Below are positions 1 through 64,000 of a stretch of DNA of 64,000 bases, piece after piece. The notes under the pieces are model-generated. The model ran no database searches. It was not told where the DNA came from and saw only the letters and a list, made by a program, of their open reading frames with translations. Positions within the stretch are counted from its first letter, which is position 1. Each line of letters opens with the position of its first letter. Both the position numbers and the translations under genes were made by a program. Location: the NCBI GenBank assembly GCA_944392335.1, contig CALXWJ010000088.1, positions 1 to 64,000 of the forward strand, written 5' to 3'. Origin of the DNA: an uncultured Clostridia bacterium. Its GTDB lineage: Bacteria; Bacillota; Clostridia; UBA1381.

Positions 1-106
1 ATTAAGGCGGCGTTTCAAGGCGTTACCCTATCATTCCACCTGTCGGATTATCAGTTCTCCTAAACTGAAACTGTTACGTTCTTTGTTTAGTGCATAAGCT
101 TTTCAC
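1..106. other. Left edge, no gene seen
   Basis: No reading frame here is convincing. The stretch lies directly downstream of the stop of the secreted protein at 107-499, which appears to end prematurely, so it may be sequence from beyond the breakpoint of an integrative element. The window edge prevents checking what follows. Confidence 0.4.
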
Positions 107-499
107 TTATGAACGTGTCGCACTCCAATGATACCCGGTGAAAAATGCGTCAACACCCGGCGTACCGTCGTCTAAATTACCCGTGCCTTCGCCGTCGATT
201 AAAGTACCGTCGGAATATTTGACGCCGCGGTTTAAGGCTGTTTCGCCCGACCGGGTATATTCCGGCACGCGGTAGGTAAGGCCCAGCGTGTCCCGCTGGC
301 ATACGGTACAATAGCCCGTCTCGTAAGTGGTTGTGGCGTTCATATCCAGCTCGTTCGTCCTGCCGTTTGCTTTCAGCCAGTTATCCGCAGGATCGGTGTA
401 TTCGTTTACCTGCGCGGCGTAGGTTACGGCCGGAATGGTTCCGATCAGCATAACCGATGCAAGAAGCGCAGATATGACGGATTTCATTTTTATTCTCAT
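107..499 (-). CDS. Truncated secreted surface protein of an integrative element
   Basis: The 130-residue protein begins with a clear signal peptide (basic start MRIKMK, hydrophobic core, cleavage near TYA-AQ around residue 28). The mature part has a CTVC cysteine pair near residue 64 and a Gly/Asp-rich stretch, DGEGTGNLDDGTPGVDAFFT. A strong AAGGAGG site precedes the start at 499. The C-terminus stops abruptly after GYHWSATRS, with no cell-wall anchor or further domain, so I infer truncation or a frameshift. From memory, similar proteins sit beside DUF6017-type helix-turn-helix genes in clostridial conjugative elements, which fits the next gene. The function is unknown, and a naturally short secreted peptide cannot be excluded. 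Confidence 0.6.
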   Translation of the reverse strand: MRIKMKSVISALLASVMLIGTIPAVTYAAQVNEYTDPADNWLKANGRTNELDMNATTTYETGYCTVCQRDTLGLTYRVPEYTRSGETALNRGVKYSDGTLIDGEGTGNLDDGTPGVDAFFTGYHWSATRS

Positions 500-593
500 T
501 TGATAAATTCCTCCTTGTAAAATTCATTTTTCAAAAAGCGCTTTTTAATCAAATACCGCCTGTTAGGGCGGCCTGTATTTTTTGTATGTGGAT

Positions 594-1478
594 TTATTCA
601 TGGCCGTATAAATCATGGTTCACCCGCGCGGTATAGTAGCTGTCCATTGTAGAGGGCGCGTTAAACAGCGCCGCAAGCAAATACTTTTTGATATTGCGCA
701 CCTCCGTGGTGTTGGACTTCATACAGTCAATAACATACTCAATATGCCCGGCGTCCAGCTTCAGCAGTTTTGATTTCACAACCGCCGCAGGGTAAACGTC
801 CCCGGCAATGATTAAGCTGTCCTTTTTTGTGCATACCGTTTCGGTCAGGAGATCGACAATTTCATCGAGCATGGAAATGTCCTGTTTCAGCTTGACCGCC
901 AATATGTCATATTCGATATTCTCTTTGATGAAATCCCGGTGTGCGCTCATCTCATCATATCCTATCGTATCTCCGCCACATTGTGCAGGCGATTCCTCTT
1001 TTTGATAAGATTTGATAGGATAAGTATTTGATACATTCGTACTTGATTTTTTAGTATTTGATATATTAGTATTTAATTGCGCGGGGTTTTCCTGTTTAGG
1101 GAAACCCTGTTCAGGATTATCCAATACAGGGTTATCCAAGACTGGATTTTCCCGTTTAGGTTTTTCCTGTTCAGGCGAAACCGTTTCAGGCTGCTCCAAA
1201 ATGGTATATTCAATCGTTGTAAGCTGTCCTTTATCGTTTCGGACGCGCTCTCGGATAATATATCCATGCTGTTCAAGCTCCTTGATTGTGCTGCATATGC
1301 TGTCTATTCCGTCTTTGCAAATAGCGGCTAACCCCTTTGTGGTGTAGTCCCAGCTATCCGGCAGGGACAGCATAAGGGACAAAAGCCCCTTTGCCTTTAG
1401 CGACAGCGCGGTATTGCGTAAATGGTGGTTGCTCATCACGGTATAGTCGCGGGTTTTGTCTATTCTGAAAACTGCCAT
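594..1478 (-). CDS. Helix-turn-helix (DUF6017-type) protein of an integrative element
   Basis: The 294-residue DNA-binding protein is of the kind carried by clostridial integrative and conjugative elements. The N-terminal ~90 residues form a winged-helix replication-initiator-like domain (FRIDKTRDYTVMSNHHLRN at the start, then SLMLSLPDSWDYTTKGLA). The middle is a low-complexity linker with repeated PVLDNP/ENP units encoded around 1080-1180. The C-terminal ~110 residues match the DUF6017 pattern (DEMSAHRDFIKENIEYD through IKKYLLAALFNAP). I chose the ATG at 1478 over the upstream ATG at 1517 because an AAAGGAGG site lies just before it and inside the longer version. Downstream, a GGCGG inverted repeat at 556-571 may end the transcript. 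The role is probably replication or regulation of the element. Confidence 0.75.
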   Translation of the reverse strand: MAVFRIDKTRDYTVMSNHHLRNTALSLKAKGLLSLMLSLPDSWDYTTKGLAAICKDGIDSICSTIKELEQHGYIIRERVRNDKGQLTTIEYTILEQPETVSPEQEKPKRENPVLDNPVLDNPEQGFPKQENPAQLNTNISNTKKSSTNVSNTYPIKSYQKEESPAQCGGDTIGYDEMSAHRDFIKENIEYDILAVKLKQDISMLDEIVDLLTETVCTKKDSLIIAGDVYPAAVVKSKLLKLDAGHIEYVIDCMKSNTTEVRNIKKYLLAALFNAPSTMDSYYTARVNHDLYGHE

Positions 1479-1538
1479 ACAAAAATCCTCCTTTCGATGA
1501 AATGAAAAAAGCGTCAAGACTGTTACATCTCAACGCTT

Positions 1539-1646
1539 TTACTCTGCATTATTTTCTCTGTCCGCGCGTCCTGCGGCTATGCAGGCGTACATAATCGTTA
1601 TGCCGAAAACGCTCCCGGCAATAAAGCTAATTATTGCGGCTATCAT
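1539..1646 (-). CDS. DUF3789-type membrane micro-protein
   Basis: This is a 35-residue reading frame with one hydrophobic helix (MIAAIISFIAGSVFGITIMY) and a polar tail ending in DRENNAE. It resembles DUF3789 micro-proteins, which recur in clostridial conjugative elements next to the helix-turn-helix gene, as here. There are two possible starts: the ATG at 1652 is only 2 nt from GGAGG, while the ATG at 1646 is 8 nt away, so I prefer 1646. It overlaps the end of the upstream small gene, so the two are probably translationally coupled. Function unknown. Confidence 0.6.
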   Translation of the reverse strand: MIAAIISFIAGSVFGITIMYACIAAGRADRENNAE

Positions 1647-1809
1647 TGTCATTTCCTCCGTCTGTATTTTCAAGCGGCACATATGCCGTACAGGTTTTTC
1701 CGTTATAGCAATGTAAGTGCGGACAAAACGGGTTGCGGCTGTCCAGTAAATATGTGTCCTGCCCGGTCTTGCAGGTCGGGCATAGCTGTTTTGATTTTTT
1801 CCTGTTCAT
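1627..1809 (-). CDS. Small Cys-rich, zinc-ribbon-like protein
   Basis: The 60-residue protein carries a CPTC pair near residue 10 and three more cysteines (FCPHLHCYNGKTC) near residues 28-40, which suggests metal binding. An AAAGGA sequence lies 9 nt before the ATG. It sits first in a minus-strand group with the DUF3789-like and DUF6017-type genes and overlaps the former, so it belongs to the same element module. I do not recognise a named family. The tail is Asn/Asp-rich and probably disordered. Confidence 0.5.
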   Translation of the reverse strand: MNRKKSKQLCPTCKTGQDTYLLDSRNPFCPHLHCYNGKTCTAYVPLENTDGGNDNDSRNN

Positions 1810-1844
1810 TTATGAAAATCCTTTCGCATAAAATTTGTCATAAG

Positions 1845-1878
1845 AAAAAAGGCATTGCAGTTAAAGCAATACCTTTTA
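1845..1878 (-). terminator. Intrinsic terminator after cotJC
   Basis: Minus-strand hairpin: arms GGTATTGC and GCAATGCC (one G-U pair), extended by A-T pairs, loop of 7 nt, followed by a run of six T. It begins right at the cotJC stop codon. Confidence 0.75.
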
Positions 1879-2493
1879 TAGCTCAATATCATAACTCTTG
1901 TATTTTATTGGTGCTGCAAAACAGCGTAAACTATGGGCTTTTTTCCTACTTGTAAGTTTCCGTTTCGCTTCACCGAATCTTTGGAAATGAACAATTTCAC
2001 GTTCTCTCAAAAACTTTATCACATTATTTACATCAACGTCATCGGACAAACGTAAAATATTGTCATATACAGCTCTTGCTTTTTGTTCTGCCGCCATATT
2101 TTCATAAAGATTTGTCAGGGGATCACCCGTAACTGCAATAGATGCGGCACTGAAAGGTGTGCCCTGTGCGTTCTGCGGGAAAACACTTACGCCGTTGTCG
2201 GCATAATATTCGGCGCTTCCCATTTTGAGCCATTCTTCGGGCGGTACGCCGCCGGATAACTGTGTAACCAATGTTCCTATCATTTCAAGATGGCCGAGTT
2301 CTTCGGTACCTATATCGGTAAGTAAGCCTTTTGTAATATCATCAGGCATCATATATCTTTGTGACAAGTATCTTAATGATGCACCCAATTCACCGTTCGG
2401 ACCGCCGTATTGTGTAATGATAACATTAGCAAGCCGGGGATCTGTTTTTTTGATTTTAATTGGATATTCCAAAAATTTATTATAACTAAACAT
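1876..2493 (-). CDS. Spore coat protein CotJC, manganese-catalase family
   Basis: The 205-residue protein belongs to the manganese catalase superfamily and acts in the spore coat of endospore formers, presumably against peroxide. Family ligand motifs are visible: GELGASLRYLSQRY near residue 34, EELGHLEM near 69, AEQKAR near 137 and EREIVHF near 167. It is the last gene of cotJABC; its ATG overlaps the cotJB stop by one base. The body is normal, but the last ~30 residues after FGEA (KRKLTSRKKAHSL...) are basic and do not look like the usual CotJC tail, so the 3' end may have been replaced by recombination with the adjacent element. Expression is expected in the mother cell under sigma-E. Confidence 0.9.
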   Translation of the reverse strand: MFSYNKFLEYPIKIKKTDPRLANVIITQYGGPNGELGASLRYLSQRYMMPDDITKGLLTDIGTEELGHLEMIGTLVTQLSGGVPPEEWLKMGSAEYYADNGVSVFPQNAQGTPFSAASIAVTGDPLTNLYENMAAEQKARAVYDNILRLSDDVDVNNVIKFLREREIVHFQRFGEAKRKLTSRKKAHSLRCFAAPIKYKSYDIEL

Positions 2494-2753
2494 TAATAAT
2501 TAGCCTCCTTTTCCCATGGCCATGGTGAATTGATCCAGTCAAACGAACTGCTCATTGCAGAGTCATAAGCTGTGAGAGGGCCATACGATTTCTGATATGC
2601 CGCTTTCAGTTCTTTAAATTTTGCAACAAGCTCCTTAAACATATTAAAAGCCGGCTTATCATCGGGATGAGTGTCTAGATACAGTAATAAATCGTAAGCG
2701 GCAAAATTATATGACTGTAATTTGTTTAATGCCTGCGCTTGTTTATTATCCAT
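2493..2753 (-). CDS. Spore coat protein CotJB
   Basis: The 86-residue protein is of the CotJB family (start MDNKQAQALNKLQSYNFAAY, later LDTHPDDKPA, ending near the typical Trp/Pro-rich WINSPWPWE). CotJB accompanies CotJC in the inner coat; its biochemical role is not known. The start at 2753 follows a GGGGGAG site; upstream in-frame ATGs would lie inside cotJA. It overlaps cotJA by about 8 nt and cotJC by 1 nt, which indicates coupled translation in one operon. Confidence 0.85.
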   Translation of the reverse strand: MDNKQAQALNKLQSYNFAAYDLLLYLDTHPDDKPAFNMFKELVAKFKELKAAYQKSYGPLTAYDSAMSSSFDWINSPWPWEKEANY

Positions 2754-2949
2754 TGACATCTCCCCCCATTCCCTTGCATACATATCCATATTCATCAATA
2801 CTTAAATTAAGCTCCGGAAAAACAGTACCGTTTTTCAATGCATCTTCAACACTGTATACTTCATTTAGGAATTGAATGGGTACATAAGCGTAACCCACAC
2901 ATCCGCAGCTGTTTATCGGGCAGTGAGCATGATTTTTTGAATCTTCCAT
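2746..2949 (-). CDS. Spore coat-associated protein CotJA
   Basis: The 67-residue protein starts at MEDSKNHAHC, with GGAGG 6 nt upstream; the longer frame to 2985 includes that site and is rejected. The middle (YAYVPIQFLNEVYSVEDALKNGTVFPEL) is the CotJA signature. It is first in the cotJABC operon. A CATACAAC sequence on the minus strand at 3009-3016 resembles a sigma-E -10 element, as expected for a mother-cell operon, but I could not find a confident -35, so that promoter is tentative. The N-terminal Cys/His cluster (HCPINSCGC) is worth noting. Confidence 0.85.
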   Translation of the reverse strand: MEDSKNHAHCPINSCGCVGYAYVPIQFLNEVYSVEDALKNGTVFPELNLSIDEYGYVCKGMGGDVNG

Positions 2950-3209
2950 AATTACCTCCGTTCCGCCGCCATCTATCGGCAGCACAAGTCATTAAAAATA
3001 AAAAGTATGTTGTATGTTTTTTTGAAAAAAATTGTACAGTGTGTACATTAAACCATAGATATACAATATACCTCATATATTACGATCCGACAGAAAATTT
3101 CATTCTGTATATGCTTATAAAGATATTATATACAATATCTTTATTAACATAATATGCCAAATACGGGGATTATGTGAATTTAATTATCAATGCAGAGGCT
3201 ATCCTGACA
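2950..3209. other. Intergenic, possible cotJ promoter only
   Basis: This AT-rich stretch lies between the cotJ operon and the terminator of the sigma/anti-sigma operon. Apart from the sigma-E-like CATACAAC noted for cotJA, I see no gene. The short reading frames here are out of keeping with neighbours and lack ribosome binding sites. Confidence 0.4.
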
Positions 3210-3246
3210 TAAAAAAACAGAGGCATAGACATCTGTCTTCCTCTGT
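3210..3246 (-). terminator. Terminator of the sigma/anti-sigma operon
   Basis: Minus-strand hairpin: ACAGAGG pairs with CCTCTGT across a 16-nt loop that can itself pair (GACA...TGTC), followed by a run of seven T. It lies about 140 nt after the anti-sigma stop, so the transcript has a long structured 3' region. Confidence 0.75.
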
Positions 3247-3250
3247 GTTC

Positions 3251-3330
3251 AATAAAGGCTTTGTCCCGTCATAAAACGATGACAAAGCGCAGCTATACAG
3301 CGCTGTAATCAGCGCAGGATCTACAAATAT
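3251..3330 (-). repeat. Structured intergenic repeat, copy A
   Basis: This 80-bp element lies in the 3' untranslated region of the anti-sigma gene. It contains two hairpins: GCTTTGTC...GACAAAGC with an inner CGT/ACG, and GCGCT-GTAATC-AGCGC. A diverged second copy in the same orientation lies at 5020-5103 (shared ACAAAGCGCAG, then TGTAA in the loop, then CACAAA/TACAAA-TAT). The arms differ between copies but pairing is kept (GCGCT/AGCGC versus GCCGG/CCGGC), suggesting selection for structure. Identity unknown. Confidence 0.5.
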
Positions 3331-3360
3331 GTCCCCCGCCGCCGTCAAGCGGCGGGGGAC
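3331..3360. other. Perfect 12-bp GC-rich hairpin
   Basis: GTCCCCCGCCGC and GCGGCGGGGGAC are perfect complements around a 6-nt loop, just after the anti-sigma gene. There is no adjoining T-run on either strand, so it is more likely an mRNA-stabilising or binding structure than a terminator. Confidence 0.7.
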
Positions 3361-3382
3361 AGCTTTGCTTAGGTCATTTGAT

Positions 3383-4126
3383 TTATTCATGTCTTCCTTT
3401 TGCTTTTTTGTGCCCCTTTTCTGAATGTCCGTTTTCTGAATGTACATCTTCCGAGTGATGCTCATCGATCATATCTTTTATTTCCCTCATTGTCATCTGA
3501 CCGATCTCCTCTGGTGTGATTTCCGGATTTAATGTCTGAAGTTCTAAATATGCTTTATATTTCCCGCATGAAAGTCCTAAAGAATGAGCACAATACATTT
3601 CTTCAGACGTTACCCCGTAACAATGTATATTTTGCTGCCCTTGTGTACAATTTTTTACATACTGCAAAATCGATTCTCCTTGGTCATCATCGGTTTTCAC
3701 TACGGCAACAGACAATATCTCATTATTTGACAAGCAATTTTTTATAGTTTCACTCATCATTATTTCATCAATCGCTTTATTATAATTCATATACATTACA
3801 TCTAAGGTTTTTATAAATTCCATCCCGTCTTCATTGTATCCATTGATTCCGATCACTTTATTGTATCTGTTAATATCAAGTTCAACAGACGGATTGACAT
3901 CAATGCTTATAACGGTCGTGGGTGTAAAATATAAATGATATCCGCCAAACATAATACACAATATAAAACATACCGCAAAGGAATATACATATTTTCTTCT
4001 GAATGTATGCTGCTTTTCATACATCTTTTTATATATGTTCTCTCTTATAAAATTTTTTGTTTTCTCTTTTTGCTGCTCATCTGCATATATTTCAAGGAAT
4101 GCATCTTTGATTTTATTATCCATCAT
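3383..4126 (-). CDS. Membrane anti-sigma factor with RsgI-type domain
   Basis: The protein has about 247 residues. Residues 1-45 are cytoplasmic and helical and should bind the sigma factor. One membrane helix follows at about 45-65 (VYSFAVCFILCIMFGGYHLYF). The external part opens with VISIDVNPSVELDINRYNKV, the hallmark of the RsgI anti-sigma family. The C-terminus is a His/Glu-rich tail (HHSEDVHSENGHSEKGH...) that could bind metal. The start at 4126 fits GGGG 7 nt upstream; a GTG at 4132 sits on that site. It overlaps the end of the ECF sigma gene, so production is coupled. In C. thermocellum such ECF/RsgI pairs sense extracellular polysaccharide and control hydrolase genes; by analogy this pair may sense a surface signal, but no carbohydrate-binding module is visible here. 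Confidence 0.8.
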   Translation of the reverse strand: MMDNKIKDAFLEIYADEQQKEKTKNFIRENIYKKMYEKQHTFRRKYVYSFAVCFILCIMFGGYHLYFTPTTVISIDVNPSVELDINRYNKVIGINGYNEDGMEFIKTLDVMYMNYNKAIDEIMMSETIKNCLSNNEILSVAVVKTDDDQGESILQYVKNCTQGQQNIHCYGVTSEEMYCAHSLGLSCGKYKAYLELQTLNPEITPEEIGQMTMREIKDMIDEHHSEDVHSENGHSEKGHKKAKGRHE

Positions 4127-4598
4127 AGTCACACCCCAATTCTTTTTTCAATATATCTCTTGCCCTTGTCATTGTTGTATAAACAGTATTTACGTTTTTA
4201 CCCAAAATCTTGCCTATTTGCGGTGCAGTATATCCTTCATAATAATGTAAATATATTACTTTTCTGTATTTTTCAGGTAACTTGAGTACTGTTTTGTACA
4301 CGTCGCCGTATGTATCTGAAATAATTCCTGCCTGCTGCACCGCTTCATCAAGCGATACGGTATGTCTGCGGAAAAAACTTTTTAAAAGATCCTTGCACGC
4401 ATTTACCGTAACACGGATAAACCATGCCTTTTTATGTTCCTCATTCTTAAATACAACGGAGCTAAGGGCATACTTCATAAACACAGTTTGAAATATGTCC
4501 TCAGTATCAGATTGATTTTTTAAATGTATAAAACATATTCGTTTTATCATATCCGAATATTGCTCTATTGCCCTGTTTACCTCTTCTTCGCTTCTCAT
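4116..4598 (-). CDS. ECF-type RNA polymerase sigma factor
   Basis: The protein has about 160 residues. Region 2 is at roughly 10-75 (IKRICFIHLKNQSDTEDIFQTVFMKY, then AWFIRVTVNACKD) and region 4 at roughly 105-155 (LPEKYRKVIYLHYYEGYTAPQIGKIL, the helix-turn-helix that reads the -35 element). I place the start at the ATG at 4598 with AGGA upstream; the open frame otherwise begins at a TTG. Its end overlaps the anti-sigma start, and the Cys-rich secreted gene lies 22 nt upstream, giving a three-gene operon. Autoregulation is likely: a TGAATG-17-CGTATTAT sequence precedes the operon at 4971-5001. Confidence 0.88.
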   Translation of the reverse strand: MRSEEEVNRAIEQYSDMIKRICFIHLKNQSDTEDIFQTVFMKYALSSVVFKNEEHKKAWFIRVTVNACKDLLKSFFRRHTVSLDEAVQQAGIISDTYGDVYKTVLKLPEKYRKVIYLHYYEGYTAPQIGKILGKNVNTVYTTMTRARDILKKELGCDYDG

Positions 4599-4620
4599 CA
4601 AAATATCCTATCATAATGTA

Positions 4621-4932
4621 TTAATGGCACATGTGTCTTCCCATACCGTTACGGGAATGTACATAATTGCTGTAGTTGTCACATATTCCATCACCGTTTT
4701 CATCGGCAAATCCCGAACAATTTCCCCATACGCCGCAATTTCCGCAGTAATTGTATTCATTCAGGCCACTTGATCTTAAACAATTTCCCGAAATACAGTA
4801 ATTATGACACACGGCGTTATTACTAACATTTGAATACATTCTGCCATGTGACCTCGCTGAGGCATAATTTCCGATCGTACCCACCGTAATAACCGCAGCC
4901 ATAACTAAAATACCCAATACTGTTTTTTTCAT
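4621..4932 (-). CDS. Secreted Cys-rich protein with a calcium-loop-like motif
   Basis: The 103-residue protein has a signal peptide (MKKTVLGILVMAAVITVGTI, cleavage near residue 26). The mature part holds eight cysteines and a DENGDGICDN sequence near residue 81 that fits an EF-hand-type Ca-binding loop, and it ends in a His-rich RHMCH. GGAGG lies just before the ATG. It is the first gene of the operon with the ECF sigma and RsgI-type anti-sigma factors, so it is either the main target of that sigma factor or part of its signal sensing. I do not recognise a named family. Confidence 0.7.
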   Translation of the reverse strand: MKKTVLGILVMAAVITVGTIGNYASARSHGRMYSNVSNNAVCHNYCISGNCLRSSGLNEYNYCGNCGVWGNCSGFADENGDGICDNYSNYVHSRNGMGRHMCH

Positions 4933-4970
4933 ATAAATTCCTCCGTTTTATGTTTTTATTGGTTTCACTT

Positions 4971-5001
4971 ATAATACGATTGAAAAATATAAATCCATTC
5001 A
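4971..5001 (-). promoter_or_regulatory. Candidate ECF-sigma promoter
   Basis: Minus strand TGAATG (4996-5001), 17-bp spacer, CGTATTAT (4971-4978), about 40 bp before the first gene of the sigma operon. The CGTA core is typical of ECF -10 elements; the -35 is a poorer match. Inference only; the same bases also hold a sigma-A-like TATTAT. Confidence 0.4.
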
Positions 5002-5019
5002 TTTTTTTTAAAAAATTTC

Positions 5020-5103
5020 AATAAGGGCGTATCCTGTTATTCAACGGGAACAAAGCGCAGGCATAGCCGGCGTTGTAACCGGCAAAGAACATCACAAAAT
5101 ATT
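5020..5103 (-). repeat. Structured intergenic repeat, copy B
   Basis: Diverged second copy of the element at 3251-3330, same orientation, lying between the end of the large glycan locus and the sigma operon. Hairpins TCCTGT...ACGGGA and GCCGG...CCGGC replace the corresponding hairpins of copy A with different bases, keeping the pairing. The two copies bracket the sigma/anti-sigma operon. Confidence 0.45.
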
Positions 5104-5126
5104 TTCAAACAACAACTACCCGTACT

Positions 5127-7343
5127 TTATCTGTTCATGATCGTTTTTATTGACTGATTGCCTGTAAATTTTAAATATTTTACGTCATTTTCCGAAATTA
5201 CCGTCAAATTTCCCGCATCTTCGGAAAAAATATCAACCTCTATATTTTTTTCATTCCATATAAGCTTTTTTATTATTTTTTTATTTTTCAGCGGAATATT
5301 AAATGCTTTTCCCGAATTCAATTCTTCACTGACGCATCTTAAAAGCATTAATTTGTCTTCTTCCGTATCAACTAACATTTCATAAACAGCATTTAAATAG
5401 CCCAAATTTACATCTATCTGGAAAACCGTTGTACTGTAATTCAAACAAGCCGTTAAATTTTTATTTATGTAATGCGATAAAAGGAAATCAAGGGATCTTC
5501 TGACGCCGTCCTTGTCGCCGAGTCTTATGTATGCGTTTAGAAGCTGCATAACACTCCAGCCGCATGTACCATTATCTTCCGTAAAAAAACCATTTTCAAT
5601 TCTTTTATCAATTGCTGCCGCAATACCCCGCTTCAGCTTATTATCGTTCTTTGCTTCATTTCCATACATAATCGGATAAAGGTGGGATATATGTCTGTGC
5701 GCGTATGCTGTGCACGCATTTTCATCCGCCCACTCCTTAAGGCTTCCGTCTTCTTCATAAAAATAATCACATAAAATTATTTTATGTTTGTTTTCAACCT
5801 TTAATATCCTGCAGACCCTTTCAAGATTTTTAAACAACTCTCTTATCGATGAAATATCCATCACCGAATTTTTTCCCGCCATACAGAAAATTTTTTCATA
5901 CGGCGAATTTTCAGGTGATACCGATGGTATCACCTCCCCGTTTTTATCAACATAATCACAATAAAAATCCGCCGCTTTTTGCATAAAAGGCAGCGCTTTG
6001 GTCCTAAGGAAGTCCATGTCCTTTGTATACTGCCAATATTCATAGTAAAACAATGCGATCCATGCTGCCGCTGCGATCCAAAATTCATGTGCATAACCCG
6101 GGCCGAAATGAAAAAGCAGCCCCGAATCAGTCATTCGTGAAGTGATCACGATCCCTTTCATTCCGAAAATCTTTTTTGCATTTTCCTCAAAATCCCCCAT
6201 ATATCTTTCAATAAAATTAAAAACAGAGTTTGCTTTATCGATAAAATTCCCGCCCAACACACACCAGATCGCCATTTCAAACTCAATATTGGTAACATAA
6301 TCGCAAAACGTCCTTCCGTTCACCCTTGCGTTCCACAATCCCTGTGAGTTCGGCGGTATTTTACCGAAACTGCTTACAGCCAAGTATCTGCCCATATAAT
6401 AAAGCTTTTGCATCAGCGCTGTCTTGGAATCCGGATCATCCAGGTCTGAAAACAGGTCTTGTGTATACTCCGAATCCTTTGCACCGGAAGAAAAAATTAT
6501 CTCTGAGCTGAAAAAATCCTTATGATAAAATTTTATATTTTCATCAAACATTGCATTATAGTCCGAAAAATCAATAATTTCGGCATTTTTATCTATTCCT
6601 ATTGTTACAAACAGTTCAAGAACATCAGCGTTTGATATTTGTATTTTATTATCAGAAAAACCGACATCCCCGTCCGATCTGATCTCTATCCTTCCCTGAT
6701 ATCTTCCCTCATTCATTATAATATCATATAAGAGAACGTTATTTTCAAAGGAAATATTTTCAGAAATTATACACTTATCAAGCAGTTCCTTTTCAAAATT
6801 GTCTTGTGCCACCGGCAGCGATATGTTGATTTTATGGTTTTTCCCTCCGGTAAGGCTTATACATACCGCATTATCAACTATCGATGTAAAAACTCTCTGT
6901 ATGATCTTCTTATCATTATCACTGCATGACATAACGATTTCACCGTTATATGTATTTAAGTATCGTTCATAGTCAGAAGCTTTTGCATCATACGCAATAT
7001 TTAATTCAAACGCGGGAAAAAAGCTGTCAGGGTATAGAGTTTCGTCTTTTATGAAGGTATTGTCCATACCCCTTTCCTTTGCCTTGTTATAAAACAACTC
7101 AGCAGCTTCAGGCCCTTTATTTTCCTTAACCATTTTCCTGACCTCTTTAAACACATCGCTCATATCGGGAAAGCTTCTCAGCTTGTTTGTTCTTAAAAAC
7201 AATTCTTCGTGGTTAAATATTATTTTCTCCTCACGGAGCCTGCAAAAAACTATTGCTCCCACCGTTCCGTTTCCGGAAAAAAAACCATCCTCCCAGTTTT
7301 TTGCCGGCTTCCTGTCTTTTATGATATACCTGCCTGACTTCAT
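5127..7343 (-). CDS. GH95-like glycoside hydrolase with altered active-site motif
   Basis: The 738-residue protein is related to GH95 (alpha-L-fucosidase / alpha-L-galactosidase). The N-terminal beta domain starts with the family pattern (FFSGNGTVGAIVF near residue 21). The (alpha/alpha)6 barrel follows, with PNSQGLWN near 332, SPEN (E478, position of the general acid) and QIDVNLG (D644, position of the general base). The canonical NIN motif is NIE here (N352-I353-E354), replacing one of the asparagines that assist catalysis. There is no signal peptide, so it acts in the cytoplasm. An AAGGAGA site precedes the ATG. It is the last gene of the locus, 29 nt after a canonical GH95. It may have a shifted linkage or substrate specificity, or weak activity. 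Confidence 0.8.
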   Translation of the reverse strand: MKSGRYIIKDRKPAKNWEDGFFSGNGTVGAIVFCRLREEKIIFNHEELFLRTNKLRSFPDMSDVFKEVRKMVKENKGPEAAELFYNKAKERGMDNTFIKDETLYPDSFFPAFELNIAYDAKASDYERYLNTYNGEIVMSCSDNDKKIIQRVFTSIVDNAVCISLTGGKNHKINISLPVAQDNFEKELLDKCIISENISFENNVLLYDIIMNEGRYQGRIEIRSDGDVGFSDNKIQISNADVLELFVTIGIDKNAEIIDFSDYNAMFDENIKFYHKDFFSSEIIFSSGAKDSEYTQDLFSDLDDPDSKTALMQKLYYMGRYLAVSSFGKIPPNSQGLWNARVNGRTFCDYVTNIEFEMAIWCVLGGNFIDKANSVFNFIERYMGDFEENAKKIFGMKGIVITSRMTDSGLLFHFGPGYAHEFWIAAAAWIALFYYEYWQYTKDMDFLRTKALPFMQKAADFYCDYVDKNGEVIPSVSPENSPYEKIFCMAGKNSVMDISSIRELFKNLERVCRILKVENKHKIILCDYFYEEDGSLKEWADENACTAYAHRHISHLYPIMYGNEAKNDNKLKRGIAAAIDKRIENGFFTEDNGTCGWSVMQLLNAYIRLGDKDGVRRSLDFLLSHYINKNLTACLNYSTTVFQIDVNLGYLNAVYEMLVDTEEDKLMLLRCVSEELNSGKAFNIPLKNKKIIKKLIWNEKNIEVDIFSEDAGNLTVISENDVKYLKFTGNQSIKTIMNR

Positions 7344-7372
7344 TGTAATTTCTCCTTGTTTCGGAAAATTCT

Positions 7373-9523
7373 TTATTTGTATGCTTCTCTTTTTAATATT
7401 TGCGCCTTATTGTTTTCCCATTTAAAATCTATGATTTCGCCGGTTCTTGTCACAAAACCTCTTACCTCGCCGCTTTTCCATTCCTTTGGAATGGCGGGGA
7501 TTAATTCTACATCTCCCTTATGGCTCTGCATGAGCGCTTCACATATTGCCGCCCCTATCCCGAAATTACCGTCGATCTGAAACGGCGGATGTGCGTCGAA
7601 CATATTTGGATAAATTGATTTTTTAAACATGTTTCTTATATGCTCCATAACCTTTTCGCCCTCTTTTAATCTTGCATAAACAACACTGATCCATGCATTT
7701 GACCATCCGGTATGGCCGCCGCCGTTTTCAAGTCTTACTCTCAAAACTTCCCTTACCGCGTTGGTATATTTTTCATCTGTAAATATATCTGCCGGGTGGA
7801 ATCCATATATATGCGATATATGGCGGTGTCCGGGCTCACTTTCTTCAAACTCTTCTCCCCACTCCAAAATACGTCCGTCTTTTCCTATTTTAACAGGCGC
7901 CAGTTTTGAGATTATCTCTTTTAAATGCTTTGAATCCTCTCCGAGAATGTCTGCTGCCTTTGCCGTCTTGTCAAACAAATCATGAATGATCGACATATCC
8001 ATCGCGCTGCCCTTACATACGGCACATAATTCTCCGTCATATATAAATCTATTTTCCGGTGAAGTTGAAGGACAAGTTATAAGCTTACCGTTTTCATCCT
8101 CATACATCCAGTCCTCTAAAAATTCGGCGGCGCCGGTCATTACAGGATAATATTCTCTTAAAAACTCCTTGTCTTTTGTGTGCAGATAATGCTCCCATAT
8201 ATGTCTGACACTCCAAAAGCCTCCCATCTGCCAGAATCCCCACAAAACACCCTTGGTTGCTTCATAATTAAATCTCCAGATATCGCTGTTATGCCATGAC
8301 GACCAGCCTCTTAGCCCGAAGTTATTTCCTTTTTCACAAAATTCCTTCAGCATCTGCATAAGCGGCATATGACATTCCGATAAATTACAGGTTTCCGTCG
8401 GCCAATAATTCATTTGGGTGTTGATATTCATGGTATAATTTGAATGCCACGGCGCGATCATTTTATAATTCCATATTCCCTGCAGATTTGAGGGCTGAGT
8501 GCCCGGCATTGATGAACTGATCGTGAGATAACGTGAAAAATCAAACAATAATGTTATCAGTCCGTTGTCAACAGTTCCGTTTGCCGCATTTTTTATTCTT
8601 TCATCTGTCGGTATATTATCAAAATTTTCTCCGTCAATCCTTATCCGGGCCCTGTCAAAATATTTTTTATATTCCGCAGTGTGCCTTTTCTTTAGCTCAT
8701 CAAAAGAATATTTTGCCGCATTTTCCAAAGTATCAAGACTGGACTTTATATACTCCTTCCCTTGCGAAACAGGCATTTTATTATAACCGTTAAAGCTCGT
8801 TTTTATAGAAAAGATTATTGTAATGCCCTGTGTTTTATCAACCCAAAGCGAATTGCCGCCTCCATACTGTGTATCGTCTGTAATAATTTTTATTCTTGAA
8901 CAAAAATGAATACTTTCTTTATTTTCATCATATTCAATGGTTTGTGTGTACTGAGAAACGTCGGTAGGGCATCTTCCTTCAGACGTTACAATCCCGTTTT
9001 TACAGTATATTTTATTTTCGAGTTCAACAGCCTGATAAATGTGATAATTAAGCGGCTCGTCACTCTTAATGTTTAAAACAAGGACATCGTCGGCAAGTGA
9101 CACAAAGGCTTGTTTGCAAACCGTACTGCCGTTTAGCTTAAATTTAGTCGTGACTGTCGCGTTTTCCATATCAAGCTCGCGTCTGTAATCTGTTATATCG
9201 CTTTTATCCGTATTGATATCAACAAACAGATTTCCGTAGCTTAAATACCCTTGGGAATGAATACCAAGCATTATATCGGATGTTTCGTTTGTCGCTTGTG
9301 CATATTTCTTATCTTCTACAAGCTTTCTTATTCCGTATATTTCCCGCATACTGTGTTTTCTTGTTTCCATTCCCGGATATCCTGACCACAGCGTATCCTC
9401 ATTTATCTGGAATTTATCGGATATTGCACCCGAAAAGACCATAGCGCCGATACGTCCGTTACCTATCGGCAGCGCTTCTTCCCAAATATCAGCCTCTTTA
9501 TTATACCATAGTTTCTTATCCAT
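7373..9523 (-). CDS. GH95 alpha-L-fucosidase / alpha-L-galactosidase
   Basis: The 716-residue cytoplasmic enzyme is a canonical GH95 that removes alpha-L-fucose or alpha-L-galactose with inversion. Motifs in order: LPIGNGRIGAMVF near residue 18, NEDTLWSG near 42, PSNLQGIWN near 344, NINTQMNYW (N366, N368), SPEN (E490, acid), GHRHISHIYG near 565 and PPFQIDGNFG (D651, base). The C-terminal beta domain reaches residue 716, which is slightly short for the family. There is no signal peptide; AGGAGA lies upstream of the ATG. It sits between a large hydrolase and a divergent GH95-like paralog. It probably trims oligosaccharides imported by the ABC transporter of this locus. Confidence 0.9.
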   Translation of the reverse strand: MDKKLWYNKEADIWEEALPIGNGRIGAMVFSGAISDKFQINEDTLWSGYPGMETRKHSMREIYGIRKLVEDKKYAQATNETSDIMLGIHSQGYLSYGNLFVDINTDKSDITDYRRELDMENATVTTKFKLNGSTVCKQAFVSLADDVLVLNIKSDEPLNYHIYQAVELENKIYCKNGIVTSEGRCPTDVSQYTQTIEYDENKESIHFCSRIKIITDDTQYGGGNSLWVDKTQGITIIFSIKTSFNGYNKMPVSQGKEYIKSSLDTLENAAKYSFDELKKRHTAEYKKYFDRARIRIDGENFDNIPTDERIKNAANGTVDNGLITLLFDFSRYLTISSSMPGTQPSNLQGIWNYKMIAPWHSNYTMNINTQMNYWPTETCNLSECHMPLMQMLKEFCEKGNNFGLRGWSSWHNSDIWRFNYEATKGVLWGFWQMGGFWSVRHIWEHYLHTKDKEFLREYYPVMTGAAEFLEDWMYEDENGKLITCPSTSPENRFIYDGELCAVCKGSAMDMSIIHDLFDKTAKAADILGEDSKHLKEIISKLAPVKIGKDGRILEWGEEFEESEPGHRHISHIYGFHPADIFTDEKYTNAVREVLRVRLENGGGHTGWSNAWISVVYARLKEGEKVMEHIRNMFKKSIYPNMFDAHPPFQIDGNFGIGAAICEALMQSHKGDVELIPAIPKEWKSGEVRGFVTRTGEIIDFKWENNKAQILKREAYK

Positions 9524-9534
9524 TTTAAACTCTC

Positions 9535-12072
9535 CTATATGTATTTTTTTATCTTGACCGGTCCTAAAAGTCCCGAGGGCTCGAAAAGGAGATACTTTGA
9601 ATATGTGTCCCTTTCCTCGAAGCCCTTATGATTCGTTACAATAAGCTCTATCTTGTTTTCACCGATTTTAACCGCATCCGTTATGTCAAAAGAATAGTCT
9701 GGAACAACCCTTGCTCCTATGTATTTTCCGTTTACAGACAGCTGTGCTATCTCTCCGACATAGCCCAGATCAAGAATATAATTCCCTTCACTTTTTAAAT
9801 CAAATAAACATTCATATTTTATAGATCCCGAAAAATGTACAAGCCCTTCTCTTCCTGTTATATTGAAAAGCTCCTGTGTTGTTTTAAAATATGAATACTC
9901 ATCTTCTGTCTCTCTCTTCAGGCTTATATCAAAAACAGGCGTTAATACTTTTTCTTCCGTTATTTTGGTATCCTTGAATTTTTCAATATTATCAAAAGCT
10001 GTATCCGCGCATATGAGCACCGTTGCATTATACGGCGCAAGCTCAATTGAGACCGTTGGCAAGCTGCTTTCTTTTACAACACACTTATTTTCAAGAGCAT
10101 CATACTCCGCGTATTTCCCTCCTCCAAAGGCTGAGAGTGTAACGTTTGCTTTAATTGTATTATGAGCATCCTCATTATTGAACATATAAAAATGTGTATT
10201 ATCCCTGACGTAATGATAATAACGAAGATAAATGCCTTCATAATCCGATGTTACATCTTCATATTTACTGTCCCTCATATACTTTATCAAATCGGGAAGC
10301 TTAACATTTTCAAATCCTGTCTCCACATCGTTTTCCGATAGCATTATTACTCTTACGCCGGTATTTTTCAGTTTTTTTACAGTCTCCTCCGTTATCGTAT
10401 CATAATATGGGACAAGCAGACAGTTATATTTTTCTCCGTTTATACATCCGTCAGCATCAAACTTATCGAGATAATCAATTGGAATAATATCATAATCAAA
10501 CAGGTTGTCATACAAAACCTTTGCGCATTTTTCAAGAGGCAGAAAGTTTTGCGTTGTCCAGCGTGCCTCCGCGTCGTACAGCAACGCACAGGTGGAAATA
10601 TGCTTCCCGCCGTTTAAGAGATGACACATTCTGTTCATATAATCCATCAGAATTTTAAAATACTTATACTGCGGATTTTTTCCCCAAGCGTAAAAATTCG
10701 GCGGGCAATCAGGATCATTGGGCTTGTCAGAAAAACCGTGCGGTACATAATAATTTATACCTCTTACAAGCATGTGATCAATAAGATATTTCATTATCCT
10801 GCTGCCCTCCGCCCAGCCGTACGCGCCAAATATTTCACACATCGCCCGTCCTTTTTTCAATGGATCAATATGTGCAAATGAAGACCCGAGTTTTGCAAGA
10901 TAATATTGAAAAAAATCATTGTCCATACTTTTATAGCATACCTGACCTGCATTTGATGTTTCGGTCAGCCCCGGCACTATCTGGTGCAAAACAACATCCA
11001 CACCTGACATATCCTGTCTGTCCATTGCCCGGAAAAAATGACCTGCAGAGCCTTCGGTGCAGGCATGCGCGTTATTGTCCTCCACAATATGTCCTATATA
11101 CATCACACCGTGTTCATGACACCAATCCGCCAATTGGTCACAGTAATTTTTTTTGTATTCATCGGTTATGATATTCATATATTCCAGTCTTATTTTGTCT
11201 GTTACCCCATCTATATCAAACCATAACCCCGGCAAAAATTTTATCGCGTCCTCTTTGAATTTCATCTTCAGTCTGTCCAATACATTTTCTCTCCAAGGAT
11301 AATGAACAAGCTCTTCCCCTAATTTTGTTATAAGCGACCAACGTTGGGTATTATTTGCAAAAGCAGGCTCATCGGAAAAAAATCCCATAAATGTATTGCC
11401 GAAATATTCTTTAAAATGATCATACTGGGCTTGATATACCTCCTCTATATACAGCTTGGTCGTCATAGGATTCAATTTGTCACAATGAGCTAAATGATGA
11501 TCTGATATCCCGCTCCTGGTTTTTATTAAAAATACAATTCTCCAGCTTCCCTCGGGAAGATCAAAAAATACCATATCTTCATATAATCCATCAGTAATGT
11601 CAATAATTTCTGAGGTATATCCGCTGCTGTTTGGGATATGCTTACAAGCAATAACAGCAACGATTTCATCCTCCTCTTTCTTTTTCCAGCAATCCGCCAT
11701 TGCGCAGCCATCCTCAATAGGCCCGGATACATCAATATGATTCTCACAAATGCCCCATGCCTGCATATCCTTATATTTTTCGCGAAAAATATCATTCGCG
11801 GAGCCCGACGGATAATGCTTATCATCAAGCATCCATACTTTCATGTCCCTTTTTTTACATTCTTCCAGTATTATTCCGACGTCGCGCCACCAGCCGTCAC
11901 GGCAAAATTCCTTATGAGGTCTTGATTCCAGGCATACCGATCTTATTCCCGAATCATAAATCTTGTCAATTACGTTAATAACCTTCCCGACGTCAACGCC
12001 ATGCAGCCATAAAAAAGGTATAATATAATTTTGCTGAACGTTTTTCAAATTCTCCGATAGTCTGTTATCCAT
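9535..12072 (-). CDS. Large glycoside hydrolase, GH106-like (alpha-L-rhamnosidase-like)
   Basis: This is an 845-residue protein without a signal peptide. The first ~450 residues resemble a TIM-barrel hydrolase (PFLWLHGVDVGKVINVIDKI, SRPHKEFCRDGWWRD, MLDDKHYPSG, GFFSDEPAF, MCEIFGAYGWAEG). A glutamine-amidotransferase-like subdomain follows (about 500-620), and the C-terminus is a GH2-type galactose-binding jelly roll (VGEIAQLSVNGKYIG, NKIELIVTN). I recognise the protein type as close to GH106 and related unclassified hydrolases; the exact family is uncertain. The start at 12072 has GGGAGA upstream and leaves 17 nt after the GH2 stop. Candidate acids include the E of SDEPAF. Rhamnose release is an inference. 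Confidence 0.65.
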   Translation of the reverse strand: MDNRLSENLKNVQQNYIIPFLWLHGVDVGKVINVIDKIYDSGIRSVCLESRPHKEFCRDGWWRDVGIILEECKKRDMKVWMLDDKHYPSGSANDIFREKYKDMQAWGICENHIDVSGPIEDGCAMADCWKKKEEDEIVAVIACKHIPNSSGYTSEIIDITDGLYEDMVFFDLPEGSWRIVFLIKTRSGISDHHLAHCDKLNPMTTKLYIEEVYQAQYDHFKEYFGNTFMGFFSDEPAFANNTQRWSLITKLGEELVHYPWRENVLDRLKMKFKEDAIKFLPGLWFDIDGVTDKIRLEYMNIITDEYKKNYCDQLADWCHEHGVMYIGHIVEDNNAHACTEGSAGHFFRAMDRQDMSGVDVVLHQIVPGLTETSNAGQVCYKSMDNDFFQYYLAKLGSSFAHIDPLKKGRAMCEIFGAYGWAEGSRIMKYLIDHMLVRGINYYVPHGFSDKPNDPDCPPNFYAWGKNPQYKYFKILMDYMNRMCHLLNGGKHISTCALLYDAEARWTTQNFLPLEKCAKVLYDNLFDYDIIPIDYLDKFDADGCINGEKYNCLLVPYYDTITEETVKKLKNTGVRVIMLSENDVETGFENVKLPDLIKYMRDSKYEDVTSDYEGIYLRYYHYVRDNTHFYMFNNEDAHNTIKANVTLSAFGGGKYAEYDALENKCVVKESSLPTVSIELAPYNATVLICADTAFDNIEKFKDTKITEEKVLTPVFDISLKRETEDEYSYFKTTQELFNITGREGLVHFSGSIKYECLFDLKSEGNYILDLGYVGEIAQLSVNGKYIGARVVPDYSFDITDAVKIGENKIELIVTNHKGFEERDTYSKYLLFEPSGLLGPVKIKKYI

Positions 12073-12089
12073 GACTTTCTCCCTTTCTG

Positions 12090-14945
12090 TTATCTGCAAT
12101 CAAAATTTTCTTTTATCTGTGCTATATCCTTCGGATAATATTCATTTGAAAGCTTTTGTGTTTTTACGTCATACTCCAAATTTTTAAATTCCTCCTTCTT
12201 TCCTATAAGAAAAGCAAATACAAAGCTATGTGGCTTCAATTCATATTTGTCCTCCGGTCCGGGGCCGCAGGAAGCGCTTCCCAAACCACGCGTCTTATAA
12301 TTTATATACAAAAAATTTTTGTCTGACTTTTTAATTTCTCCAATATGATTTGCCTCCATCAGCTCATCAAAAGTGTAATCATGAACAGAAAATTCAAATT
12401 TTTCACAGCCTGTAAAGCTGAGTCCTCCGGCATTTACAAAATATGTATCGCACCTGTTCCCGTTTTCCTGGGGACGCTCATACCGCACGCTCATATCAGA
12501 CACATTTTTTTTGTACAACCCATAAACGGCGCCTTGTGCTCTGTCCGAATAATTTTCATGCTCTCCTCTTCCATACCATTCAATTTCATCAAAATACGGC
12601 ATCTCAAACACAACTCCGATCACCGGAAGAACTCCGGGCATGTTTCCGTACGGCTCTGCCTTGATCGCGACAAGTATCCTTCCGTCTTTATATACCCTGT
12701 ATTCGGTCTCGGCAAAAAATCCCGCAAACTTGCCCTCCGGCAATATCTTACCTTGAAATTTAAAAATCACTTCATTTTCTTTTTCACAAACGCTCCGGTT
12801 TTCCACGTAAAAATTAAAATATCTCAGTAAGGCTTTATCCCATTCATTTGTCAAGGTCTCTCTTTTACCTTTTATCCCGTCATTGTCGGTAGGTTTTCTG
12901 TAAAAATTGAATTTCATGGGATGATCAATGTATATTTTATTGTCGATTGTATATTTTGACAGCATTCCGTTTTTAAATTCTATCTCAAAATTATCGCCCA
13001 CTATCCTATTTTCAAAAAGAGTATAGTTAAATTTTGATTTTATAAACTTCTCCTTTGGCAGAGAATACGGCAGTTCAATTTGTTTGACTGTATCTTCATA
13101 TATTATATTTACTCTGTATACAGCGCCCGGTTTTATGGTTTTCGGTCTTATGTTTAAGGTCGTGCATCCCTTTGGCGGCAACGCAATTTCTTTTATCCCC
13201 GCTTCAATGACATTATAATCTTCAACAAGCTCCCATTTTATCGCGTCAATATCCGCAAAATCATTTGTGTTTGTGAGCTTTATCCCATGTTCATACTCAC
13301 ACCAAACAGGCGAGAACACATATGCAAGCTCTTTCATTGCCGGCTTTGGCGTACCGTTTGAAAAAACAAATCCGTCAAGATTGAAATTGTATGCATGATT
13401 TACTTCCGCGAAATCGCCTCCGTAAAGAAATTTGCCGTCCTTTAAAAAACCGTGATTTTTAAATTCCCAAACAAACCCTCCCGCAAATGTCTTATATTTA
13501 TATATTTTTTCCCAATATTCAAAAAGCGCTCCCGGGCCGTTTCCCATTGCGTGGGCATATTCCGTCATTATAACAGGCTTATCACTCAATATTCCCGTTT
13601 CATGCTCCATTTGATCCAATACCCAAACACTGCAGTATCCGCACTGTCTGAAATCGGTAAATACGGGGATATGGCCGTCGTCCTGGGGATATAATACCGG
13701 TTTTTTTATTTGTCTGCTTTTCAGGTATTCCGCGCATTTTACAAGATTTTCGCCGTTTCCGCATTCATTTCCTACCGACCAGATAATAATACATGTTTCG
13801 TTTTTGTCCCGTTCATACATTCTCTGTGCCCTGTCCAAATACGCATCAAGCCAGTCATTGTCCTTGCTCAAATATCCCTGATCACCCGTTACTCCGCACC
13901 CATGGGTTTCAAGGTCTGCTTCATCCATAACATAAAATCCCATCTCATTGCATAAATCATAGAAAAAAGGATTATTCGGGTAATGTGAACAGCGGATCGC
14001 GTTTACATGATTTTTTTTAAGAAGCTTAAGTTCTTTTTTGGTTGTTTCATAATCAATTGCACGTCCGTTATCAGGGACATATTCGTGCCTGTTTACCCCC
14101 TTCAATTTGATGGGGGTTTTGTTTACACATAACATCCCATTCAAAATTTCCGCCTCACGCAGTCCAACCTTTTTTATGTGACGTTCCCGTAACTCATTTT
14201 TATAAAATAATTCAATTATTACCGTATACAAATTCGGCTGCTCCGCATTCCAAAGCCTTGGTTTGTCTATCGTGAAAATATGCTTTTTTTCATCGGTCTG
14301 CTGATCATCTGCCGATATTTTTAAAGTCCAGCCGTCCTTTAGGTCAACATCAACAGATACCTCTATGGCAGACATCGTGGTTTTTATTGTGTAATCCCAA
14401 ACGCTTACCTCATCTGTACAAATCAAGTAAACAGCTCTGAATATCCCGCTTGCCAGCATCATATCCTGTGCTTCAAGATAGCTTGCATCGGAATAAGTAT
14501 ACACCTTGATATAAAGAGTATTTTCACCCTCGGTGACCAGCTCTGTGATATCAAATTCATGTGCGTTTCTGCTTCCCTTCGCAAAGCCTGCCTCTTTGCC
14601 GTTAACATAAACATAAAAGGCATTGTCAACACCGTCAAAATGCAGAACAACTTTATTGCTCACCTTTTTGAGGATAAACTTTCTTTCATATTCTCCTATA
14701 GGGTTATCAACACAAATATACGGCGGATTAAACGGGAAAGGGTAATCAACATTGGTATATCTCGGAATTGAATAACCATGATACTGCCACATTGACGGCA
14801 CATTTATTGTCCCCCATTCGCCGCCGTTATATCTGAATTTATACTCTCCGCACAAGTCCGTTATTTTATTCTCCGGTTTAATAATACTCCTCGGCGGCAG
14901 GGTATTTTTGCAAAATATTTTGGGATTTTCCAACTCATTATGCAT
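12090..14945 (-). CDS. GH2 beta-galactosidase, LacZ type
   Basis: This cytoplasmic beta-galactosidase has 951 residues from the chosen start. Five-domain LacZ layout: sugar-binding jelly roll (about 30-180), Ig-like domain, TIM barrel (about 280-560) with WSVGNECG (E394, acid/base) and MTEYAHAMGN (E462, nucleophile), then a second Ig-like domain and the small-chain domain ending with IEWYGRGEHENYSDR. RCSHYPNNPFFYDLCNEMGF is the usual signature 1. The ATG at 14945 is preferred because GGTGAGA lies just before it; an ATG at 14963 has no such site. No signal peptide. It should remove terminal beta-galactose from imported oligosaccharides. A perfect hairpin lies 33-53 nt upstream of its start. 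Confidence 0.93.
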   Translation of the reverse strand: MHNELENPKIFCKNTLPPRSIIKPENKITDLCGEYKFRYNGGEWGTINVPSMWQYHGYSIPRYTNVDYPFPFNPPYICVDNPIGEYERKFILKKVSNKVVLHFDGVDNAFYVYVNGKEAGFAKGSRNAHEFDITELVTEGENTLYIKVYTYSDASYLEAQDMMLASGIFRAVYLICTDEVSVWDYTIKTTMSAIEVSVDVDLKDGWTLKISADDQQTDEKKHIFTIDKPRLWNAEQPNLYTVIIELFYKNELRERHIKKVGLREAEILNGMLCVNKTPIKLKGVNRHEYVPDNGRAIDYETTKKELKLLKKNHVNAIRCSHYPNNPFFYDLCNEMGFYVMDEADLETHGCGVTGDQGYLSKDNDWLDAYLDRAQRMYERDKNETCIIIWSVGNECGNGENLVKCAEYLKSRQIKKPVLYPQDDGHIPVFTDFRQCGYCSVWVLDQMEHETGILSDKPVIMTEYAHAMGNGPGALFEYWEKIYKYKTFAGGFVWEFKNHGFLKDGKFLYGGDFAEVNHAYNFNLDGFVFSNGTPKPAMKELAYVFSPVWCEYEHGIKLTNTNDFADIDAIKWELVEDYNVIEAGIKEIALPPKGCTTLNIRPKTIKPGAVYRVNIIYEDTVKQIELPYSLPKEKFIKSKFNYTLFENRIVGDNFEIEFKNGMLSKYTIDNKIYIDHPMKFNFYRKPTDNDGIKGKRETLTNEWDKALLRYFNFYVENRSVCEKENEVIFKFQGKILPEGKFAGFFAETEYRVYKDGRILVAIKAEPYGNMPGVLPVIGVVFEMPYFDEIEWYGRGEHENYSDRAQGAVYGLYKKNVSDMSVRYERPQENGNRCDTYFVNAGGLSFTGCEKFEFSVHDYTFDELMEANHIGEIKKSDKNFLYINYKTRGLGSASCGPGPEDKYELKPHSFVFAFLIGKKEEFKNLEYDVKTQKLSNEYYPKDIAQIKENFDCR

Positions 14946-14978
14946 ATTTCTCACCACATTCATTATATTTTACTGTTA

Positions 14979-14999
14979 CAGCCGCCGAAACGGCGGCTG
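14979..14999. other. Perfect hairpin between esterase and GH2 genes
   Basis: CAGCCGCCG and CGGCGGCTG pair over a 3-nt loop in the short gap between the secreted esterase and the GH2 gene. On the minus strand no T-run follows. It may be a processing or stabilising element that sets different mRNA levels for extracellular and intracellular genes, or a weak terminator. Confidence 0.6.
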
Positions 15000-15005
15000 C
15001 AAATT

Positions 15006-17462
15006 TTATCTTCTTAAGGTCATCACATTATCTGTGAGAGGTACCAATTCATCTAAGCTGTTAATAAAAAATGCCTTTGCGGTATACATATCATACAATA
15101 CACCTTTTTCTTTTGTACAAGCATATCCGTTTTCCGCATTAAGCGATACATACTCTTGATCTATACTCATCAATTTCCCAGCCTTATCGTAATAAGCCAA
15201 TATAAGCGTACCGTCAACAGGTACTTTAAATACACTGTCCAACGTTACGGACGCGCTGTATGTGTACATATCATCCGGCTGTGCATCCTTATTGATAACT
15301 GTCGAAAGCTTCAGGTCGACCTTATCCGTCAAAGCCGCTATATTTAACTCATACCCGGTATTATTGGAATAATTTGCATCAGGAACCGTTATATGTACTT
15401 TATAATCATACACATTTTCTATATCGTTGTCAAGCTTTATCAAATAATCTATCAGGTTATTTTCACCGGCAGTTATTTGATCTGCATATATACAGCTGCC
15501 GTCTGACGGATCAATAACGCTTATACCCACGCTTGCTCCCGCGTTTTTTCCTATTTCCCCGCTGAGATATATATAATTATTTTCTTCATCATAACGGGCT
15601 TCAAGGTTATTTGTACAGTTCATATTTCTTATTGTATATGTTTTTGTAAGGTTCCCCGCAATAACCGTAAGAGACGTTTGGGTAAAATCCTCTGTGATTG
15701 AAATAGTTCCGTCTTCTATCAAAAGTCCGGATTCCCTGTCATATTCCAATGCAAAGTTGTCGCATTCCGCCCATCCCGGTACAATGTTGAACGCTATGGA
15801 ATATTTTTTTCTGTCATCTGCCGTCATGCCCTTTTGGGGATCAAGCACTATAACCTTGTTATTGTCATACTGTACATTTGAATAATCTATATAAAGAGAA
15901 ACATCCGTAACATTTTGGTCGGTCATGGGATCATTTCTTTTCTCCATAATATCGGCAGCATCTTTTCCTATCAGATTATATCCGTTCTGATTATAATGAA
16001 ATCCGTTATCGGACATTGAATTCGGAATAAGCTCGCATAGATCTGTTGCAATATAAATATCGCCGTGCTCCGCGGCCAATTCAAACTGGGCGATCCTGAC
16101 AGGCGCGAGATATGAATATCTTTTTGATGCAACATAATTGTCGTCGGGGCCGTTAGAAGTATATCTGATTATAAAAAGCGCGCCGTATTCCATACCCAGC
16201 TCTTCTTTCAAATGATTATGCAGGCTCAGTAAACGTTCTTTATACACCGATCTTTCACCGCAGTCCGGATCGGTTTTCCCGATCATAACATAATTTGCCC
16301 AGCACATAATATCAGCTTCGCCCTGAATCCAGAAATAGCCTTTGGATCTTATTTCGTAATTTCCGTTTTCAGCCAATAGCCTTATGGCGTCATTATATTT
16401 TTGAATACAATTTTCGTAAAGCACGGGTCCTGCCAATCCGTCATTGTATTCGGGATACCATTCAAACATTGCCGAGCCGCCTACACCTGCCAGTATTGCA
16501 AAAGATTTTTCTCCTGTTTGTTCATAATATTCCTTTGTATATGCCGCGGGGAATCCCTTCCAGCCCTCCGACAAATCGATTATTTTATTTTCATGCTCCG
16601 CCGCTTTTTCTATACGCTCATCCCATGGCATTTGATCAAGCTCATCCTTGCTTTTTGTGTGAACATAACTGCATACATAATCATTATACATGTTTTTAAA
16701 AGCAAATCCGTTCGCAGGGCCTCCGTCCGCCTCGTATTTATCCTTATACAATGCCGACATTTCCGTTACAAATTCACTTGCTTCGCTTCCATGCCATTTT
16801 CCGCAGTAGGTGTATGCAACGCCTGCCTTTGGCTTGTCGGAAACAGTCGAATCGCCCTGCGCGCCCTCAGAATTGGATTGCCCTATAACGAGCATAACAT
16901 TGATAGGCGCTTTCACTGTTTTATCTATCACAAGCTCACGGCTTTCGATCCCGTTTGACGCGGTAATCGTAACCGCTTCATCGGAAATCGACTTTACCAC
17001 CACCGCGCCGTTTTCATAAACCGCCACATCGGGGTTTGAAGAAGTATACTCTACATTTCCATCAAGACCGAAATCATATTCATAATGGTCGTCATATTGC
17101 AAAACAAACCCTTTTTCTTCTGTTTTTACAAATTTAATTAAGGTATTATCTATCTTTGCATAACCGATACTCTCATTTTCGGGAATATGTGCCTGGATTA
17201 TATCCCCATCGCCCTGCACAAGCGGTATTCTCGGATGCCCCTGCGGAATATATGCCGTTAATTCACCGTTTACATTTTCTATTACCGTATTGTCATCCAG
17301 CATAATATTATTTCCGGCATTAACGGTCATGCTTCCGGTAAAGCCGGTCATAGACTGGCAAAGCAATAAAATAATAACCCGACTTAACAACATATTCACA
17401 GATTGCCCTCGTGCTCTGCGATACCCTGTTGTTTTCATAACAAAATCAATATTTTTTCTCAT
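15006..17462 (-). CDS. Secreted SASA-type carbohydrate acetylesterase
   Basis: The 818-residue protein starts at the ATG at 17462 (TTGGAGG 6 nt upstream). Residues ~25-50 form the hydrophobic export signal. A bacterial Ig-like segment is around 100-180. The esterase domain (SASA family, which removes O-acetyl groups from glycans) has GQSNSEG (S196, nucleophile), YFWIQGEADI, and SDNGFHYNQNG (catalytic Asp/His). The C-terminal ~200 residues hold two beta-sandwich segments; the last ends in ITVPDANYSN... then YDKAGKLMSIDQEYV and DELVPL, a module shared with three other secreted proteins here. It probably deacetylates the target glycan outside the cell. Sialate esterase activity is unlikely in this context. 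Confidence 0.82.
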   Translation of the reverse strand: MRKNIDFVMKTTGYRRARGQSVNMLLSRVIILLLCQSMTGFTGSMTVNAGNNIMLDDNTVIENVNGELTAYIPQGHPRIPLVQGDGDIIQAHIPENESIGYAKIDNTLIKFVKTEEKGFVLQYDDHYEYDFGLDGNVEYTSSNPDVAVYENGAVVVKSISDEAVTITASNGIESRELVIDKTVKAPINVMLVIGQSNSEGAQGDSTVSDKPKAGVAYTYCGKWHGSEASEFVTEMSALYKDKYEADGGPANGFAFKNMYNDYVCSYVHTKSKDELDQMPWDERIEKAAEHENKIIDLSEGWKGFPAAYTKEYYEQTGEKSFAILAGVGGSAMFEWYPEYNDGLAGPVLYENCIQKYNDAIRLLAENGNYEIRSKGYFWIQGEADIMCWANYVMIGKTDPDCGERSVYKERLLSLHNHLKEELGMEYGALFIIRYTSNGPDDNYVASKRYSYLAPVRIAQFELAAEHGDIYIATDLCELIPNSMSDNGFHYNQNGYNLIGKDAADIMEKRNDPMTDQNVTDVSLYIDYSNVQYDNNKVIVLDPQKGMTADDRKKYSIAFNIVPGWAECDNFALEYDRESGLLIEDGTISITEDFTQTSLTVIAGNLTKTYTIRNMNCTNNLEARYDEENNYIYLSGEIGKNAGASVGISVIDPSDGSCIYADQITAGENNLIDYLIKLDNDIENVYDYKVHITVPDANYSNNTGYELNIAALTDKVDLKLSTVINKDAQPDDMYTYSASVTLDSVFKVPVDGTLILAYYDKAGKLMSIDQEYVSLNAENGYACTKEKGVLYDMYTAKAFFINSLDELVPLTDNVMTLRR

Positions 17463-17485
17463 TTTAAACCTCCAATCGGGCATAT

Positions 17486-20400
17486 TCAGCCGGCAGCATA
17501 ATCACACAAAGGATACTCCATATTTTCTTCCCAAAGCATTACCTTTACAATATCATTTTCATCTATTTTATCAAATGTAAATACTGCTGTGTCCCCTTCA
17601 ATATCCTTTGATTCTATAATGCTCTTATCCTTAAGCATCACATAATCATCATTTAAACTATATATCATACAAACAGCCTTATAACTCTTTTCCGATATAA
17701 CGTTCAATTTTGCATAAACAGCATTCCCTGTTTTTTCCGCGCTTTCAATACTGAATAGATCATACATTTCAAGCAAACCGATATTATTGACATTTGCCCT
17801 GTCTTCCTCCGATAAGCTCATATATTGCCGATATGCCTTTTTCGCCTCGGTTTTTCTTTCATTCTGAGGATAACTGCTTACTTCCGATATAATGGTTTTT
17901 ACTCTGTTTACATCGGACTGAACCGTGACATCGTCAATATACACCTGCATTGCCGCGTCAGGTTTGATAAATTTGACCATTGTCATCCCGTCATAGCCGT
18001 ATGGGAAAAACGAACTCATCCAGGCAGGCTCGATTATATCATAATAATTTTGCATATTGGCCGCGGGGTTTAGCGGAAGATAATCAAGTCTTAGTGCTTC
18101 ATCTCCATAATTCATTTCAAAGTATACATCTTTGTCCTGAATTTTTACATATAATTTAACATCGTCAGGATCGGCAAAATCTATGGTCATATCGACTTTT
18201 GCCGTATAATTGTTCACGATAGCCCAATCAATTCCGTTATTGTTCCTTCCGGTACCGTCATTTACATTTTTATCGGAATAAGCGTAATATCCGTTTATGT
18301 TGCTGTAATTGACCCCGTTTTTGCTGTTTACAAAAAAAGTAAGTCCCCAAACAGGATCTATATTCATTACCGAAGTATTCCATGAACCGTAATCAATACA
18401 ATTATCAATTGCAATACTTACCGGTTTTTGATTATTTTCATAATTTCCAAAAACGATCTTATATGATAAATTTACCTTATCCGAACCGATCGTCGTCTTA
18501 TTGACAGGGCTTTTATAAACTCTGTCAAGATCAAGAACGCTTGCCGGTCTTCTTAGAGTTTCGTCAAGCATATCCAATGTAAGTCCTTTTGTTGTTACAC
18601 CGTTTATTGAATATTCCACAATCCTGTTTTGCAGCTTTCCCGCATCTGCGTGAGCCCAATTACGAAATTCATCACCGTTATATCTCGCGGTATATGGCGA
18701 TAACGACCATTCCGGAGCTATTTCTGATAATCCGACGATCGATGAACCAAGCTCCTGCCCGATAGGATCGCCTGCCAGCTCCTCATTTGTATATTCATCA
18801 AAATTATTTTTATATATATACTGTTCCTTTACATCTATTGATGTCAGTAAAGTATAAATTTTATTTTCGCTGCCGGTAAACTCAACCGAAATATCATATA
18901 TCCCGGATGTGGCAAAAATACTTTTATCTATTGTCAGTCTGTAATTATTTTCATCATAGCTATAGTTTTCTGACGAAATTTCCTCTTGGTTCACTGCAAC
19001 CTTTGATAAACTCCTGCCCTCGACGCCTGTAAATATAATATCTTGGTTTGTATTTGTAAGCGCTGTCGACATACTTGCATCGGCAGAACCGTTTATCTCA
19101 TTTATTTTATTTTTAATCGTCTCGCGCCATAATGCATTTGTTTCATACAAAATATCCGCGCTTTGCTTTATTTCTTCCTTTTCATTGTCTGTCATGTTAT
19201 TATAATAAACGCCCGAATCCGCTCCGAGAATATAGCTTATACACTCACCCAAATCAATACCGCCGTTATAATACATCTGCAAAGCCTCTTCATAGGTTGC
19301 ATATTCGATTCTCATAATAAAAGAGCCGCGCTTGATCCTGATGCCGCTGTTGAGCGGATTATATAAAATAAACGCGGCGCCGTCATTTTCAATAATATAA
19401 TCAACAAATCGCGATATATCTGACGAAAATCCATATTCCCGCATTACAATGTAGTCAAGATCGTCTGTTCTCATACCTCTTGATGCAATATTGTAATTTA
19501 AAACCTCTTCTTCTTCGATAATATTGTCATATACAGTCGTTACAAAATATAAATCCGGTTCACCTGCACTGTCTGCATTTGCTTTAAAATCAATGTACGC
19601 TCTTTTTATAAACTTTTTATCAGAAACAGATGCAAGATCAAATCTGATTTTCTGTGAAGCCACCGCGCCTACCCATGTATCTTCCGCATTATATCTTTTT
19701 ATAACGCCGTTCTGGGTCTCTAATTGGGCAATATCGGTTGCTTCTATTGAAACGCCTTCTTTTTCGGTTATCGACGAAGCATTTATAACGCTGTTCTTCC
19801 ATTCGTCAATACTGTTATATTCCGCTTTTGCCGCATTTAATATTTTTTGTTTTCCGGCGTCATTTGCCGTATTATACGCTGCAATAACCTTTTCTCCCAA
19901 CGCGAAGCCGATACATTTTAAAATAAATTCGCTGCTGTTGTCTTTTTTCATGGCATCGAGCAGTTCACTTCCGGTCATATAAATATTTTCTATTATAAAA
20001 CCATCCGATTGATTTGCCGTAATTCTCATTCCGTTGGGAGAATTATTAAATAAATTATAAGCAAAGACAAACTGACCATTATAAAGATTTTCTTTTACGC
20101 TGTCTGTTATATCAAACACATATCTGTAATATGATCCTTTTTTATACTGATTTGTATCGATACGCTGCCCCGGTATTGAAATTTCAATATTAAAAGGCGT
20201 TATCGAATCATCCTGCAGATGTTCCGGCATAAGATACAGCTCCGGTTCAAGATCGCTGTCCGCCTGTTCAGTTATATACGCGTATGAAGCTGTAATGAAT
20301 TCTTTATACTCTTCACCTGACAAATCAAATTTTATTTTCTGAGAAAATGTGTTGTTGCTTACATAGCTTTGATTTGATTCCAAAAATCCCGTAGGATCTG

Positions 20401-20554
20401 TAAAACCATTCATAAATGATTTATAATCGTTGTATTGTGTCTGATAAATTTTAGCTTTCTGTTCCAACATATTAGCTTCCGCCTTATATGGAACTGCCGC
20501 CGTTAACATGGAAAAGCATAGAATTTTTGACACTGTTTTAGTGAATTTATTCAT
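17486..20554 (-). CDS. Large secreted protein with two repeat modules and a lectin-like domain
   Basis: The 1022-residue protein has a signal peptide (cleavage near AEA-N, residue 27). Residues ~45-275 and ~280-495 are two copies of a module: a beta-sandwich opening QKIKFDLSG / QKIRFDLAS, a FDITDSVKENL-like strand-helix, then an alpha-helical linker. The beta part resembles DNRLRE/CBM96 domains (inference). A small Ig-like domain follows near 500-590, then a ~260-residue beta-rich domain (about 600-865) resembling concanavalin-type lectin or lyase folds, and a C-terminal module (about 930-1020) shared with neighbours. AGGAGA precedes the ATG. It probably binds the glycan at the surface; a hidden lyase activity in the 600-865 domain is possible. 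Confidence 0.65.
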   Translation of the reverse strand: MNKFTKTVSKILCFSMLTAAVPYKAEANMLEQKAKIYQTQYNDYKSFMNGFTDPTGFLESNQSYVSNNTFSQKIKFDLSGEEYKEFITASYAYITEQADSDLEPELYLMPEHLQDDSITPFNIEISIPGQRIDTNQYKKGSYYRYVFDITDSVKENLYNGQFVFAYNLFNNSPNGMRITANQSDGFIIENIYMTGSELLDAMKKDNSSEFILKCIGFALGEKVIAAYNTANDAGKQKILNAAKAEYNSIDEWKNSVINASSITEKEGVSIEATDIAQLETQNGVIKRYNAEDTWVGAVASQKIRFDLASVSDKKFIKRAYIDFKANADSAGEPDLYFVTTVYDNIIEEEEVLNYNIASRGMRTDDLDYIVMREYGFSSDISRFVDYIIENDGAAFILYNPLNSGIRIKRGSFIMRIEYATYEEALQMYYNGGIDLGECISYILGADSGVYYNNMTDNEKEEIKQSADILYETNALWRETIKNKINEINGSADASMSTALTNTNQDIIFTGVEGRSLSKVAVNQEEISSENYSYDENNYRLTIDKSIFATSGIYDISVEFTGSENKIYTLLTSIDVKEQYIYKNNFDEYTNEELAGDPIGQELGSSIVGLSEIAPEWSLSPYTARYNGDEFRNWAHADAGKLQNRIVEYSINGVTTKGLTLDMLDETLRRPASVLDLDRVYKSPVNKTTIGSDKVNLSYKIVFGNYENNQKPVSIAIDNCIDYGSWNTSVMNIDPVWGLTFFVNSKNGVNYSNINGYYAYSDKNVNDGTGRNNNGIDWAIVNNYTAKVDMTIDFADPDDVKLYVKIQDKDVYFEMNYGDEALRLDYLPLNPAANMQNYYDIIEPAWMSSFFPYGYDGMTMVKFIKPDAAMQVYIDDVTVQSDVNRVKTIISEVSSYPQNERKTEAKKAYRQYMSLSEEDRANVNNIGLLEMYDLFSIESAEKTGNAVYAKLNVISEKSYKAVCMIYSLNDDYVMLKDKSIIESKDIEGDTAVFTFDKIDENDIVKVMLWEENMEYPLCDYAAG

Positions 20555-20673
20555 TTTTTATTCCTTTCTCCTATTTTGAGCATAAAAAAAATAAGATCAT
20601 ACTATGGGCTTATCCTCTATTCCATACATCAAGGTAACATATTATTTTAAGAATAATAGATATTGTCCGTCCG

Positions 20674-20700
20674 TATCCCCGATTTTTTACCGGGGATACA
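20674..20700 (-). terminator. Strong hairpin after the GH141-like gene
   Basis: GTATCCCCG pairs perfectly with CGGGGATAC over a 9-nt loop, 27 bp after the stop of the beta-helix protein. No long T-run follows, so termination may be partial, leaving read-through into the downstream genes of the locus. Confidence 0.5.
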
Positions 20701-20726
20701 GGCGGATATGCTCCAAATCCTTTATA

Positions 20727-23648
20727 TTAGTCCAATATACTCAATATCTCATCTATAACAGCGGCATCCGCCGAGCTGTCTAAGATATTTTCATTATCGC
20801 TTATCACAATAAGCCCTTTATTATCCCAAAATACCTTTTTGCCTAAAACTGTTTCGCAAAGAACCCTTAACGGAACCATTGTCCTGTCTTCAATTATCTG
20901 GGCGGGAACATCCATTTCGGTTACTTTAACGTCGTCGATCATCAAATCTTTATTATCGATTACAAGTTTTGCGGTTTTTGAATCAATGGTAATTGTTACA
21001 GTTCTCGTGTCGGCATCCCAACCAACCTCTCCGCCGAAGCTTTCCGAGATAAATCTTGCGGGAACAAGGGTTCTGTCGTCAATTATTTTAGGCATTACTG
21101 AGCTGTTCCGGCTGTCTATTTTAACTATATTGCCATTTGCATATGCATTGGGGCTATGCGTTGTTAAAATTACGGCATCCTTGACTTTTTCAGGCATTGC
21201 AGCAGAAGGTGCCGCTGCTCCTCCCGATACGTTCGGCAACGCGACATTTGCAGCGGCAAATTTGTCTGAGCCGACCATATCGATTTTAGGGCCTGCGGTT
21301 GACAGATTCAAGGTATTTCCGTATTGCGCGCTTGCATCTGATGTAAGCTGATAATTTCTGTTAGCATAATCCACAAACATTGATGTATCGTCAGTATATA
21401 CATTGTTTGCCACTTCGTGTCTCGTGCTTGCCTGATATGTTTCTACTGTACCTAATTTTGTCACAGCCTGGTGCAAAGGCACTGAATTATTTACTATAAG
21501 ATTATTCTTGGCTTCATAGTAATCTTTGCCTTCATTTGCTCCCGATTTAACGTTATTCACCCATTCCATAACGGTAGGATATTTTTGTGTCCATTCATTT
21601 GTTACCGTTTGACCGTAATCGGTATTTGAGAAAATAGGCCAGCTCAGGAAAAATTTTACATAATCATGCAATCCGCTTATTGTTTCCTTTGATATTGTTT
21701 CAGGGATCGTGACTTGAGTATTTGTAACACCGTCTGACAATTGAATCGGTGTGAAGCAGTCAACAAACACATTGTTATTTACAATGTTATTTGTTTTCAT
21801 AAATATACCTCTCGGAATATTTACAAATACGTTATTATCATATACTATACCGCCGCCGTAACTGTTGTCAAAAGCAACGCCGGATCTTTGAGAGAAGGTA
21901 GACGTAGATGATTTTATTTCATGCTCCGGATTGGTATCATGGAAGTAGTTGTTTGTAAACTTAACATCCAGATTAGGATATTGATAGTTTAGATAAATAA
22001 CACCGTTATCGTTTGATTCACTCATGGAATCATATAATTCGTTTCCGTCAAATTCAGCCAATGTAAGATTTCCGTTGATTACCGATGCGGGGGTATGACC
22101 CATTCTGTTGTTATTGATTATGAGACCATGACCTCTTACACTGATAGATGCGCCATAGGTTCTTTTGTACAATGAACTGTTTTCTATAATACAATTTTCA
22201 ACATAATAATTACATCTGTCATCGGTATGCGCGCTTCCGCCTGCCAAAGCAACTCCGGAGTTTCCTGTATTGTTTATGATACATCCGTACAATCCGTTAT
22301 TTTTACTTTTTATCATCTTTTGATCTTTCCAATAATCATATTGTTCTTCATACCAATCCTTACCGTCGACTCTGTCAAATTCAGCCCATTCCAATGAACC
22401 GAATTCCGAGTAGACCAATCCGTCGGTATCGCCTATCTTCACTCCCTGAGTACCGAAATTATTAAAGTCACAATATTCAAACCTTACATTATCACCCGAT
22501 TTTACAAATACGCCGCCGCCCTTGGAATTTTCAAAGGTCAGTCCGCTGAACGTAATATTTGAGGCGTCTTCCATTTCGATCATCCAGTTTTTGTCAAGCA
22601 ATGTAACATTCAATGTTTTTTCACTTATATCTCCGTTCGGATATACATACATCATTCCCGTGTTCTTATCGATATAATATTCGCCCGGCGCGTCAAGCTC
22701 ATCAAGAATATTAAATATTATGAAATCCATTCCCGATTTTGCGCCGAGCGGCAGCGGTGCGACCGTTGTTATCGTCTGGTCTGTTGCATTTATTGTAACC
22801 TTTGCTTCGTCATGATAGAACAGATAGTATAAATGCCCGAAAATATAAACATCTTCATAGCCCTCATACTTTGAAATCCTTCTTTCACTGTATTTAAAGG
22901 TTGTCGGTTCTGTACTTCCTCCGTCCTTTGTTACCTCCCCGGTCTTAATAAACTGAGTAAGCGGGTGCGTGTCCGGATACCATCCGCCCTCTTTGTTGGG
23001 ATAGCGCGCAAGCCACAATGCCTGTTCTCCGTCAAATGAATAAAGAGGTCTTCTGATTGCAGTTGTCCTTCCCTCCTCCGCTTCCGCAGCTGTACCCTGA
23101 TATGTTCCGTTAAATTGATAAACATCATACATTTGAGTATAATAATCAGCAATGTTGTTATATCCGTTTTTTGCCATATAGGACTTTATATCAATTTGCC
23201 TTATATTCTGTTTTGCCTTGGCGCTTGACCATTTTATAAGAATATCTTCATTTGTTACCGGTGTAAATTCCGTTCCCGGTATTCTTATACCGGCTTCCAT
23301 AACCGCTTTTTCCCCCGGGTATGAACGATAAACTATTTTCCCCTGCTCGGTACCCGAATCCTCAGCAGTAAAGGTCAGTGTATCGGTCCAAAGATACGAA
23401 CCTTCACGAAAGGCTACCGTAATACCGTTTTCCGGCATTCCTGACGCTTTGATCTGTCTGATTTTTTCCTGGGCGCCCTTCATTGTTGCAAGAGGCGAAC
23501 CTTCGCTTCCGTCATTTGAGTCGTTTCCCTCGGGCGAAACGTAGATAACCATCCCTGTTAATTCTTCCGCATAAGAGGCAGACGCGGCTGCCATAGCCGC
23601 CGCCATGCTCAACGCAAGAATCCCCGCTAATAATTTTTTCATTTTCAT
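20727..23648 (-). CDS. Secreted parallel beta-helix (GH141-like) enzyme with CuAO-type surface domain
   Basis: The 973-residue protein has a signal peptide cleaved near SYA-EE (residue 28). Residues ~35-135 match the start of GH141 and related beta-helix proteins (IYVSPEGNDSNDGSEGSPL, AFREGSYLWTDTL, EDSGTEQGKIVYRSYPGEK). A right-handed parallel beta-helix follows with repeated NN-rich coils (about 360-800). Residues ~855-955 are a copper-amine-oxidase N-terminal-like domain (IDDRTLVPARFISESFGGEVGWD, then IEDRTMVPLRVLCETV), a stalk or wall-binding module in Clostridia, not an oxidase. GH141 members include RG-II alpha-fucosidase and xylanase; the activity here is inferred. It is a paralog of the next gene upstream. 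Confidence 0.75.
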   Translation of the reverse strand: MKMKKLLAGILALSMAAAMAAASASYAEELTGMVIYVSPEGNDSNDGSEGSPLATMKGAQEKIRQIKASGMPENGITVAFREGSYLWTDTLTFTAEDSGTEQGKIVYRSYPGEKAVMEAGIRIPGTEFTPVTNEDILIKWSSAKAKQNIRQIDIKSYMAKNGYNNIADYYTQMYDVYQFNGTYQGTAAEAEEGRTTAIRRPLYSFDGEQALWLARYPNKEGGWYPDTHPLTQFIKTGEVTKDGGSTEPTTFKYSERRISKYEGYEDVYIFGHLYYLFYHDEAKVTINATDQTITTVAPLPLGAKSGMDFIIFNILDELDAPGEYYIDKNTGMMYVYPNGDISEKTLNVTLLDKNWMIEMEDASNITFSGLTFENSKGGGVFVKSGDNVRFEYCDFNNFGTQGVKIGDTDGLVYSEFGSLEWAEFDRVDGKDWYEEQYDYWKDQKMIKSKNNGLYGCIINNTGNSGVALAGGSAHTDDRCNYYVENCIIENSSLYKRTYGASISVRGHGLIINNNRMGHTPASVINGNLTLAEFDGNELYDSMSESNDNGVIYLNYQYPNLDVKFTNNYFHDTNPEHEIKSSTSTFSQRSGVAFDNSYGGGIVYDNNVFVNIPRGIFMKTNNIVNNNVFVDCFTPIQLSDGVTNTQVTIPETISKETISGLHDYVKFFLSWPIFSNTDYGQTVTNEWTQKYPTVMEWVNNVKSGANEGKDYYEAKNNLIVNNSVPLHQAVTKLGTVETYQASTRHEVANNVYTDDTSMFVDYANRNYQLTSDASAQYGNTLNLSTAGPKIDMVGSDKFAAANVALPNVSGGAAAPSAAMPEKVKDAVILTTHSPNAYANGNIVKIDSRNSSVMPKIIDDRTLVPARFISESFGGEVGWDADTRTVTITIDSKTAKLVIDNKDLMIDDVKVTEMDVPAQIIEDRTMVPLRVLCETVLGKKVFWDNKGLIVISDNENILDSSADAAVIDEILSILD

Positions 23649-23713
23649 TTTTACATTCTTCCTTTCTGACTTTTAAATTTCCTACAATTTGTATAAAAAC
23701 AAAATTAACAATG

Positions 23714-26700
23714 TCATTTTATACTCTGTACTTGTGCCAATGGAATCATTTCATCAAGTCCATTCCATAAATATGCCTTTATAACACTTATTTTTTCATA
23801 TTCTTCTTTTGTGAATTCGCTTTCTATCACAATGTCCTTCTTTTCTTCCGTAATACCGGCCATATGTGCTGTTCCCTGCATTATTGTTTTTACCGCGCAC
23901 ATATTACCCTTATCGTCAAATCCCGCGATCACGGCGTAATACGTGTAATCCGGTATCAAATATTTGTTTTCAACCGTCATTTCAAGCAATGCATTACCAT
24001 CTTGATTTTTTGTAAAGGTGCATTTTGGCTTCATGACCTTATTTACTTCAGACGTCGTGAAAATATTTTCGCAAAACAAGTTTCCTCCCGCATATACTGT
24101 CAAATTACATTCGCCGATATTATCATTTTCCGTTTCAAACCTAAAGCTGTATCTATTATCCGAGTCGGCGGCCGTCTGATCCATATGGACTATATTACCC
24201 TGCTTATCCTTTAATATCATCGTCACTTCGTCGCCCTCGTTTAATAAATAGCTGCTGCCCGATATGTTTACGATTTTTGTCGGAAGATATTCTATAGCAG
24301 TGATATCTCCTGAGCCGCTGTTTATATCAGAGCCTGTATATTTGTCTGCACCGGCATTTGCACCACTGCCTATATCGTTAATATTTATGCTTCCGTCCGC
24401 CATTGAATAATCGCCGTTGGCATAATCGGCAAGAATAGCAGTATCGTCGGTATACAAATTATTTGATATTTCATAATTATATGCATCGGCTCCGGTATAA
24501 ACCCTGTCTGTCAGCTCATCAGGTCTGTAATGATAATAGCAAAGCTCGTATTTACACGGTTCTTCTTCCGTTCCTCCGCCTACGTTTATCATAATATTAT
24601 CCTTGATTTTAGCAAAGCCTTTTCCGTTTGATGAATTTTTCTCGGTTATGTCCATCCATGCCATAAAGGACGGATATTTATCATACCATTGCGGCCTTAC
24701 TGTACTTTCAATGTCACCTCCGGCAAAAATAGGCATTGACAGGATATTTTCATATGTTTCTTCACTTTGAAGGCTTATATTATCATTTTTTTCCGCTTCT
24801 GTAAGACCGCTTCTGAAGGTTCTCTCATTGCTGTCGGCATATACGGCCCATGACGCCTGCAACGGATAATCAGCTTCGCTTTGTCTTGAGCCGCCTCCCT
24901 TTATTGGATTAAATACATTTACAAAAACATTATCCGATATATCATAACCGTTTGCATACCATGCTCCGTACGGCAGATTTGCAAAAATGTTGGATTTGAT
25001 CACCACTCCCCCTCCGACAGGTGAATTATCAAAGGCTATTGCTCCCCTTTGGGGCGGCGCCCATATCTTCACACGGTTAAGAGGCGTTTCGGACGGCACA
25101 TCATGAAAGTAATTATTAATGAATTGTATGTCTAAAGCCGGAGTCTGATAGTTTAAATAAATAAGGGAATTATCATAGCTTTCTGTCAAGCTGTCATATA
25201 ACTCATTACTCTTAACGGTCATTTTGTATGCGCTGCCGTTTATTAACGCACCCGGATTATGCGCAAGAGTATTATTCTCAATATACACTCCGTGGGAATA
25301 ATTTATGCTGATGGCTCCGGCATATGATCTTTTCAGGCTTCCGGTAAACTTTATATCGCAATTTTTAACATAATAATTACATTCGTCGTCAGTATAAACA
25401 TTACCTCCGCTCAATTCAACCCCACAACGTCCGGTATTTCTTATTATGCATGAATCCAAACCGTGATTTTTCCCCATTACGGCAGTTTGATAGCTTTCAT
25501 CGTTAAACATTTCATATCTCTCGACCGCATACTGTTCATAAGAGCCTGTATATGTATCCCCGAAGCGGTGGAAAAACTGTCCGAGACCGTTTCCGATAAC
25601 GGCCGCGCTGATACCTATATTTTTAAAATCACAGTTTTTAAAAACAACACTTTCTCCGCCCGATACCTTTACCGCGCTTCCTTTTGTGTTTTCAAAGGTA
25701 ATCCCCTCAAAATTTATATAGGAAGTGTTTTTAAATTCTATCATATAATCATTTTCAAACATTGGGACATTCAGAGTTGTATTATCAAAGCTGTCACGGT
25801 ACACATACATCAAACCGGTATCCGCGTCAATGTAATACTCCCCGTTTGCATCAAGCTCTTCAATAATATTAAAAAGATAAAATCCTCTGTCGTTTATCGT
25901 TGTTGAGGTGATGTTATCCCGTATATCATTTTTGCTTTGTATATATTTTAAGCTAGGAACGGATATAGTCGCGTCGCTGTTTATACCGGCCTTTTTTTCA
26001 TAATGATAAAATGCATATTGCAGATTACCGAAAATATAAGTATCGTCACGGCCTGCGTAGTTTAATATTTTATTTCTTATACCCTCGTCGTCACCTGAAT
26101 ATGTAACAAATGATCCATTAGTATTTATCTGTGAAGTACCTTTTAAATATACTGTGTGGGGATTGATATCCTCATACGCACCCCCGCTTTTATTCGGGAA
26201 ACGCGCCGGCCATAAAAGCTGCTCATCGTCAAAGGAATACATCGGACGCTTTATGGAGTCGTCGTTATAATCGTCAAGAACCTGTGCATATTTTTCCGGA
26301 GAAACCGAATAACCGAAATAATTGTCAAAATAAGTTTTTATGTTTATCTGTCTGACCTTATCGGCATCCGGCAGCTTTTGCCGTATGTCACTATCAGAAA
26401 CGCTCTCAAATTCCTCCGCGCTTATTTTGATCCCGCCGGTAAATACAGGTTTTTCATTTGGAAAAGCCCTGTAAATTACGGGCAGATCTTTTGTTCCTGA
26501 ATCTGTTTCATCAAATAGTACAGTATTATCCCATTGATATTCGCCCTCACGGAATAATACCGTGATTTTTTTGTCATCATATGAGTTTTTTTCTCTGATC
26601 TGTTTTATTTTTTCCTTGGCGCCTTCTAAAGTTTTAAGAGGACTGTAAATCCCTCCGCCCGCATTATCGTCCCCTTGCGGAGAAACATAAATATTTATAT

Positions 26701-26785
26701 TATTATCCTTTGCATATACGCTTCCAAACGGCATTAACAATAATGCTGATATTATACATACTGTCTTTTTAATATTAGATCTCAT
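23714..26785 (-). CDS. Secreted parallel beta-helix (GH141-like) enzyme, paralog
   Basis: The 1023-residue protein has a signal peptide cleaved near VYA-KD (residue 25). Residues ~30-130 repeat the pattern of its neighbour (IYVSPQGDDNAGGGIYSPL, LFREGEYQWDNTVLFDETDSG, VIYRAFPNEKPVF), followed by the beta-helix with matching coils (for example NTGRCGVELSGGNVYTDDE). It lacks the CuAO-like domain; instead the last ~190 residues are beta-sandwich, ending in the shared C-terminal module (FDDKGNMCAVKT... AYLWNGLDEMIPLAQV). GAGGTTACAT precedes the ATG. The pair probably arose by duplication, with the tails exchanged. A role on fucosylated or xylosylated side chains is plausible but inferred from GH141. 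Confidence 0.75.
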   Translation of the reverse strand: MRSNIKKTVCIISALLLMPFGSVYAKDNNINIYVSPQGDDNAGGGIYSPLKTLEGAKEKIKQIREKNSYDDKKITVLFREGEYQWDNTVLFDETDSGTKDLPVIYRAFPNEKPVFTGGIKISAEEFESVSDSDIRQKLPDADKVRQINIKTYFDNYFGYSVSPEKYAQVLDDYNDDSIKRPMYSFDDEQLLWPARFPNKSGGAYEDINPHTVYLKGTSQINTNGSFVTYSGDDEGIRNKILNYAGRDDTYIFGNLQYAFYHYEKKAGINSDATISVPSLKYIQSKNDIRDNITSTTINDRGFYLFNIIEELDANGEYYIDADTGLMYVYRDSFDNTTLNVPMFENDYMIEFKNTSYINFEGITFENTKGSAVKVSGGESVVFKNCDFKNIGISAAVIGNGLGQFFHRFGDTYTGSYEQYAVERYEMFNDESYQTAVMGKNHGLDSCIIRNTGRCGVELSGGNVYTDDECNYYVKNCDIKFTGSLKRSYAGAISINYSHGVYIENNTLAHNPGALINGSAYKMTVKSNELYDSLTESYDNSLIYLNYQTPALDIQFINNYFHDVPSETPLNRVKIWAPPQRGAIAFDNSPVGGGVVIKSNIFANLPYGAWYANGYDISDNVFVNVFNPIKGGGSRQSEADYPLQASWAVYADSNERTFRSGLTEAEKNDNISLQSEETYENILSMPIFAGGDIESTVRPQWYDKYPSFMAWMDITEKNSSNGKGFAKIKDNIMINVGGGTEEEPCKYELCYYHYRPDELTDRVYTGADAYNYEISNNLYTDDTAILADYANGDYSMADGSININDIGSGANAGADKYTGSDINSGSGDITAIEYLPTKIVNISGSSYLLNEGDEVTMILKDKQGNIVHMDQTAADSDNRYSFRFETENDNIGECNLTVYAGGNLFCENIFTTSEVNKVMKPKCTFTKNQDGNALLEMTVENKYLIPDYTYYAVIAGFDDKGNMCAVKTIMQGTAHMAGITEEKKDIVIESEFTKEEYEKISVIKAYLWNGLDEMIPLAQVQSIK

Positions 26786-26813
26786 ATGTAACCTCGCTTA
26801 AATATTTAACAAT

Positions 26814-28190
26814 TTATTCACCTAATTCGATCCTATCGCAAAGGGTTCTTATTTCGTCTCCCGACAATTCTATATCAGGCTTCATCATCACTATTAATCC
26901 TGAGCCCTCATCAATAAATACATTATCATAATCTAAAATTGCCGCCGTTGAATAAACATCCAAAAACGTCCTTGAGTTAATAAGCTTTGGCACATCTGTC
27001 ATTGCAGAACCCATTAATCCTTTGAAATCGATAAATCCCTGTTTATCAACGCTGAATTTTACAAGTGTAGAGTTTCCGGTACCCTGGGGCGTGGTTATGC
27101 TGACCGTTCTGTCCGCTTCGTTCCATTCAACAGGACAGCCGTATCCATCCATTATGCCTCTTAACGGAATATATGCATTTTCAGTCAGAAAATCAGGATA
27201 TATTGCGCTGTCGCTTGAATCGTATATAAATCCCTTTCCCTCGGCAAATCCGTTTGTATAACCGATACAGCCTATAAACCCATTGTTAAAGATATATTCA
27301 ACAGGATCAGCGCGGCAAACATTCGAATACACATTTAATTCATTGACCTTTGCTACGGAAAATGCGTATTTTCCGATTTCATTGTCCTGCAGGATCAGAT
27401 CAGATGAATCGACGCCGTCAACCAATTCAAAATATTGAGGATCGGTGGTTTTAACGATCGGATCATATATAAATTCATCTGTGCTTAAATACCAATTGTA
27501 AACCGCCCCGCTGTCTGAATTTATTTGAGCGCTCAGCTTGTTTTCTTTCGGATCATAAGTTATCTGCGCGCACGGTATGTCTTCTTCAACACTTTCTGTT
27601 TCATATAAAGTCAATCCGTCAAGCGCTCCTTCAACCGCAAAATATCCTTCCTCCTGCATTATATTATTCTCATCAATTGCTCCGAAAACCGTATCTCCCA
27701 GTTTAATAAAGATATAATTGCCCTCCTGCATCGGAATTACTCCGGTTTTTACATTGATCTTTTCGTTAATGGGAAGCTGATAGTTGTAATTCGCCAAATA
27801 TCCCGATCCTTTTTGAGCGTTAAAAACCTGAATTTCTACATTGCCCGCTTTAACTACTATTACATAGCAGTTTGTCATCCAGCATCTCTGGTCTTCTGTT
27901 TCTGACATTAATTGAAAACCAACCCATTCCTCGCCTTCCAGTTCAAATGACATGTCGCTTTCAATGCTCCCGCTTATCTGTCCGAAGCTTGCAACGGCGT
28001 CAACCGCGTCTGTAAATGTAATACCACCATCAACCTCTTCCATTTGTGCAGCCTCACTGTTTAATACGATTTTGCTTGTATCCGCCAGCGCGTCATTTAA
28101 TAAGACGGTCTCTGCTGCCTCACATACTGCCGCGCCTGCCGATACTATTGTACTTGCCAACGCTGTTACAATAATCTTCTTTAAATCCAT
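26814..28190 (-). CDS. Secreted lectin-like protein with CuAO-type domain
   Basis: The 458-residue protein has a signal peptide cleaved near CEA-AE (residue 25). Residues ~30-200 look like a beta-jelly-roll of the laminin-G/concanavalin kind (DAVASFGQISGSIESDMSFE, WVGFQLMSETEDQRCWMTNC), often a carbohydrate-binding or hydrolase accessory fold. Residues ~200-300 form an Ig-like domain, and ~305-440 a copper-amine-oxidase N-terminal-like domain (ENAYIPLRGIMDGYGCPVEW, NSRTFLDVYST). No catalytic residues can be named. It follows the SLH protein gene and precedes the GH141-like pair, so it probably takes part in substrate binding at the surface. Confidence 0.6.
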   Translation of the reverse strand: MDLKKIIVTALASTIVSAGAAVCEAAETVLLNDALADTSKIVLNSEAAQMEEVDGGITFTDAVDAVASFGQISGSIESDMSFELEGEEWVGFQLMSETEDQRCWMTNCYVIVVKAGNVEIQVFNAQKGSGYLANYNYQLPINEKINVKTGVIPMQEGNYIFIKLGDTVFGAIDENNIMQEEGYFAVEGALDGLTLYETESVEEDIPCAQITYDPKENKLSAQINSDSGAVYNWYLSTDEFIYDPIVKTTDPQYFELVDGVDSSDLILQDNEIGKYAFSVAKVNELNVYSNVCRADPVEYIFNNGFIGCIGYTNGFAEGKGFIYDSSDSAIYPDFLTENAYIPLRGIMDGYGCPVEWNEADRTVSITTPQGTGNSTLVKFSVDKQGFIDFKGLMGSAMTDVPKLINSRTFLDVYSTAAILDYDNVFIDEGSGLIVMMKPDIELSGDEIRTLCDRIELGE

Positions 28191-28286
28191 ATCTTATAAC
28201 TCCTTCCGTATTTGCCCGCTTTGGGAAAGACGTCCGTAAAACATGAAAATATTTAAACATCTTTCCCATATTTTTTTATTAGTTTA

Positions 28287-31067
28287 TTATTCGATTATTA
28301 TATATATACATCTTGTATGCTCCCATGAACCGTTTCTGAATGTAAATACCCTGTCGCCTATATTTATGTCATCCCATGTACTTTCCGAATATGTTCCGCT
28401 CTTGCTGCTGTATCTGTATACTCCGCCTACATATCCGTCATATTCGGTCCATCCTCTGAATAACATTACCTCATTTGGGTATTTACTGTCTGTTGTTATT
28501 ATTCCCCGGTAATCTTCAGGTATCGCCGTACCGTCATATCCCGGCGTTGTGAATCTGATACCCTTTTCATCAATATATTGTACTGTGGCATTCATTACCA
28601 ATCTTGAAGTCGCGGAACCGTAATCATTATTACAGTAATCGGTTGTCATATCCTCCGCCTTACACAGCATACCGAATGCGGAAATTTTTCCGCTCATCGC
28701 ATTTGTGTCATACAAAATAATATCTCCTACCTTTATATCACTGTATTTGATGGTACCTTCCTCGTATCTGCTTGCACGGCCGTCCGCCGATGTCGGCTTT
28801 ATACTTGCATTGAGCAATTCTTCACTGATGTGTTTTTCCAAAGATACCGATGTTCCAAACCCTTTTGAATCATTTACCGTATAACCCGATATAATATACT
28901 TGATTTCTTCGGTCGCCTCATCATATATATTGGACACGTCGGTTACGGCAAGAACCTTCGCATTGGTTGTTAAATCAACGATCATTCCTTCTCCCGAACC
29001 TGAGCCCGAGCCTGAATCGACCTCTATAACAAGGTATTTATACCAACCCAGTCTTGTTCTGTTATATGCGGTAAAACTAGCCAAATAAGCCCTGTCTTCC
29101 GCTCCCATATATTCATCAAGCGTTGTAAATTCACAGTTGTCTTCATTTTCCGAAACACATATTACCATAGAATTAAACGTACTTACATCAAGATAATTCC
29201 TTGTACTGTCATTGGGTACTGTCAGCTGCTGCCTGTAAATTGACGCATCCGCGGTATCCGATTCATATCTGTACGATAATCTGAGCGTATTCTCTTCCGC
29301 ATCTGACTGAGGAACGGTATCATCGGTAATCTCCGGTGTGATAATCGACGCGATGCTTTCCCCATCCGATGTAAGATTATACATTATGAGCTGCTTATCG
29401 GCTTTTTCTTTTCCGTCAAGAACAAGATTACACATTTCAGAGGGCAGCATCCTTTTTGCGTTTTCTTCGCTTCCGACCCCGTATTTGACCTTTTTGTCCT
29501 CTGTTAACGTATATCTTGTTATACCGTTTTCATTTAATATCTTTATATAACTGCAGTCCTCGCTTGCGTCATAAACCATCTGCAAAAGCAAGCCGTATCT
29601 TGCCTCTTCAAAGCTTTGATAATCAACGATCCTGTTGTTCTTATCTATATAAAATAAGGTCGTTTTTCCTCTCATAGCCGATAACTGCGCATACGGCGTG
29701 ATACCGTATTCCTCGCCGTCAAGGGTTGCTTTCAGGTCTTGTGTATTGAGGCTTTCAAGCCTTGCCTCAAGTTCTCCGGTATTGACAAACAGCGTCTGTC
29801 TGCCCTCGTCCTTGCTTTTTGCATATGTGATGACATTTCCGGTGTCCAGTAATTTTGTATCCATAAAATTATTACCGAACAAAACTGTAGTGATCATATC
29901 GTCATTATCTAACCTGATCGAATTCAGCTTGTCACTATTCTCTTTAAGGCTTATCCTTTCCTGTGTTGCCTTGCTGATAACATAGCTCTTATAGCTCCAT
30001 ATTATTACTACATCGATCTTATTATCGCCGTCATTATCAATGAGCTTTATATCACCGTATTCAGGCTTAACATCTTCGTCTGAAGGATTTGAAATGGGAT
30101 CTCCGTTATAAATATAAAACGCGTTTCCTGTGACGTTATATGTTTTTGTTCTTCTGCCTTCTTCAAGCACAAAGCTTCTTGCCGTTGTATCATCTTCGAT
30201 CTTATCAAATTCCGCTTCCGTAACGGTCACCTTCCGAGCCTGTTCCAAATAGACAACCACATTATCTTCGGTAGTATAATATTTTACTTTCATACCTAAA
30301 AAGCTGTTTATTTTTGAAGCTGTAGTATGATAACGTATATAATCGATTATGATCTCATCCTGTTCTTCCGCGTCGCTTCCATATACAGTACCAAGCTTTG
30401 TTGAAGTAACGATACCTTCTCTCTCCTCCAGATCAAATACCTTTTTCAAGAGAAGCTCGTCGCTTTCCTTATAGCTTATTCCCGTCGAGCTTGCAGCGCC
30501 CAATTCCACATAATAGGAATTTAACATTTTATAAATAAGATTTGCTGTTTCCCCTCTTGTAAGTTCATTCACATTTTCAACCGAAAAATCAAGCCCGATT
30601 CTTCCGGCAGTTTGCATATAACCTACATAATATCCTCCGACAACCTCTGCATATACGTCATAGCCCAGAGCGCTTAACGCTATTTTTACAGCTTCATTAT
30701 ATGTAATATTTTCATCCGGTGCAAAGCTGCCGTCCTCATATCCCCTCACAATATTTTGTTTTGCAAGAAATGATACTGCTGTATAACATTCACTTCCCTC
30801 TTGTACATCATCAAAATATGTATTAGGAATTTCTTCCTCGGCATTCATACCGAGCGCCTGAGCCATCGCAACGGCAAAATTCCCTCTTGTAACAAGCTGT
30901 GACGCGCCGTCTTTTGTGAATCCCGTAACTCCAAGCGACGTGATAAAATCAATTTGAGTATCATAATTCTTTGCAGCAAATACTTTTGGATATGAAATGA
31001 CGATGCATGATACAAGCATGGAAAATAAAATTATTCTGCTGATTTGTCTCTTTATTCTATTAATCAT
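28287..31067 (-). CDS. S-layer-homology surface protein
   Basis: The 926-residue protein starts at the ATG at 31067 (AGGGAGG upstream) with a signal peptide (KRQISRIILFSMLVSCIVI..., cleavage near FAA). Three N-terminal SLH repeats span about 30-190 (FITSLGVTGFTKDG, YFDDVQEGSECYTAVSFLAK, YMQTAGRIGLDF), which bind secondary cell-wall polymer. The remaining ~730 residues are beta-rich, have no recognised catalytic motif, and contain a GSGSGSG linker near 680. Transcription order places it between the other SLH protein and the CuAO-type protein. It probably acts as a surface scaffold or is involved in glycan handling. Confidence 0.78.
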   Translation of the reverse strand: MINRIKRQISRIILFSMLVSCIVISYPKVFAAKNYDTQIDFITSLGVTGFTKDGASQLVTRGNFAVAMAQALGMNAEEEIPNTYFDDVQEGSECYTAVSFLAKQNIVRGYEDGSFAPDENITYNEAVKIALSALGYDVYAEVVGGYYVGYMQTAGRIGLDFSVENVNELTRGETANLIYKMLNSYYVELGAASSTGISYKESDELLLKKVFDLEEREGIVTSTKLGTVYGSDAEEQDEIIIDYIRYHTTASKINSFLGMKVKYYTTEDNVVVYLEQARKVTVTEAEFDKIEDDTTARSFVLEEGRRTKTYNVTGNAFYIYNGDPISNPSDEDVKPEYGDIKLIDNDGDNKIDVVIIWSYKSYVISKATQERISLKENSDKLNSIRLDNDDMITTVLFGNNFMDTKLLDTGNVITYAKSKDEGRQTLFVNTGELEARLESLNTQDLKATLDGEEYGITPYAQLSAMRGKTTLFYIDKNNRIVDYQSFEEARYGLLLQMVYDASEDCSYIKILNENGITRYTLTEDKKVKYGVGSEENAKRMLPSEMCNLVLDGKEKADKQLIMYNLTSDGESIASIITPEITDDTVPQSDAEENTLRLSYRYESDTADASIYRQQLTVPNDSTRNYLDVSTFNSMVICVSENEDNCEFTTLDEYMGAEDRAYLASFTAYNRTRLGWYKYLVIEVDSGSGSGSGEGMIVDLTTNAKVLAVTDVSNIYDEATEEIKYIISGYTVNDSKGFGTSVSLEKHISEELLNASIKPTSADGRASRYEEGTIKYSDIKVGDIILYDTNAMSGKISAFGMLCKAEDMTTDYCNNDYGSATSRLVMNATVQYIDEKGIRFTTPGYDGTAIPEDYRGIITTDSKYPNEVMLFRGWTEYDGYVGGVYRYSSKSGTYSESTWDDINIGDRVFTFRNGSWEHTRCIYIIIE

Positions 31068-31110
31068 AAAAACCTCCCTTTCTCCGCATATACACGGCAT
31101 AAATTACATA

Positions 31111-34002
31111 TTACCGCATTTGCATCGCTCTGTAAAGTATTGCTGCCATTTCCGCTCTTGTCGCATTGGCTTTCGGGTCAAAATTATTATTATCTTTTCC
31201 TTGCATTATATTTGAAGTACATACCTTGGAAATCGCGTCTTTTGCCCAATCACTGATACTTTCATTATCCGCAAAATCCAATTCGCCGCTTTTTGTTAAA
31301 TCAAGCGCGTTTGCCATAATTACGGCGATCTGTTCTCTTGTTATCATTTCATTCGGGCCGAATGTGCCGTCATCAAATCCGTTGATCAAGCCTTTTTCCA
31401 CTCCGGCCGCAACATATCCCGCAAACCAGTCGCTGTCTTTTACATCGCTGAACATTCCGTTATAAGCAGCTGTTTCTGTTTTTAACGTTTTCAGCAATGC
31501 ACACAAAAATTCAGCTCTTGTAACATTTCCCGACGGATTAAAGCTGCCGTCCTCATATCCGTTAAGTATACCGTTTTTGGCAAGGCTTGCAATGCTTTCA
31601 GCCGCCCAGTAAGAGGAATCAACATCGGTAAATGTTATTTCCTCCTGCGGATTATCGATGGGTTGATTTGATATTTGCGAATTTGGAACATATTGGGTAT
31701 TATAATTTGAAATAATTGTACCGCCTGTTCCGCCCGTCATACTGCCGCCCTTATTTCCCGAACCGGAACCCGAGCCCGATCCGTTCCCTGATGTATTGGA
31801 GGATGAAGACTTTGGAATATCCAACGGTTCTGACGCGATCGCTTCACCGGTCTCATGCCTGTTTGCGGGGGTGACCTCAAACACAACTGATTTGCCCGCA
31901 TAATCGGAAGCATTTGTGAGAGTTTTATCATTTGCACCCGGGATAAGGGTTTTTACTCCCGATGAAACAGTATACCATTTTAAAACAGTTCCGGTTTCGC
32001 CGTCCTTATCATCCTCGTCCGGGTCTGTATATGTATAATCCCCTATGATCTGATTATTCATATTCCTTACCGTTACCCATTCTGCCTTGCAGACCGTACC
32101 GTATACATCCATCATATTGAATACGCTAAATACCACACCCTCGTCATTCTCAATAGATACTTTATTAAATTTTGAAGTACAGCTGCTTTCCTGATTTTTC
32201 TCACCGTCAACATACAATGATATTTTGCCGTCCTTTTGATTTATAAAAACCTGATGTTCGCCGCTGTCCGATACTTCAACGCTGAATTTTGTTTGTCCGG
32301 CGGTTATATCAAAGCTTCCCGACTCTTCAACGGTAAAGAATGTACTTACGGTATCGGCCTCAAACTCTGTTTCCATCGACTTTGTTTGTTCATCAAGCCC
32401 TGTTTGCGACATCCCCGTCAGATATACCGCCATCATACGTTTTGCCGATACGGGCGGATTATCTCCTTCATTATTTTTTGTAAACGTAACCGCGGAAATA
32501 CCTCTTTTTACACCTGTAAAGACGCCGTTATCATATTTTAAAATGTTCTCATCATCAATTTTAACTTCTATCAGTTCCTTATTGATCTGATTTACCCTTC
32601 CGGAAGAAAATTCCGCGGTCGTTCCTTCGTATGCGATCGTTTCGTTTTCCTTGAAATTATCCCTTACAAGACCTGCTTCTATCTTCACATATACTCCCGT
32701 TGTCGTAAAGGTTATAAATGAATCAAATATACCGTCCGCCAACTCGCTCCATGAAAGTGTATATTTAGTCTCGGGAGTAATATCTGTTATTATAAGTTTC
32801 CCGTTTTCAATCTCAGTATTGACCTGACCTTCCTGTGTACTGATCTGAATATTGGCTAAATCAGGCGTTCCCTTTGTTGTCTTTATCTCAATGCCGTCCA
32901 TAAGCTTTTCAAGCGAAACATCATTATTGCCGTCAATGGAAGTGTCCGCGCTGACTATGAATGAAACCTGTTTGTCAGCCGTATCTATATCTCCCGAGCT
33001 GTAATACTGCTTAATAACATTCTCAAATAAATCGTCTAATGTATCAGCCGACACTGCCGTACTCCTGTCGGCCTGTAAAAATGCCGTTTCAACAATATCC
33101 CTGCCCTTTTCGGATAAACCGTTGTATACAATGATATTTTCAAGATTTTCAGCGCCAAAATGCGCGACCATATCGTCTATATCTTCCCGAAGCATATCCT
33201 TGCTCTTAAAATAATCTTCAATACAGCTGTTTAACAAATCCTCAAAGCTTTCAACTCCGTCGAGTATGCTTTTTTGGCTGTAAATATTTTCAAGGACAAT
33301 AGTTCTTCCGATTTCACTTATTTGTTTGTATTCAGCGTATGCAGAGGTTTCCGACAAATAATACTCCACATATTTTTCCACATATTTTTCTTCCATCACA
33401 GGCAGGTCTTCTTCATTCATATATGTTATCACAATGGAAAAAACCGGTCTGTCACCGACAGCGACATCATATGACGCGCTGTCCCCGTTATCCCCGTTCA
33501 CCAAAAGATATGCCGCCTGTGATTCGTTATTTTCTATTCTTTTGAGCAGGTCTTCCGTTATATCCATATTTGGAATTTCAAATATGGCAAAATTTGTAGC
33601 CGGGCAATCATAATAATCGGAATAAATTTTATCCTCCCCCATTACATTTTCCAATGCCGGGTCGGTTGAATCCGCAATTGTCGGAAGAAGGTAAGATCTG
33701 ACATGATCAAGCGGCCTGTCTCTTCTTCTTACTGTTGCCGTGACCAACGCGGTTCTTATTCTCTCCGGCTCTTCGATAGAATCTATATCAAATTTAAATT
33801 TTATTGTACCGATCTGTCCATACTCAACAGTCAGCGATTGTGATTCAAAGTCCGGTTTATATGTCTGTACACCTGTTGACAATTGCCGTGTAACCATAAT
33901 CTCAGGAGATGCTGTGATTGTGATTTGTTCAGCATGTACCGGGAGAACAAGCATTCCTGCCGCCAGAGTTAATGACATTAAAATTGATAATATTTTTTTC
34001 AT
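31111..34002 (-). CDS. SLH-anchored surface protein with repeat module
   Basis: The 963-residue protein starts at the ATG at 34002 (GGAGAAG upstream) with a signal peptide (KKILSILMSLTLAAGMLVLPVHA). Residues ~25-270 are one copy of the locus repeat module: beta-sandwich with LLPTIADSTDPALENVMGE and NMDITEDLLKRIE, then helical linker. More helical and Ig-like segments follow, with a C-type laminin-like sandwich near 500-600, a Ser/Gly linker (GNGSGSGSGSGNKGG) near 745, and three C-terminal SLH repeats (FTDVDSSYWAAESIASLAKN, FSDVKDSDWFAGYVAAGVEK, FADNESISDWAKDAISKVCT). It is a cell-wall-bound capture protein for the locus; the substrate is unknown. Confidence 0.8.
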   Translation of the reverse strand: MKKILSILMSLTLAAGMLVLPVHAEQITITASPEIMVTRQLSTGVQTYKPDFESQSLTVEYGQIGTIKFKFDIDSIEEPERIRTALVTATVRRRDRPLDHVRSYLLPTIADSTDPALENVMGEDKIYSDYYDCPATNFAIFEIPNMDITEDLLKRIENNESQAAYLLVNGDNGDSASYDVAVGDRPVFSIVITYMNEEDLPVMEEKYVEKYVEYYLSETSAYAEYKQISEIGRTIVLENIYSQKSILDGVESFEDLLNSCIEDYFKSKDMLREDIDDMVAHFGAENLENIIVYNGLSEKGRDIVETAFLQADRSTAVSADTLDDLFENVIKQYYSSGDIDTADKQVSFIVSADTSIDGNNDVSLEKLMDGIEIKTTKGTPDLANIQISTQEGQVNTEIENGKLIITDITPETKYTLSWSELADGIFDSFITFTTTGVYVKIEAGLVRDNFKENETIAYEGTTAEFSSGRVNQINKELIEVKIDDENILKYDNGVFTGVKRGISAVTFTKNNEGDNPPVSAKRMMAVYLTGMSQTGLDEQTKSMETEFEADTVSTFFTVEESGSFDITAGQTKFSVEVSDSGEHQVFINQKDGKISLYVDGEKNQESSCTSKFNKVSIENDEGVVFSVFNMMDVYGTVCKAEWVTVRNMNNQIIGDYTYTDPDEDDKDGETGTVLKWYTVSSGVKTLIPGANDKTLTNASDYAGKSVVFEVTPANRHETGEAIASEPLDIPKSSSSNTSGNGSGSGSGSGNKGGSMTGGTGGTIISNYNTQYVPNSQISNQPIDNPQEEITFTDVDSSYWAAESIASLAKNGILNGYEDGSFNPSGNVTRAEFLCALLKTLKTETAAYNGMFSDVKDSDWFAGYVAAGVEKGLINGFDDGTFGPNEMITREQIAVIMANALDLTKSGELDFADNESISDWAKDAISKVCTSNIMQGKDNNNFDPKANATRAEMAAILYRAMQMR

Positions 34003-34095
34003 ATTCTTCTCCATTTCCTGCTGTTTTATAAATGACAACATGCAATCATAGATCATTGTTCTTTTTTATTTTAAAGCTACATGCTATTACCGTAT
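34003..34095. other. Gap before the structured element
   Basis: AT-rich leader of the SLH-anchored protein gene (minus strand). Apart from its ribosome binding site I see no promoter of good quality and no gene. Confidence 0.3.
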
Positions 34096-34250
34096 GGGGC
34101 TGCTGCACCAAGAATTGCACAAAGCTGCTCGATTTTAGATGCGAAACGAAGGTTTGTATGCATTACCTTGCCCGAAAGCGTACTCTGTGTACGCCGAGAG
34201 GTTCGTTCGCGGCCGCGGTATGCGGCGGTCTGTGCTAAAGCGGCAGCCCC
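34096..34250. ncRNA. Candidate structured RNA or palindromic element, 155 nt
   Basis: This GC-rich island in an AT-rich gap between two surface-protein genes folds into a branched structure that can be read by eye. P1: GGGGCTGC (34096-34103) with GCAGCCCC (34243-34250), continued by GCAC (34105-34108) with GTGC (34232-34235). P2: GCGAAACGAA (34141-34150) with TTCGTTCGC (34202-34210), one bulged A. Inside P2 are hairpins GGT/ACC (34151-34153, 34165-34167) and GCGTAC-TCTGT-GTACGC (34178-34194). Between P2 and P1 is GCCGC-GGTAT-GCGGC (34212-34226). No ribosome-binding site or credible reading frame is present. The strand is undecided. I cannot match it to a named RNA family. Confidence 0.55.
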
Positions 34251-34282
34251 ATTAATATTTTCCTACGGCATTGTTTTATAAA

Positions 34283-37200
34283 TTACTCTGCAATATATAA
34301 TTTATTCGGACAATATGGTTTGATTATCGAGCTGTCGCTCCAGCAAAATACTTTGACTTGCTTAATATCCAAAACCCCTTCAAAATCAAAGCTGAAGCTA
34401 TCGCTGCCTTCTATCTGCGATTTTTCAAAAACTTTTGATGACAGCATTTTATTGTTTTCACCAAACGCGCATGCTGCTACAAATATCGGCAGTGCATTAT
34501 CGGTATTGTTGGTTATGTCAACCGAATATCCGGTTTCGGTCACTGTGATTTCGGACATCGTAACCTCTAATAATTTATAGTTTCTGATTTTTGATTCAAA
34601 CAATCCCAAGTTTTCCGGGACGCCTATTGTATTTGCTATTGTTTGTGAATCCTGCGTTAATGTTATGTCATTTATGAATGCAAAAGCATCAATAATATTG
34701 CTTCTTTCCGCCTCATTTGTTTTATACATCTCATACAGATCATAATTATTCATATACTCTGCAGTGATAGTTGGCGTATTTCTGAAACGGAATGCTACAT
34801 CCTTGTCGTCAGAGATAATTTCCGGATAAAGCATATAATATAATGAACCGCTTCCGTTTAACTCCAGAATATCCTCCGTAATATCAAAATCGATTATATA
34901 GTCTCCCTGCTCACCGCTGTCGTTCCATGTTATATTGCTTTCAGATCTTCTGTGCTTTTCCATTGCCTTTAAGCTGAAGGGTACCTGTGTATCCTCTGCC
35001 GTGGTTTTTGTAATAAAAGTATATGCGGTTTTGGTATCTGCACCCTTTGCTGCATCTCCCGTTCCGGTCCAGACAGTCATTTTCAATGACGCCGATTTAA
35101 CATAATCACTCATGGGTATCTCAAGATCTTCAAATAACAATTTCATTGATGAGTTTGTTTCCATATCCGCGTTCACATTAAATTGACCATTTGTTTTTTC
35201 TCCATCCGAATTTATATATACATTTCCGTCTTGATACAAATACATAAAGGAGGTGTCGTTTGCGTCTTTTTTGAATACATCCAAGCTCTTTATGAGCTTA
35301 TCTTCATCGGCCGGCGCTTGCTTATATTCATTTATAGCGGTTATTGCCGCATTTTTAAAGCTGTCGGTCGAATCATAATCTGCCGCTGTCAAAGACTCTG
35401 TTATCTGATCCTTATTTTTAAATTTTGTAAACATTTTATATTCATCGCTGTTTTTGTCAAGCAAAGTTAAAACAGCGTCCGAAATCTCCTGTTTATCAGA
35501 TGTTACATTAATCGACTGCAGATAGGCGCTGTCGATCAAAGCAGTGAGGGTGTTACCAAATTCACTTATTGTCTCATAACCGCGGAGCGCTTCTTCATTG
35601 ATCGCGGCTTTATCATCCAATGCCTCATACATATTGTATATTATGTCACCGCAGGCAAACTTGATTGACCGCCCTATTGTTGATTGTTCGATTTCATTGT
35701 TGAAGTCATAATCATTTTTATATGTTACGGTAATTACAAATGTACCTTTTTTGCTAAACTGATAAACGGCTTTCCAGTCTTCTGTTGTTCCGTTCATAAG
35801 ATTATACGCAACATATTCCTCACCCTTTTGCATCCTTTCCAGAACGTCATCTGTTATATCCATATTCTCTATAGTAAAAGGGCTTTGGTTGCTTGGATTA
35901 ATATTATACGGATCGGAATAATATTTCTTATCACCCTCCATATTTTCCAAAGACGCGTCTGTGGAATCAGCTACGGTGGGAACAAGATATGATAAACGTC
36001 CCTCCGTGTATCCTGCCTGCGGGTCTCTTGACTCAACATTAGCAGTTACTTTTACCGATTTAACCATTTCGGGATTTTTTATAAATTCTGTAGAAAATAC
36101 CAGCTTTGCGGCGATCGTATGGCCATAATTCGTTGTAACGGTATTATCTGTCGTATACTGCTTTGACAAATTACTGTTATTTCTGTCCACAGAAGTATAT
36201 TTGGGTACCGTAAGGGTCACAGTATTATCATAAATATCCTCCGGGCTAAGGTTGTCGCCTGTATACGCGTCGATCGCCGCCTTTGCCGCGGCGGCAAATT
36301 CACCGTAATTCTGTACATTTGCTTCTTTTATATAATTGTATATAAAACTTTTATTATTGAAATTTTCAAATTTTATATATCTGCCGTCATTATTTCCACA
36401 AGCAACAAGTATATATTCATTCAACGCTTCATGATCGTCAGTCTCTATTGCTTCCTTTATTAAAACAAAATATTCATTTTCAATAGCCTCATCGATCTTT
36501 GTCAGCACATCATCGGCAAAGGCCTGCATGTCGGCATATGTACCTGCTTTAACATCAGCTATTATGCTGTTTTGCGCTTCTTTTGAAATTGAGTTGAATC
36601 TCAGCATTTCGTCATCACTGAGCACAAAATCGATATACGAAGCAGTATTATCGGATATTTTTAAATTTTCAAGAAATTCAGACGGTGTATAGTATTCAAC
36701 AATATAATCAACAGAACGAAGCTCTGTAGAATAATAATTTGTATCCTCTGCATCGGGCCAAACATTATATGCAGCCATTGTTCCGCCGGACAATAATATG
36801 TTTTTGATATTGTCTGTAATATCTATTTCAGCATCGGAAAAGCTATATGTGTTGTTTTTGGTATATTCGCCCTTCATATACGCGATTTCATTTTCTGTGT
36901 ATGTATGGACCATATGGACCGCGTTTTCATAATCATTGCCGTTTTCATTCTCCAAAACGGCGGTATTTGATAAAATCGAATTTCCGTCATAAATAACGGT
37001 CATATCATCAAAGGCTGTATCGGGATACAGCTCCGCGCTCACAAGCACTCTTTTCAGCTGTGTATCATAAGCGTAATAGTTATTGTCCGATTTCCTCAAA
37101 AAATAGTTGGGATAAAGCCCGGTATCTATCGCGCTCTCATCCGGCCCAAGGTTCTTCATCGGATCCCTGAAATATCCCGACGGTACCATTATGAAAGATT

Positions 37201-37501
37201 TTATAAATTCCGCGTTATTTTTCAGATCCGCTAAATTAAATATGACCTTTGCGCCGTACCAATTCCCGTATTCAAAACGCATTGATGAATTTGAAGGGGA
37301 CGTTACCTTGGTATTATTAACCTGCTGTATCGGAATAATCCTTCCGGTTTGTATTACACCTTCATTTTCAACACAACTAAACGTTCCTTCTACCGTATTT
37401 ATAATGGAAGTTTCTTCCGCATGAGCATATACCGGAATAATTGGGATTAATCCCATAACAGCTATTGCCGCTGTCAAAAGTTTATTTATTTTTCTCATCA
37501 T
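34283..37501 (-). CDS. Giant secreted protein with three repeat modules
   Basis: The protein has 1072 residues from the ATG at 37501; the GTG at 37516 overlaps the GAGGG ribosome binding site and is rejected. The signal peptide is cleaved near AHA-EE (about residue 29). Three copies of the locus module follow: about 45-360, 415-680 (LVPTVADSTDASLENMEGD and NMDITDDVLERMQ, close to the module of the SLH-anchored neighbour) and 740-985 (SESNITWNDSGEQGDY, FDITEDILEL). Each beta-sandwich is followed by a helical segment. The last ~75 residues are the shared C-terminal module (FGENNKMLSSKVFEK... VKVFCWSDSSIIKPYCP). No anchor is seen. It sits directly after the ABC solute-binding gene, so a glycan-binding role is likely. 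Confidence 0.7.
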   Translation of the reverse strand: MMRKINKLLTAAIAVMGLIPIIPVYAHAEETSIINTVEGTFSCVENEGVIQTGRIIPIQQVNNTKVTSPSNSSMRFEYGNWYGAKVIFNLADLKNNAEFIKSFIMVPSGYFRDPMKNLGPDESAIDTGLYPNYFLRKSDNNYYAYDTQLKRVLVSAELYPDTAFDDMTVIYDGNSILSNTAVLENENGNDYENAVHMVHTYTENEIAYMKGEYTKNNTYSFSDAEIDITDNIKNILLSGGTMAAYNVWPDAEDTNYYSTELRSVDYIVEYYTPSEFLENLKISDNTASYIDFVLSDDEMLRFNSISKEAQNSIIADVKAGTYADMQAFADDVLTKIDEAIENEYFVLIKEAIETDDHEALNEYILVACGNNDGRYIKFENFNNKSFIYNYIKEANVQNYGEFAAAAKAAIDAYTGDNLSPEDIYDNTVTLTVPKYTSVDRNNSNLSKQYTTDNTVTTNYGHTIAAKLVFSTEFIKNPEMVKSVKVTANVESRDPQAGYTEGRLSYLVPTVADSTDASLENMEGDKKYYSDPYNINPSNQSPFTIENMDITDDVLERMQKGEEYVAYNLMNGTTEDWKAVYQFSKKGTFVITVTYKNDYDFNNEIEQSTIGRSIKFACGDIIYNMYEALDDKAAINEEALRGYETISEFGNTLTALIDSAYLQSINVTSDKQEISDAVLTLLDKNSDEYKMFTKFKNKDQITESLTAADYDSTDSFKNAAITAINEYKQAPADEDKLIKSLDVFKKDANDTSFMYLYQDGNVYINSDGEKTNGQFNVNADMETNSSMKLLFEDLEIPMSDYVKSASLKMTVWTGTGDAAKGADTKTAYTFITKTTAEDTQVPFSLKAMEKHRRSESNITWNDSGEQGDYIIDFDITEDILELNGSGSLYYMLYPEIISDDKDVAFRFRNTPTITAEYMNNYDLYEMYKTNEAERSNIIDAFAFINDITLTQDSQTIANTIGVPENLGLFESKIRNYKLLEVTMSEITVTETGYSVDITNNTDNALPIFVAACAFGENNKMLSSKVFEKSQIEGSDSFSFDFEGVLDIKQVKVFCWSDSSIIKPYCPNKLYIAE

Positions 37502-37527
37502 TTTAAAATCCCTCACTTTCCAAAACT

Positions 37528-39012
37528 TTATTTATTATTTTCCAAAAATTCGTTTATCTGTTTTTGTAATTCCTCTATTATCTGTTCTTCACCGGCTATT
37601 CTCAATTTTTCCTTAAACTCATTATAATTCCCTTCCCAATCATCAACACTTCCGACATTTAACGGCTGCAGATATTGAGTAACAATGGATGATACCTGTG
37701 AAAGCATATCGGTGATCTGTGTTGTATCTGCCTGGAATCCCATCAGATATGAACGGTTTGGTGAATTATTAACTTCCTCAAAAGCCCACGTGTTATAACT
37801 GTCCGGTTCGCTCTGGATATTATATGCAAGCGATGAATTTCCAACGATCCATTTATACAGACCATAGCTGTCATTTGCAGTAGGCGAGCTGTCATATGAG
37901 GTTCTTATTCTGCCCTCCGATTCAACGGTATAATCCTCTCCTTCAATACCGAATACCAATAAATTATATAATTCTTTATCTGTCTGCAAAAGGTTCAGCA
38001 CCTGCATAGCTTCTTTTTTATATGCACTTGATTCGGTAATTGACGTTCCGCCGGCAAGAGCCTTCATTCCTATATACGGTTCAACATCATACGGTACGGT
38101 TATAATTTCCACTCCGTATTGTTCTGTTAAAATATCTGCCTGATACGGAGAATAGACCTCATCCCAGAACAGATTACCGTCGATTTTTCCGTTATAATCC
38201 GCCTCGTCCGTACATGAGAGGGCGTCCTGTCTGATATACCCCTTTTCCATCCATTCTCTTGCGGTTTTATATCGCACATCGGAGTTTTCATTTGCATAAA
38301 CATTTACGACCTCGCATCCTTCATCACCGTATCTTACACCATACGGCCCTGTTATGGTATCCAATCCTTTAAGGTTTAATATCGATGTAGATTTAAAGTT
38401 GATACCCGAAGCCTTTACGTCTTCACAGTATTTTGTAAGAATATCATATACCTCCTGCGACCATTGAGGCGACGAATCAATTGCTTTTCTCAATGCTTCG
38501 AGATCAAGATATTGATCCGCCAGTTCTTTAACAAAACAAATGCATCTTGTTTGCCCCATCATCTGATATGTAGGTATACCGTAAATATTTCCGTCGATGG
38601 TTTCATAATCCCATATCCATTCCGGCAGGGCTTTTGAAATATCCTTTCCGTACTCATCAAGCAGATCATTCATAACGGTAAATGTCCCGTTTCCCACCTC
38701 CGTTGCAAAGTCAAGACCGTAATTATTTAAAATATCTATCTGTTCTCTTGCCGACATCATAAGCATTACCTTTTGCTTATACTCTGCCAGCGGAATTATT
38801 TCAAAATCCACAGTAATACCAGGAAGTTTTTCCCCAAGCTTTTTATTGAATTCCTCCCAGACCGCCTTTGAATTTTCCTGTATTCCCGGTCCGGGCATAA
38901 TATACTTCAATTTTACATTTCCTTGTTGTTCATCACCTCCCGTACATCCGCTGATTAATATACCTGCCGTACTCATTGCAAGTATTGCTGCAATAATTTT
39001 TTTGGTTTTCAT
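37528..39012 (-). CDS. Sugar ABC transporter, solute-binding lipoprotein
   Basis: The 494-residue protein has a lipoprotein signal with lipobox LISGC (C23). It matches LplA-type extracellular binding proteins (family 1) with a long C-terminal DUF3502-like part (NVGSVDDWEGNYNEFKEKLR). Typical features include LAEYKQKVMLMMSAREQIDI and NIYGIPTYQMMG. AAGGGAG precedes the ATG. It delivers oligosaccharides to the two permeases encoded just upstream. No ATPase gene is in the locus; this transporter class normally uses a shared MsmX-type ATPase encoded elsewhere. Confidence 0.9.
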   Translation of the reverse strand: MKTKKIIAAILAMSTAGILISGCTGGDEQQGNVKLKYIMPGPGIQENSKAVWEEFNKKLGEKLPGITVDFEIIPLAEYKQKVMLMMSAREQIDILNNYGLDFATEVGNGTFTVMNDLLDEYGKDISKALPEWIWDYETIDGNIYGIPTYQMMGQTRCICFVKELADQYLDLEALRKAIDSSPQWSQEVYDILTKYCEDVKASGINFKSTSILNLKGLDTITGPYGVRYGDEGCEVVNVYANENSDVRYKTAREWMEKGYIRQDALSCTDEADYNGKIDGNLFWDEVYSPYQADILTEQYGVEIITVPYDVEPYIGMKALAGGTSITESSAYKKEAMQVLNLLQTDKELYNLLVFGIEGEDYTVESEGRIRTSYDSSPTANDSYGLYKWIVGNSSLAYNIQSEPDSYNTWAFEEVNNSPNRSYLMGFQADTTQITDMLSQVSSIVTQYLQPLNVGSVDDWEGNYNEFKEKLRIAGEEQIIEELQKQINEFLENNK

Positions 39013-39076
39013 TTTTTTCTCCCTTCCGTGTATTAAAACACTGATATTATTTATACATTATGCCAAAAATCTGATT

Positions 39077-39961
39077 TTATCCTTTGACAGAGCCCACTAC
39101 AAGACCTTTGGCAAAGTATTTTTGAAAAAACGGGAAAACAACCATCATCGGTCCTGCCGCCATAATCGCAATTGCATACCGCAAAGTTTCCGACGGAAGC
39201 GTTTCACCTGTCATCGCAGCGGCAGCCGTACCCTGCATACTTTTTATATAATCCGATTCGTTTATTATCCTCTGTAATAAATATTGCAGGGAATATAAAT
39301 CGCTTTTTCGTATATAAAGCAATGATGTGTTCCAATCATTCCACTTTCCCAAAACAGTGGTAAACGCGATACACGCGATTATCGGCGTTGACAAAGGAAG
39401 TATAATCTTTCTGTATACCATAAATTCGCTCGCCCCGTCAAGCTTTGCCGCTTCCACCAAGCCGTCCGGCAGCCCTTTGAAATAAGTTTTGAACAATATC
39501 ACATTCCATGCGCTCATCAATCCCGGGAATATATAAATCCAGAAGGTATTTCCTATATGTAAGTACTGGGTATTTAAAATATAGCTCGGAACCAAGCCCC
39601 CTGAGAAAAACATTGTTATCATCAAAACAACGGTAATAAAGCCTTTCTTATTGTAATTGGATCTTGACAGCGGATATGCCATAAGCGTCTGTATTATTAT
39701 CGATAAAACGGTTCCTATGACCGTATATGCTATCGTGACCTTATATGCGCTTATCATTTGATACGGATTTTTCAATGCCTGCCTGTATGCATCCAAGCTC
39801 CACTCATTTGGGATGAGCCTATATCCGTAATCTATTACAGATTGTTCGGATGACAGCGATATTGAGATCATCAGCAGTATCGGTACAATATACGCCAAGC
39901 TCATTAAAATCATTATTATATTCAAAGCCACTCTTCCGGCTGTAATTTTTTTTCTCTTCAT
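39077..39961 (-). CDS. Sugar ABC transporter permease, YtcP type
   Basis: The 294-residue inner-membrane protein has six predicted helices, of the MalG/YtcP class. The coupling motif EAAKLDGASEFMVYRKIILP (about 190-210) contacts the ATPase. The start at 39961 follows GGAGGTAAAT; the ATG at 39973 lies on that site. It forms a heterodimer with the LplB-type permease encoded 26 nt upstream. The usual substrates of this group are complex plant oligosaccharides. Confidence 0.92.
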   Translation of the reverse strand: MKRKKITAGRVALNIIMILMSLAYIVPILLMISISLSSEQSVIDYGYRLIPNEWSLDAYRQALKNPYQMISAYKVTIAYTVIGTVLSIIIQTLMAYPLSRSNYNKKGFITVVLMITMFFSGGLVPSYILNTQYLHIGNTFWIYIFPGLMSAWNVILFKTYFKGLPDGLVEAAKLDGASEFMVYRKIILPLSTPIIACIAFTTVLGKWNDWNTSLLYIRKSDLYSLQYLLQRIINESDYIKSMQGTAAAAMTGETLPSETLRYAIAIMAAGPMMVVFPFFQKYFAKGLVVGSVKG

Positions 39962-39987
39962 ATTTACCTCCATACTGCCTTACCGGC

Positions 39988-40941
39988 TCAGAACATTGAT
40001 TTTTCCTCATCAATTTTTTTGATTATACCATTACATACAATCAAAAGTATAACTCCCGCAAGTGACTGGAACAAACCGACTGCCGTCGTTCTTCCCATAC
40101 TTGTACCTGCCTGTAATGCTCTGAATGTGTATGTATTCAATATATCTGTTGTAGGATACAAAAGCCCTATATTTCTCGGTATCTGATAAAACAGCCCGAA
40201 ATCCCCGCTCATCGCGTAACCTACTCCCATTATGATCTGCAGGCATAAAAGCCCCATTATTTCCGGTATTATAATATGTATGATCTGTTGGTATTTATTC
40301 GCGCCATCGATTTCAGCCGCCTCAAACAGTGTTTCATCTATTCCCACCATGGTGGCATAATACAAAAGGCTTCCGTATCCCACGCCGTTCCATACCTTGA
40401 CGACCGTTAAAATAAAGGGCCAGTATTTTGGATCCGAATACCAATCTATTGGTTTTCCCCCAAACATTTTTATGATACTGTTCAATACGCCCGACGTCGG
40501 CGAAAGCATCAAATATACGATATATGAAATTAATACTATTGACATAAACGTCGGCAATATGGACGTTGTCTGATAAAATTTTAACGCGGCCTTATTTCTT
40601 ATGTTATAACACATTATCGCGAATACTATATTTGTGAAATTACATATCACTATAAACCATAAAGCATATAAAACCGTATTCCTCATAAGAACAGCGAAAT
40701 CACTTGATTTGAAAAAAAACATAAAGTTGTCAAGGCCTACCCATTTACTTGCCAGTATGCCGACGTTGGGATTAAAATTTTTAAACGCAAGTATTATCCC
40801 AAACATAGGGATATAACAAAAAACAATTACCAATAACAATCCGGGCAATATCATCAGATCCATCTGTTTTATATCGCTCTTCATACTTTTTTTGTAACCG
40901 TTTTGCTTATTGCGCTTTGCTAAAGAAGTTATCAAATTCAT
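39988..40941 (-). CDS. Sugar ABC transporter permease, LplB type
   Basis: The 317-residue membrane protein of the LplB/YteP class has six predicted helices. ILPGLLLVIVFCYIPMFGII marks the first helix, and EAAEIDGANKYQQIIHIIIP (about 210-230) is the ATPase-coupling loop. AAAGGAA lies upstream of the ATG. It pairs with the YtcP-type permease; LplB/YtcP systems with YesMN regulators import rhamnogalacturonan fragments in Bacillus, which supports a pectin-side-chain substrate. Confidence 0.92.
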   Translation of the reverse strand: MNLITSLAKRNKQNGYKKSMKSDIKQMDLMILPGLLLVIVFCYIPMFGIILAFKNFNPNVGILASKWVGLDNFMFFFKSSDFAVLMRNTVLYALWFIVICNFTNIVFAIMCYNIRNKAALKFYQTTSILPTFMSIVLISYIVYLMLSPTSGVLNSIIKMFGGKPIDWYSDPKYWPFILTVVKVWNGVGYGSLLYYATMVGIDETLFEAAEIDGANKYQQIIHIIIPEIMGLLCLQIIMGVGYAMSGDFGLFYQIPRNIGLLYPTTDILNTYTFRALQAGTSMGRTTAVGLFQSLAGVILLIVCNGIIKKIDEEKSMF

Positions 40942-40972
40942 TTATTTACATTCCTTTCCGTTCCAATGCATA

Positions 40973-42742
40973 TTAATCTGACGTTTCGTCTCCGAAATTA
41001 TTTGGCATAAATAAAATATTTTCCTGCGGAATTGTTAGTATTATTGTTGTAAACAGATTTTCTTTGCTTATAATTTCAATACCCGCCCTTTGACCGAATG
41101 CCGCTTCAAGTCTTTTATATATATTTTTTATACCTATTGATACATCTGTCATATCATCATTTTTTAATGATTCGGTTATTTGATCTATTTTTGACTGTTC
41201 AATCCCCTTACCGTTATCCGTCACGGAAATTATCAAGTCATTTTCCGGCTTCTCACATTTTATCGATATTCTGCCGTTATCCTTTTTGCATCCGTGAAAA
41301 ACAGAATTTTCAATCAACGGCTGCAAACACATCCTGAGAACCATACATTCCGATAACGAGCTGTCCGCCGTTATATCAACCCTGAAATTATCATATCTTA
41401 AGCTTAAAAGATTCACATAATTTTTAATAAATAGAAGTTCTTCCCTCAAAGGCACAAAAATCTTATCGGTTACAAGAGAGTATGTTAATATTTTTGAAAG
41501 CTGTGAGATCATCTTTGAAATATTTTCACTGTTTTCGACCGTTTCGATAACCTCATAATTTATTACCGCTAAGGTGTTATTCAAAAAATGCGGCGTTATC
41601 TGTATTTGCAATGCTTTCATTTTCCACTTTTCATATTGTACATTCCGTGAATTGATCTCATTTTTCAATTTTGTATTATCATCCATCAGATATATTATCT
41701 TATTCGCGACCTCGCTTATTTCATTTTCGGTCAATTTTTTATAAGCATTTCTGTTTTCAAAAAGATCGAGTATATTTATAATCTGGGATATACTGTTCAT
41801 TGAAAGTACAACGGCCATTACAATCAAAACGATCATAATCCCCAGAAACAGAAGGATCAGCTTGACAAATAAACCGTTAACAACCGCATTGTAGTTGTTA
41901 TTTAGCATAGTCCTGATATAATACCAATTATAGTACATTGATTTTTCTACCGAAATGGACATAGCTTGTGATCCGCTTTTGTATATTTCCTCAAATTTTC
42001 CGTCATCTATCATTTTTAAAATTTGCTTTTCAACATCTTTATTCCTGTTTTTTGTTAAAAGATTTGTATACATAATATTATTCGGTTCCGCAATATAAAA
42101 TGCACTATCCTCATTAAAGTTTACCGAAATATATTTTTCCAGCCCCAGCAGATCAATATTTAATATAACGGCGCCTTTATTGTTCCTGTATTTTTTTATT
42201 AATGTAAAAACCTTATTTGCCGTATTGTCTATTTTTCTCGAGATCATCTTATAGCTGTCGCTGAATTCTTCCGTATAAGCGCTGTACCATGAAGCATCCT
42301 CAAATTCCTCCAATGCTTCACAGTCGGTATCACTGCATAAAACATCCTGTATCTCACTGTATAAATAGATAGAATGTATAAGCGTTTTCCCTGACATAAA
42401 TGTTGATATCTTTTTCATCATCTCTTCTTTTTCTTCATCGGTATACGGATTGTTTTCTCCTCTTGTCATATAATTTTCCACATCTTGATCCGCCATGATC
42501 TCGGCAGTAAGATATTCCGTATCTCTTATCAGCGCTTCAGTTGTCGCCCCTATCTTTTTTACCGTCTCATTGTTTATCTCAAGAGCCTCTTTCTTCGTGT
42601 TATTCATTGTCATAGTATATATCCCGAAGGCGGGTATTGTAAAAAAAGCCAAGAATATAACAAATAATTTTAAAGAATTTTTTACAGCAATACTTTTAAA
42701 CCTATATTTCCTCCAAAAAGAAAAATAACTATTCTTAAACAT
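40973..42742 (-). CDS. Sensor histidine kinase, YesM type
   Basis: The 589-residue protein starts at the ATG at 42742 (AAGGA upstream; the longer frame overlaps the response regulator). The first membrane helix is near 18-38 (LKLFVIFLAFFTIPAFGIY), then a ~250-residue external sensor domain and a second helix near 290-315. A short HAMP-like and coiled-coil region leads to the His_kinase domain: PHFLNNTL (H385, phospho-acceptor; Asn in place of the usual Phe after Leu), QPLIENSVFHG (N box) and VTDNGKGI (G1). It partners with the AraC-type response regulator 4 nt upstream and probably senses the glycan or a bound oligosaccharide outside the cell. Confidence 0.92.
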   Translation of the reverse strand: MFKNSYFSFWRKYRFKSIAVKNSLKLFVIFLAFFTIPAFGIYTMTMNNTKKEALEINNETVKKIGATTEALIRDTEYLTAEIMADQDVENYMTRGENNPYTDEEKEEMMKKISTFMSGKTLIHSIYLYSEIQDVLCSDTDCEALEEFEDASWYSAYTEEFSDSYKMISRKIDNTANKVFTLIKKYRNNKGAVILNIDLLGLEKYISVNFNEDSAFYIAEPNNIMYTNLLTKNRNKDVEKQILKMIDDGKFEEIYKSGSQAMSISVEKSMYYNWYYIRTMLNNNYNAVVNGLFVKLILLFLGIMIVLIVMAVVLSMNSISQIINILDLFENRNAYKKLTENEISEVANKIIYLMDDNTKLKNEINSRNVQYEKWKMKALQIQITPHFLNNTLAVINYEVIETVENSENISKMISQLSKILTYSLVTDKIFVPLREELLFIKNYVNLLSLRYDNFRVDITADSSLSECMVLRMCLQPLIENSVFHGCKKDNGRISIKCEKPENDLIISVTDNGKGIEQSKIDQITESLKNDDMTDVSIGIKNIYKRLEAAFGQRAGIEIISKENLFTTIILTIPQENILFMPNNFGDETSD

Positions 42743-42746
42743 GGTA

Positions 42747-43958
42747 TCAATCCTTATTTTCACTGTCCCTGTATTCCTGAATGGTTTTTCCCGTATATTT
42801 TCTGAACAGCCTTCTGAAGCTTCTCGTATCATTATATCCGATCATTTTACAAACCTTATCTGCGTTTATATTCTGTCCTATCAAATACACGGCTCTTTCC
42901 ATTCTCAAGTCAAACATATATTCCGATATTCCCTTGCCGGTAATCTCTTTAAATTGCCTGCCCAAATAATCCCTGTTCATATTAAAATGCTTCGCGACAT
43001 CATTTTTAAGTATCCCTGTTTCAAAATTGCGGTTTATATATTCTATAACTTCATCTATAAATTTTGATTTTTTATTCAATTTCTCATCTAATTCATGAGA
43101 ATTTATAAGTTTTACCTTCTCCTCTTCATCAACAATTGTTTTCTCATCAGGGTCACATAATTCAAAAAAAGATTTATTATAGTTTTCAATAACCTCTGTT
43201 CCGATTCCTATTGTTTCTGTTATCTTCTTTTCTATTTCCTCATCACTCAGACCGATCTGGTTTTCTTGTGAAAATAAAAGCAAATATTTGTATTCATCCT
43301 CGTCTTTTATATTCATAACAAAACATTGATTATGTATTACCTTGATGATATTTGTTATGGCATTGTTGAACATATCCGCATCATAATGCCATTTTTCTTT
43401 AAGAAATATATACAGGTCCTTAAATTTTATCGTAAGTATCTTACAGACCGCTTTCTCTGCGGGAATTGTGCAAAGCTGTGAAAATTTATCTATTATTTCC
43501 TCTCTGCTTTCAAACATATTACAAAGAACATCATAAAAAAACATTTCCAATTCGATCTGATTATTTTTATAAATATCTTTCTTTTTTAAAAGCTCATTTT
43601 TAAGCCTTTTCATCATCTCTTTGAACTCATCGGGATCTATTACCTTTAACAGATAGTAAAGCACCTTATACCTGATCGCCTCCTGCGCGTACTGAAATTC
43701 ACCGTATCCGCTTACCATGATCACTTTTATGTACGGCTTATTCTCATATATCCATTTGGCTATGTCAATACCTGTTATATCCGGCATTTTGACATCTGTA
43801 AATACCACGTCGACATCATTTTTTTCAAGGTATTTCAATGCCTCCGGGCTGTTGGAAAAGCTGCGGACAATTTCAAAATCCCCTGCATATGCCATACAAT
43901 ATTTCTTTAAGGTTTCCCTTGCTATTTTTTCATCATCAATAATAATTGCTTTAAACAT
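42747..43958 (-). CDS. Response regulator, YesN type with AraC-type output domain
   Basis: The 403-residue protein has a receiver domain at 1-120 (acid pocket D8-D9, phosphorylation site D55 in VVFTDVKMPD), a helical middle region, and an AraC-type DNA-binding domain at about 300-400 with two helix-turn-helix units (LKNDVAKHFNMNRDYLGRQF; VCKMIGYNDTRSFRRLFRKY). GAGGG precedes the ATG. It is the first gene of the minus-strand glycan locus and should activate it. Repeated sequences at 44044-44092, 86-134 bp upstream, are candidate binding sites. Confidence 0.92.
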   Translation of the reverse strand: MFKAIIIDDEKIARETLKKYCMAYAGDFEIVRSFSNSPEALKYLEKNDVDVVFTDVKMPDITGIDIAKWIYENKPYIKVIMVSGYGEFQYAQEAIRYKVLYYLLKVIDPDEFKEMMKRLKNELLKKKDIYKNNQIELEMFFYDVLCNMFESREEIIDKFSQLCTIPAEKAVCKILTIKFKDLYIFLKEKWHYDADMFNNAITNIIKVIHNQCFVMNIKDEDEYKYLLLFSQENQIGLSDEEIEKKITETIGIGTEVIENYNKSFFELCDPDEKTIVDEEEKVKLINSHELDEKLNKKSKFIDEVIEYINRNFETGILKNDVAKHFNMNRDYLGRQFKEITGKGISEYMFDLRMERAVYLIGQNINADKVCKMIGYNDTRSFRRLFRKYTGKTIQEYRDSENKD

Positions 43959-44273
43959 CAGTATACTACCCTCTCGTATTTATTAATCTGATGTGTCCTT
44001 TTTATTAATAAAATATTAACATATTTTACCAATCAGCACAATTGGTTAAATACGACTTTTTTTATTTGAAACAGGGTTAAATACGACTTTTTAGCCCTGT
44101 GTTCAGACACATACATTTTTATATTTTAATACATTGTTCCTGATATATCACTTATTCATTTTATCCTTTAACTCCATATATAGTAATTATGAATATATAA
44201 TCAATAAAATTACAAATAATAATATAAAAAATGGCTATATATAAAATGTTATATGGGTATAAGAATTTTGATA
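43959..44273. other. Intergenic between regulator and adhE
   Basis: This is a divergent, very AT-rich control region. It holds the 18-bp direct repeats and hairpin at 44044-44100 (listed separately) and, to the right, the adhE promoter. I see no gene. A convincing minus-strand promoter for the response regulator could not be picked out. Confidence 0.4.
44044..44100. repeat. Two 18-bp direct repeats and an inverted repeat
   Basis: GGTTAAATACGACTTTTT occurs identically at 44044-44061 and 44075-44092, a 31-bp period (about three helical turns). The second copy sits inside an inverted repeat, ACAGGG...CCCTGT (44071-44076 and 44095-44100, with an inner TAAA/TTTA). Spacing by whole turns fits a dimeric activator bound on one DNA face, probably the YesN-type regulator encoded alongside. 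Confidence 0.6.
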
Positions 44274-44302
44274 TTGCAAAAAGGCCAAAACTTTGTTAAA
44301 AT
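44274..44302 (+). promoter_or_regulatory. adhE promoter
   Basis: TTGCAA (44274-44279), 17-bp spacer, TAAAAT (44297-44302). The -10 lies inside the Rex operator, so Rex binding would exclude RNA polymerase. Confidence 0.6.
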
Positions 44303-44310
44303 ATTAACAA
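44293..44310. promoter_or_regulatory. Rex operator of adhE
   Basis: TTGTTAA-AATA-TTAACAA is a perfect match to the Rex consensus TTGTTAANNNNTTAACAA. Rex is the NADH-sensing repressor of fermentation genes; adhE is its classic target. High NADH would release Rex and induce adhE. Confidence 0.9.
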
Positions 44311-44376
44311 AGAAACAGCGGGGATAATTTTAAACAAAATTATTTAAGCTGAATAAAAAAGTTAGGAGAATAGCTT

Positions 44377-46980
44377 ATGAGTAAAAATTATGAAATTGTG
44401 GACAGTATCGAAAAACTTGAAGCGGCATTAAAAAAGACCAGGGCAGCACAAGAAAAGTTTTCAAAGTTTTCTCAAAAACAGGTAGATGAGATCTTTAAAG
44501 CTGCGGCTATCGCCGCGAATAAAGCAAGGATCCCTCTTGCCAAAATGGCCGTTGAAGAAACGGGAATGGGCGTAGTTGAAGACAAGATTATTAAAAATCA
44601 CTATGCTGCCGAATATATTTACAACGCATATAAAAATACAAAGACATGCGGGGTTATTGAAGAAGACAAAGCATTCGGGATCAAAAAGATCGCGGAGCCT
44701 ATAGGCGTCATTGCAGCGGTAATTCCGACCACTAACCCTACATCAACCGCAATATTCAAAACTCTGATAGCTTTAAAAACCAGAAACGGTATAATCATAA
44801 GCCCTCATCCGAGAGCTAAAAAAAGTACGATCGAAGCTGCAAAAGTAGTATTGGAAGCAGCCGTTGCCGCGGGAGCTCCCGAAGATATTATCGGATGGAT
44901 CGATGTTCCGAGTCTTGATCTGACAAATATGATCATGAAGGAATCAGACACAATTCTTGCAACAGGCGGTCCCGGCATGGTTAAGGCTGCATATTCGAGC
45001 GGAAAACCCGCATTGGGCGTTGGCGCCGGAAATACTCCTGCCATTATTGACGACAGTGCGGATATCTTACTGGCAGTAAACTCGATCATTCATTCAAAGA
45101 CATTTGATAACGGTATGATTTGTGCTTCCGAGCAATCTGTAATTGTATTGGACAGTGTTTATAATAAAGTAAAAAAAGAATTCGCGGACAGAGGATGTTA
45201 TTTCTTAAATAAGGAAGAAACAGAAAAGGTAAGAAAAACAATTCTTATAAACGGTGCGTTAAATGCTAAAATCGTTGGTCAAAAACCATATACTATCGCA
45301 AAGCTTGCGGGTGTAGACGTACCTGAAGAAACAAAGATAATTATCGGTGAAGTAACAAGCGTTGATATAAGCGAAGAATTTGCCCATGAAAAATTATCTC
45401 CGGTATTGGCAATGTACAAAGCAAAGACATTTGATGATGCATTGAACAAAGCCGAAAGATTAATAGCTGACGGAGGATTCGGCCACACCGCTTCCATATA
45501 TTTGAACGTTGCTTCCGAGCAGGACAAGCTGAATGAATTCTCTTCAAGAATGAAAACCTGCCGTATTCTTGTAAATACTCCTTCTTCACAGGGCGGTATC
45601 GGTGATATGTATAACTTTAAATTAGCTCCGTCATTAACATTGGGATGCGGCTCATGGGGCGGCAACTCTGTTTCAGAAAACGTAGGAGTTAAACATTTGT
45701 TAAATATCAAGACGGTAGCCGAGAGGAGAGAAAATATGCTTTGGTTCAGAGCGCCTGAAAAGGTTTATATTAAAAAAGGATGTCTTCCTGTTGCACTTGA
45801 TGAATTAAAGAATGTAATGGGTAAGAAAAAGGCATTTATCGTAACAGACAGCTTCTTATATCACAATGGCTTCACAAAGCCGATTACCGATAAATTGGAT
45901 GAAATGGGTATAACACATACAACATTCTTTGATGTTGAGCCCGATCCTACATTGGCTTGCGCTATTGCAGGCGCTGAACAAATGAGATCCTTTGAGCCTG
46001 ACTGCATTATAGCATTGGGCGGCGGAAGCGCTATGGACGCCGGTAAAATCATGTGGGTATTATATGAACATCCCGAAGCTGACTTTATGGACATGGCAAT
46101 GAGATTTATCGATATCAGAAAGAGGGTTTATACTTTCCCGAAAATGGGAGAAAAGGCATACTTTATTGCTGTTCCCACATCTGCCGGCACAGGTTCTGAG
46201 GTTACACCCTTCGCAGTTATTACCGACGAAAAAACAGGCGTTAAATATCCTCTTGCTGACTATGAATTACTCCCGAACATGGCAATTATAGATACAGATA
46301 TGCATATGAGCGCTCCAAAAGGTTTGACTGCCGCTTCCGGTATCGACGCCGTAACTCACGCGTTGGAAGCATATGCGTCAATGATGGCTACCGACTATAC
46401 AGACGGTCTTGCTGTTCAAGCATTAAAAACAATATTTAAATATTTACCAAGAGCATATGACAACGGTCAGGTTGATGTTGAAGCAAGAGAAAAAATGGCT
46501 AATGCGGCTACAATGGCAGGTATGGCGTTTGCCAATGCATTCCTTGGAATATGTCACTCGATGGCACACAAATTGGGCGCTTTCCATCACCTGCCTCACG
46601 GTGTTGCAAATGCGTTGATGATAGATGAAGTTATCAGATTTAACGCAGCAGAAGTTCCTGTTAAAATGGGTACCTTCCCGCAATATGATCACCCTCATAC
46701 CATGGCAAGATATGCAGAAGTTGCAGATGCTTTAGGCTTTGGCGGAAAAACAGATGCGGATAAGGTTGAAAATCTTATCAAAGAAATAGATAAGTTAAAA
46801 GAAAAAGTAGGTATTAAAAAGACAATTAAAGAATATGGAATAGATGAGGCTGACTTCCTTGCAAGACTTGATGAAATGACCGAACAGGCATTTGACGACC
46901 AATGTACGGGAGCAAACCCAAGATATCCATTAATGAGTGAAATTAAACAAATGTATCTTAATGCATATTACGGAAAATAA
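44377..46980 (+). CDS. Bifunctional acetaldehyde-CoA / alcohol dehydrogenase
   Basis: The 867-residue AdhE converts acetyl-CoA to acetaldehyde and then to ethanol, consuming two NADH, and forms spirosomes in the cytoplasm. Residues 1-445 are the aldehyde dehydrogenase domain with catalytic C249 (GMICASEQ); residues ~455-867 are the iron-dependent alcohol dehydrogenase domain (ALGGGSAMDAGKIMW, GICHSMAHKLGAFHHLPHG). The length is normal for the family. GGAGA lies before the ATG. Codon use is more biased than in the glycan locus, as expected for a highly expressed gene. A Rex operator overlaps its promoter. It is transcribed alone, opposite to the glycan locus. Confidence 0.97.
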   Translation: MSKNYEIVDSIEKLEAALKKTRAAQEKFSKFSQKQVDEIFKAAAIAANKARIPLAKMAVEETGMGVVEDKIIKNHYAAEYIYNAYKNTKTCGVIEEDKAFGIKKIAEPIGVIAAVIPTTNPTSTAIFKTLIALKTRNGIIISPHPRAKKSTIEAAKVVLEAAVAAGAPEDIIGWIDVPSLDLTNMIMKESDTILATGGPGMVKAAYSSGKPALGVGAGNTPAIIDDSADILLAVNSIIHSKTFDNGMICASEQSVIVLDSVYNKVKKEFADRGCYFLNKEETEKVRKTILINGALNAKIVGQKPYTIAKLAGVDVPEETKIIIGEVTSVDISEEFAHEKLSPVLAMYKAKTFDDALNKAERLIADGGFGHTASIYLNVASEQDKLNEFSSRMKTCRILVNTPSSQGGIGDMYNFKLAPSLTLGCGSWGGNSVSENVGVKHLLNIKTVAERRENMLWFRAPEKVYIKKGCLPVALDELKNVMGKKKAFIVTDSFLYHNGFTKPITDKLDEMGITHTTFFDVEPDPTLACAIAGAEQMRSFEPDCIIALGGGSAMDAGKIMWVLYEHPEADFMDMAMRFIDIRKRVYTFPKMGEKAYFIAVPTSAGTGSEVTPFAVITDEKTGVKYPLADYELLPNMAIIDTDMHMSAPKGLTAASGIDAVTHALEAYASMMATDYTDGLAVQALKTIFKYLPRAYDNGQVDVEAREKMANAATMAGMAFANAFLGICHSMAHKLGAFHHLPHGVANALMIDEVIRFNAAEVPVKMGTFPQYDHPHTMARYAEVADALGFGGKTDADKVENLIKEIDKLKEKVGIKKTIKEYGIDEADFLARLDEMTEQAFDDQCTGANPRYPLMSEIKQMYLNAYYGK

Positions 46981-47083
46981 TATTTCCGGATATAGATAAA
47001 CAATAAGTCTGGATAAACCCGGTGAATATCAGTTTATCAGATCGCAATATTATGTTTTTGCTATAGCTGCAAACTTATATATC

Positions 47084-47130
47084 GCCGCGGTTTATTTCAG
47101 ATCTTATAGCCGCGGCATATTTATTTGTGC
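47084..47130 (+). terminator. Terminator after adhE
   Basis: GCCGCGG (47084-47090) pairs with CCGCGGC (47110-47116), loop of 19 nt, followed by the T-rich ATATTTATTTGT. Confidence 0.5.
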
Positions 47131-47164
47131 CGCCCGCCGAAACCGGAGGAATGGAGGACTAAAT

Positions 47165-47914
47165 ATGAAACTCGATAAAGTTATAGCTGTCAGTGCCGGA
47201 AAAAAAATCTACAGAACAGACGACACTGCAATAAAAGTTTTTGATGAATCTTATTTAAAATCTGATATATTGAACGAAGCATTGAATCAGGCACGTATTG
47301 AAGAAACCGGTCTGAATATTGCAAAGCTGAAAGAAGTTATGAGAATTGACGGAAAATGGGCTATTGCATCAGATTATATCGAAGGAAAAACCCTTGCGCA
47401 GCTTATGCAGGAAAATCCGGATAAAACAGATGAATATCTTAATATGTTTGTTGATCTGCAACTAGAGGTCCACAAAAAAACAGCACCGTTATTAAACAAG
47501 CTTAAAGATAAAATGCACCGGAAAATATCAATGGCAGATATCGACGCCACAACAAGATATGACTTGCATACCAGGCTGGAAGCAATGCCAAAACACAATA
47601 AGGTTTGTCACGGCGATTTTAATCCCAGCAATATTATTATCACTAAGGATAATACACCGTATATTCTTGACTGGTCTCATGCAACCCAGGGCAATGCCTC
47701 TGCAGATGTTGCAAGAACATATTTATTATTCTGTTTAAACAAAGATACTGATCTTGCAAAAAAATACCTTAATCTTTTCTGTACAAAGAGCGATACGGCA
47801 AGACAATATGTTGAATCATGGATGCCTATCGTTGCTGCTTCACAGTCGGTAAAGGGCAAACCTGAAGAACGCGAATTTTTATTGTCATGGGTTAACGTTG
47901 TTGACTATGAATAA
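47165..47914 (+). CDS. APH-fold kinase (aminoglycoside phosphotransferase family)
   Basis: The 249-residue soluble protein has a small-molecule-kinase fold. The N-lobe has AIKVFD with the ATP-binding Lys near residue 24; the catalytic loop is VCHGDFNPSNIII (D151 as base, N156 for metal), and the metal motif ILDWSHATQGN is near 167. This is the shape of choline/aminoglycoside kinases; the natural substrate is unknown and resistance is not implied. GGAGG sits 9 nt before the ATG. It stands alone between adhE and the tRNA and has its own terminator. Confidence 0.8.
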   Translation: MKLDKVIAVSAGKKIYRTDDTAIKVFDESYLKSDILNEALNQARIEETGLNIAKLKEVMRIDGKWAIASDYIEGKTLAQLMQENPDKTDEYLNMFVDLQLEVHKKTAPLLNKLKDKMHRKISMADIDATTRYDLHTRLEAMPKHNKVCHGDFNPSNIIITKDNTPYILDWSHATQGNASADVARTYLLFCLNKDTDLAKKYLNLFCTKSDTARQYVESWMPIVAASQSVKGKPEEREFLLSWVNVVDYE

Positions 47915-47933
47915 TAAATAATTTTAAATAAAT

Positions 47934-47989
47934 ATTCGGTATATCAGACTTTTGATTCCGATATACCGAATTAATTTTATATTTTTTTA
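47934..47989 (+). terminator. Terminator after the kinase gene
   Basis: ATTCGGTATATC (47934-47945) pairs perfectly with GATATACCGAAT (47960-47971), then TTTTATATTTTTTT. Confidence 0.9.
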
Positions 47990-47998
47990 AAAAATTAC

Positions 47999-48027
47999 TT
48001 GACATGTATCTGATTTTAGTATATAAT
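47999..48027 (+). promoter_or_regulatory. tRNA-Thr promoter
   Basis: TTGACA (47999-48004), 17-bp spacer, TATAAT (48022-48027): a perfect sigma-A promoter 11 bp before the tRNA. Confidence 0.92.
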
Positions 48028-48038
48028 TACTATGTTGT

Positions 48039-48114
48039 GCTGATGTAGCTCAGTCGGCAGAGCACTACATTGGTAGTGTAGAGGTCACGAGTTCGACTCT
48101 CGTCATCAGCTCCA
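48039..48114 (+). tRNA. tRNA-Thr (anticodon GGU)
   Basis: The 76-nt cloverleaf has acceptor arms GCTGATG and CATCAGC, D arm with AGCTCAGTCGGCAGAGC, anticodon stem CTACA/TGTAG with loop TTGGTAG (anticodon GGT, 34-36), T arm GAGTTCGACTC, and an encoded CCA at 48112-48114. The gene is single. It marks the border of an accessory island, a common integration point. Confidence 0.97.
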
Positions 48115-48120
48115 TAGAAA

Positions 48121-48159
48121 ATGGCTTGAAATCTATAGTTTCAAGCCATATCTTTTTTT
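48121..48159 (+). terminator. Terminator of tRNA-Thr
   Basis: ATGGCTTGAAA pairs with TTTCAAGCCAT over a 7-nt loop, followed by ATCTTTTTTT. Confidence 0.9.
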
Positions 48160-48184
48160 GTGCAATATATATAAACGCCCGATT

Positions 48185-48206
48185 TGGTGTTTATTTGGTG
48201 TTTATT
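48185..48206. repeat. Left island-boundary repeat
   Basis: This 22-bp sequence holds a tandem GGTGTTTATT. It matches 20 of 22 bases at 50960-50981 in the same orientation. Together they bracket the small-gene island beside tRNA-Thr and may be remnants of attachment-site or integrase arm sites. The rest of 48160-48414 shows no supported gene. Confidence 0.5.
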
Positions 48207-48414
48207 ATTGTATCTTTAGGCTCTTTTTTTTGCGTTGGCTCAATATAATATATACAAAACCGCAAACTTTTATACAAATATGCAAACAGCTATTATAACA
48301 GGAATTTTGAGCGGTGCAGAGCTGCAGGCGTAACAATTAGTTTTTGGTAAGGTTAAATATTTACGATTATACATTAAGGAGCGGAACATAAAATCCCGCT
48401 CCAATCTGATGGCT

Positions 48415-48678
48415 TTAATCCGGATCAACAACTCCGTTTTCCCACAATTCACATTCCGATATGTCTATATTTTCATTCCAAGCAATACCGCATCCGCCGC
48501 AATCCACATAAACATTTTTGAATAATGCAGGGTTTTCTTTGAGCGGCAAAAACATCTGTCCAAAATTGTCAAAAAGCTGTTTGACATCATATTTTTTTCG
48601 TACTCCATTAACAAAAAGCACTGATAACATCATATCGTTCAACGGTGTTACCTCTTTCACTCTGATGGATAAAGCCAT
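48415..48678 (-). CDS. DUF2442 family protein
   Basis: The 87-residue protein starts MALSIRVKEVTPLNDMMLSV and contains the family pattern of a short beta domain (GVRKKYDVKQLFDN, YVDCGGCGIAWNENIDISEC). GGGGTGATG precedes the ATG. It lies 32 nt after a DUF4160 gene; the two families are very often paired and have been suggested to be toxin-antitoxin-like, though the activity is unproven. Confidence 0.85.
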   Translation of the reverse strand: MALSIRVKEVTPLNDMMLSVLFVNGVRKKYDVKQLFDNFGQMFLPLKENPALFKNVYVDCGGCGIAWNENIDISECELWENGVVDPD

Positions 48679-48710
48679 AACATCACCCCTTTTCTGTTGT
48701 TTACGCTCAT

Positions 48711-48962
48711 TTATTCAAGCGGCGGCAATCTCTTTAAGGTTTTTGTGTCCCACATTTTCATTATGTCATTTTTATATTGTACCGCCCATTCTTTTATAAG
48801 CCTTTGCGCATTGTTTGGCAAATCTCCTTCAATCATTTCGAGTGTTTCAATATTAAAGCTACCGTTATATTCTCCGTATACTGCATGAAAATGCGGCGGA
48901 TTGTGTTCTTTCGTTAAAAATATTTTTATTATTATTCCATAAAATCGTGTTATCTCCGGCAT
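48711..48962 (-). CDS. DUF4160 family protein
   Basis: The 83-residue protein carries the DUF4160 signature: MPEITRFYGIIIKIFL, then EHNPPHFHAVYGEY near residue 20, and LIKEWAVQY near 55. AAGGGGG lies before the ATG. First gene of a two-gene unit with DUF2442. The conserved His pair (HFH) suggests metal or nucleic-acid contact. The function is unknown; it is a candidate partner in a toxin-antitoxin-like pair. Confidence 0.85.
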   Translation of the reverse strand: MPEITRFYGIIIKIFLTKEHNPPHFHAVYGEYNGSFNIETLEMIEGDLPNNAQRLIKEWAVQYKNDIMKMWDTKTLKRLPPLE

Positions 48963-49083
48963 TGTTAACCCCCTTTTTTACTTATATTATAATTCATTTG
49001 TTGTTGTTTTGTCAAGATTTTTTTGCCGTTTTCTCCGCACTTCTCATGATAAGATAAGTTTTATAGCTGTTTTAAATCCTACC

Positions 49084-49293
49084 TCAAATGCTGTTTTTTT
49101 GAGTATAATCTAACATTTCAAGAAATAACAAATTTTCTTTATCTGCCTTTTCATAATCTATATTATAATTTGGCTTTATATATGTATCATAATACTCTGT
49201 AAAATATTTCTCTGATTGTTTCGTTTCAAACGGGTTATCATTTTTCTTGTCCGCATTTAATGTGTCATATAACATAGATAATATGTCTTTCAT
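49084..49293 (-). CDS. Small hypothetical acidic protein of the island
   Basis: The 69-residue protein (MKDILSMLYDTLNADKKNDN start, many Tyr/Lys/Asp) is predicted helical. GAGGAG lies 9 nt upstream of the ATG, so it is probably translated. It resembles small proteins common in clostridial mobile elements (possibly DUF6809), but I am not certain of the family. Confidence 0.5.
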   Translation of the reverse strand: MKDILSMLYDTLNADKKNDNPFETKQSEKYFTEYYDTYIKPNYNIDYEKADKENLLFLEMLDYTQKNSI

Positions 49294-49327
49294 AATTTTT
49301 TACTCCTCATTTTGATATTTTTTTTAA

Positions 49328-49408
49328 TTAAATATTGACATTTGAGAGCGGCAATGTTATACTATGCTTGTGATTTATTTCATTTTGTGCCGCTCTCACG
49401 CGGTGCAT
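49328..49408 (-). CDS. Possible 26-residue peptide
   Basis: This short frame has a good AAGGGAG site before its ATG. Its middle (AAQNEINH) is also encoded, in the same phase, by a second copy of the underlying 26-bp repeat near 49718-49745. The ribosome binding site would lie inside the arm of the hairpin at 49411-49445. It may be a decayed fragment and not a gene. Confidence 0.25.
   Translation of the reverse strand: MHRVRAAQNEINHKHSITLPLSNVNI
49335..49363 (+). promoter_or_regulatory. Promoter of a candidate small RNA
   Basis: TTGACA (49335-49340), 17-bp spacer, TATACT (49358-49363). No credible plus-strand gene follows before the terminator about 85 bp on. Confidence 0.65.
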
Positions 49409-49457
49409 AACTCCCTTGTATTTGCTTTACCGCTCTGCAAGGGAGCTTTTATTTTTT
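49370..49457 (+). ncRNA. Candidate small RNA, about 88 nt
   Basis: The unit is bounded by a near-perfect promoter and an intrinsic terminator: CTCCCTTG (49411-49418) pairs with CAAGGGAG (49438-49445), followed by CTTTTATTTTTT. A TGCCGCTCTCA near its 5' part is complementary to the promoter-side TGAGAGCGGCA. It runs opposite to the 26-residue frame at 49328-49408, so it could be an antisense regulator. Prediction only. Confidence 0.4.
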
Positions 49458-49464
49458 CCCTCCC

Positions 49465-49734
49465 TTATGTGTATACTTCAATGGCATTGCTGTCATACAG
49501 GTTTGCCGCTTCCCTATTGAGTAATATTGTTATTTCGTCATTGGCATAATGTGTAAGATGTTCAAGTGCTTTTTGACCTATGCCGTATGTCACACCTTTT
49601 ACTTTGGTGGTTATTACTCTGCCCTTTATGATCGACCATGCTTTTTTAAAGGCTTCCGAAAGAGTTAAACCCATTTTCTTTAGTCGGTTAGCTGTTGTCG
49701 CTGCCTTTCTTCTTTTGATTGTGATTTATTTCAT
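49465..49734 (-). pseudogene. HIRAN-like protein, broken at the 5' end
   Basis: The readable part (49465-49674, 69 residues) begins MGLTLSEAFKKAWSIIKGRV and ends LLNREAANLYDSNAIEVYT, the core pattern of HIRAN DNA-end-binding domains, then stops early. Upstream in the same frame there is an ATG at 49734 with a good AAGGAG site, but the third codon is TAA; after it the frame continues open (ITIKRRKAATTANRLKKM) into the domain. This looks like a nonsense mutation plus a truncated C-terminus. An alternative is initiation at 49674, which has a poor ribosome binding site. It is expressed from the operator-controlled promoter at 49769-49797. Confidence 0.5.
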
Positions 49735-49768
49735 TTTGCGTCGCTCCTTTCTTTCATCTTACAAGGAT

Positions 49769-49797
49769 ATTATATTATACTGTACACAGTATGTCAA
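49769..49797 (-). promoter_or_regulatory. Minus-strand promoter with embedded operator
   Basis: TTGACA, 17-bp spacer, TATAAT on the minus strand, reading toward the HIRAN-like gene. The palindrome ATACTG-TACA-CAGTAT (49777-49792) fills the spacer. Confidence 0.75.
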
Positions 49798-49858
49798 TAT
49801 ATAATGTTGTATAAATATACTGGGTACATTTTGTATATTTTTATACTGGACACAGTAT
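49777..49858. promoter_or_regulatory. Operator cluster of a ribbon-helix-helix repressor
   Basis: Three ATACTG sites: ATACTGTACACAGTAT (49777-49792, both half-sites), ATACTGGGTACATTTT (49817-49832, one half-site) and ATACTGGACACAGTAT (49843-49858, both half-sites). The first lies in the spacer of the minus promoter and the third covers the -35 of the plus promoter, so one protein could control both. The adjacent ribbon-helix-helix gene is the obvious candidate. Confidence 0.65.
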
Positions 49859-49875
49859 TTAAAATGTGTTATAAT
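49847..49875 (+). promoter_or_regulatory. Promoter of the first ribbon-helix-helix gene
   Basis: TGGACA (49847-49852), 17-bp spacer, TATAAT (49870-49875); the -35 is inside the operator at 49843-49858. Confidence 0.7.
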
Positions 49876-49934
49876 TATGTTATAGTCGGAGAGGTAGAAA
49901 TAAAAATCTATATTTAACAGAAAGGAAAAGGAAC

Positions 49935-50153
49935 ATGGCAGAAAAAAAAGGTTATTATTCTGAAGTTCAAAAAAAAGCAACTGCAAAATATAATGCCAAA
50001 GCATATGACGAAATAAAAATGCGCGTTCAGAAAGGTAAAAAAGAAGTTATACAAGACATTGCTGCCAATCAAGGTAAAAGTTTAAACGGATATATAAAAG
50101 AGGCTGTGACGGATAAAATCAAAACCGACACCGGAGCGGATATAGAATTATAA
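49935..50153 (+). CDS. Ribbon-helix-helix (Arc-type) DNA-binding protein
   Basis: The 72-residue protein has a basic N-terminus. The beta-strand region (YDEIKMRVQKG) and two helices (KKEVIQDIAANQGKS, NGYIKEAVTDKI) form the Arc/MetJ fold, which binds DNA as a dimer. AAAGGAAAAGGA lies upstream of the ATG. Its promoter and the divergent one carry ATACTG operators, so autorepression is likely. A paralog lies at 50555-50752. Such proteins are typical of plasmids and integrative elements. Confidence 0.85.
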   Translation: MAEKKGYYSEVQKKATAKYNAKAYDEIKMRVQKGKKEVIQDIAANQGKSLNGYIKEAVTDKIKTDTGADIEL

Positions 50154-50265
50154 TAACCGAAACCGTTCTTCCCTCTACTTTTGAATATTATATATAGCAT
50201 GTGCATGTTTGAGCTGATATACAGAACATACAAACATGTACATGTATTTTTGTTTATTTAATACA
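50154..50265. other. Leader with ACATGT motifs
   Basis: No gene. The stretch holds GCATGTGCATGT (50197-50208) and the palindrome ACATGTACATGT (50234-50245), with a third ACATGT at 50269-50274 overlapping the next promoter. These could be operators for the toxin promoter, perhaps bound by the second ribbon-helix-helix protein. Confidence 0.35.
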
Positions 50266-50294
50266 TAGACATGTATCAAAAACTATCATATAAT
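50266..50294 (+). promoter_or_regulatory. Toxin mRNA promoter
   Basis: TAGACA (50266-50271), 17-bp spacer, TATAAT (50289-50294), about 64 bp before the small hydrophobic reading frame. Confidence 0.7.
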
Positions 50295-50357
50295 ATATAC
50301 AGTTAGAGAGGGAGCGGCGGCGGTTGTTTCCGACACCTACCTAAAGGGGGTGTTTAT

Positions 50358-50435
50358 GTGGATGAATTAGACATGATACTTACAGTTGTAATAATTGCAA
50401 TGTTGATTGAATTAATTAAACATATAAAGAAATAA
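50358..50435 (+). CDS. Candidate type I toxin, Fst/par-like membrane peptide
   Basis: The 25-residue peptide starts at a GTG with AAAGGGGG 7 nt upstream. It has an acidic N-terminus (VDELD), a single hydrophobic helix (MILTVVIIAMLIELI) and a basic tail (KHIKK), the layout of Fst, TxpA and related membrane-damaging toxins. It has its own promoter, and its stop codon touches a bidirectional terminator shared with a convergent antisense transcript. Too short for ordinary gene calling. The assignment rests on architecture, not on strong sequence identity. Confidence 0.6.
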   Translation: MDELDMILTVVIIAMLIELIKHIKK

Positions 50436-50508
50436 CCGCCACTTCTGCAAAAGTGACGGTTTAATTAAAAAACCCATTGCGGAAACAATCTTTGTCGTTC
50501 CCTTTCTG
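50430..50508 (-). ncRNA. Candidate antisense antitoxin RNA
   Basis: Convergent to the toxin mRNA, starting about 6 bp after a perfect minus-strand promoter and ending at the shared terminator. Its 5' end (GTCAGAAAGGGAACG... to TTGTTTCCG) is a diverged copy of the toxin mRNA 5' end (GTTAGAGAGGGAGCG... to TTGTTTCCG), differing mostly by A/G changes, so the two transcripts look like products of one inverted duplication. They overlap over the terminator region. Confidence 0.55.
50434..50461. terminator. Bidirectional terminator between toxin and antisense RNA
   Basis: AACCG and CACTT pair with AAGTG and CGGTT around a short loop; T-rich sequence lies on both sides (TTTAATT on plus, TTATTTCTTT on minus). 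Confidence 0.7.
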
Positions 50509-50534
50509 ACATTATTATATCAAAAAAATATAAT
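50506..50534 (+). promoter_or_regulatory. Promoter of the second ribbon-helix-helix gene
   Basis: CTGACA (50506-50511), 17-bp spacer, TATAAT (50529-50534). It overlaps the antisense promoter on the other strand, so the two would compete. Transcription would start almost at the ribosome binding site, giving a very short leader. Confidence 0.5.
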
Positions 50535-50542
50535 CTTGTCAA
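50514..50542 (-). promoter_or_regulatory. Antisense RNA promoter
   Basis: Minus strand TTGACA (50537-50542), 17-bp spacer, TATAAT (50514-50519). Perfect sigma-A promoter. It overlaps the plus-strand promoter at 50506-50534. Confidence 0.8.
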
Positions 50543-50554
50543 GAGGTGAGTTTT

Positions 50555-50752
50555 ATGTCGAAAGAAAAAAAGCGAAATCAGTACGCATACGATAAAAAGG
50601 CATACGACCATATACATTTACAAGTTCCAAAAGGTAAAAAACAGCTTATACAAGACATTGCAGAAAAACAAGGTAAAAGTATTAACGGGTATATCAAAGA
50701 AGCTATAATGTCCAAAATTGAAGCTGATACCGGAACAGAAACAGCTTTTTAA
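50555..50752 (+). CDS. Ribbon-helix-helix DNA-binding protein, paralog
   Basis: The 65-residue protein starts at the ATG at 50555; the GTG at 50546 lies within the AGAGGTGAG ribosome binding site. It is clearly related to the protein at 49935-50153 (shared KAYD, KGKK, LIQDIAE/VIQDIAA, QGKS, NGYIKEA). Arc-type fold, dimeric DNA binding. It directly follows the toxin/antisense unit and may regulate it. The two paralogs suggest duplication within the element. Confidence 0.82.
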   Translation: MSKEKKRNQYAYDKKAYDHIHLQVPKGKKQLIQDIAEKQGKSINGYIKEAIMSKIEADTGTETAF

Positions 50753-50768
50753 ACCACGAATATATTAT

Positions 50769-50795
50769 TGCCGCTCTGACAGGCGGCATTTTTTA
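50769..50795 (+). terminator. Terminator after the second ribbon-helix-helix gene
   Basis: TGCCGC (50769-50774) pairs with GCGGCA (50783-50788), followed by six T. Confidence 0.8.
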
Positions 50796-51097
50796 TTATA
50801 TGGGGTTTATAGGTTTAATTTGGCATATGGTTCTGTGAGCGGTAAATATTACGGCGTGGTTGACCGCCGGCAGCTTGTAACATCAGGCTTGCCGTTCTGA
50901 CTGCTGTCCTGATTTTAATAATCCCACCTGATTAAAACCATAAAATTAATGTACCGTCATGGTGTTTATTCGGTGTTTTTTAGCCCTTAATTTAAAATTT
51001 TAAAAAAATTATCCTGAGCCGTTAAATGTAATACCTTTATATCCGATGCATTATTTTTGCAAAAATTCACATACTATCAAAGAACGGAGGCAGCATT
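50796..51097. other. Right end of the island, no intact gene
   Basis: Around 50830-50900 the plus strand encodes a GC-richer, protein-like stretch (GKYYGVVDRRQLVTSGLPF, then stop) with no start, possibly the decayed end of a lost gene. The rest is AT-rich leader of the DUF421 gene. Confidence 0.3.
50960..50981. repeat. Right island-boundary repeat
   Basis: Matches the 22-bp repeat at 48185-48206 at 20 of 22 positions in the same orientation, with a tandem GGTGTTT core. See that entry. Confidence 0.5.
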
Positions 51098-51808
51098 ATG
51101 GATATAATTAAAATAATACTGATGAGTATTTTCTCGATTGCGGAGCTTTTTATACTTACAAAAATAATCGGCAACAGACAAATGTCCGAGCTTAATATGT
51201 TTGATTATATAAACGGAATAACAATAGGATCAATCGCGGCCGAAATGGCTACCTCTCTTGATGAGGATATAAAAGCGCCTATTATTGCCATGATCGTTTA
51301 CGGCATATCCACCATTTTAATTTCATTTATATCATCAAAATCCATATCAGCAAGACGTATACTAATAGGAAAATCCATAATTCTTTTTAAAAATAACAAA
51401 TTGTATAAAAACAACATGAAAATTGCCAAACTCGACCTTAATGAACTTCTGACACAATGCAGAATAAACGGACATTTTGATCTTACCGAAATCGATACCA
51501 TAATACTTGAATCAAACGGAAAATTTTCCATTTTACCGAAATCCCAATACCGGCCGCTAACTCCAAATGATTCAAAAACAGAGGTTCCGCCCGCAAATAT
51601 ACAACCATCGGTCATAATTGACGGAAAAATTTTAGAAAGTAACTTAAAATATATAGGGAAAAACACAGAATGGATAAATAAACAATTAAACAATCAAAAA
51701 ATATCAAATATATCTGATGTATTTTATGCCTGCTTTGACGCGGCAAACAATTCACTCGCGGTGTTCAAAAAAAATCCCGATAAAAATACAAATGATATAT
51801 TCATTTAA
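51098..51808 (+). CDS. DUF421 / YetF-type membrane protein
   Basis: The 236-residue protein has three N-terminal membrane helices (about 3-20, 33-50, 60-80), including the family motif LTKIIGNRQMSELNMFDYIN, then a soluble alpha/beta domain with LNELLTQCRINGHFDLTEID. ACGGAGG precedes the ATG. YetF family members affect spore germination and membrane physiology in spore formers, but the biochemical role is unknown. Transcribed alone, converging with a small minus-strand gene. Confidence 0.85.
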   Translation: MDIIKIILMSIFSIAELFILTKIIGNRQMSELNMFDYINGITIGSIAAEMATSLDEDIKAPIIAMIVYGISTILISFISSKSISARRILIGKSIILFKNNKLYKNNMKIAKLDLNELLTQCRINGHFDLTEIDTIILESNGKFSILPKSQYRPLTPNDSKTEVPPANIQPSVIIDGKILESNLKYIGKNTEWINKQLNNQKISNISDVFYACFDAANNSLAVFKKNPDKNTNDIFI

Positions 51809-51811
51809 TAA

Positions 51812-51985
51812 TTATTTATCTGTATATTTTATAGCGGCAATGGTTTCAAGAACACTTCCCATTTGAGTTAATGCGGCAGCAACAAAAGCAAGTTCTTTTT
51901 CATCCAATTCTTTTGCCGCTGCGACAGATAACATATTTATTAGAGTTGTTATTTCAAGCTCATTCAATTTTATCATCCTATTCAT
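51812..51985 (-). CDS. Small DUF6774-like helical protein
   Basis: The ~57-residue protein (LNELEITTLINMLSVAAAKELDEKELAFVAAALTQMGSVLETIAA) forms two or three helices and resembles the small DUF6774 family of Clostridia. The start is uncertain: the open frame extends to 52048, a GGAG lies about 26 nt before the ATG at 51985, and no ATG has ideal spacing. Function unknown. Confidence 0.6.
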   Translation of the reverse strand: MNRMIKLNELEITTLINMLSVAAAKELDEKELAFVAAALTQMGSVLETIAAIKYTDK

Positions 51986-52053
51986 TGCAGTTAAAATTAT
52001 TTTGTCACAGCTCCTTTTTTGTTTAATAATTCGTATAAATTTTCTCATAGGGC

Positions 52054-52082
52054 TTGTCTTTCAAATAAATATGTGGTATATT
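52054..52082 (+). promoter_or_regulatory. Promoter of the lipoprotein gene
   Basis: TTGTCT (52054-52059), 17-bp spacer, TATATT (52077-52082), about 32 bp before the ATG. Confidence 0.55.
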
Positions 52083-52114
52083 AGTATTATATAAAACATA
52101 AGGGGGACTTACCT

Positions 52115-52717
52115 ATGAAAAAGATTGTAATATTTTTAACAGCTATCTGTCTGTCCATCATCATATCAGGCTGCATTAATACTCAACTGTCTGATAATAC
52201 AACGACGGAACAGCAAACGTCAAATGAAACACAATCCTCGTCGGCTGAAACTGCTGATGAAACAAAAACCACTGATGAATTTCAAGCACAGGAAACAAAC
52301 TCCTCGGTTGAATCACAGCCTCAGGAAACTGCGGCCCCAATTGAATTGTACAAAGGTACAGTAAGCGGTAAATATGATGTTGAAATAGTATCATCAAGAT
52401 TAGCCACAGATTACGACAACAATCCCTGTATTATAATTACATATAATTTCACCAATAACAGTGACAAAAATGCAGCATTTCTAACTTCTGTAGGAACTAC
52501 AGTATTTCAAAATTCTATAGAATGCAATACAGCTGTTATAATGTCTGATGTCATGGATGCAGAACCTTCATTATCTCAGGTTCAGCCCGGCGGCACTATC
52601 ACGGTAGATTGTGCTTATAGTTTACATGATACAGTCAATCCCGTTACCGTTCAGGTCGCACCGCTTTTTAATCTATCCGGTGATATAGACATACAACGAA
52701 TATTTACCTTATCATAA
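52115..52717 (+). CDS. Lipoprotein with DUF5067-like domain
   Basis: The 200-residue protein has a lipoprotein signal with lipobox ISGC (C20). A Thr/Ser/Gln/Glu-rich, disordered spacer covers about 25-75. The C-terminal ~120 residues form a beta-sandwich (YDVEIVSSRLATDYDNNPCI, YNFTNNSDKNAAFL, VQPGGTITVDCAYSL), which is the DUF5067/telomeric-repeat-like immunoprotective lipoprotein pattern of Firmicutes. AAGGGGG precedes the ATG. Outer membrane-leaflet location; role unknown. Confidence 0.8.
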   Translation: MKKIVIFLTAICLSIIISGCINTQLSDNTTTEQQTSNETQSSSAETADETKTTDEFQAQETNSSVESQPQETAAPIELYKGTVSGKYDVEIVSSRLATDYDNNPCIIITYNFTNNSDKNAAFLTSVGTTVFQNSIECNTAVIMSDVMDAEPSLSQVQPGGTITVDCAYSLHDTVNPVTVQVAPLFNLSGDIDIQRIFTLS

Positions 52718-52736
52718 AAAATAATAACTCAAATTT

Positions 52737-52770
52737 AAAAGCTGCTGCAATATACTTCACAGCAGCTTTT
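52737..52770. terminator. Bidirectional terminator between lipoprotein gene and guaB
   Basis: AAAAGCTGCTG and CAGCAGCTTTT pair over a 12-nt loop; the A/T-run ends serve both converging transcripts. Confidence 0.85.
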
Positions 52771-52793
52771 AATATTGCTATTAAAAATCACAA

Positions 52794-54296
52794 TCATATT
52801 TTAGCATTGGCGGTTTTGAGTGTTACATCATGATAACCGCCCTCAATAATACTTGTTGAGGAAACAAGTGTCATTTTTGCATTTTTATGTAAATCAGGAA
52901 TATTTGTAACACCGCAGTTACACATTGTTGATTTCACCTTATATAAGCTCTTTTCAACATTATCATGAAGGCTTCCGGCATATACAACATATGAGTCGAC
53001 GCCTTCTTCAAAGGATAGCTTTGCTTTACCTCCCAGGTCATATCTTTGCCAGTTTCTTGCTCTGTTAGAACCCTCACCCCAGTATTCTTTTACATAGGTA
53101 CCGTTAATGTTCAGTTTATTTGTAGGAGATTCGTCGAATCTTGCAAAATATCTTCCAAGCATTATAAAATCAGCACCCATTGCAAGAGCAAGCGTCATAT
53201 GATAATCATGAACAATACCGCCGTCAGAACAAATAGGAATATAAATACCTGTTTTTTTATAATACTCATCTCTTGCGGCAGCTACCTCTATTACTGCTGT
53301 AGCTTGTCCTCTTCCTATACCCTTTTGCTCTCTTGTAATACAAATCGAACCGCCTCCGATACCGATTTTAACAAAGTCGGCGCCTGCTTCTGCCAAGAAT
53401 AAAAATCCGTCACGGTCAACTACGTTTCCGGCTCCAACCTTAACACTGTCGCCGTATTTTTCTCTTATGAACTCAATTGTCTGTTTCTGCCATATGGAAT
53501 ACCCTTCCGAGGAATCTATACATAATACGTCAGCACCCGCTTCAACCAGTGCCGGAACTCTTTTTTCATAGTCCAATGTATTTATACCCGCACCTACCAT
53601 ATAACGTTTTTTCGCATCAAGTATCTCCTGTGGGTTTTCTTTATGAGTTGAATAATCCTTTCTGAATACAAGGTACAACAACTGATGCTTATCATTAATT
53701 ATAGGCAGAGAATTTAATTTATGTTCCCAGATAATATCATTTGCTTCCTTTAATGTTGTATTTTCCGGTGCTGTTATAAGTTTTTCAAAGGGAGTCATAA
53801 ACTCGGTAACACACAAGTCACTGCTCATTCTGCTTACTCTGAAATCTCTGCTTGTTATAATACCAAGCAACTCACCGTTTGCGGTACCGTCATTTGTAAC
53901 CGCAATTGTTGAATGTCCGGTTTTTGCTATCAAATCAAGTACATCCGCAAGTGTCGCGGTAGGCGGAAGCTGTGAATCACTTACAACAAAACCCGCTTTG
54001 TAATTCTTAACTCTTGCCACCATTGCAGCCTCGTCTTCAATAGACTGAGAACCGTAAATAAAGGACAGACCGCCCTCCTTTGCAAGCGCTATTGCAAGAG
54101 TATCATTGGAAACCGACTGCATTATTGCGGATACCAAAGGTATATTAAGGTTAATAGAAGATTCTTCACCTTTTTTAAACTTTACAAGAGGAGTTCTCAG
54201 CGAAACATTTGCCGGTATACATTCTCTTGATGTATATCCCGGTATCAATAAATATTCACTGAATGTGCGTGATGGTTCATTATAATAAGTTGCCAT
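52794..54296 (-). CDS. IMP dehydrogenase
   Basis: The 500-residue cytoplasmic enzyme oxidises IMP to XMP with NAD, the first step to GMP. A TIM barrel is interrupted by two CBS domains (about 95-225). Active-site loop [15 protein letters not shown] with catalytic C319; the family usually has GPGSICTTR, so this is the variant type with Gly and Ile. The flap motif appears as [23 protein letters not shown] lies before the ATG. It is the last gene of the purine operon, 25 nt after purL. Confidence 0.95.
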
Positions 54297-54321
54297 TGTT
54301 TAATCTATCCTTTCCGTATTA

Positions 54322-57300
54322 TTATATTTTATAGTATTCCACTGCAGATGCAAACATATTTATATTATAACATCCCTCTACATTTTTGTAAAGGTTTTTG
54401 CCTATTCTTTCCGAATGTCCCATTTTACCTATAATACGTCCGTCGGGAGAGGTTATTCCCTCAATCGCCATAACCGAACCGTTAGGATTATAATGAATAT
54501 CATTTGTGGCGTTTGACTCAAGGTCTACATACTGAGTTGCAACCTGACCGTTTTTAATCATCCTGTCAAGTACTTCATCATTGCATATAAATCTTCCCTC
54601 ACCGTGGGAAATGGCAACGGTATATACCTCACCCACATTAGTTTTTGAAAGCCACGGAGATTTATTTGACGCGATCCTTGTCCTTACCAGTCTTGACTGG
54701 TGACGTCCGATTATATTATATGTCAAAGTCGGAGTATTTTCGTCAGCTTCTATAATTTCTCCGAAAGGTACCAGCCCTAACTTGACCAGAGCCTGAAATC
54801 CGTTGCAAATACCTGCCATAAGACCGTCCCTGTTTTTCAAAAGCTCATTTATGCTGTCTGCAATTTGAGGGTTTCTGAAAAATGCCGTAATGAATTTTCC
54901 CGAACCGTCCGGCTCATCTCCTCCCGAGAAACCTCCCGGAATAAATATAATCTGTGATTCATCTATCTTCTTTTTAAATGTGTTTACAGACTCTGCAACT
55001 CCTGCTGCCGTCAGGTTGTTAATTACAAAAATTTCCGGTTCTGCACCTGCTCTTTTTAACTGTTTTGCTGTATCATATTCACAGTTTGTTCCCGGGAATA
55101 CAGGTATTAACACCTTCGGTTTTGCAACCTTAATTTTCGGAGCAACCCTGTTTTCTGTCATATATGAAATATTGGACGGTGTTTTTCCTTCCTGTTCAAT
55201 ATTACAATGATAAATTTTTTCGAGCTTATTTTCATATAATTCTTCAATTTCTTCCATTGAAACTTTACCGAACTCAGATACAATTTCATATGTGTCGGTT
55301 GTTTTACCGAGAACTTTTCCTATTTCACATTCTCCGTCTGTTTCAATTATAAATGCACCGTAGGAATAGCCGAACATTTCTTCAATGGAAATATTATCAT
55401 ATTTAAAGCCTATTCTGTTACCCAAGCACATTTTCATAACTGACTCAGCAATTCCGCCGTATGTTGGGGTATATGCCGATATAATTTTCTTATCTTTAAT
55501 AAGTTTGGTTATAGTCTTTGCAGTTGCAAGAAATTCTTTTGCATCGGGGAGTCCCTTTTCATTAAGCTTTGCAGGTATCAATCTTACAATCGAGCCGGCT
55601 TTTTTAAATTCGGGAGAAATTATATTTTCTGTGTTTCCCACCGTTATTGCAAAAGAAACAAGGGTTGGCGGAACATCTATATTTTCAAAAGTCCCGCTCA
55701 TGGAATCCTTTCCGCCGATAGCGCCGAAACCGAGATCCATCTGCGCGTCAAAAGCTCCAAGTAATGCAGCCATTGGTTTTCCCCAACGCTTTGCATCCTG
55801 CATGGGTTTTTCAAAGTATTCCTGGAAAGTTAAATAGCAGTCGTCCAAAGGTGCACCCGTTGTAACAAGCTTTGCTACAGATTCAATTACAGCAAGATAA
55901 GCACTGTGATATGGGCTCTTTACCGCAATATCAGGATTATATCCCCACGCCATTACCGAACAGGTAGTTGTCTCCTTTTCAAGCATAGGTATTTTTGCTG
56001 CCATTGCCTGCGTCGGCGTCATCTGATATTTTCCGCCGAAAGGCATAAGTACCGTATTAGAACCTATTGTAGAATCAAATCTTTCGGAAAGTCCTCTTTT
56101 TGAACATACATTCAAATCAGATGCCAATGCTTTATATTCATCTGCAAAGTTGTTTCCTATTTCTTTTTTGTATTCTTCAGGCTTTGAGATTGTAATTTTG
56201 ATATGCTTTTGGGCACCGTTGGAATTTAAAAATTCTCTTGATATATCTACAATCTTTTTGCCGTTCCAGTTCATTGTAAGTCTTTTTTCTTCTTTTACTT
56301 CAGCAACTACCGTTGCTTCAAGATTTTCGCTGTTTGCAAGGCTTATAAACTTATCTTTATCTTTAGCCTCCACAACAACAGCCATTCTTTCCTGAGATTC
56401 GCTTATTGCCAATTCCGTACCGTCAAGACCTTCATATTTTTTCGGTACTTTGTTCAAATCAATGTCAAGACCGTCTGCCAGCTCGCCTATTGCAACACTT
56501 ACACCCCCCGCACCGAAATCATTACATCTTTTTATTAATTTTGATGCCTCGGGGTTTCTGAATAATCTTTGCAGTTTTCTTTCTTCCGGAGCGTTACCCT
56601 TTTGAACTTCCGCACCGCACTTTTCAAGAGATTCCAAACTATGTGATTTGGAAGAACCGGTAGCACCTCCGCATCCGTCACGTCCTGTTCTTCCTCCCAA
56701 TAATATTACAATATCTCCTGCATCAGGCACTTCACGTCTTACGTTTTCCTGCGGAACAGCACCCACAACAGCGCCTATTTCCATTCTTTTTGCCACATAT
56801 CCGTCGTGATATATTTCATCGACCTGACCTGTTGCAAGACCTATTTGATTACCGTATGAGCTGTATCCTGCCGCTGCCGTTGTCACGATCTTTCTTTGCG
56901 GCAATTTACCCTTTATCGTATCCTTAACGCTTACAAGCGGATTTGCGGCACCCGTTACTCTCATTGCCTGATACACATATGCTCTTCCTGACAAAGGATC
57001 TCTTATAGCGCCTCCTATACAGGTAGCAGCACCACCAAAGGGCTCTATTTCGGTAGGATGGTTATGTGTTTCATTTTTAAACAGCAGCAGCCATTTTTCC
57101 TTTTCTCCCTCAGCGTCAACATCAATTTTTACTGTACAAGCATTTATTTCTTCCGACTCATCAAGTTTTTCAAGTTTTCCAGCCTTTTTGAGTGCTTTAA
57201 CCGCAAGAGTCGCTATATCCATAAGATTTACCGGTTTTGTTCTGTTTAAGTCTTTTCTCGTATTTACATATCTTTCATATGATTCCTTGTGAATGTCATC

Positions 57301-58011
57301 TTCAAAGGACACTTCATCAATAGTTGTGGAGAATGTTGTGTGACGGCAGTGATCCGACCAATATGTATCAATCATTCTAATTTCTGTAATTGTGGGATCT
57401 CTGTTTTCTTCTTTAAAGTAACTCTGACAGAATTTAATATCATCAAAATCCATTGCAAGTCCCAAAGTTTTTATCATATCTTTAAGGCTGTCATCACTGA
57501 ATAAAATAAATCCGTCAATTATTTCAACCTCTGTGGGAATGTCCACTTCTGTATCCAATGTTTCAAATTTTTCAAGACTTGCCGGTCTGCTTTCAACCGG
57601 ATTTATTACATACTTCTGAATCTGTGAAATTTCATCCTGAGAAAGTTCACCGAAGAGCATATATACCTTTGCGGTTTTTACTGTTGGACGTTCTCCCTGC
57701 GACATAATCTGAATACACTGTGCGGCAGAATCCGCTCTCTGATCATATTGTCCGGGTAAGTATTCAACTGCAAATATATATGCATCCGTCTTCGGCAATT
57801 CTTCAAACAAATTATCGGTCTGAGGTTCTGAAAATACCGTTCTCTTACTCTTTTCAAAAAGTTCCTCATCCAAATTTTCCACATCATATCTGTTAAAAAT
57901 CCTGATATTTTCAAGAGATTTTATGGACAATAAGCTGTTAATTTCTTTTTTCAGTGCCTTTGCTTCATTGTCAAGTCCGAATTTTCTCTCGGTATAAATT
58001 CGAAATACCAT
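54322..58011 (-). CDS. Phosphoribosylformylglycinamidine synthase, single-chain PurL
   Basis: The 1229-residue enzyme converts FGAR to FGAM using glutamine and ATP. N-terminal PurS-like domain (1-150), linker, two AIRS-type ATP domains (TYWSDHCRHTTFS near 220; NETHNHPTEIEPFGGAATCI near 320; DGGYGG-like GGKDSMSGTF), and a C-terminal glutaminase with the nucleophile in AGICNGFQ (C1069) and SHGEGRF. This is the fused large type, in place of separate PurS/L/Q. AAAGGA precedes the ATG; gap of 25 nt from purD. Confidence 0.96.
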   Translation of the reverse strand: MVFRIYTERKFGLDNEAKALKKEINSLLSIKSLENIRIFNRYDVENLDEELFEKSKRTVFSEPQTDNLFEELPKTDAYIFAVEYLPGQYDQRADSAAQCIQIMSQGERPTVKTAKVYMLFGELSQDEISQIQKYVINPVESRPASLEKFETLDTEVDIPTEVEIIDGFILFSDDSLKDMIKTLGLAMDFDDIKFCQSYFKEENRDPTITEIRMIDTYWSDHCRHTTFSTTIDEVSFEDDIHKESYERYVNTRKDLNRTKPVNLMDIATLAVKALKKAGKLEKLDESEEINACTVKIDVDAEGEKEKWLLLFKNETHNHPTEIEPFGGAATCIGGAIRDPLSGRAYVYQAMRVTGAANPLVSVKDTIKGKLPQRKIVTTAAAGYSSYGNQIGLATGQVDEIYHDGYVAKRMEIGAVVGAVPQENVRREVPDAGDIVILLGGRTGRDGCGGATGSSKSHSLESLEKCGAEVQKGNAPEERKLQRLFRNPEASKLIKRCNDFGAGGVSVAIGELADGLDIDLNKVPKKYEGLDGTELAISESQERMAVVVEAKDKDKFISLANSENLEATVVAEVKEEKRLTMNWNGKKIVDISREFLNSNGAQKHIKITISKPEEYKKEIGNNFADEYKALASDLNVCSKRGLSERFDSTIGSNTVLMPFGGKYQMTPTQAMAAKIPMLEKETTTCSVMAWGYNPDIAVKSPYHSAYLAVIESVAKLVTTGAPLDDCYLTFQEYFEKPMQDAKRWGKPMAALLGAFDAQMDLGFGAIGGKDSMSGTFENIDVPPTLVSFAITVGNTENIISPEFKKAGSIVRLIPAKLNEKGLPDAKEFLATAKTITKLIKDKKIISAYTPTYGGIAESVMKMCLGNRIGFKYDNISIEEMFGYSYGAFIIETDGECEIGKVLGKTTDTYEIVSEFGKVSMEEIEELYENKLEKIYHCNIEQEGKTPSNISYMTENRVAPKIKVAKPKVLIPVFPGTNCEYDTAKQLKRAGAEPEIFVINNLTAAGVAESVNTFKKKIDESQIIFIPGGFSGGDEPDGSGKFITAFFRNPQIADSINELLKNRDGLMAGICNGFQALVKLGLVPFGEIIEADENTPTLTYNIIGRHQSRLVRTRIASNKSPWLSKTNVGEVYTVAISHGEGRFICNDEVLDRMIKNGQVATQYVDLESNATNDIHYNPNGSVMAIEGITSPDGRIIGKMGHSERIGKNLYKNVEGCYNINMFASAVEYYKI

Positions 58012-58036
58012 TCCGACACGTCCTTTCCTCCGAATA

Positions 58037-59311
58037 TTATTTATTGTTTAAAATATTCAATGCTTTTTTTCCTATATCTGTTCTTGTATATGAATTTTGA
58101 AAATGCACCTTACCGACTGCCTTATATGCATCCTTTATTGCATTTTCCAAGTTATCCGCTGTTGCACAGACACCAAGCACTCGTCCTCCCGAAGTTACAA
58201 TTTTTCCGTCTTGCATCTTTGTTCCCGCATGGTAAATAAAAGCATTATCATCAAGTTCTTCTTCTATAACTTCAAATCCCGTATCATATTTTTGCGGATA
58301 ACCGTTCGATGCCATAACAACACAGCAAGCCGCGCCTTTTGAAAATTCCACATTAATTTCAGATAATCTTTCTTCTTCAACCGCAAGCATTATTTCAAGC
58401 AAATCCGATTTTAAAAGCGGCAACACAACCTGGGTTTCCGGATCTCCGAAACGGCAGTTATATTCAATAACTTTAGGACCTTTATCGGTAAGCATAAGAC
58501 CGAAATAAAGACAACCTTTAAAAGTTCTGTTTTCTTTGTTCATTGCATTTATTGTAGGAATGAATATTTTTTCCATACATTCCTTTGCAACTTCCTCTGT
58601 ATAGCACGGATTGGGGGCAATTGTTCCCATACCTCCTGTATTTAAACCTTCGTCATTGTCAAGAGCTCTTTTATGATCCATTGAGGATACCATCGGAACA
58701 ATTGTTTTTCCATCGGTAAAACATAAAACAGACACCTCAGGACCTGTCAAAAATTCTTCAATAACTATATTATTGCCGCTGTCACCGAATATCTTATCAT
58801 TCATTATCGAATTTATTGCTTCTTCAGCCGTTTTATAATCGGGACAAATTATAACACCCTTACCCAAAGCAAGTCCGTCCGCCTTGATAACCGTAGGATA
58901 GCTTGCCTCTTTAAGATATGATAAAGCATCGTCAGGATTGGAAAAAACTTCATACTCCGCTGTAGGAATATTGTATTTTTTCATAAGGTTTTTTGAAAAC
59001 ACCTTACTTCCCTCTATAATCGCCGCTTTTGCTTCCGGTCCGAAACATTTTATTCCTTCTTTGTGCAGAGAATCAACAGCACCCATTACCAGAGGATCGT
59101 CCGGCGCGACAACCGCAAAATCTATTTTATTATCAACCGCAAACTTTGTAATAGCTTCAATATCCTTTGCACCGATATTTACGCACTCCGCGTCTTTGCT
59201 TATTCCTCCGTTACCGGGCAGAGCATATATTTTTTCGGTTTTCGGACTTTCCTTCAGCTTCTTTATAATAGCGTGCTCTCTTCCGCCGCCGCCAACAACC
59301 ATTATTTTCAT
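58037..59311 (-). CDS. Phosphoribosylamine-glycine ligase
   Basis: The 424-residue ATP-grasp enzyme makes GAR from phosphoribosylamine, glycine and ATP. Start VVGGGGREHAIIKKL; ATP-grasp elements IKADGLALGKGVIIC (about 143) and IEYNCRFGDPETQVVLP (about 290), the PurD signature. Length normal. GAGGA lies before the ATG. It follows the phosphoesterase gene by 17 nt in the purine operon. Confidence 0.97.
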   Translation of the reverse strand: MKIMVVGGGGREHAIIKKLKESPKTEKIYALPGNGGISKDAECVNIGAKDIEAITKFAVDNKIDFAVVAPDDPLVMGAVDSLHKEGIKCFGPEAKAAIIEGSKVFSKNLMKKYNIPTAEYEVFSNPDDALSYLKEASYPTVIKADGLALGKGVIICPDYKTAEEAINSIMNDKIFGDSGNNIVIEEFLTGPEVSVLCFTDGKTIVPMVSSMDHKRALDNDEGLNTGGMGTIAPNPCYTEEVAKECMEKIFIPTINAMNKENRTFKGCLYFGLMLTDKGPKVIEYNCRFGDPETQVVLPLLKSDLLEIMLAVEEERLSEINVEFSKGAACCVVMASNGYPQKYDTGFEVIEEELDDNAFIYHAGTKMQDGKIVTSGGRVLGVCATADNLENAIKDAYKAVGKVHFQNSYTRTDIGKKALNILNNK

Positions 59312-59328
59312 ATTTTTTCCTCACACAT

Positions 59329-60507
59329 TCAATATTTTATATTTCTGTTCTCTCCCGCACCTACACGGGTAATGAATATTTCTTTCGTGTCTTTATTAAC
59401 TGTTACAACGTCAAACAGCATTTCTGTTTTATCTCCATCACAGCGTTTTACCGATTCCGGACTGCCGTTGTAATATGTGACAGAATTCGCTGTCAGTATA
59501 TAAGGGACTCCGGATTTAGTTTTTTCTACCTTGTCAATATGATAATCTCCTACAAAAACTCCTATAACATCCGCTCTTATACGTTTTGAAAAATCTACAT
59601 CTATATGTATTTCAAAATTTTTAATATTGTAATCGGTTTGGCAGTGCTTTCCTACTTTATATGCATCTATAATATCATTTAAAGCAGGCATTGTAACCCT
59701 TGTTTCCTTTACTGTCAATTTATCCTCTGAAGGAATTTCTCCGAGATTTTGTCTATCTCTTGATGGTAATGCAACGGTATGTACAAAAAGCGCCGTACTC
59801 CATCCCTCTTCATCAAATTTCAAAGCGTCATTAACAAGCCATTTCAGCTGTTTTTCCGATATTGAATATATCCACTGTCCGTTATACATAAGTTGCCCAT
59901 CATTATAAATATAAGGAACATCACTTGAATCAAGACATATATATCTCACCTTTTTTACTTTATCGTCAATGTAATAATAAAGCGATCTGTTGTTTCTGTC
60001 ATACACAGCACCTTTTTCATCTATATGATTATAAAACAAAGTGTAGAGTTCCTCATGAGTTAAATGATTTGTTGATTTGTCCGACTTTATATATGCTATA
60101 TCCCATATTGTGCCGTCATCATGATTTCCGTTAACGGGAAAATAATCAATACCTGAAAGCTGTGCTCTTAATTCATTGTAGCATTTTGTTTTGTATTCCT
60201 TGCAGCCTTCATTTGTATAATCTCCCCCAAGTATCAGCTTATCAATGTGTACTCTTTTTGCAATTTCTTTATATGCATTGACTGTCCTTTTCATTCTTAT
60301 TTCATGATTAAAGGTAAGCGCATAATGAATGTCGGTTATGAATGCAAATGTAACAGTATTATATCCCTGATGTTTCAATATATCAGATACACTCTGTGAA
60401 ACTTCATTTTGTATATAGTCTGGATATGTATCGGCAGAGGATAATTCAGGAGATATATAGCCATGATCCTCATAACCTATTGATTTATAATATTCCGGAG
60501 TTTTCAT
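59329..60507 (-). CDS. Calcineurin-like metallophosphoesterase in the purine operon
   Basis: The 392-residue soluble protein has the metallophosphoesterase metal motifs in order: FITDIHYA (D-x-H, about 57), LGGDYTNEG (GD, about 94), VNGNHDDG (GNHD, about 121), later VHTVALPSRD and VFVGDYHIDK (GDxH). No signal peptide. GGAGG precedes the ATG. It lies between purH and purD with gaps of 14 and 17 nt, so it is co-transcribed with them. The substrate is unknown; a role in nucleotide or phosphate turnover is a guess from context. Confidence 0.8.
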   Translation of the reverse strand: MKTPEYYKSIGYEDHGYISPELSSADTYPDYIQNEVSQSVSDILKHQGYNTVTFAFITDIHYALTFNHEIRMKRTVNAYKEIAKRVHIDKLILGGDYTNEGCKEYKTKCYNELRAQLSGIDYFPVNGNHDDGTIWDIAYIKSDKSTNHLTHEELYTLFYNHIDEKGAVYDRNNRSLYYYIDDKVKKVRYICLDSSDVPYIYNDGQLMYNGQWIYSISEKQLKWLVNDALKFDEEGWSTALFVHTVALPSRDRQNLGEIPSEDKLTVKETRVTMPALNDIIDAYKVGKHCQTDYNIKNFEIHIDVDFSKRIRADVIGVFVGDYHIDKVEKTKSGVPYILTANSVTYYNGSPESVKRCDGDKTEMLFDVVTVNKDTKEIFITRVGAGENRNIKY

Positions 60508-60521
60508 AGGTATCCTCCAAA

Positions 60522-61697
60522 TTAATGATGGAACAATCTCATCTTTGTCATAGCCATTGCCATATTATATTTATTGCATACCTCAATAACATTGTCATCC
60601 CTTATTGATCCTCCGGGCTGAGCAATATATTTTACTCCGCTTTTTCTCGCTCTTTCAATATTATCACCAAACGGGAAGAAAGCATCGCTTCCAAGACATA
60701 CGTTATCTACCTCTGCCAAAAATTCCGCTTTTTCTTCTTTTGTTAGTCTTTCGGGACGTACTGCAAAATAATTCTGCCATACGTCATCTCCTATAACATC
60801 GTCACATTCATCCGAAATATATACATCTATTGTATTATCTCTGTCAGGTCTTCCCATTCCTTCTTTAAACTGTAATGCCAAAACCTTCGGATGCTGTCTC
60901 AAATGCCAAATATCCGCCTTGTTTCCCGCAAGCCTTGTACAATGTATTCTTGACTGCTGTCCCGCACCTACTCCGATAGTCTGTCCGTCTACTGCATAGC
61001 AAACCGAATTTGACTGTGTGTACTTTAATGTGATAAGAGAGATTATAAGATCTCTTTTTGCGTCTTCAGGTATCTCTTTATTATTTGTTATAACATCGTC
61101 AAGCAATGCTTTATTTATTTCAAATTCATTTCTTCCCTGTTCGAAGGTAACACCGAATACCTGTTTTCTTTCTATCGGATCGGGTTTATAGCTTTCATCA
61201 ATTTTTACTATATTGTATCTGCCCTTTCTTTTACCTAAAAGAATTTTAAATGCTTCATCAGTGTATCCCGGCGCGATAATTCCGTCGGAAACCTCTCTTG
61301 CAATAAGAGCTGCGGTTTCTTTATCACATACATCCGACAAAGCAATCCAATCACCAAAAGATGACATTCTGTCTGTACCCCTTGCTCTTGCATATGCGCA
61401 AGCCAAAGGAGATAATTCCAAATCGTCAACAAAGTAAATCTTTTTTAATACATCCGATAATGGCAATCCGACTGCAGCACCCGCCGGGCTGACGTGTTTG
61501 AAGGAAGCGGCGGCAGGCAATCCTGTTGCCTTTTTCAGTTCACATACCAGCTGCCAGCTGTTAAGTGCATCAAGGAAATTTATATATCCCGGTTTTCCGT
61601 TCAGAACTTCAATAGGTAAATCACTGCCGTTTTCCATAAATATTCTTGACGGCTTCTGATTGGGGTTACATCCGTATTTTAATTCCAATTCATTCAT
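60522..61697 (-). CDS. Stand-alone AICAR transformylase
   Basis: The 391-residue protein consists only of the AICAR formyltransferase half of PurH (start LKYGCNPNQKPSRIF; SFKHVSPAGAAVGLPL near 66, the catalytic Lys-His motif; KYTQSNSVCYAVDGQTIGVGAGQQSR). The IMP cyclohydrolase half is absent; that step is carried out by the PurO-type protein encoded just upstream (38 nt). AAAGGAAAG lies before the ATG. Confidence 0.93.
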   Translation of the reverse strand: MNELELKYGCNPNQKPSRIFMENGSDLPIEVLNGKPGYINFLDALNSWQLVCELKKATGLPAAASFKHVSPAGAAVGLPLSDVLKKIYFVDDLELSPLACAYARARGTDRMSSFGDWIALSDVCDKETAALIAREVSDGIIAPGYTDEAFKILLGKRKGRYNIVKIDESYKPDPIERKQVFGVTFEQGRNEFEINKALLDDVITNNKEIPEDAKRDLIISLITLKYTQSNSVCYAVDGQTIGVGAGQQSRIHCTRLAGNKADIWHLRQHPKVLALQFKEGMGRPDRDNTIDVYISDECDDVIGDDVWQNYFAVRPERLTKEEKAEFLAEVDNVCLGSDAFFPFGDNIERARKSGVKYIAQPGGSIRDDNVIEVCNKYNMAMAMTKMRLFHH

Positions 61698-61735
61698 TTT
61701 ACTACTTTCCTTTCTATTTAGTGACTGAAAATGTA

Positions 61736-62428
61736 TTATTCCATTTCTGCTTTGTTTATTATCTTTGTTTTAATTGATTTATCCCTTAAATTAATATATC
61801 TTACAAATAAAGACACTTTGTTTTCCGCGTCAAGACTTTTCCACAAATCATCACAGAACGCGTCAAAATCATTATTTAACTCTATTTCACGTGGTTCACC
61901 CTCATAGGTTGGAATAGGATTTCCATCTGTTTTGTAAGTGTGTATTAAGTGTCCCTTTCCGTCTACCTTATTTTCATATTCATAAAAGTTTCTCTGACAA
62001 TTTCCGTTATTGTATTTTAAAATACTCAATTTATACTTAAATCCGTTATCAAGATCCAGCATACCGCTTATTCTCGGAGTAAAGTTCGGTTCATCAGGCT
62101 CATACTTTCTTGTTCTCAGAGCTTCTTCAAAGGTTTTGGCGTCTTTTAAATAATCATATACCGTGTCTGTCTGGTCACCGTTTGTTACTATGGTAATATT
62201 CCCCAAAACCTTTACGGGTGAATATATTATCAATGACGGATCGGTCATTTTCGACTCATCATACGCCTTTGTCTTTATTCCGCCGTTCTCTTCAACAAAA
62301 ATCCTGTTTCTGCTGTTTTCTGATCTGCCCATGATAAAATACGCGATAACCGCATTTTCTCCATCCGGTGTTGCACCTATTATTATTCCCCTTCCGGGAT
62401 ATTTGTTTACACATAACTCATGTATCAT
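61736..62428 (-). CDS. IMP cyclohydrolase, PurO type
   Basis: The ~230-residue protein closes FAICAR to IMP. PurO pattern: YPGRGIIIGATPDGENAVIAYFI near residue 9 and MGRSENSRNRIF near 32. I place the start at 62428 because AAAGGAG lies right after the purN stop, although 14 nt from the ATG; a longer frame to 62506 would overlap purN by 58 nt and uses a GGAGG inside purN. PurO was first known from archaea; here it complements the AICARFT-only PurH. Confidence 0.88.
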   Translation of the reverse strand: MIHELCVNKYPGRGIIIGATPDGENAVIAYFIMGRSENSRNRIFVEENGGIKTKAYDESKMTDPSLIIYSPVKVLGNITIVTNGDQTDTVYDYLKDAKTFEEALRTRKYEPDEPNFTPRISGMLDLDNGFKYKLSILKYNNGNCQRNFYEYENKVDGKGHLIHTYKTDGNPIPTYEGEPREIELNNDFDAFCDDLWKSLDAENKVSLFVRYINLRDKSIKTKIINKAEME

Positions 62429-62448
62429 TGTACCCGTTATATCTCCTT

Positions 62449-63039
62449 TCAATTTTCTGACAGGTCTTTCGATATTTTTTCCACCGATAATGGAAGTATT
62501 TTCCATTCCGCTTCCTCCATAACACGTTTTTGCAGTATTTCGGGAGTATCGTTATCCTTTATTTCCACAGCTTTTTGCATTATGATCTTTCCGCCGTCGG
62601 TGATCTCATTCACAAAATGAGTTGTCGCCCCTGTAATTTTCACACCCCGCTTTAAAGCCGCCTCATGTACTTTCAGCCCGTAGAATCCGTCTCCGCAAAA
62701 GGAAGGTATCAGCGAGGGATGTATATTTATTATTCTGTCAGGGTATCTTTTTACAAAGTTCTCACTTAATATCACCAGAAAACCTGCAAGTACAATCAAT
62801 TGTATGCCGCTCTTTTCAAGCTCGTTTACAAGATTTTTTTCAAAATCCTCATCTTTTTTTATATACAGTGCCTTAATCCCGTTATCCTTTGCCCTCTGCA
62901 AGGCGTACGCGTTTTCTTTATTTGAGATAACAAGGGTAATTTCACCGCTTTTTAATATGCCGCCCTTTTGCGCATCGATCAAAGCCTGCAGGTTGGTTCC
63001 TCCGCCGCTTACCAAAACCGCGATTTTTGTTTTCAGCAC
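62449..63039 (-). CDS. Glycinamide ribonucleotide formyltransferase
   Basis: The 196-residue enzyme transfers formyl from 10-formyl-THF to [19 protein letters not shown] at the start binds the phosphate; [14 protein letters not shown] near 106 and [21 protein letters not shown] near 123 hold the catalytic Asn-His-Asp. Its ATG overlaps the purM end by 7 nt, so translation is coupled. Confidence 0.96.
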
Positions 63040-64000
63040 AGCGTAACACCGCCTTCGCCTTTTACGATTTCTCCGATAATATAAGCATTGTCAAGAATCT
63101 CAAGCGCCTTGTCAGCATCATTCTTTGATACAACAACACTCATGCCCACACCCATATTATATGTATTGAACATATCACGTTCAGGGATATTTCCCGTTTT
63201 TTGCAGCACATTAAATATAGGCAGTACCTTAACAGCCGCTTTTTCGATTTTTGCACAGTAACCATCAGGAATACTTCTGGGAATATTCTCATAAAATCCA
63301 CCGCCTGTTATATGCGATATAGATTTAATTGATATTTCACTGTTCAATTTCATAATCTGTTTTACATAAATCTTTGTAGGTGTTAACAGCTCCTCGCCTA
63401 ATGTCTTTCCCAATTCATCAACATAGACGTTAATATCCTTATTGTCAACATCAAATACCTTTCTCACAAGAGAAAATCCGTTTGAATGTACTCCTGATGA
63501 AGGCAGAGCTATAACAACATCTCCCTCACAGATTTTTGAATTGTCAATAACCTTCTGTTTGTCAACAATGCCAACGGAAAAACCTGCAAGATCATATTCG
63601 TTTACCGGATAAAATCCCGGCATTTCCGCTGTTTCTCCGCCAATCAACGCGCAGCCGGACTGAACGCAGCCCTCTGCAACTCCTGCAACAATTTGTGCGA
63701 TTTTTTCAGGCACATTTTTTCCGCAGGCAATATAATCAAGGAAAAATAAAGGTTTTGCTCCGCAGCATATAATATCGTTTACACACATAGCAACACAGTC
63801 AATACCCACAGTGTCATGCTTGTCCATCAGAAATGCAATCTTAAGCTTTGTTCCTACTCCGTCGGTTCCACTGACAAGGACAGGATTTTTAATATCTGTC
63901 ATATCGGGAGCAAACAATCCCCCGAAACCTCCTATATCTGATACTACACCCTTTGTCATAGTTCTTTCGATATGCTTTTTCATTAATTTTACCGCATCGT
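63033..64000 (-). CDS. Phosphoribosylformylglycinamidine cyclo-ligase, partial at right edge
   Basis: AIR synthase closes FGAM to AIR with ATP. At least 321 residues are in the window. The frame continues open past the ATG at 63983 to the window edge (DAVKL before MKKH, as in intact PurM), so the N-terminal ~20 residues and the true start lie outside. Motifs: GIGGFGG-like [58 protein letters not shown]. It is the first purine gene seen; the operon promoter is not in this window. Confidence 0.96.

Follow-up and report, generated by a model that had tools for sequence, protein, structure and literature searches.

In Bacteroidetes, the SusC/SusD pair serves to find and count sugar loci. To our knowledge, Firmicutes have no comparable marker. 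For Gram-positive bacteria, a polysaccharide-utilisation locus (gpPUL) has been defined, in the parts of PMC5320581 drawn on here, as at least one polysaccharide-degrading enzyme together with a carbohydrate transport system and a transcriptional regulator. The gpPULs of Roseburia/Eubacterium rectale described in those parts cluster enzyme, ABC transporter and regulator without SusC/SusD, and several of their exo-enzymes have no export signals. Another described case is Paenibacillus sp. JDR-2, which has 77 SLH genes, 29 of them carbohydrate-related (PMC4765114). It processes polysaccharides at the surface, with triplicate-SLH proteins encoded next to ABC transporters and regulators, and its multimodular hydrolases themselves bear the SLH repeats.

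The locus we describe here shares the clustered genes, the signal-less exo-enzymes and the absence of SusC/SusD with the Roseburia/E. rectale gpPULs. It is larger than they are, it encodes eight exported proteins, and it includes a repeated pair of SLH proteins, of which we found no mention in the parts of PMC5320581 drawn on. The nearest described strategy is that of Paenibacillus sp. JDR-2 (PMC4765114). Unlike in JDR-2, the SLH repeats are on g7 and g8, in neither of which a catalytic domain is recognised, and the enzymes have other terminal modules. The new element is this duplicated SLH-protein pair without recognised catalytic domains. We did not find it described earlier in the open literature, the Monoglobus genome paper (PMC6776006) lying outside that scope.

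Gene content of the locus

In the window (the whole stretch of 64,000 nucleotides that was analysed), 17 consecutive minus-strand ORFs fill positions 5127-43958 (39 kb). Numbering follows transcription, with g1 starting at 43958 and g17 ending at 5127 (Table 1). Their products are 298-1077 aa in length, and neighbouring genes overlap by up to 86 bp or are separated by up to 226 bp. The promoter scan is uninformative (75 promoter-like sites vs 58, and 96 vs 67, in shuffled sequences), as is the terminator scan, with terminators near expectation.

Table 1. Genes of the locus in order of transcription, with positions in the window.
Gene	Product	Coordinates	Strand	Basis
g1	YesN-type response regulator, AraC helix-turn-helix	42747..43958	-	Pfam Response_reg, HTH_18
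g2	YesM-type sensor histidine kinase; 86-bp overlap with g1	40973..42832	-	Pfam His_kinase, HATPase_c
g3	LplB-type permease	39988..40941	-	Pfam BPD_transp_1
g4	YtcP-type permease	39077..39973	-	Pfam BPD_transp_1
g5	Solute-binding lipoprotein, lipobox ISGC (ISGCTGG)	37528..39012	-	Pfam DUF3502, SBP_bac_1; sequence
g6	Exported, 1077 aa, no Pfam family, Ig-like C-terminal tail	34283..37516	-	BLAST, tail search
g7	Exported stalk, G/S-rich linker, three C-terminal SLH repeats; first of SLH pair	31111..34056	-	Pfam SLH 5e-44; pair census
g8	N-terminal three-repeat SLH domain (about 45-197) and ~740-residue unnamed body; second of pair	28287..31100	-	Searches, model
g9	Exported, 458 aa, C-terminal Cu_amine_oxidN1 domain	26814..28190	-	Pfam
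g10	Exported GH141-like beta-helix, D538 and D586, Ig-like C-terminal tail	23714..26785	-	Pfam Beta_helix, alignment
g11	Exported GH141-like beta-helix, D547 and D594, C-terminal Cu_amine_oxidN1	20727..23648	-	Pfam, alignment
g12	Exported, 1022 aa, Ig-like C-terminal tail	17486..20554	-	Tail search
g13	Exported SASA-type carbohydrate esterase, Ig-like C-terminal tail	15006..17483	-	Pfam SASA; motifs
g14	Cytoplasmic LacZ-type GH2	12090..14963	-	Pfam; catalytic motifs
g15	Cytoplasmic GH106-like protein	9535..12099	-	Pfam GH106 7e-13, partial; NCBIfam rhamnosidase jelly-roll domain
g16	Cytoplasmic GH95	7373..9523	-	Pfam 8e-149; motifs intact
g17	Divergent GH95 relative	5127..7343	-	Pfam; second Asn of N-x-N is Glu

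By the definition given in those parts of PMC5320581, the locus is a gpPUL. The enzymes are the GH2, GH95, GH106-like, GH141-like and SASA proteins, the transport system is g3-g5, and the regulator is g1-g2. Among the Pfam matches of the 17 proteins there is no SusC/SusD family, as a Bacteroidetes PUL has, and there are no cohesin or dockerin modules, as a cellulosome has. The first-pass annotation had proposed a polysaccharide-utilisation locus with an SLH-anchored apparatus, a description that is well supported, with SLH domains in g7 and g8. The run of 17 minus-strand genes that it reported is real, and Pfam and the lipobox agree with its YesMN-type two-component system and its LplB/YtcP importer with lipoprotein (g1-g5). 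It also placed exported proteins first and signal-less ones last. This split is visible in the translations, where g6-g13 have hydrophobic N-terminal signals and g14-g17, the four exo-enzymes, have none. Its "six giant surface or secreted proteins" are by our count eight exported non-lipoproteins. As it stated, several proteins fall outside recognised families, among them g6, g12 and, for its body, g8.

Enzymes and terminal modules

The two beta-helix proteins, g10 and g11, are 36-37% identical. A profile built from them and eight paralogues matches the GH141 enzyme BT_1002 at E 1e-31 over several beta-helix stretches. In BT_1002, the essential catalytic Asp are D523 and D564 (PMC12786026), which we placed on the chain by their spacing of 41 residues. 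The equivalent positions are the two Asp given for each protein in Table 1, and they are invariant in all ten sequences. Because both Asp are kept and the proteins are homologous to BT_1002, the predicted membership of g10 and g11 in GH141 is well supported, as the first reading of these genes had suggested. The described enzymes BT_1002, Xyn141E and the Wf141 endo-fucanases (PMC12786026) have the beta-helix homology and both catalytic Asp in common with g10 and g11, which differ from them in their low identity and in the GH141_M insertion, not reported at E 0.01 in either protein and present in six proteins of neighbour loci. GH141 takes in a fucosidase, a xylanase and endo-fucanases (PMC12786026), so that membership does not fix the substrate.

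The esterase and the GH2 enzyme were named correctly at the outset. The GQSN block and the His-containing HYNQNGY block are present in g13; g14 has the TIM barrel, Bgal_small_N and both catalytic Glu motifs (WSVGNE and TEYAHAMGN). For the GH106-like g15, the family match stands in part, covering 216-614 of 743. The two GH95-type enzymes both have the Pfam domain, and only one keeps the active site. In g16 the N-x-N, acid Glu and base Asp motifs are all intact. In the relative g17 (24% identity), the active-site motifs are not conserved although the domain is found: N-I-N reads N-I-E, and the base Asp is no longer preceded by HPP. The second Asn of N-x-N is kept in 9/9 closer relatives from other genomes. 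Going by these residues, g17 may be inactive or of other specificity.

One end of each of the eight exported proteins is an SLH domain, a Cu_amine_oxidN1 domain (g9 and g11) or an Ig-like tail. The tail is a domain of 80 residues, covered by no Pfam model, that ends g6, g10, g12 and g13. We find 50 copies in the loci examined, of which 40 lie no more than 15 residues from the C-terminus; control regions have 4. Its structural model, of high confidence (pLDDT 92.7), is an Ig-like sandwich with Z about 10 to the Ig-like domains of GH2 enzymes, a fold too common to serve as a clue to function. We also rejected a strictly C-terminal anchoring role for the tail, since it occurs at internal positions as well, in some cases inside SLH proteins. 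Apart from this tail, g12 has no relative in 60 neighbouring genomes, Pfam or PDB. Neither g6 nor g12 has a meaningful Pfam match even at E 10; residues 428-605 of g6 are a module in common with g7 (BLAST 36%, E 4e-25).

The g7-g8 pair and its history

Both g7 and g8 carry a three-repeat SLH domain, the predicted wall anchor, which would bind pyruvylated wall polysaccharide. In g8, Pfam finds one repeat, and residues 45-222 of the AlphaFold2 model cover the full trimeric domain, superposing on the SpaA SLH domain (7sv3) with Z 16.5 and rmsd 2.7 over 155 aligned residues. Neither Pfam nor NCBIfam assigns a family to the ~740-residue body of g8, the PDB offers none by sequence, and a g8 profile matches PDB entries only through SLH. 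The g8 model has mean pLDDT 67 and is good from 45 to 490. In it the body is beta-rich and weakly resembles small OB-like barrels; the OB-fold and cold-shock-like matches (Z 5 to 7) are too weak to name the fold, and we do not claim that the fold is new. Foldseek also gives matches to DDB1, which at a TM of 0.1 or less are spurious.

The family is widespread. We find matches to g8 in 110/121 neighbouring genomes, the best over about 450-700 residues and some weak ones in SLH only. The best relatives align over the full length at 21-25% identity. With the SLH domain left out, the g8 body is present in 83/291 genomes sampled of the class, and its own genome has 39 copies. A scan of named genomes, made with a profile from the closer subset of the 16 divergent relatives, finds g8 relatives in uncultured gut Clostridia, Candidatus Ornithomonoglobus, Candidatus Aphodoplasma and uncultured Monoglobus, and we therefore describe the host genome as Monoglobus-like.

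The two genes are 10 bp apart. In the genome as a whole, 31 of the 39 copies of the g8 body (the window counted) have a gene ending in SLH directly upstream. One further copy (L062) is a natural fusion, in which SLH (378-564) and g8 body (576-1428) are in a single 1438-residue frame, and the other seven have no adjacent partner. At 20 loci from five other genomes, the partner is upstream in 14 and downstream in 2. Over all loci, the gaps have a median of 9 bp; 55/58 are below 50 bp, and 21/58 are overlaps. The upstream proteins have the G/S-rich linker and the SLH end in common, and their outer parts are strongly divergent. For 18 pairs, the distances between SLH ends correlate with those between g8 bodies (Mantel r 0.48, P 0.0002), which is what duplication of the two genes together would give. 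Co-duplication alone could produce such co-divergence of the two members.

In a tree of 81 g8 bodies, the unpaired copies cluster, with 9 changes vs 16.3 in shuffles. Four unpaired bodies, each from a different family, group together in a clade (support 100), and at least two of them are in housekeeping surroundings. We take the clade to be the probable ancestral stand-alone gene. Its presence in different orders, next to housekeeping genes, points to an older general envelope role.

Proposed working, substrate and sugar-gene linkage

We consider it probable that the locus is a gpPUL of a Monoglobus-like gut Clostridium in which the g7-g8 pair is the glycan capture or scaffolding device, one for each locus. 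The 17 genes would be expressed together as an operon, turned on when the YesMN pair (g1-g2) senses the glycan or its fragments. The exported proteins would bind the glycan, some held at the wall by SLH, others bearing Cu_amine_oxidN1 or the Ig-like tail. In such a scheme g13 would de-esterify the glycan and the GH141-type g10 and g11 would cut it. The lipoprotein and the LplB/YtcP permeases would import the oligosaccharides, presumably with an ATPase encoded elsewhere, and the cytoplasmic GH2, GH106-like and GH95 enzymes would remove galactosyl, rhamnosyl, fucosyl or L-galactosyl ends. For the pair itself, g7 would display a variable, substrate-specific stalk and g8 would be its dedicated wall-anchored physical partner, giving each locus its own surface capture or scaffolding device. 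In our reading, g7-g8 is a surface device of Monoglobus-like Clostridia that has been duplicated and diversified by substrate, with a glycan as its putative ligand.

For the substrate, some fucosylated and galactosylated glycan other than rhamnogalacturonan has, in our judgement, a little less than an even chance. Candidates are fucosylated xyloglucan side chains, arabinogalactan, mucilage or a bacterial exopolysaccharide. The GH95, GH2 and esterase suit several of these, and a xylanase and endo-fucanases are within GH141 (PMC12786026); however, no xyloglucanase, galactanase or arabinofuranosidase is recognised in the locus, and nothing positive singles out one glycan.

A different account of the pair takes g7-g8 for a general S-layer or envelope block, copied for surface variation and found near sugar genes only because those make up most exported-protein loci of the lineage. 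SLH proteins are typical S-layer components, and an unpaired g8 orthologue is kept across families in the housekeeping surroundings described above. In addition, in the relative genome G240 (a single contig) the pairs stand alone, away from recognised CAZymes, so the pair is not strictly tied to sugar loci. Against this account, 27 of the 31 remaining paired or fused loci in the genome have homologues of the window's CAZyme or sugar-transport genes at a distance of at most 6 kb, vs 2/20 controls (Fisher P 4e-8), where the controls are first stretches or ends of contigs from one genome. The 69 same-strand neighbours include by Pfam Beta_helix (16), GH141_M (6), GDSL (4), solute-binding proteins (4), alpha-L-fucosidase (3) and GHL6 (3), none of which is among the top 25 matches listed for 126 control proteins. 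Several loci in three genomes of other genera (G009, G042 and G012) also have LplB/YtcP or YesMN-like genes beside the pair. We regard the envelope-block account as doubtful.

The first-pass annotation pointed to RG-I or RG-II, with GH141 and GH95 taking L-fucose or L-galactose, GH106 L-rhamnose, GH2 galactose and the esterase acetyl. Beyond GH141, the families of the locus overlap those known from RG-II breakdown. For GH141, the enzyme concerned is BT_1002 (PMC12786026); a pectin specialist is among the relatives (PMC12163728); and L-rhamnose and L-fucose isomerases are encoded elsewhere in the genome, which fits use of both sugars without a tie to this locus. Such a target is not established and we think it unlikely: Pfam recognises no GH78, glucuronidase, or pectate, rhamnogalacturonan or other backbone lyase in the 17 genes, the GH106 membership of g15 is partial, and GH141-like genes are in many other loci of this genome and therefore not diagnostic of substrate.

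For the pair as a capture or scaffolding device, there is a parallel in genomic role in Bacteroidetes. Like g7-g8, SusC/SusD is an adjacent, co-duplicated and highly diverged pair, and its presence flags most of the sugar loci in a genome. The two differ in that there is no homology between them, no outer membrane and no transporter in the g7-g8 pair, and the capture role of g7-g8 is putative. As a tentative extension, pairs of the g7-g8 type might be a general glycan-capture device of SLH-bearing Clostridia, with one co-inherited pair per sugar locus in a marker role like that of SusC/SusD. In that case the body of g8 would represent a new family that binds carbohydrate or acts as a scaffold, and sugar loci whose enzymes go unrecognised could be predicted from the pair. 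Should the SLH pair prove to be linked to glycan use, Monoglobus-like gut bacteria that degrade fibre would gain a marker of their sugar loci. A protein family present in 39 copies in a single genome could then be given a name, and enzyme families now hidden among the unrecognised neighbours, for example g6, g9 and g12, would come to light.

Hairpin within the locus and neighbouring genes

The space between g13 (the SASA-type esterase gene) and g14 (the LacZ-type GH2 gene) holds a perfect, G+C-rich hairpin of 9 bp, placed exactly where the locus switches from exported genes to cytoplasmic enzymes. On the coding strand, the hairpin has no run of T after it. Past the end of the locus, the same strand encodes a sigma factor of the sigma-70 family and an anti-sigma factor that is RsgI-like. 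Elsewhere in the window, a stretch of about 3 kb holds very small reading frames only, including an overlapping pair that we take to resemble DUF2442/DUF4160, and in the purine cluster the AICAR transformylase-like and IMP cyclohydrolase-like proteins are encoded by separate genes.

Features in the window and in regions around other copies of the g8 body (L-numbers)
Feature	Position	Remarks
Group II intron end (D1-D4-5)	1-59	minus strand; at window edge
Anti-sigma and sigma factors	3383-4601	
g13/g14 hairpin	14979-14999	
Small-reading-frame stretch	48415-50752	
Overlapping small-protein pair	48415-48977	
Two small proteins, alike	49875-50153; 50534-50752	
Purine biosynthesis cluster	52794-62506	IMP dehydrogenase, PurL, PurD
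SLH/g8-type fusion	L062:10218-14531	
Stand-alone g8-type orthologue	L055:8727-11294; L104:7479-10250; L095:8984-11887; L114:6910-9558	

Fused and stand-alone g8-type proteins

Elsewhere in the same genome, an SLH-repeat protein and a g8-type body (g8 being the second of the paired SLH proteins) are naturally fused in a single reading frame of 1438 residues, and this contig region also carries a GH95 gene. Four families share a conserved stand-alone g8-type orthologue, with housekeeping surroundings in L055 and L095, and this orthologue is apparently the ancestral copy.
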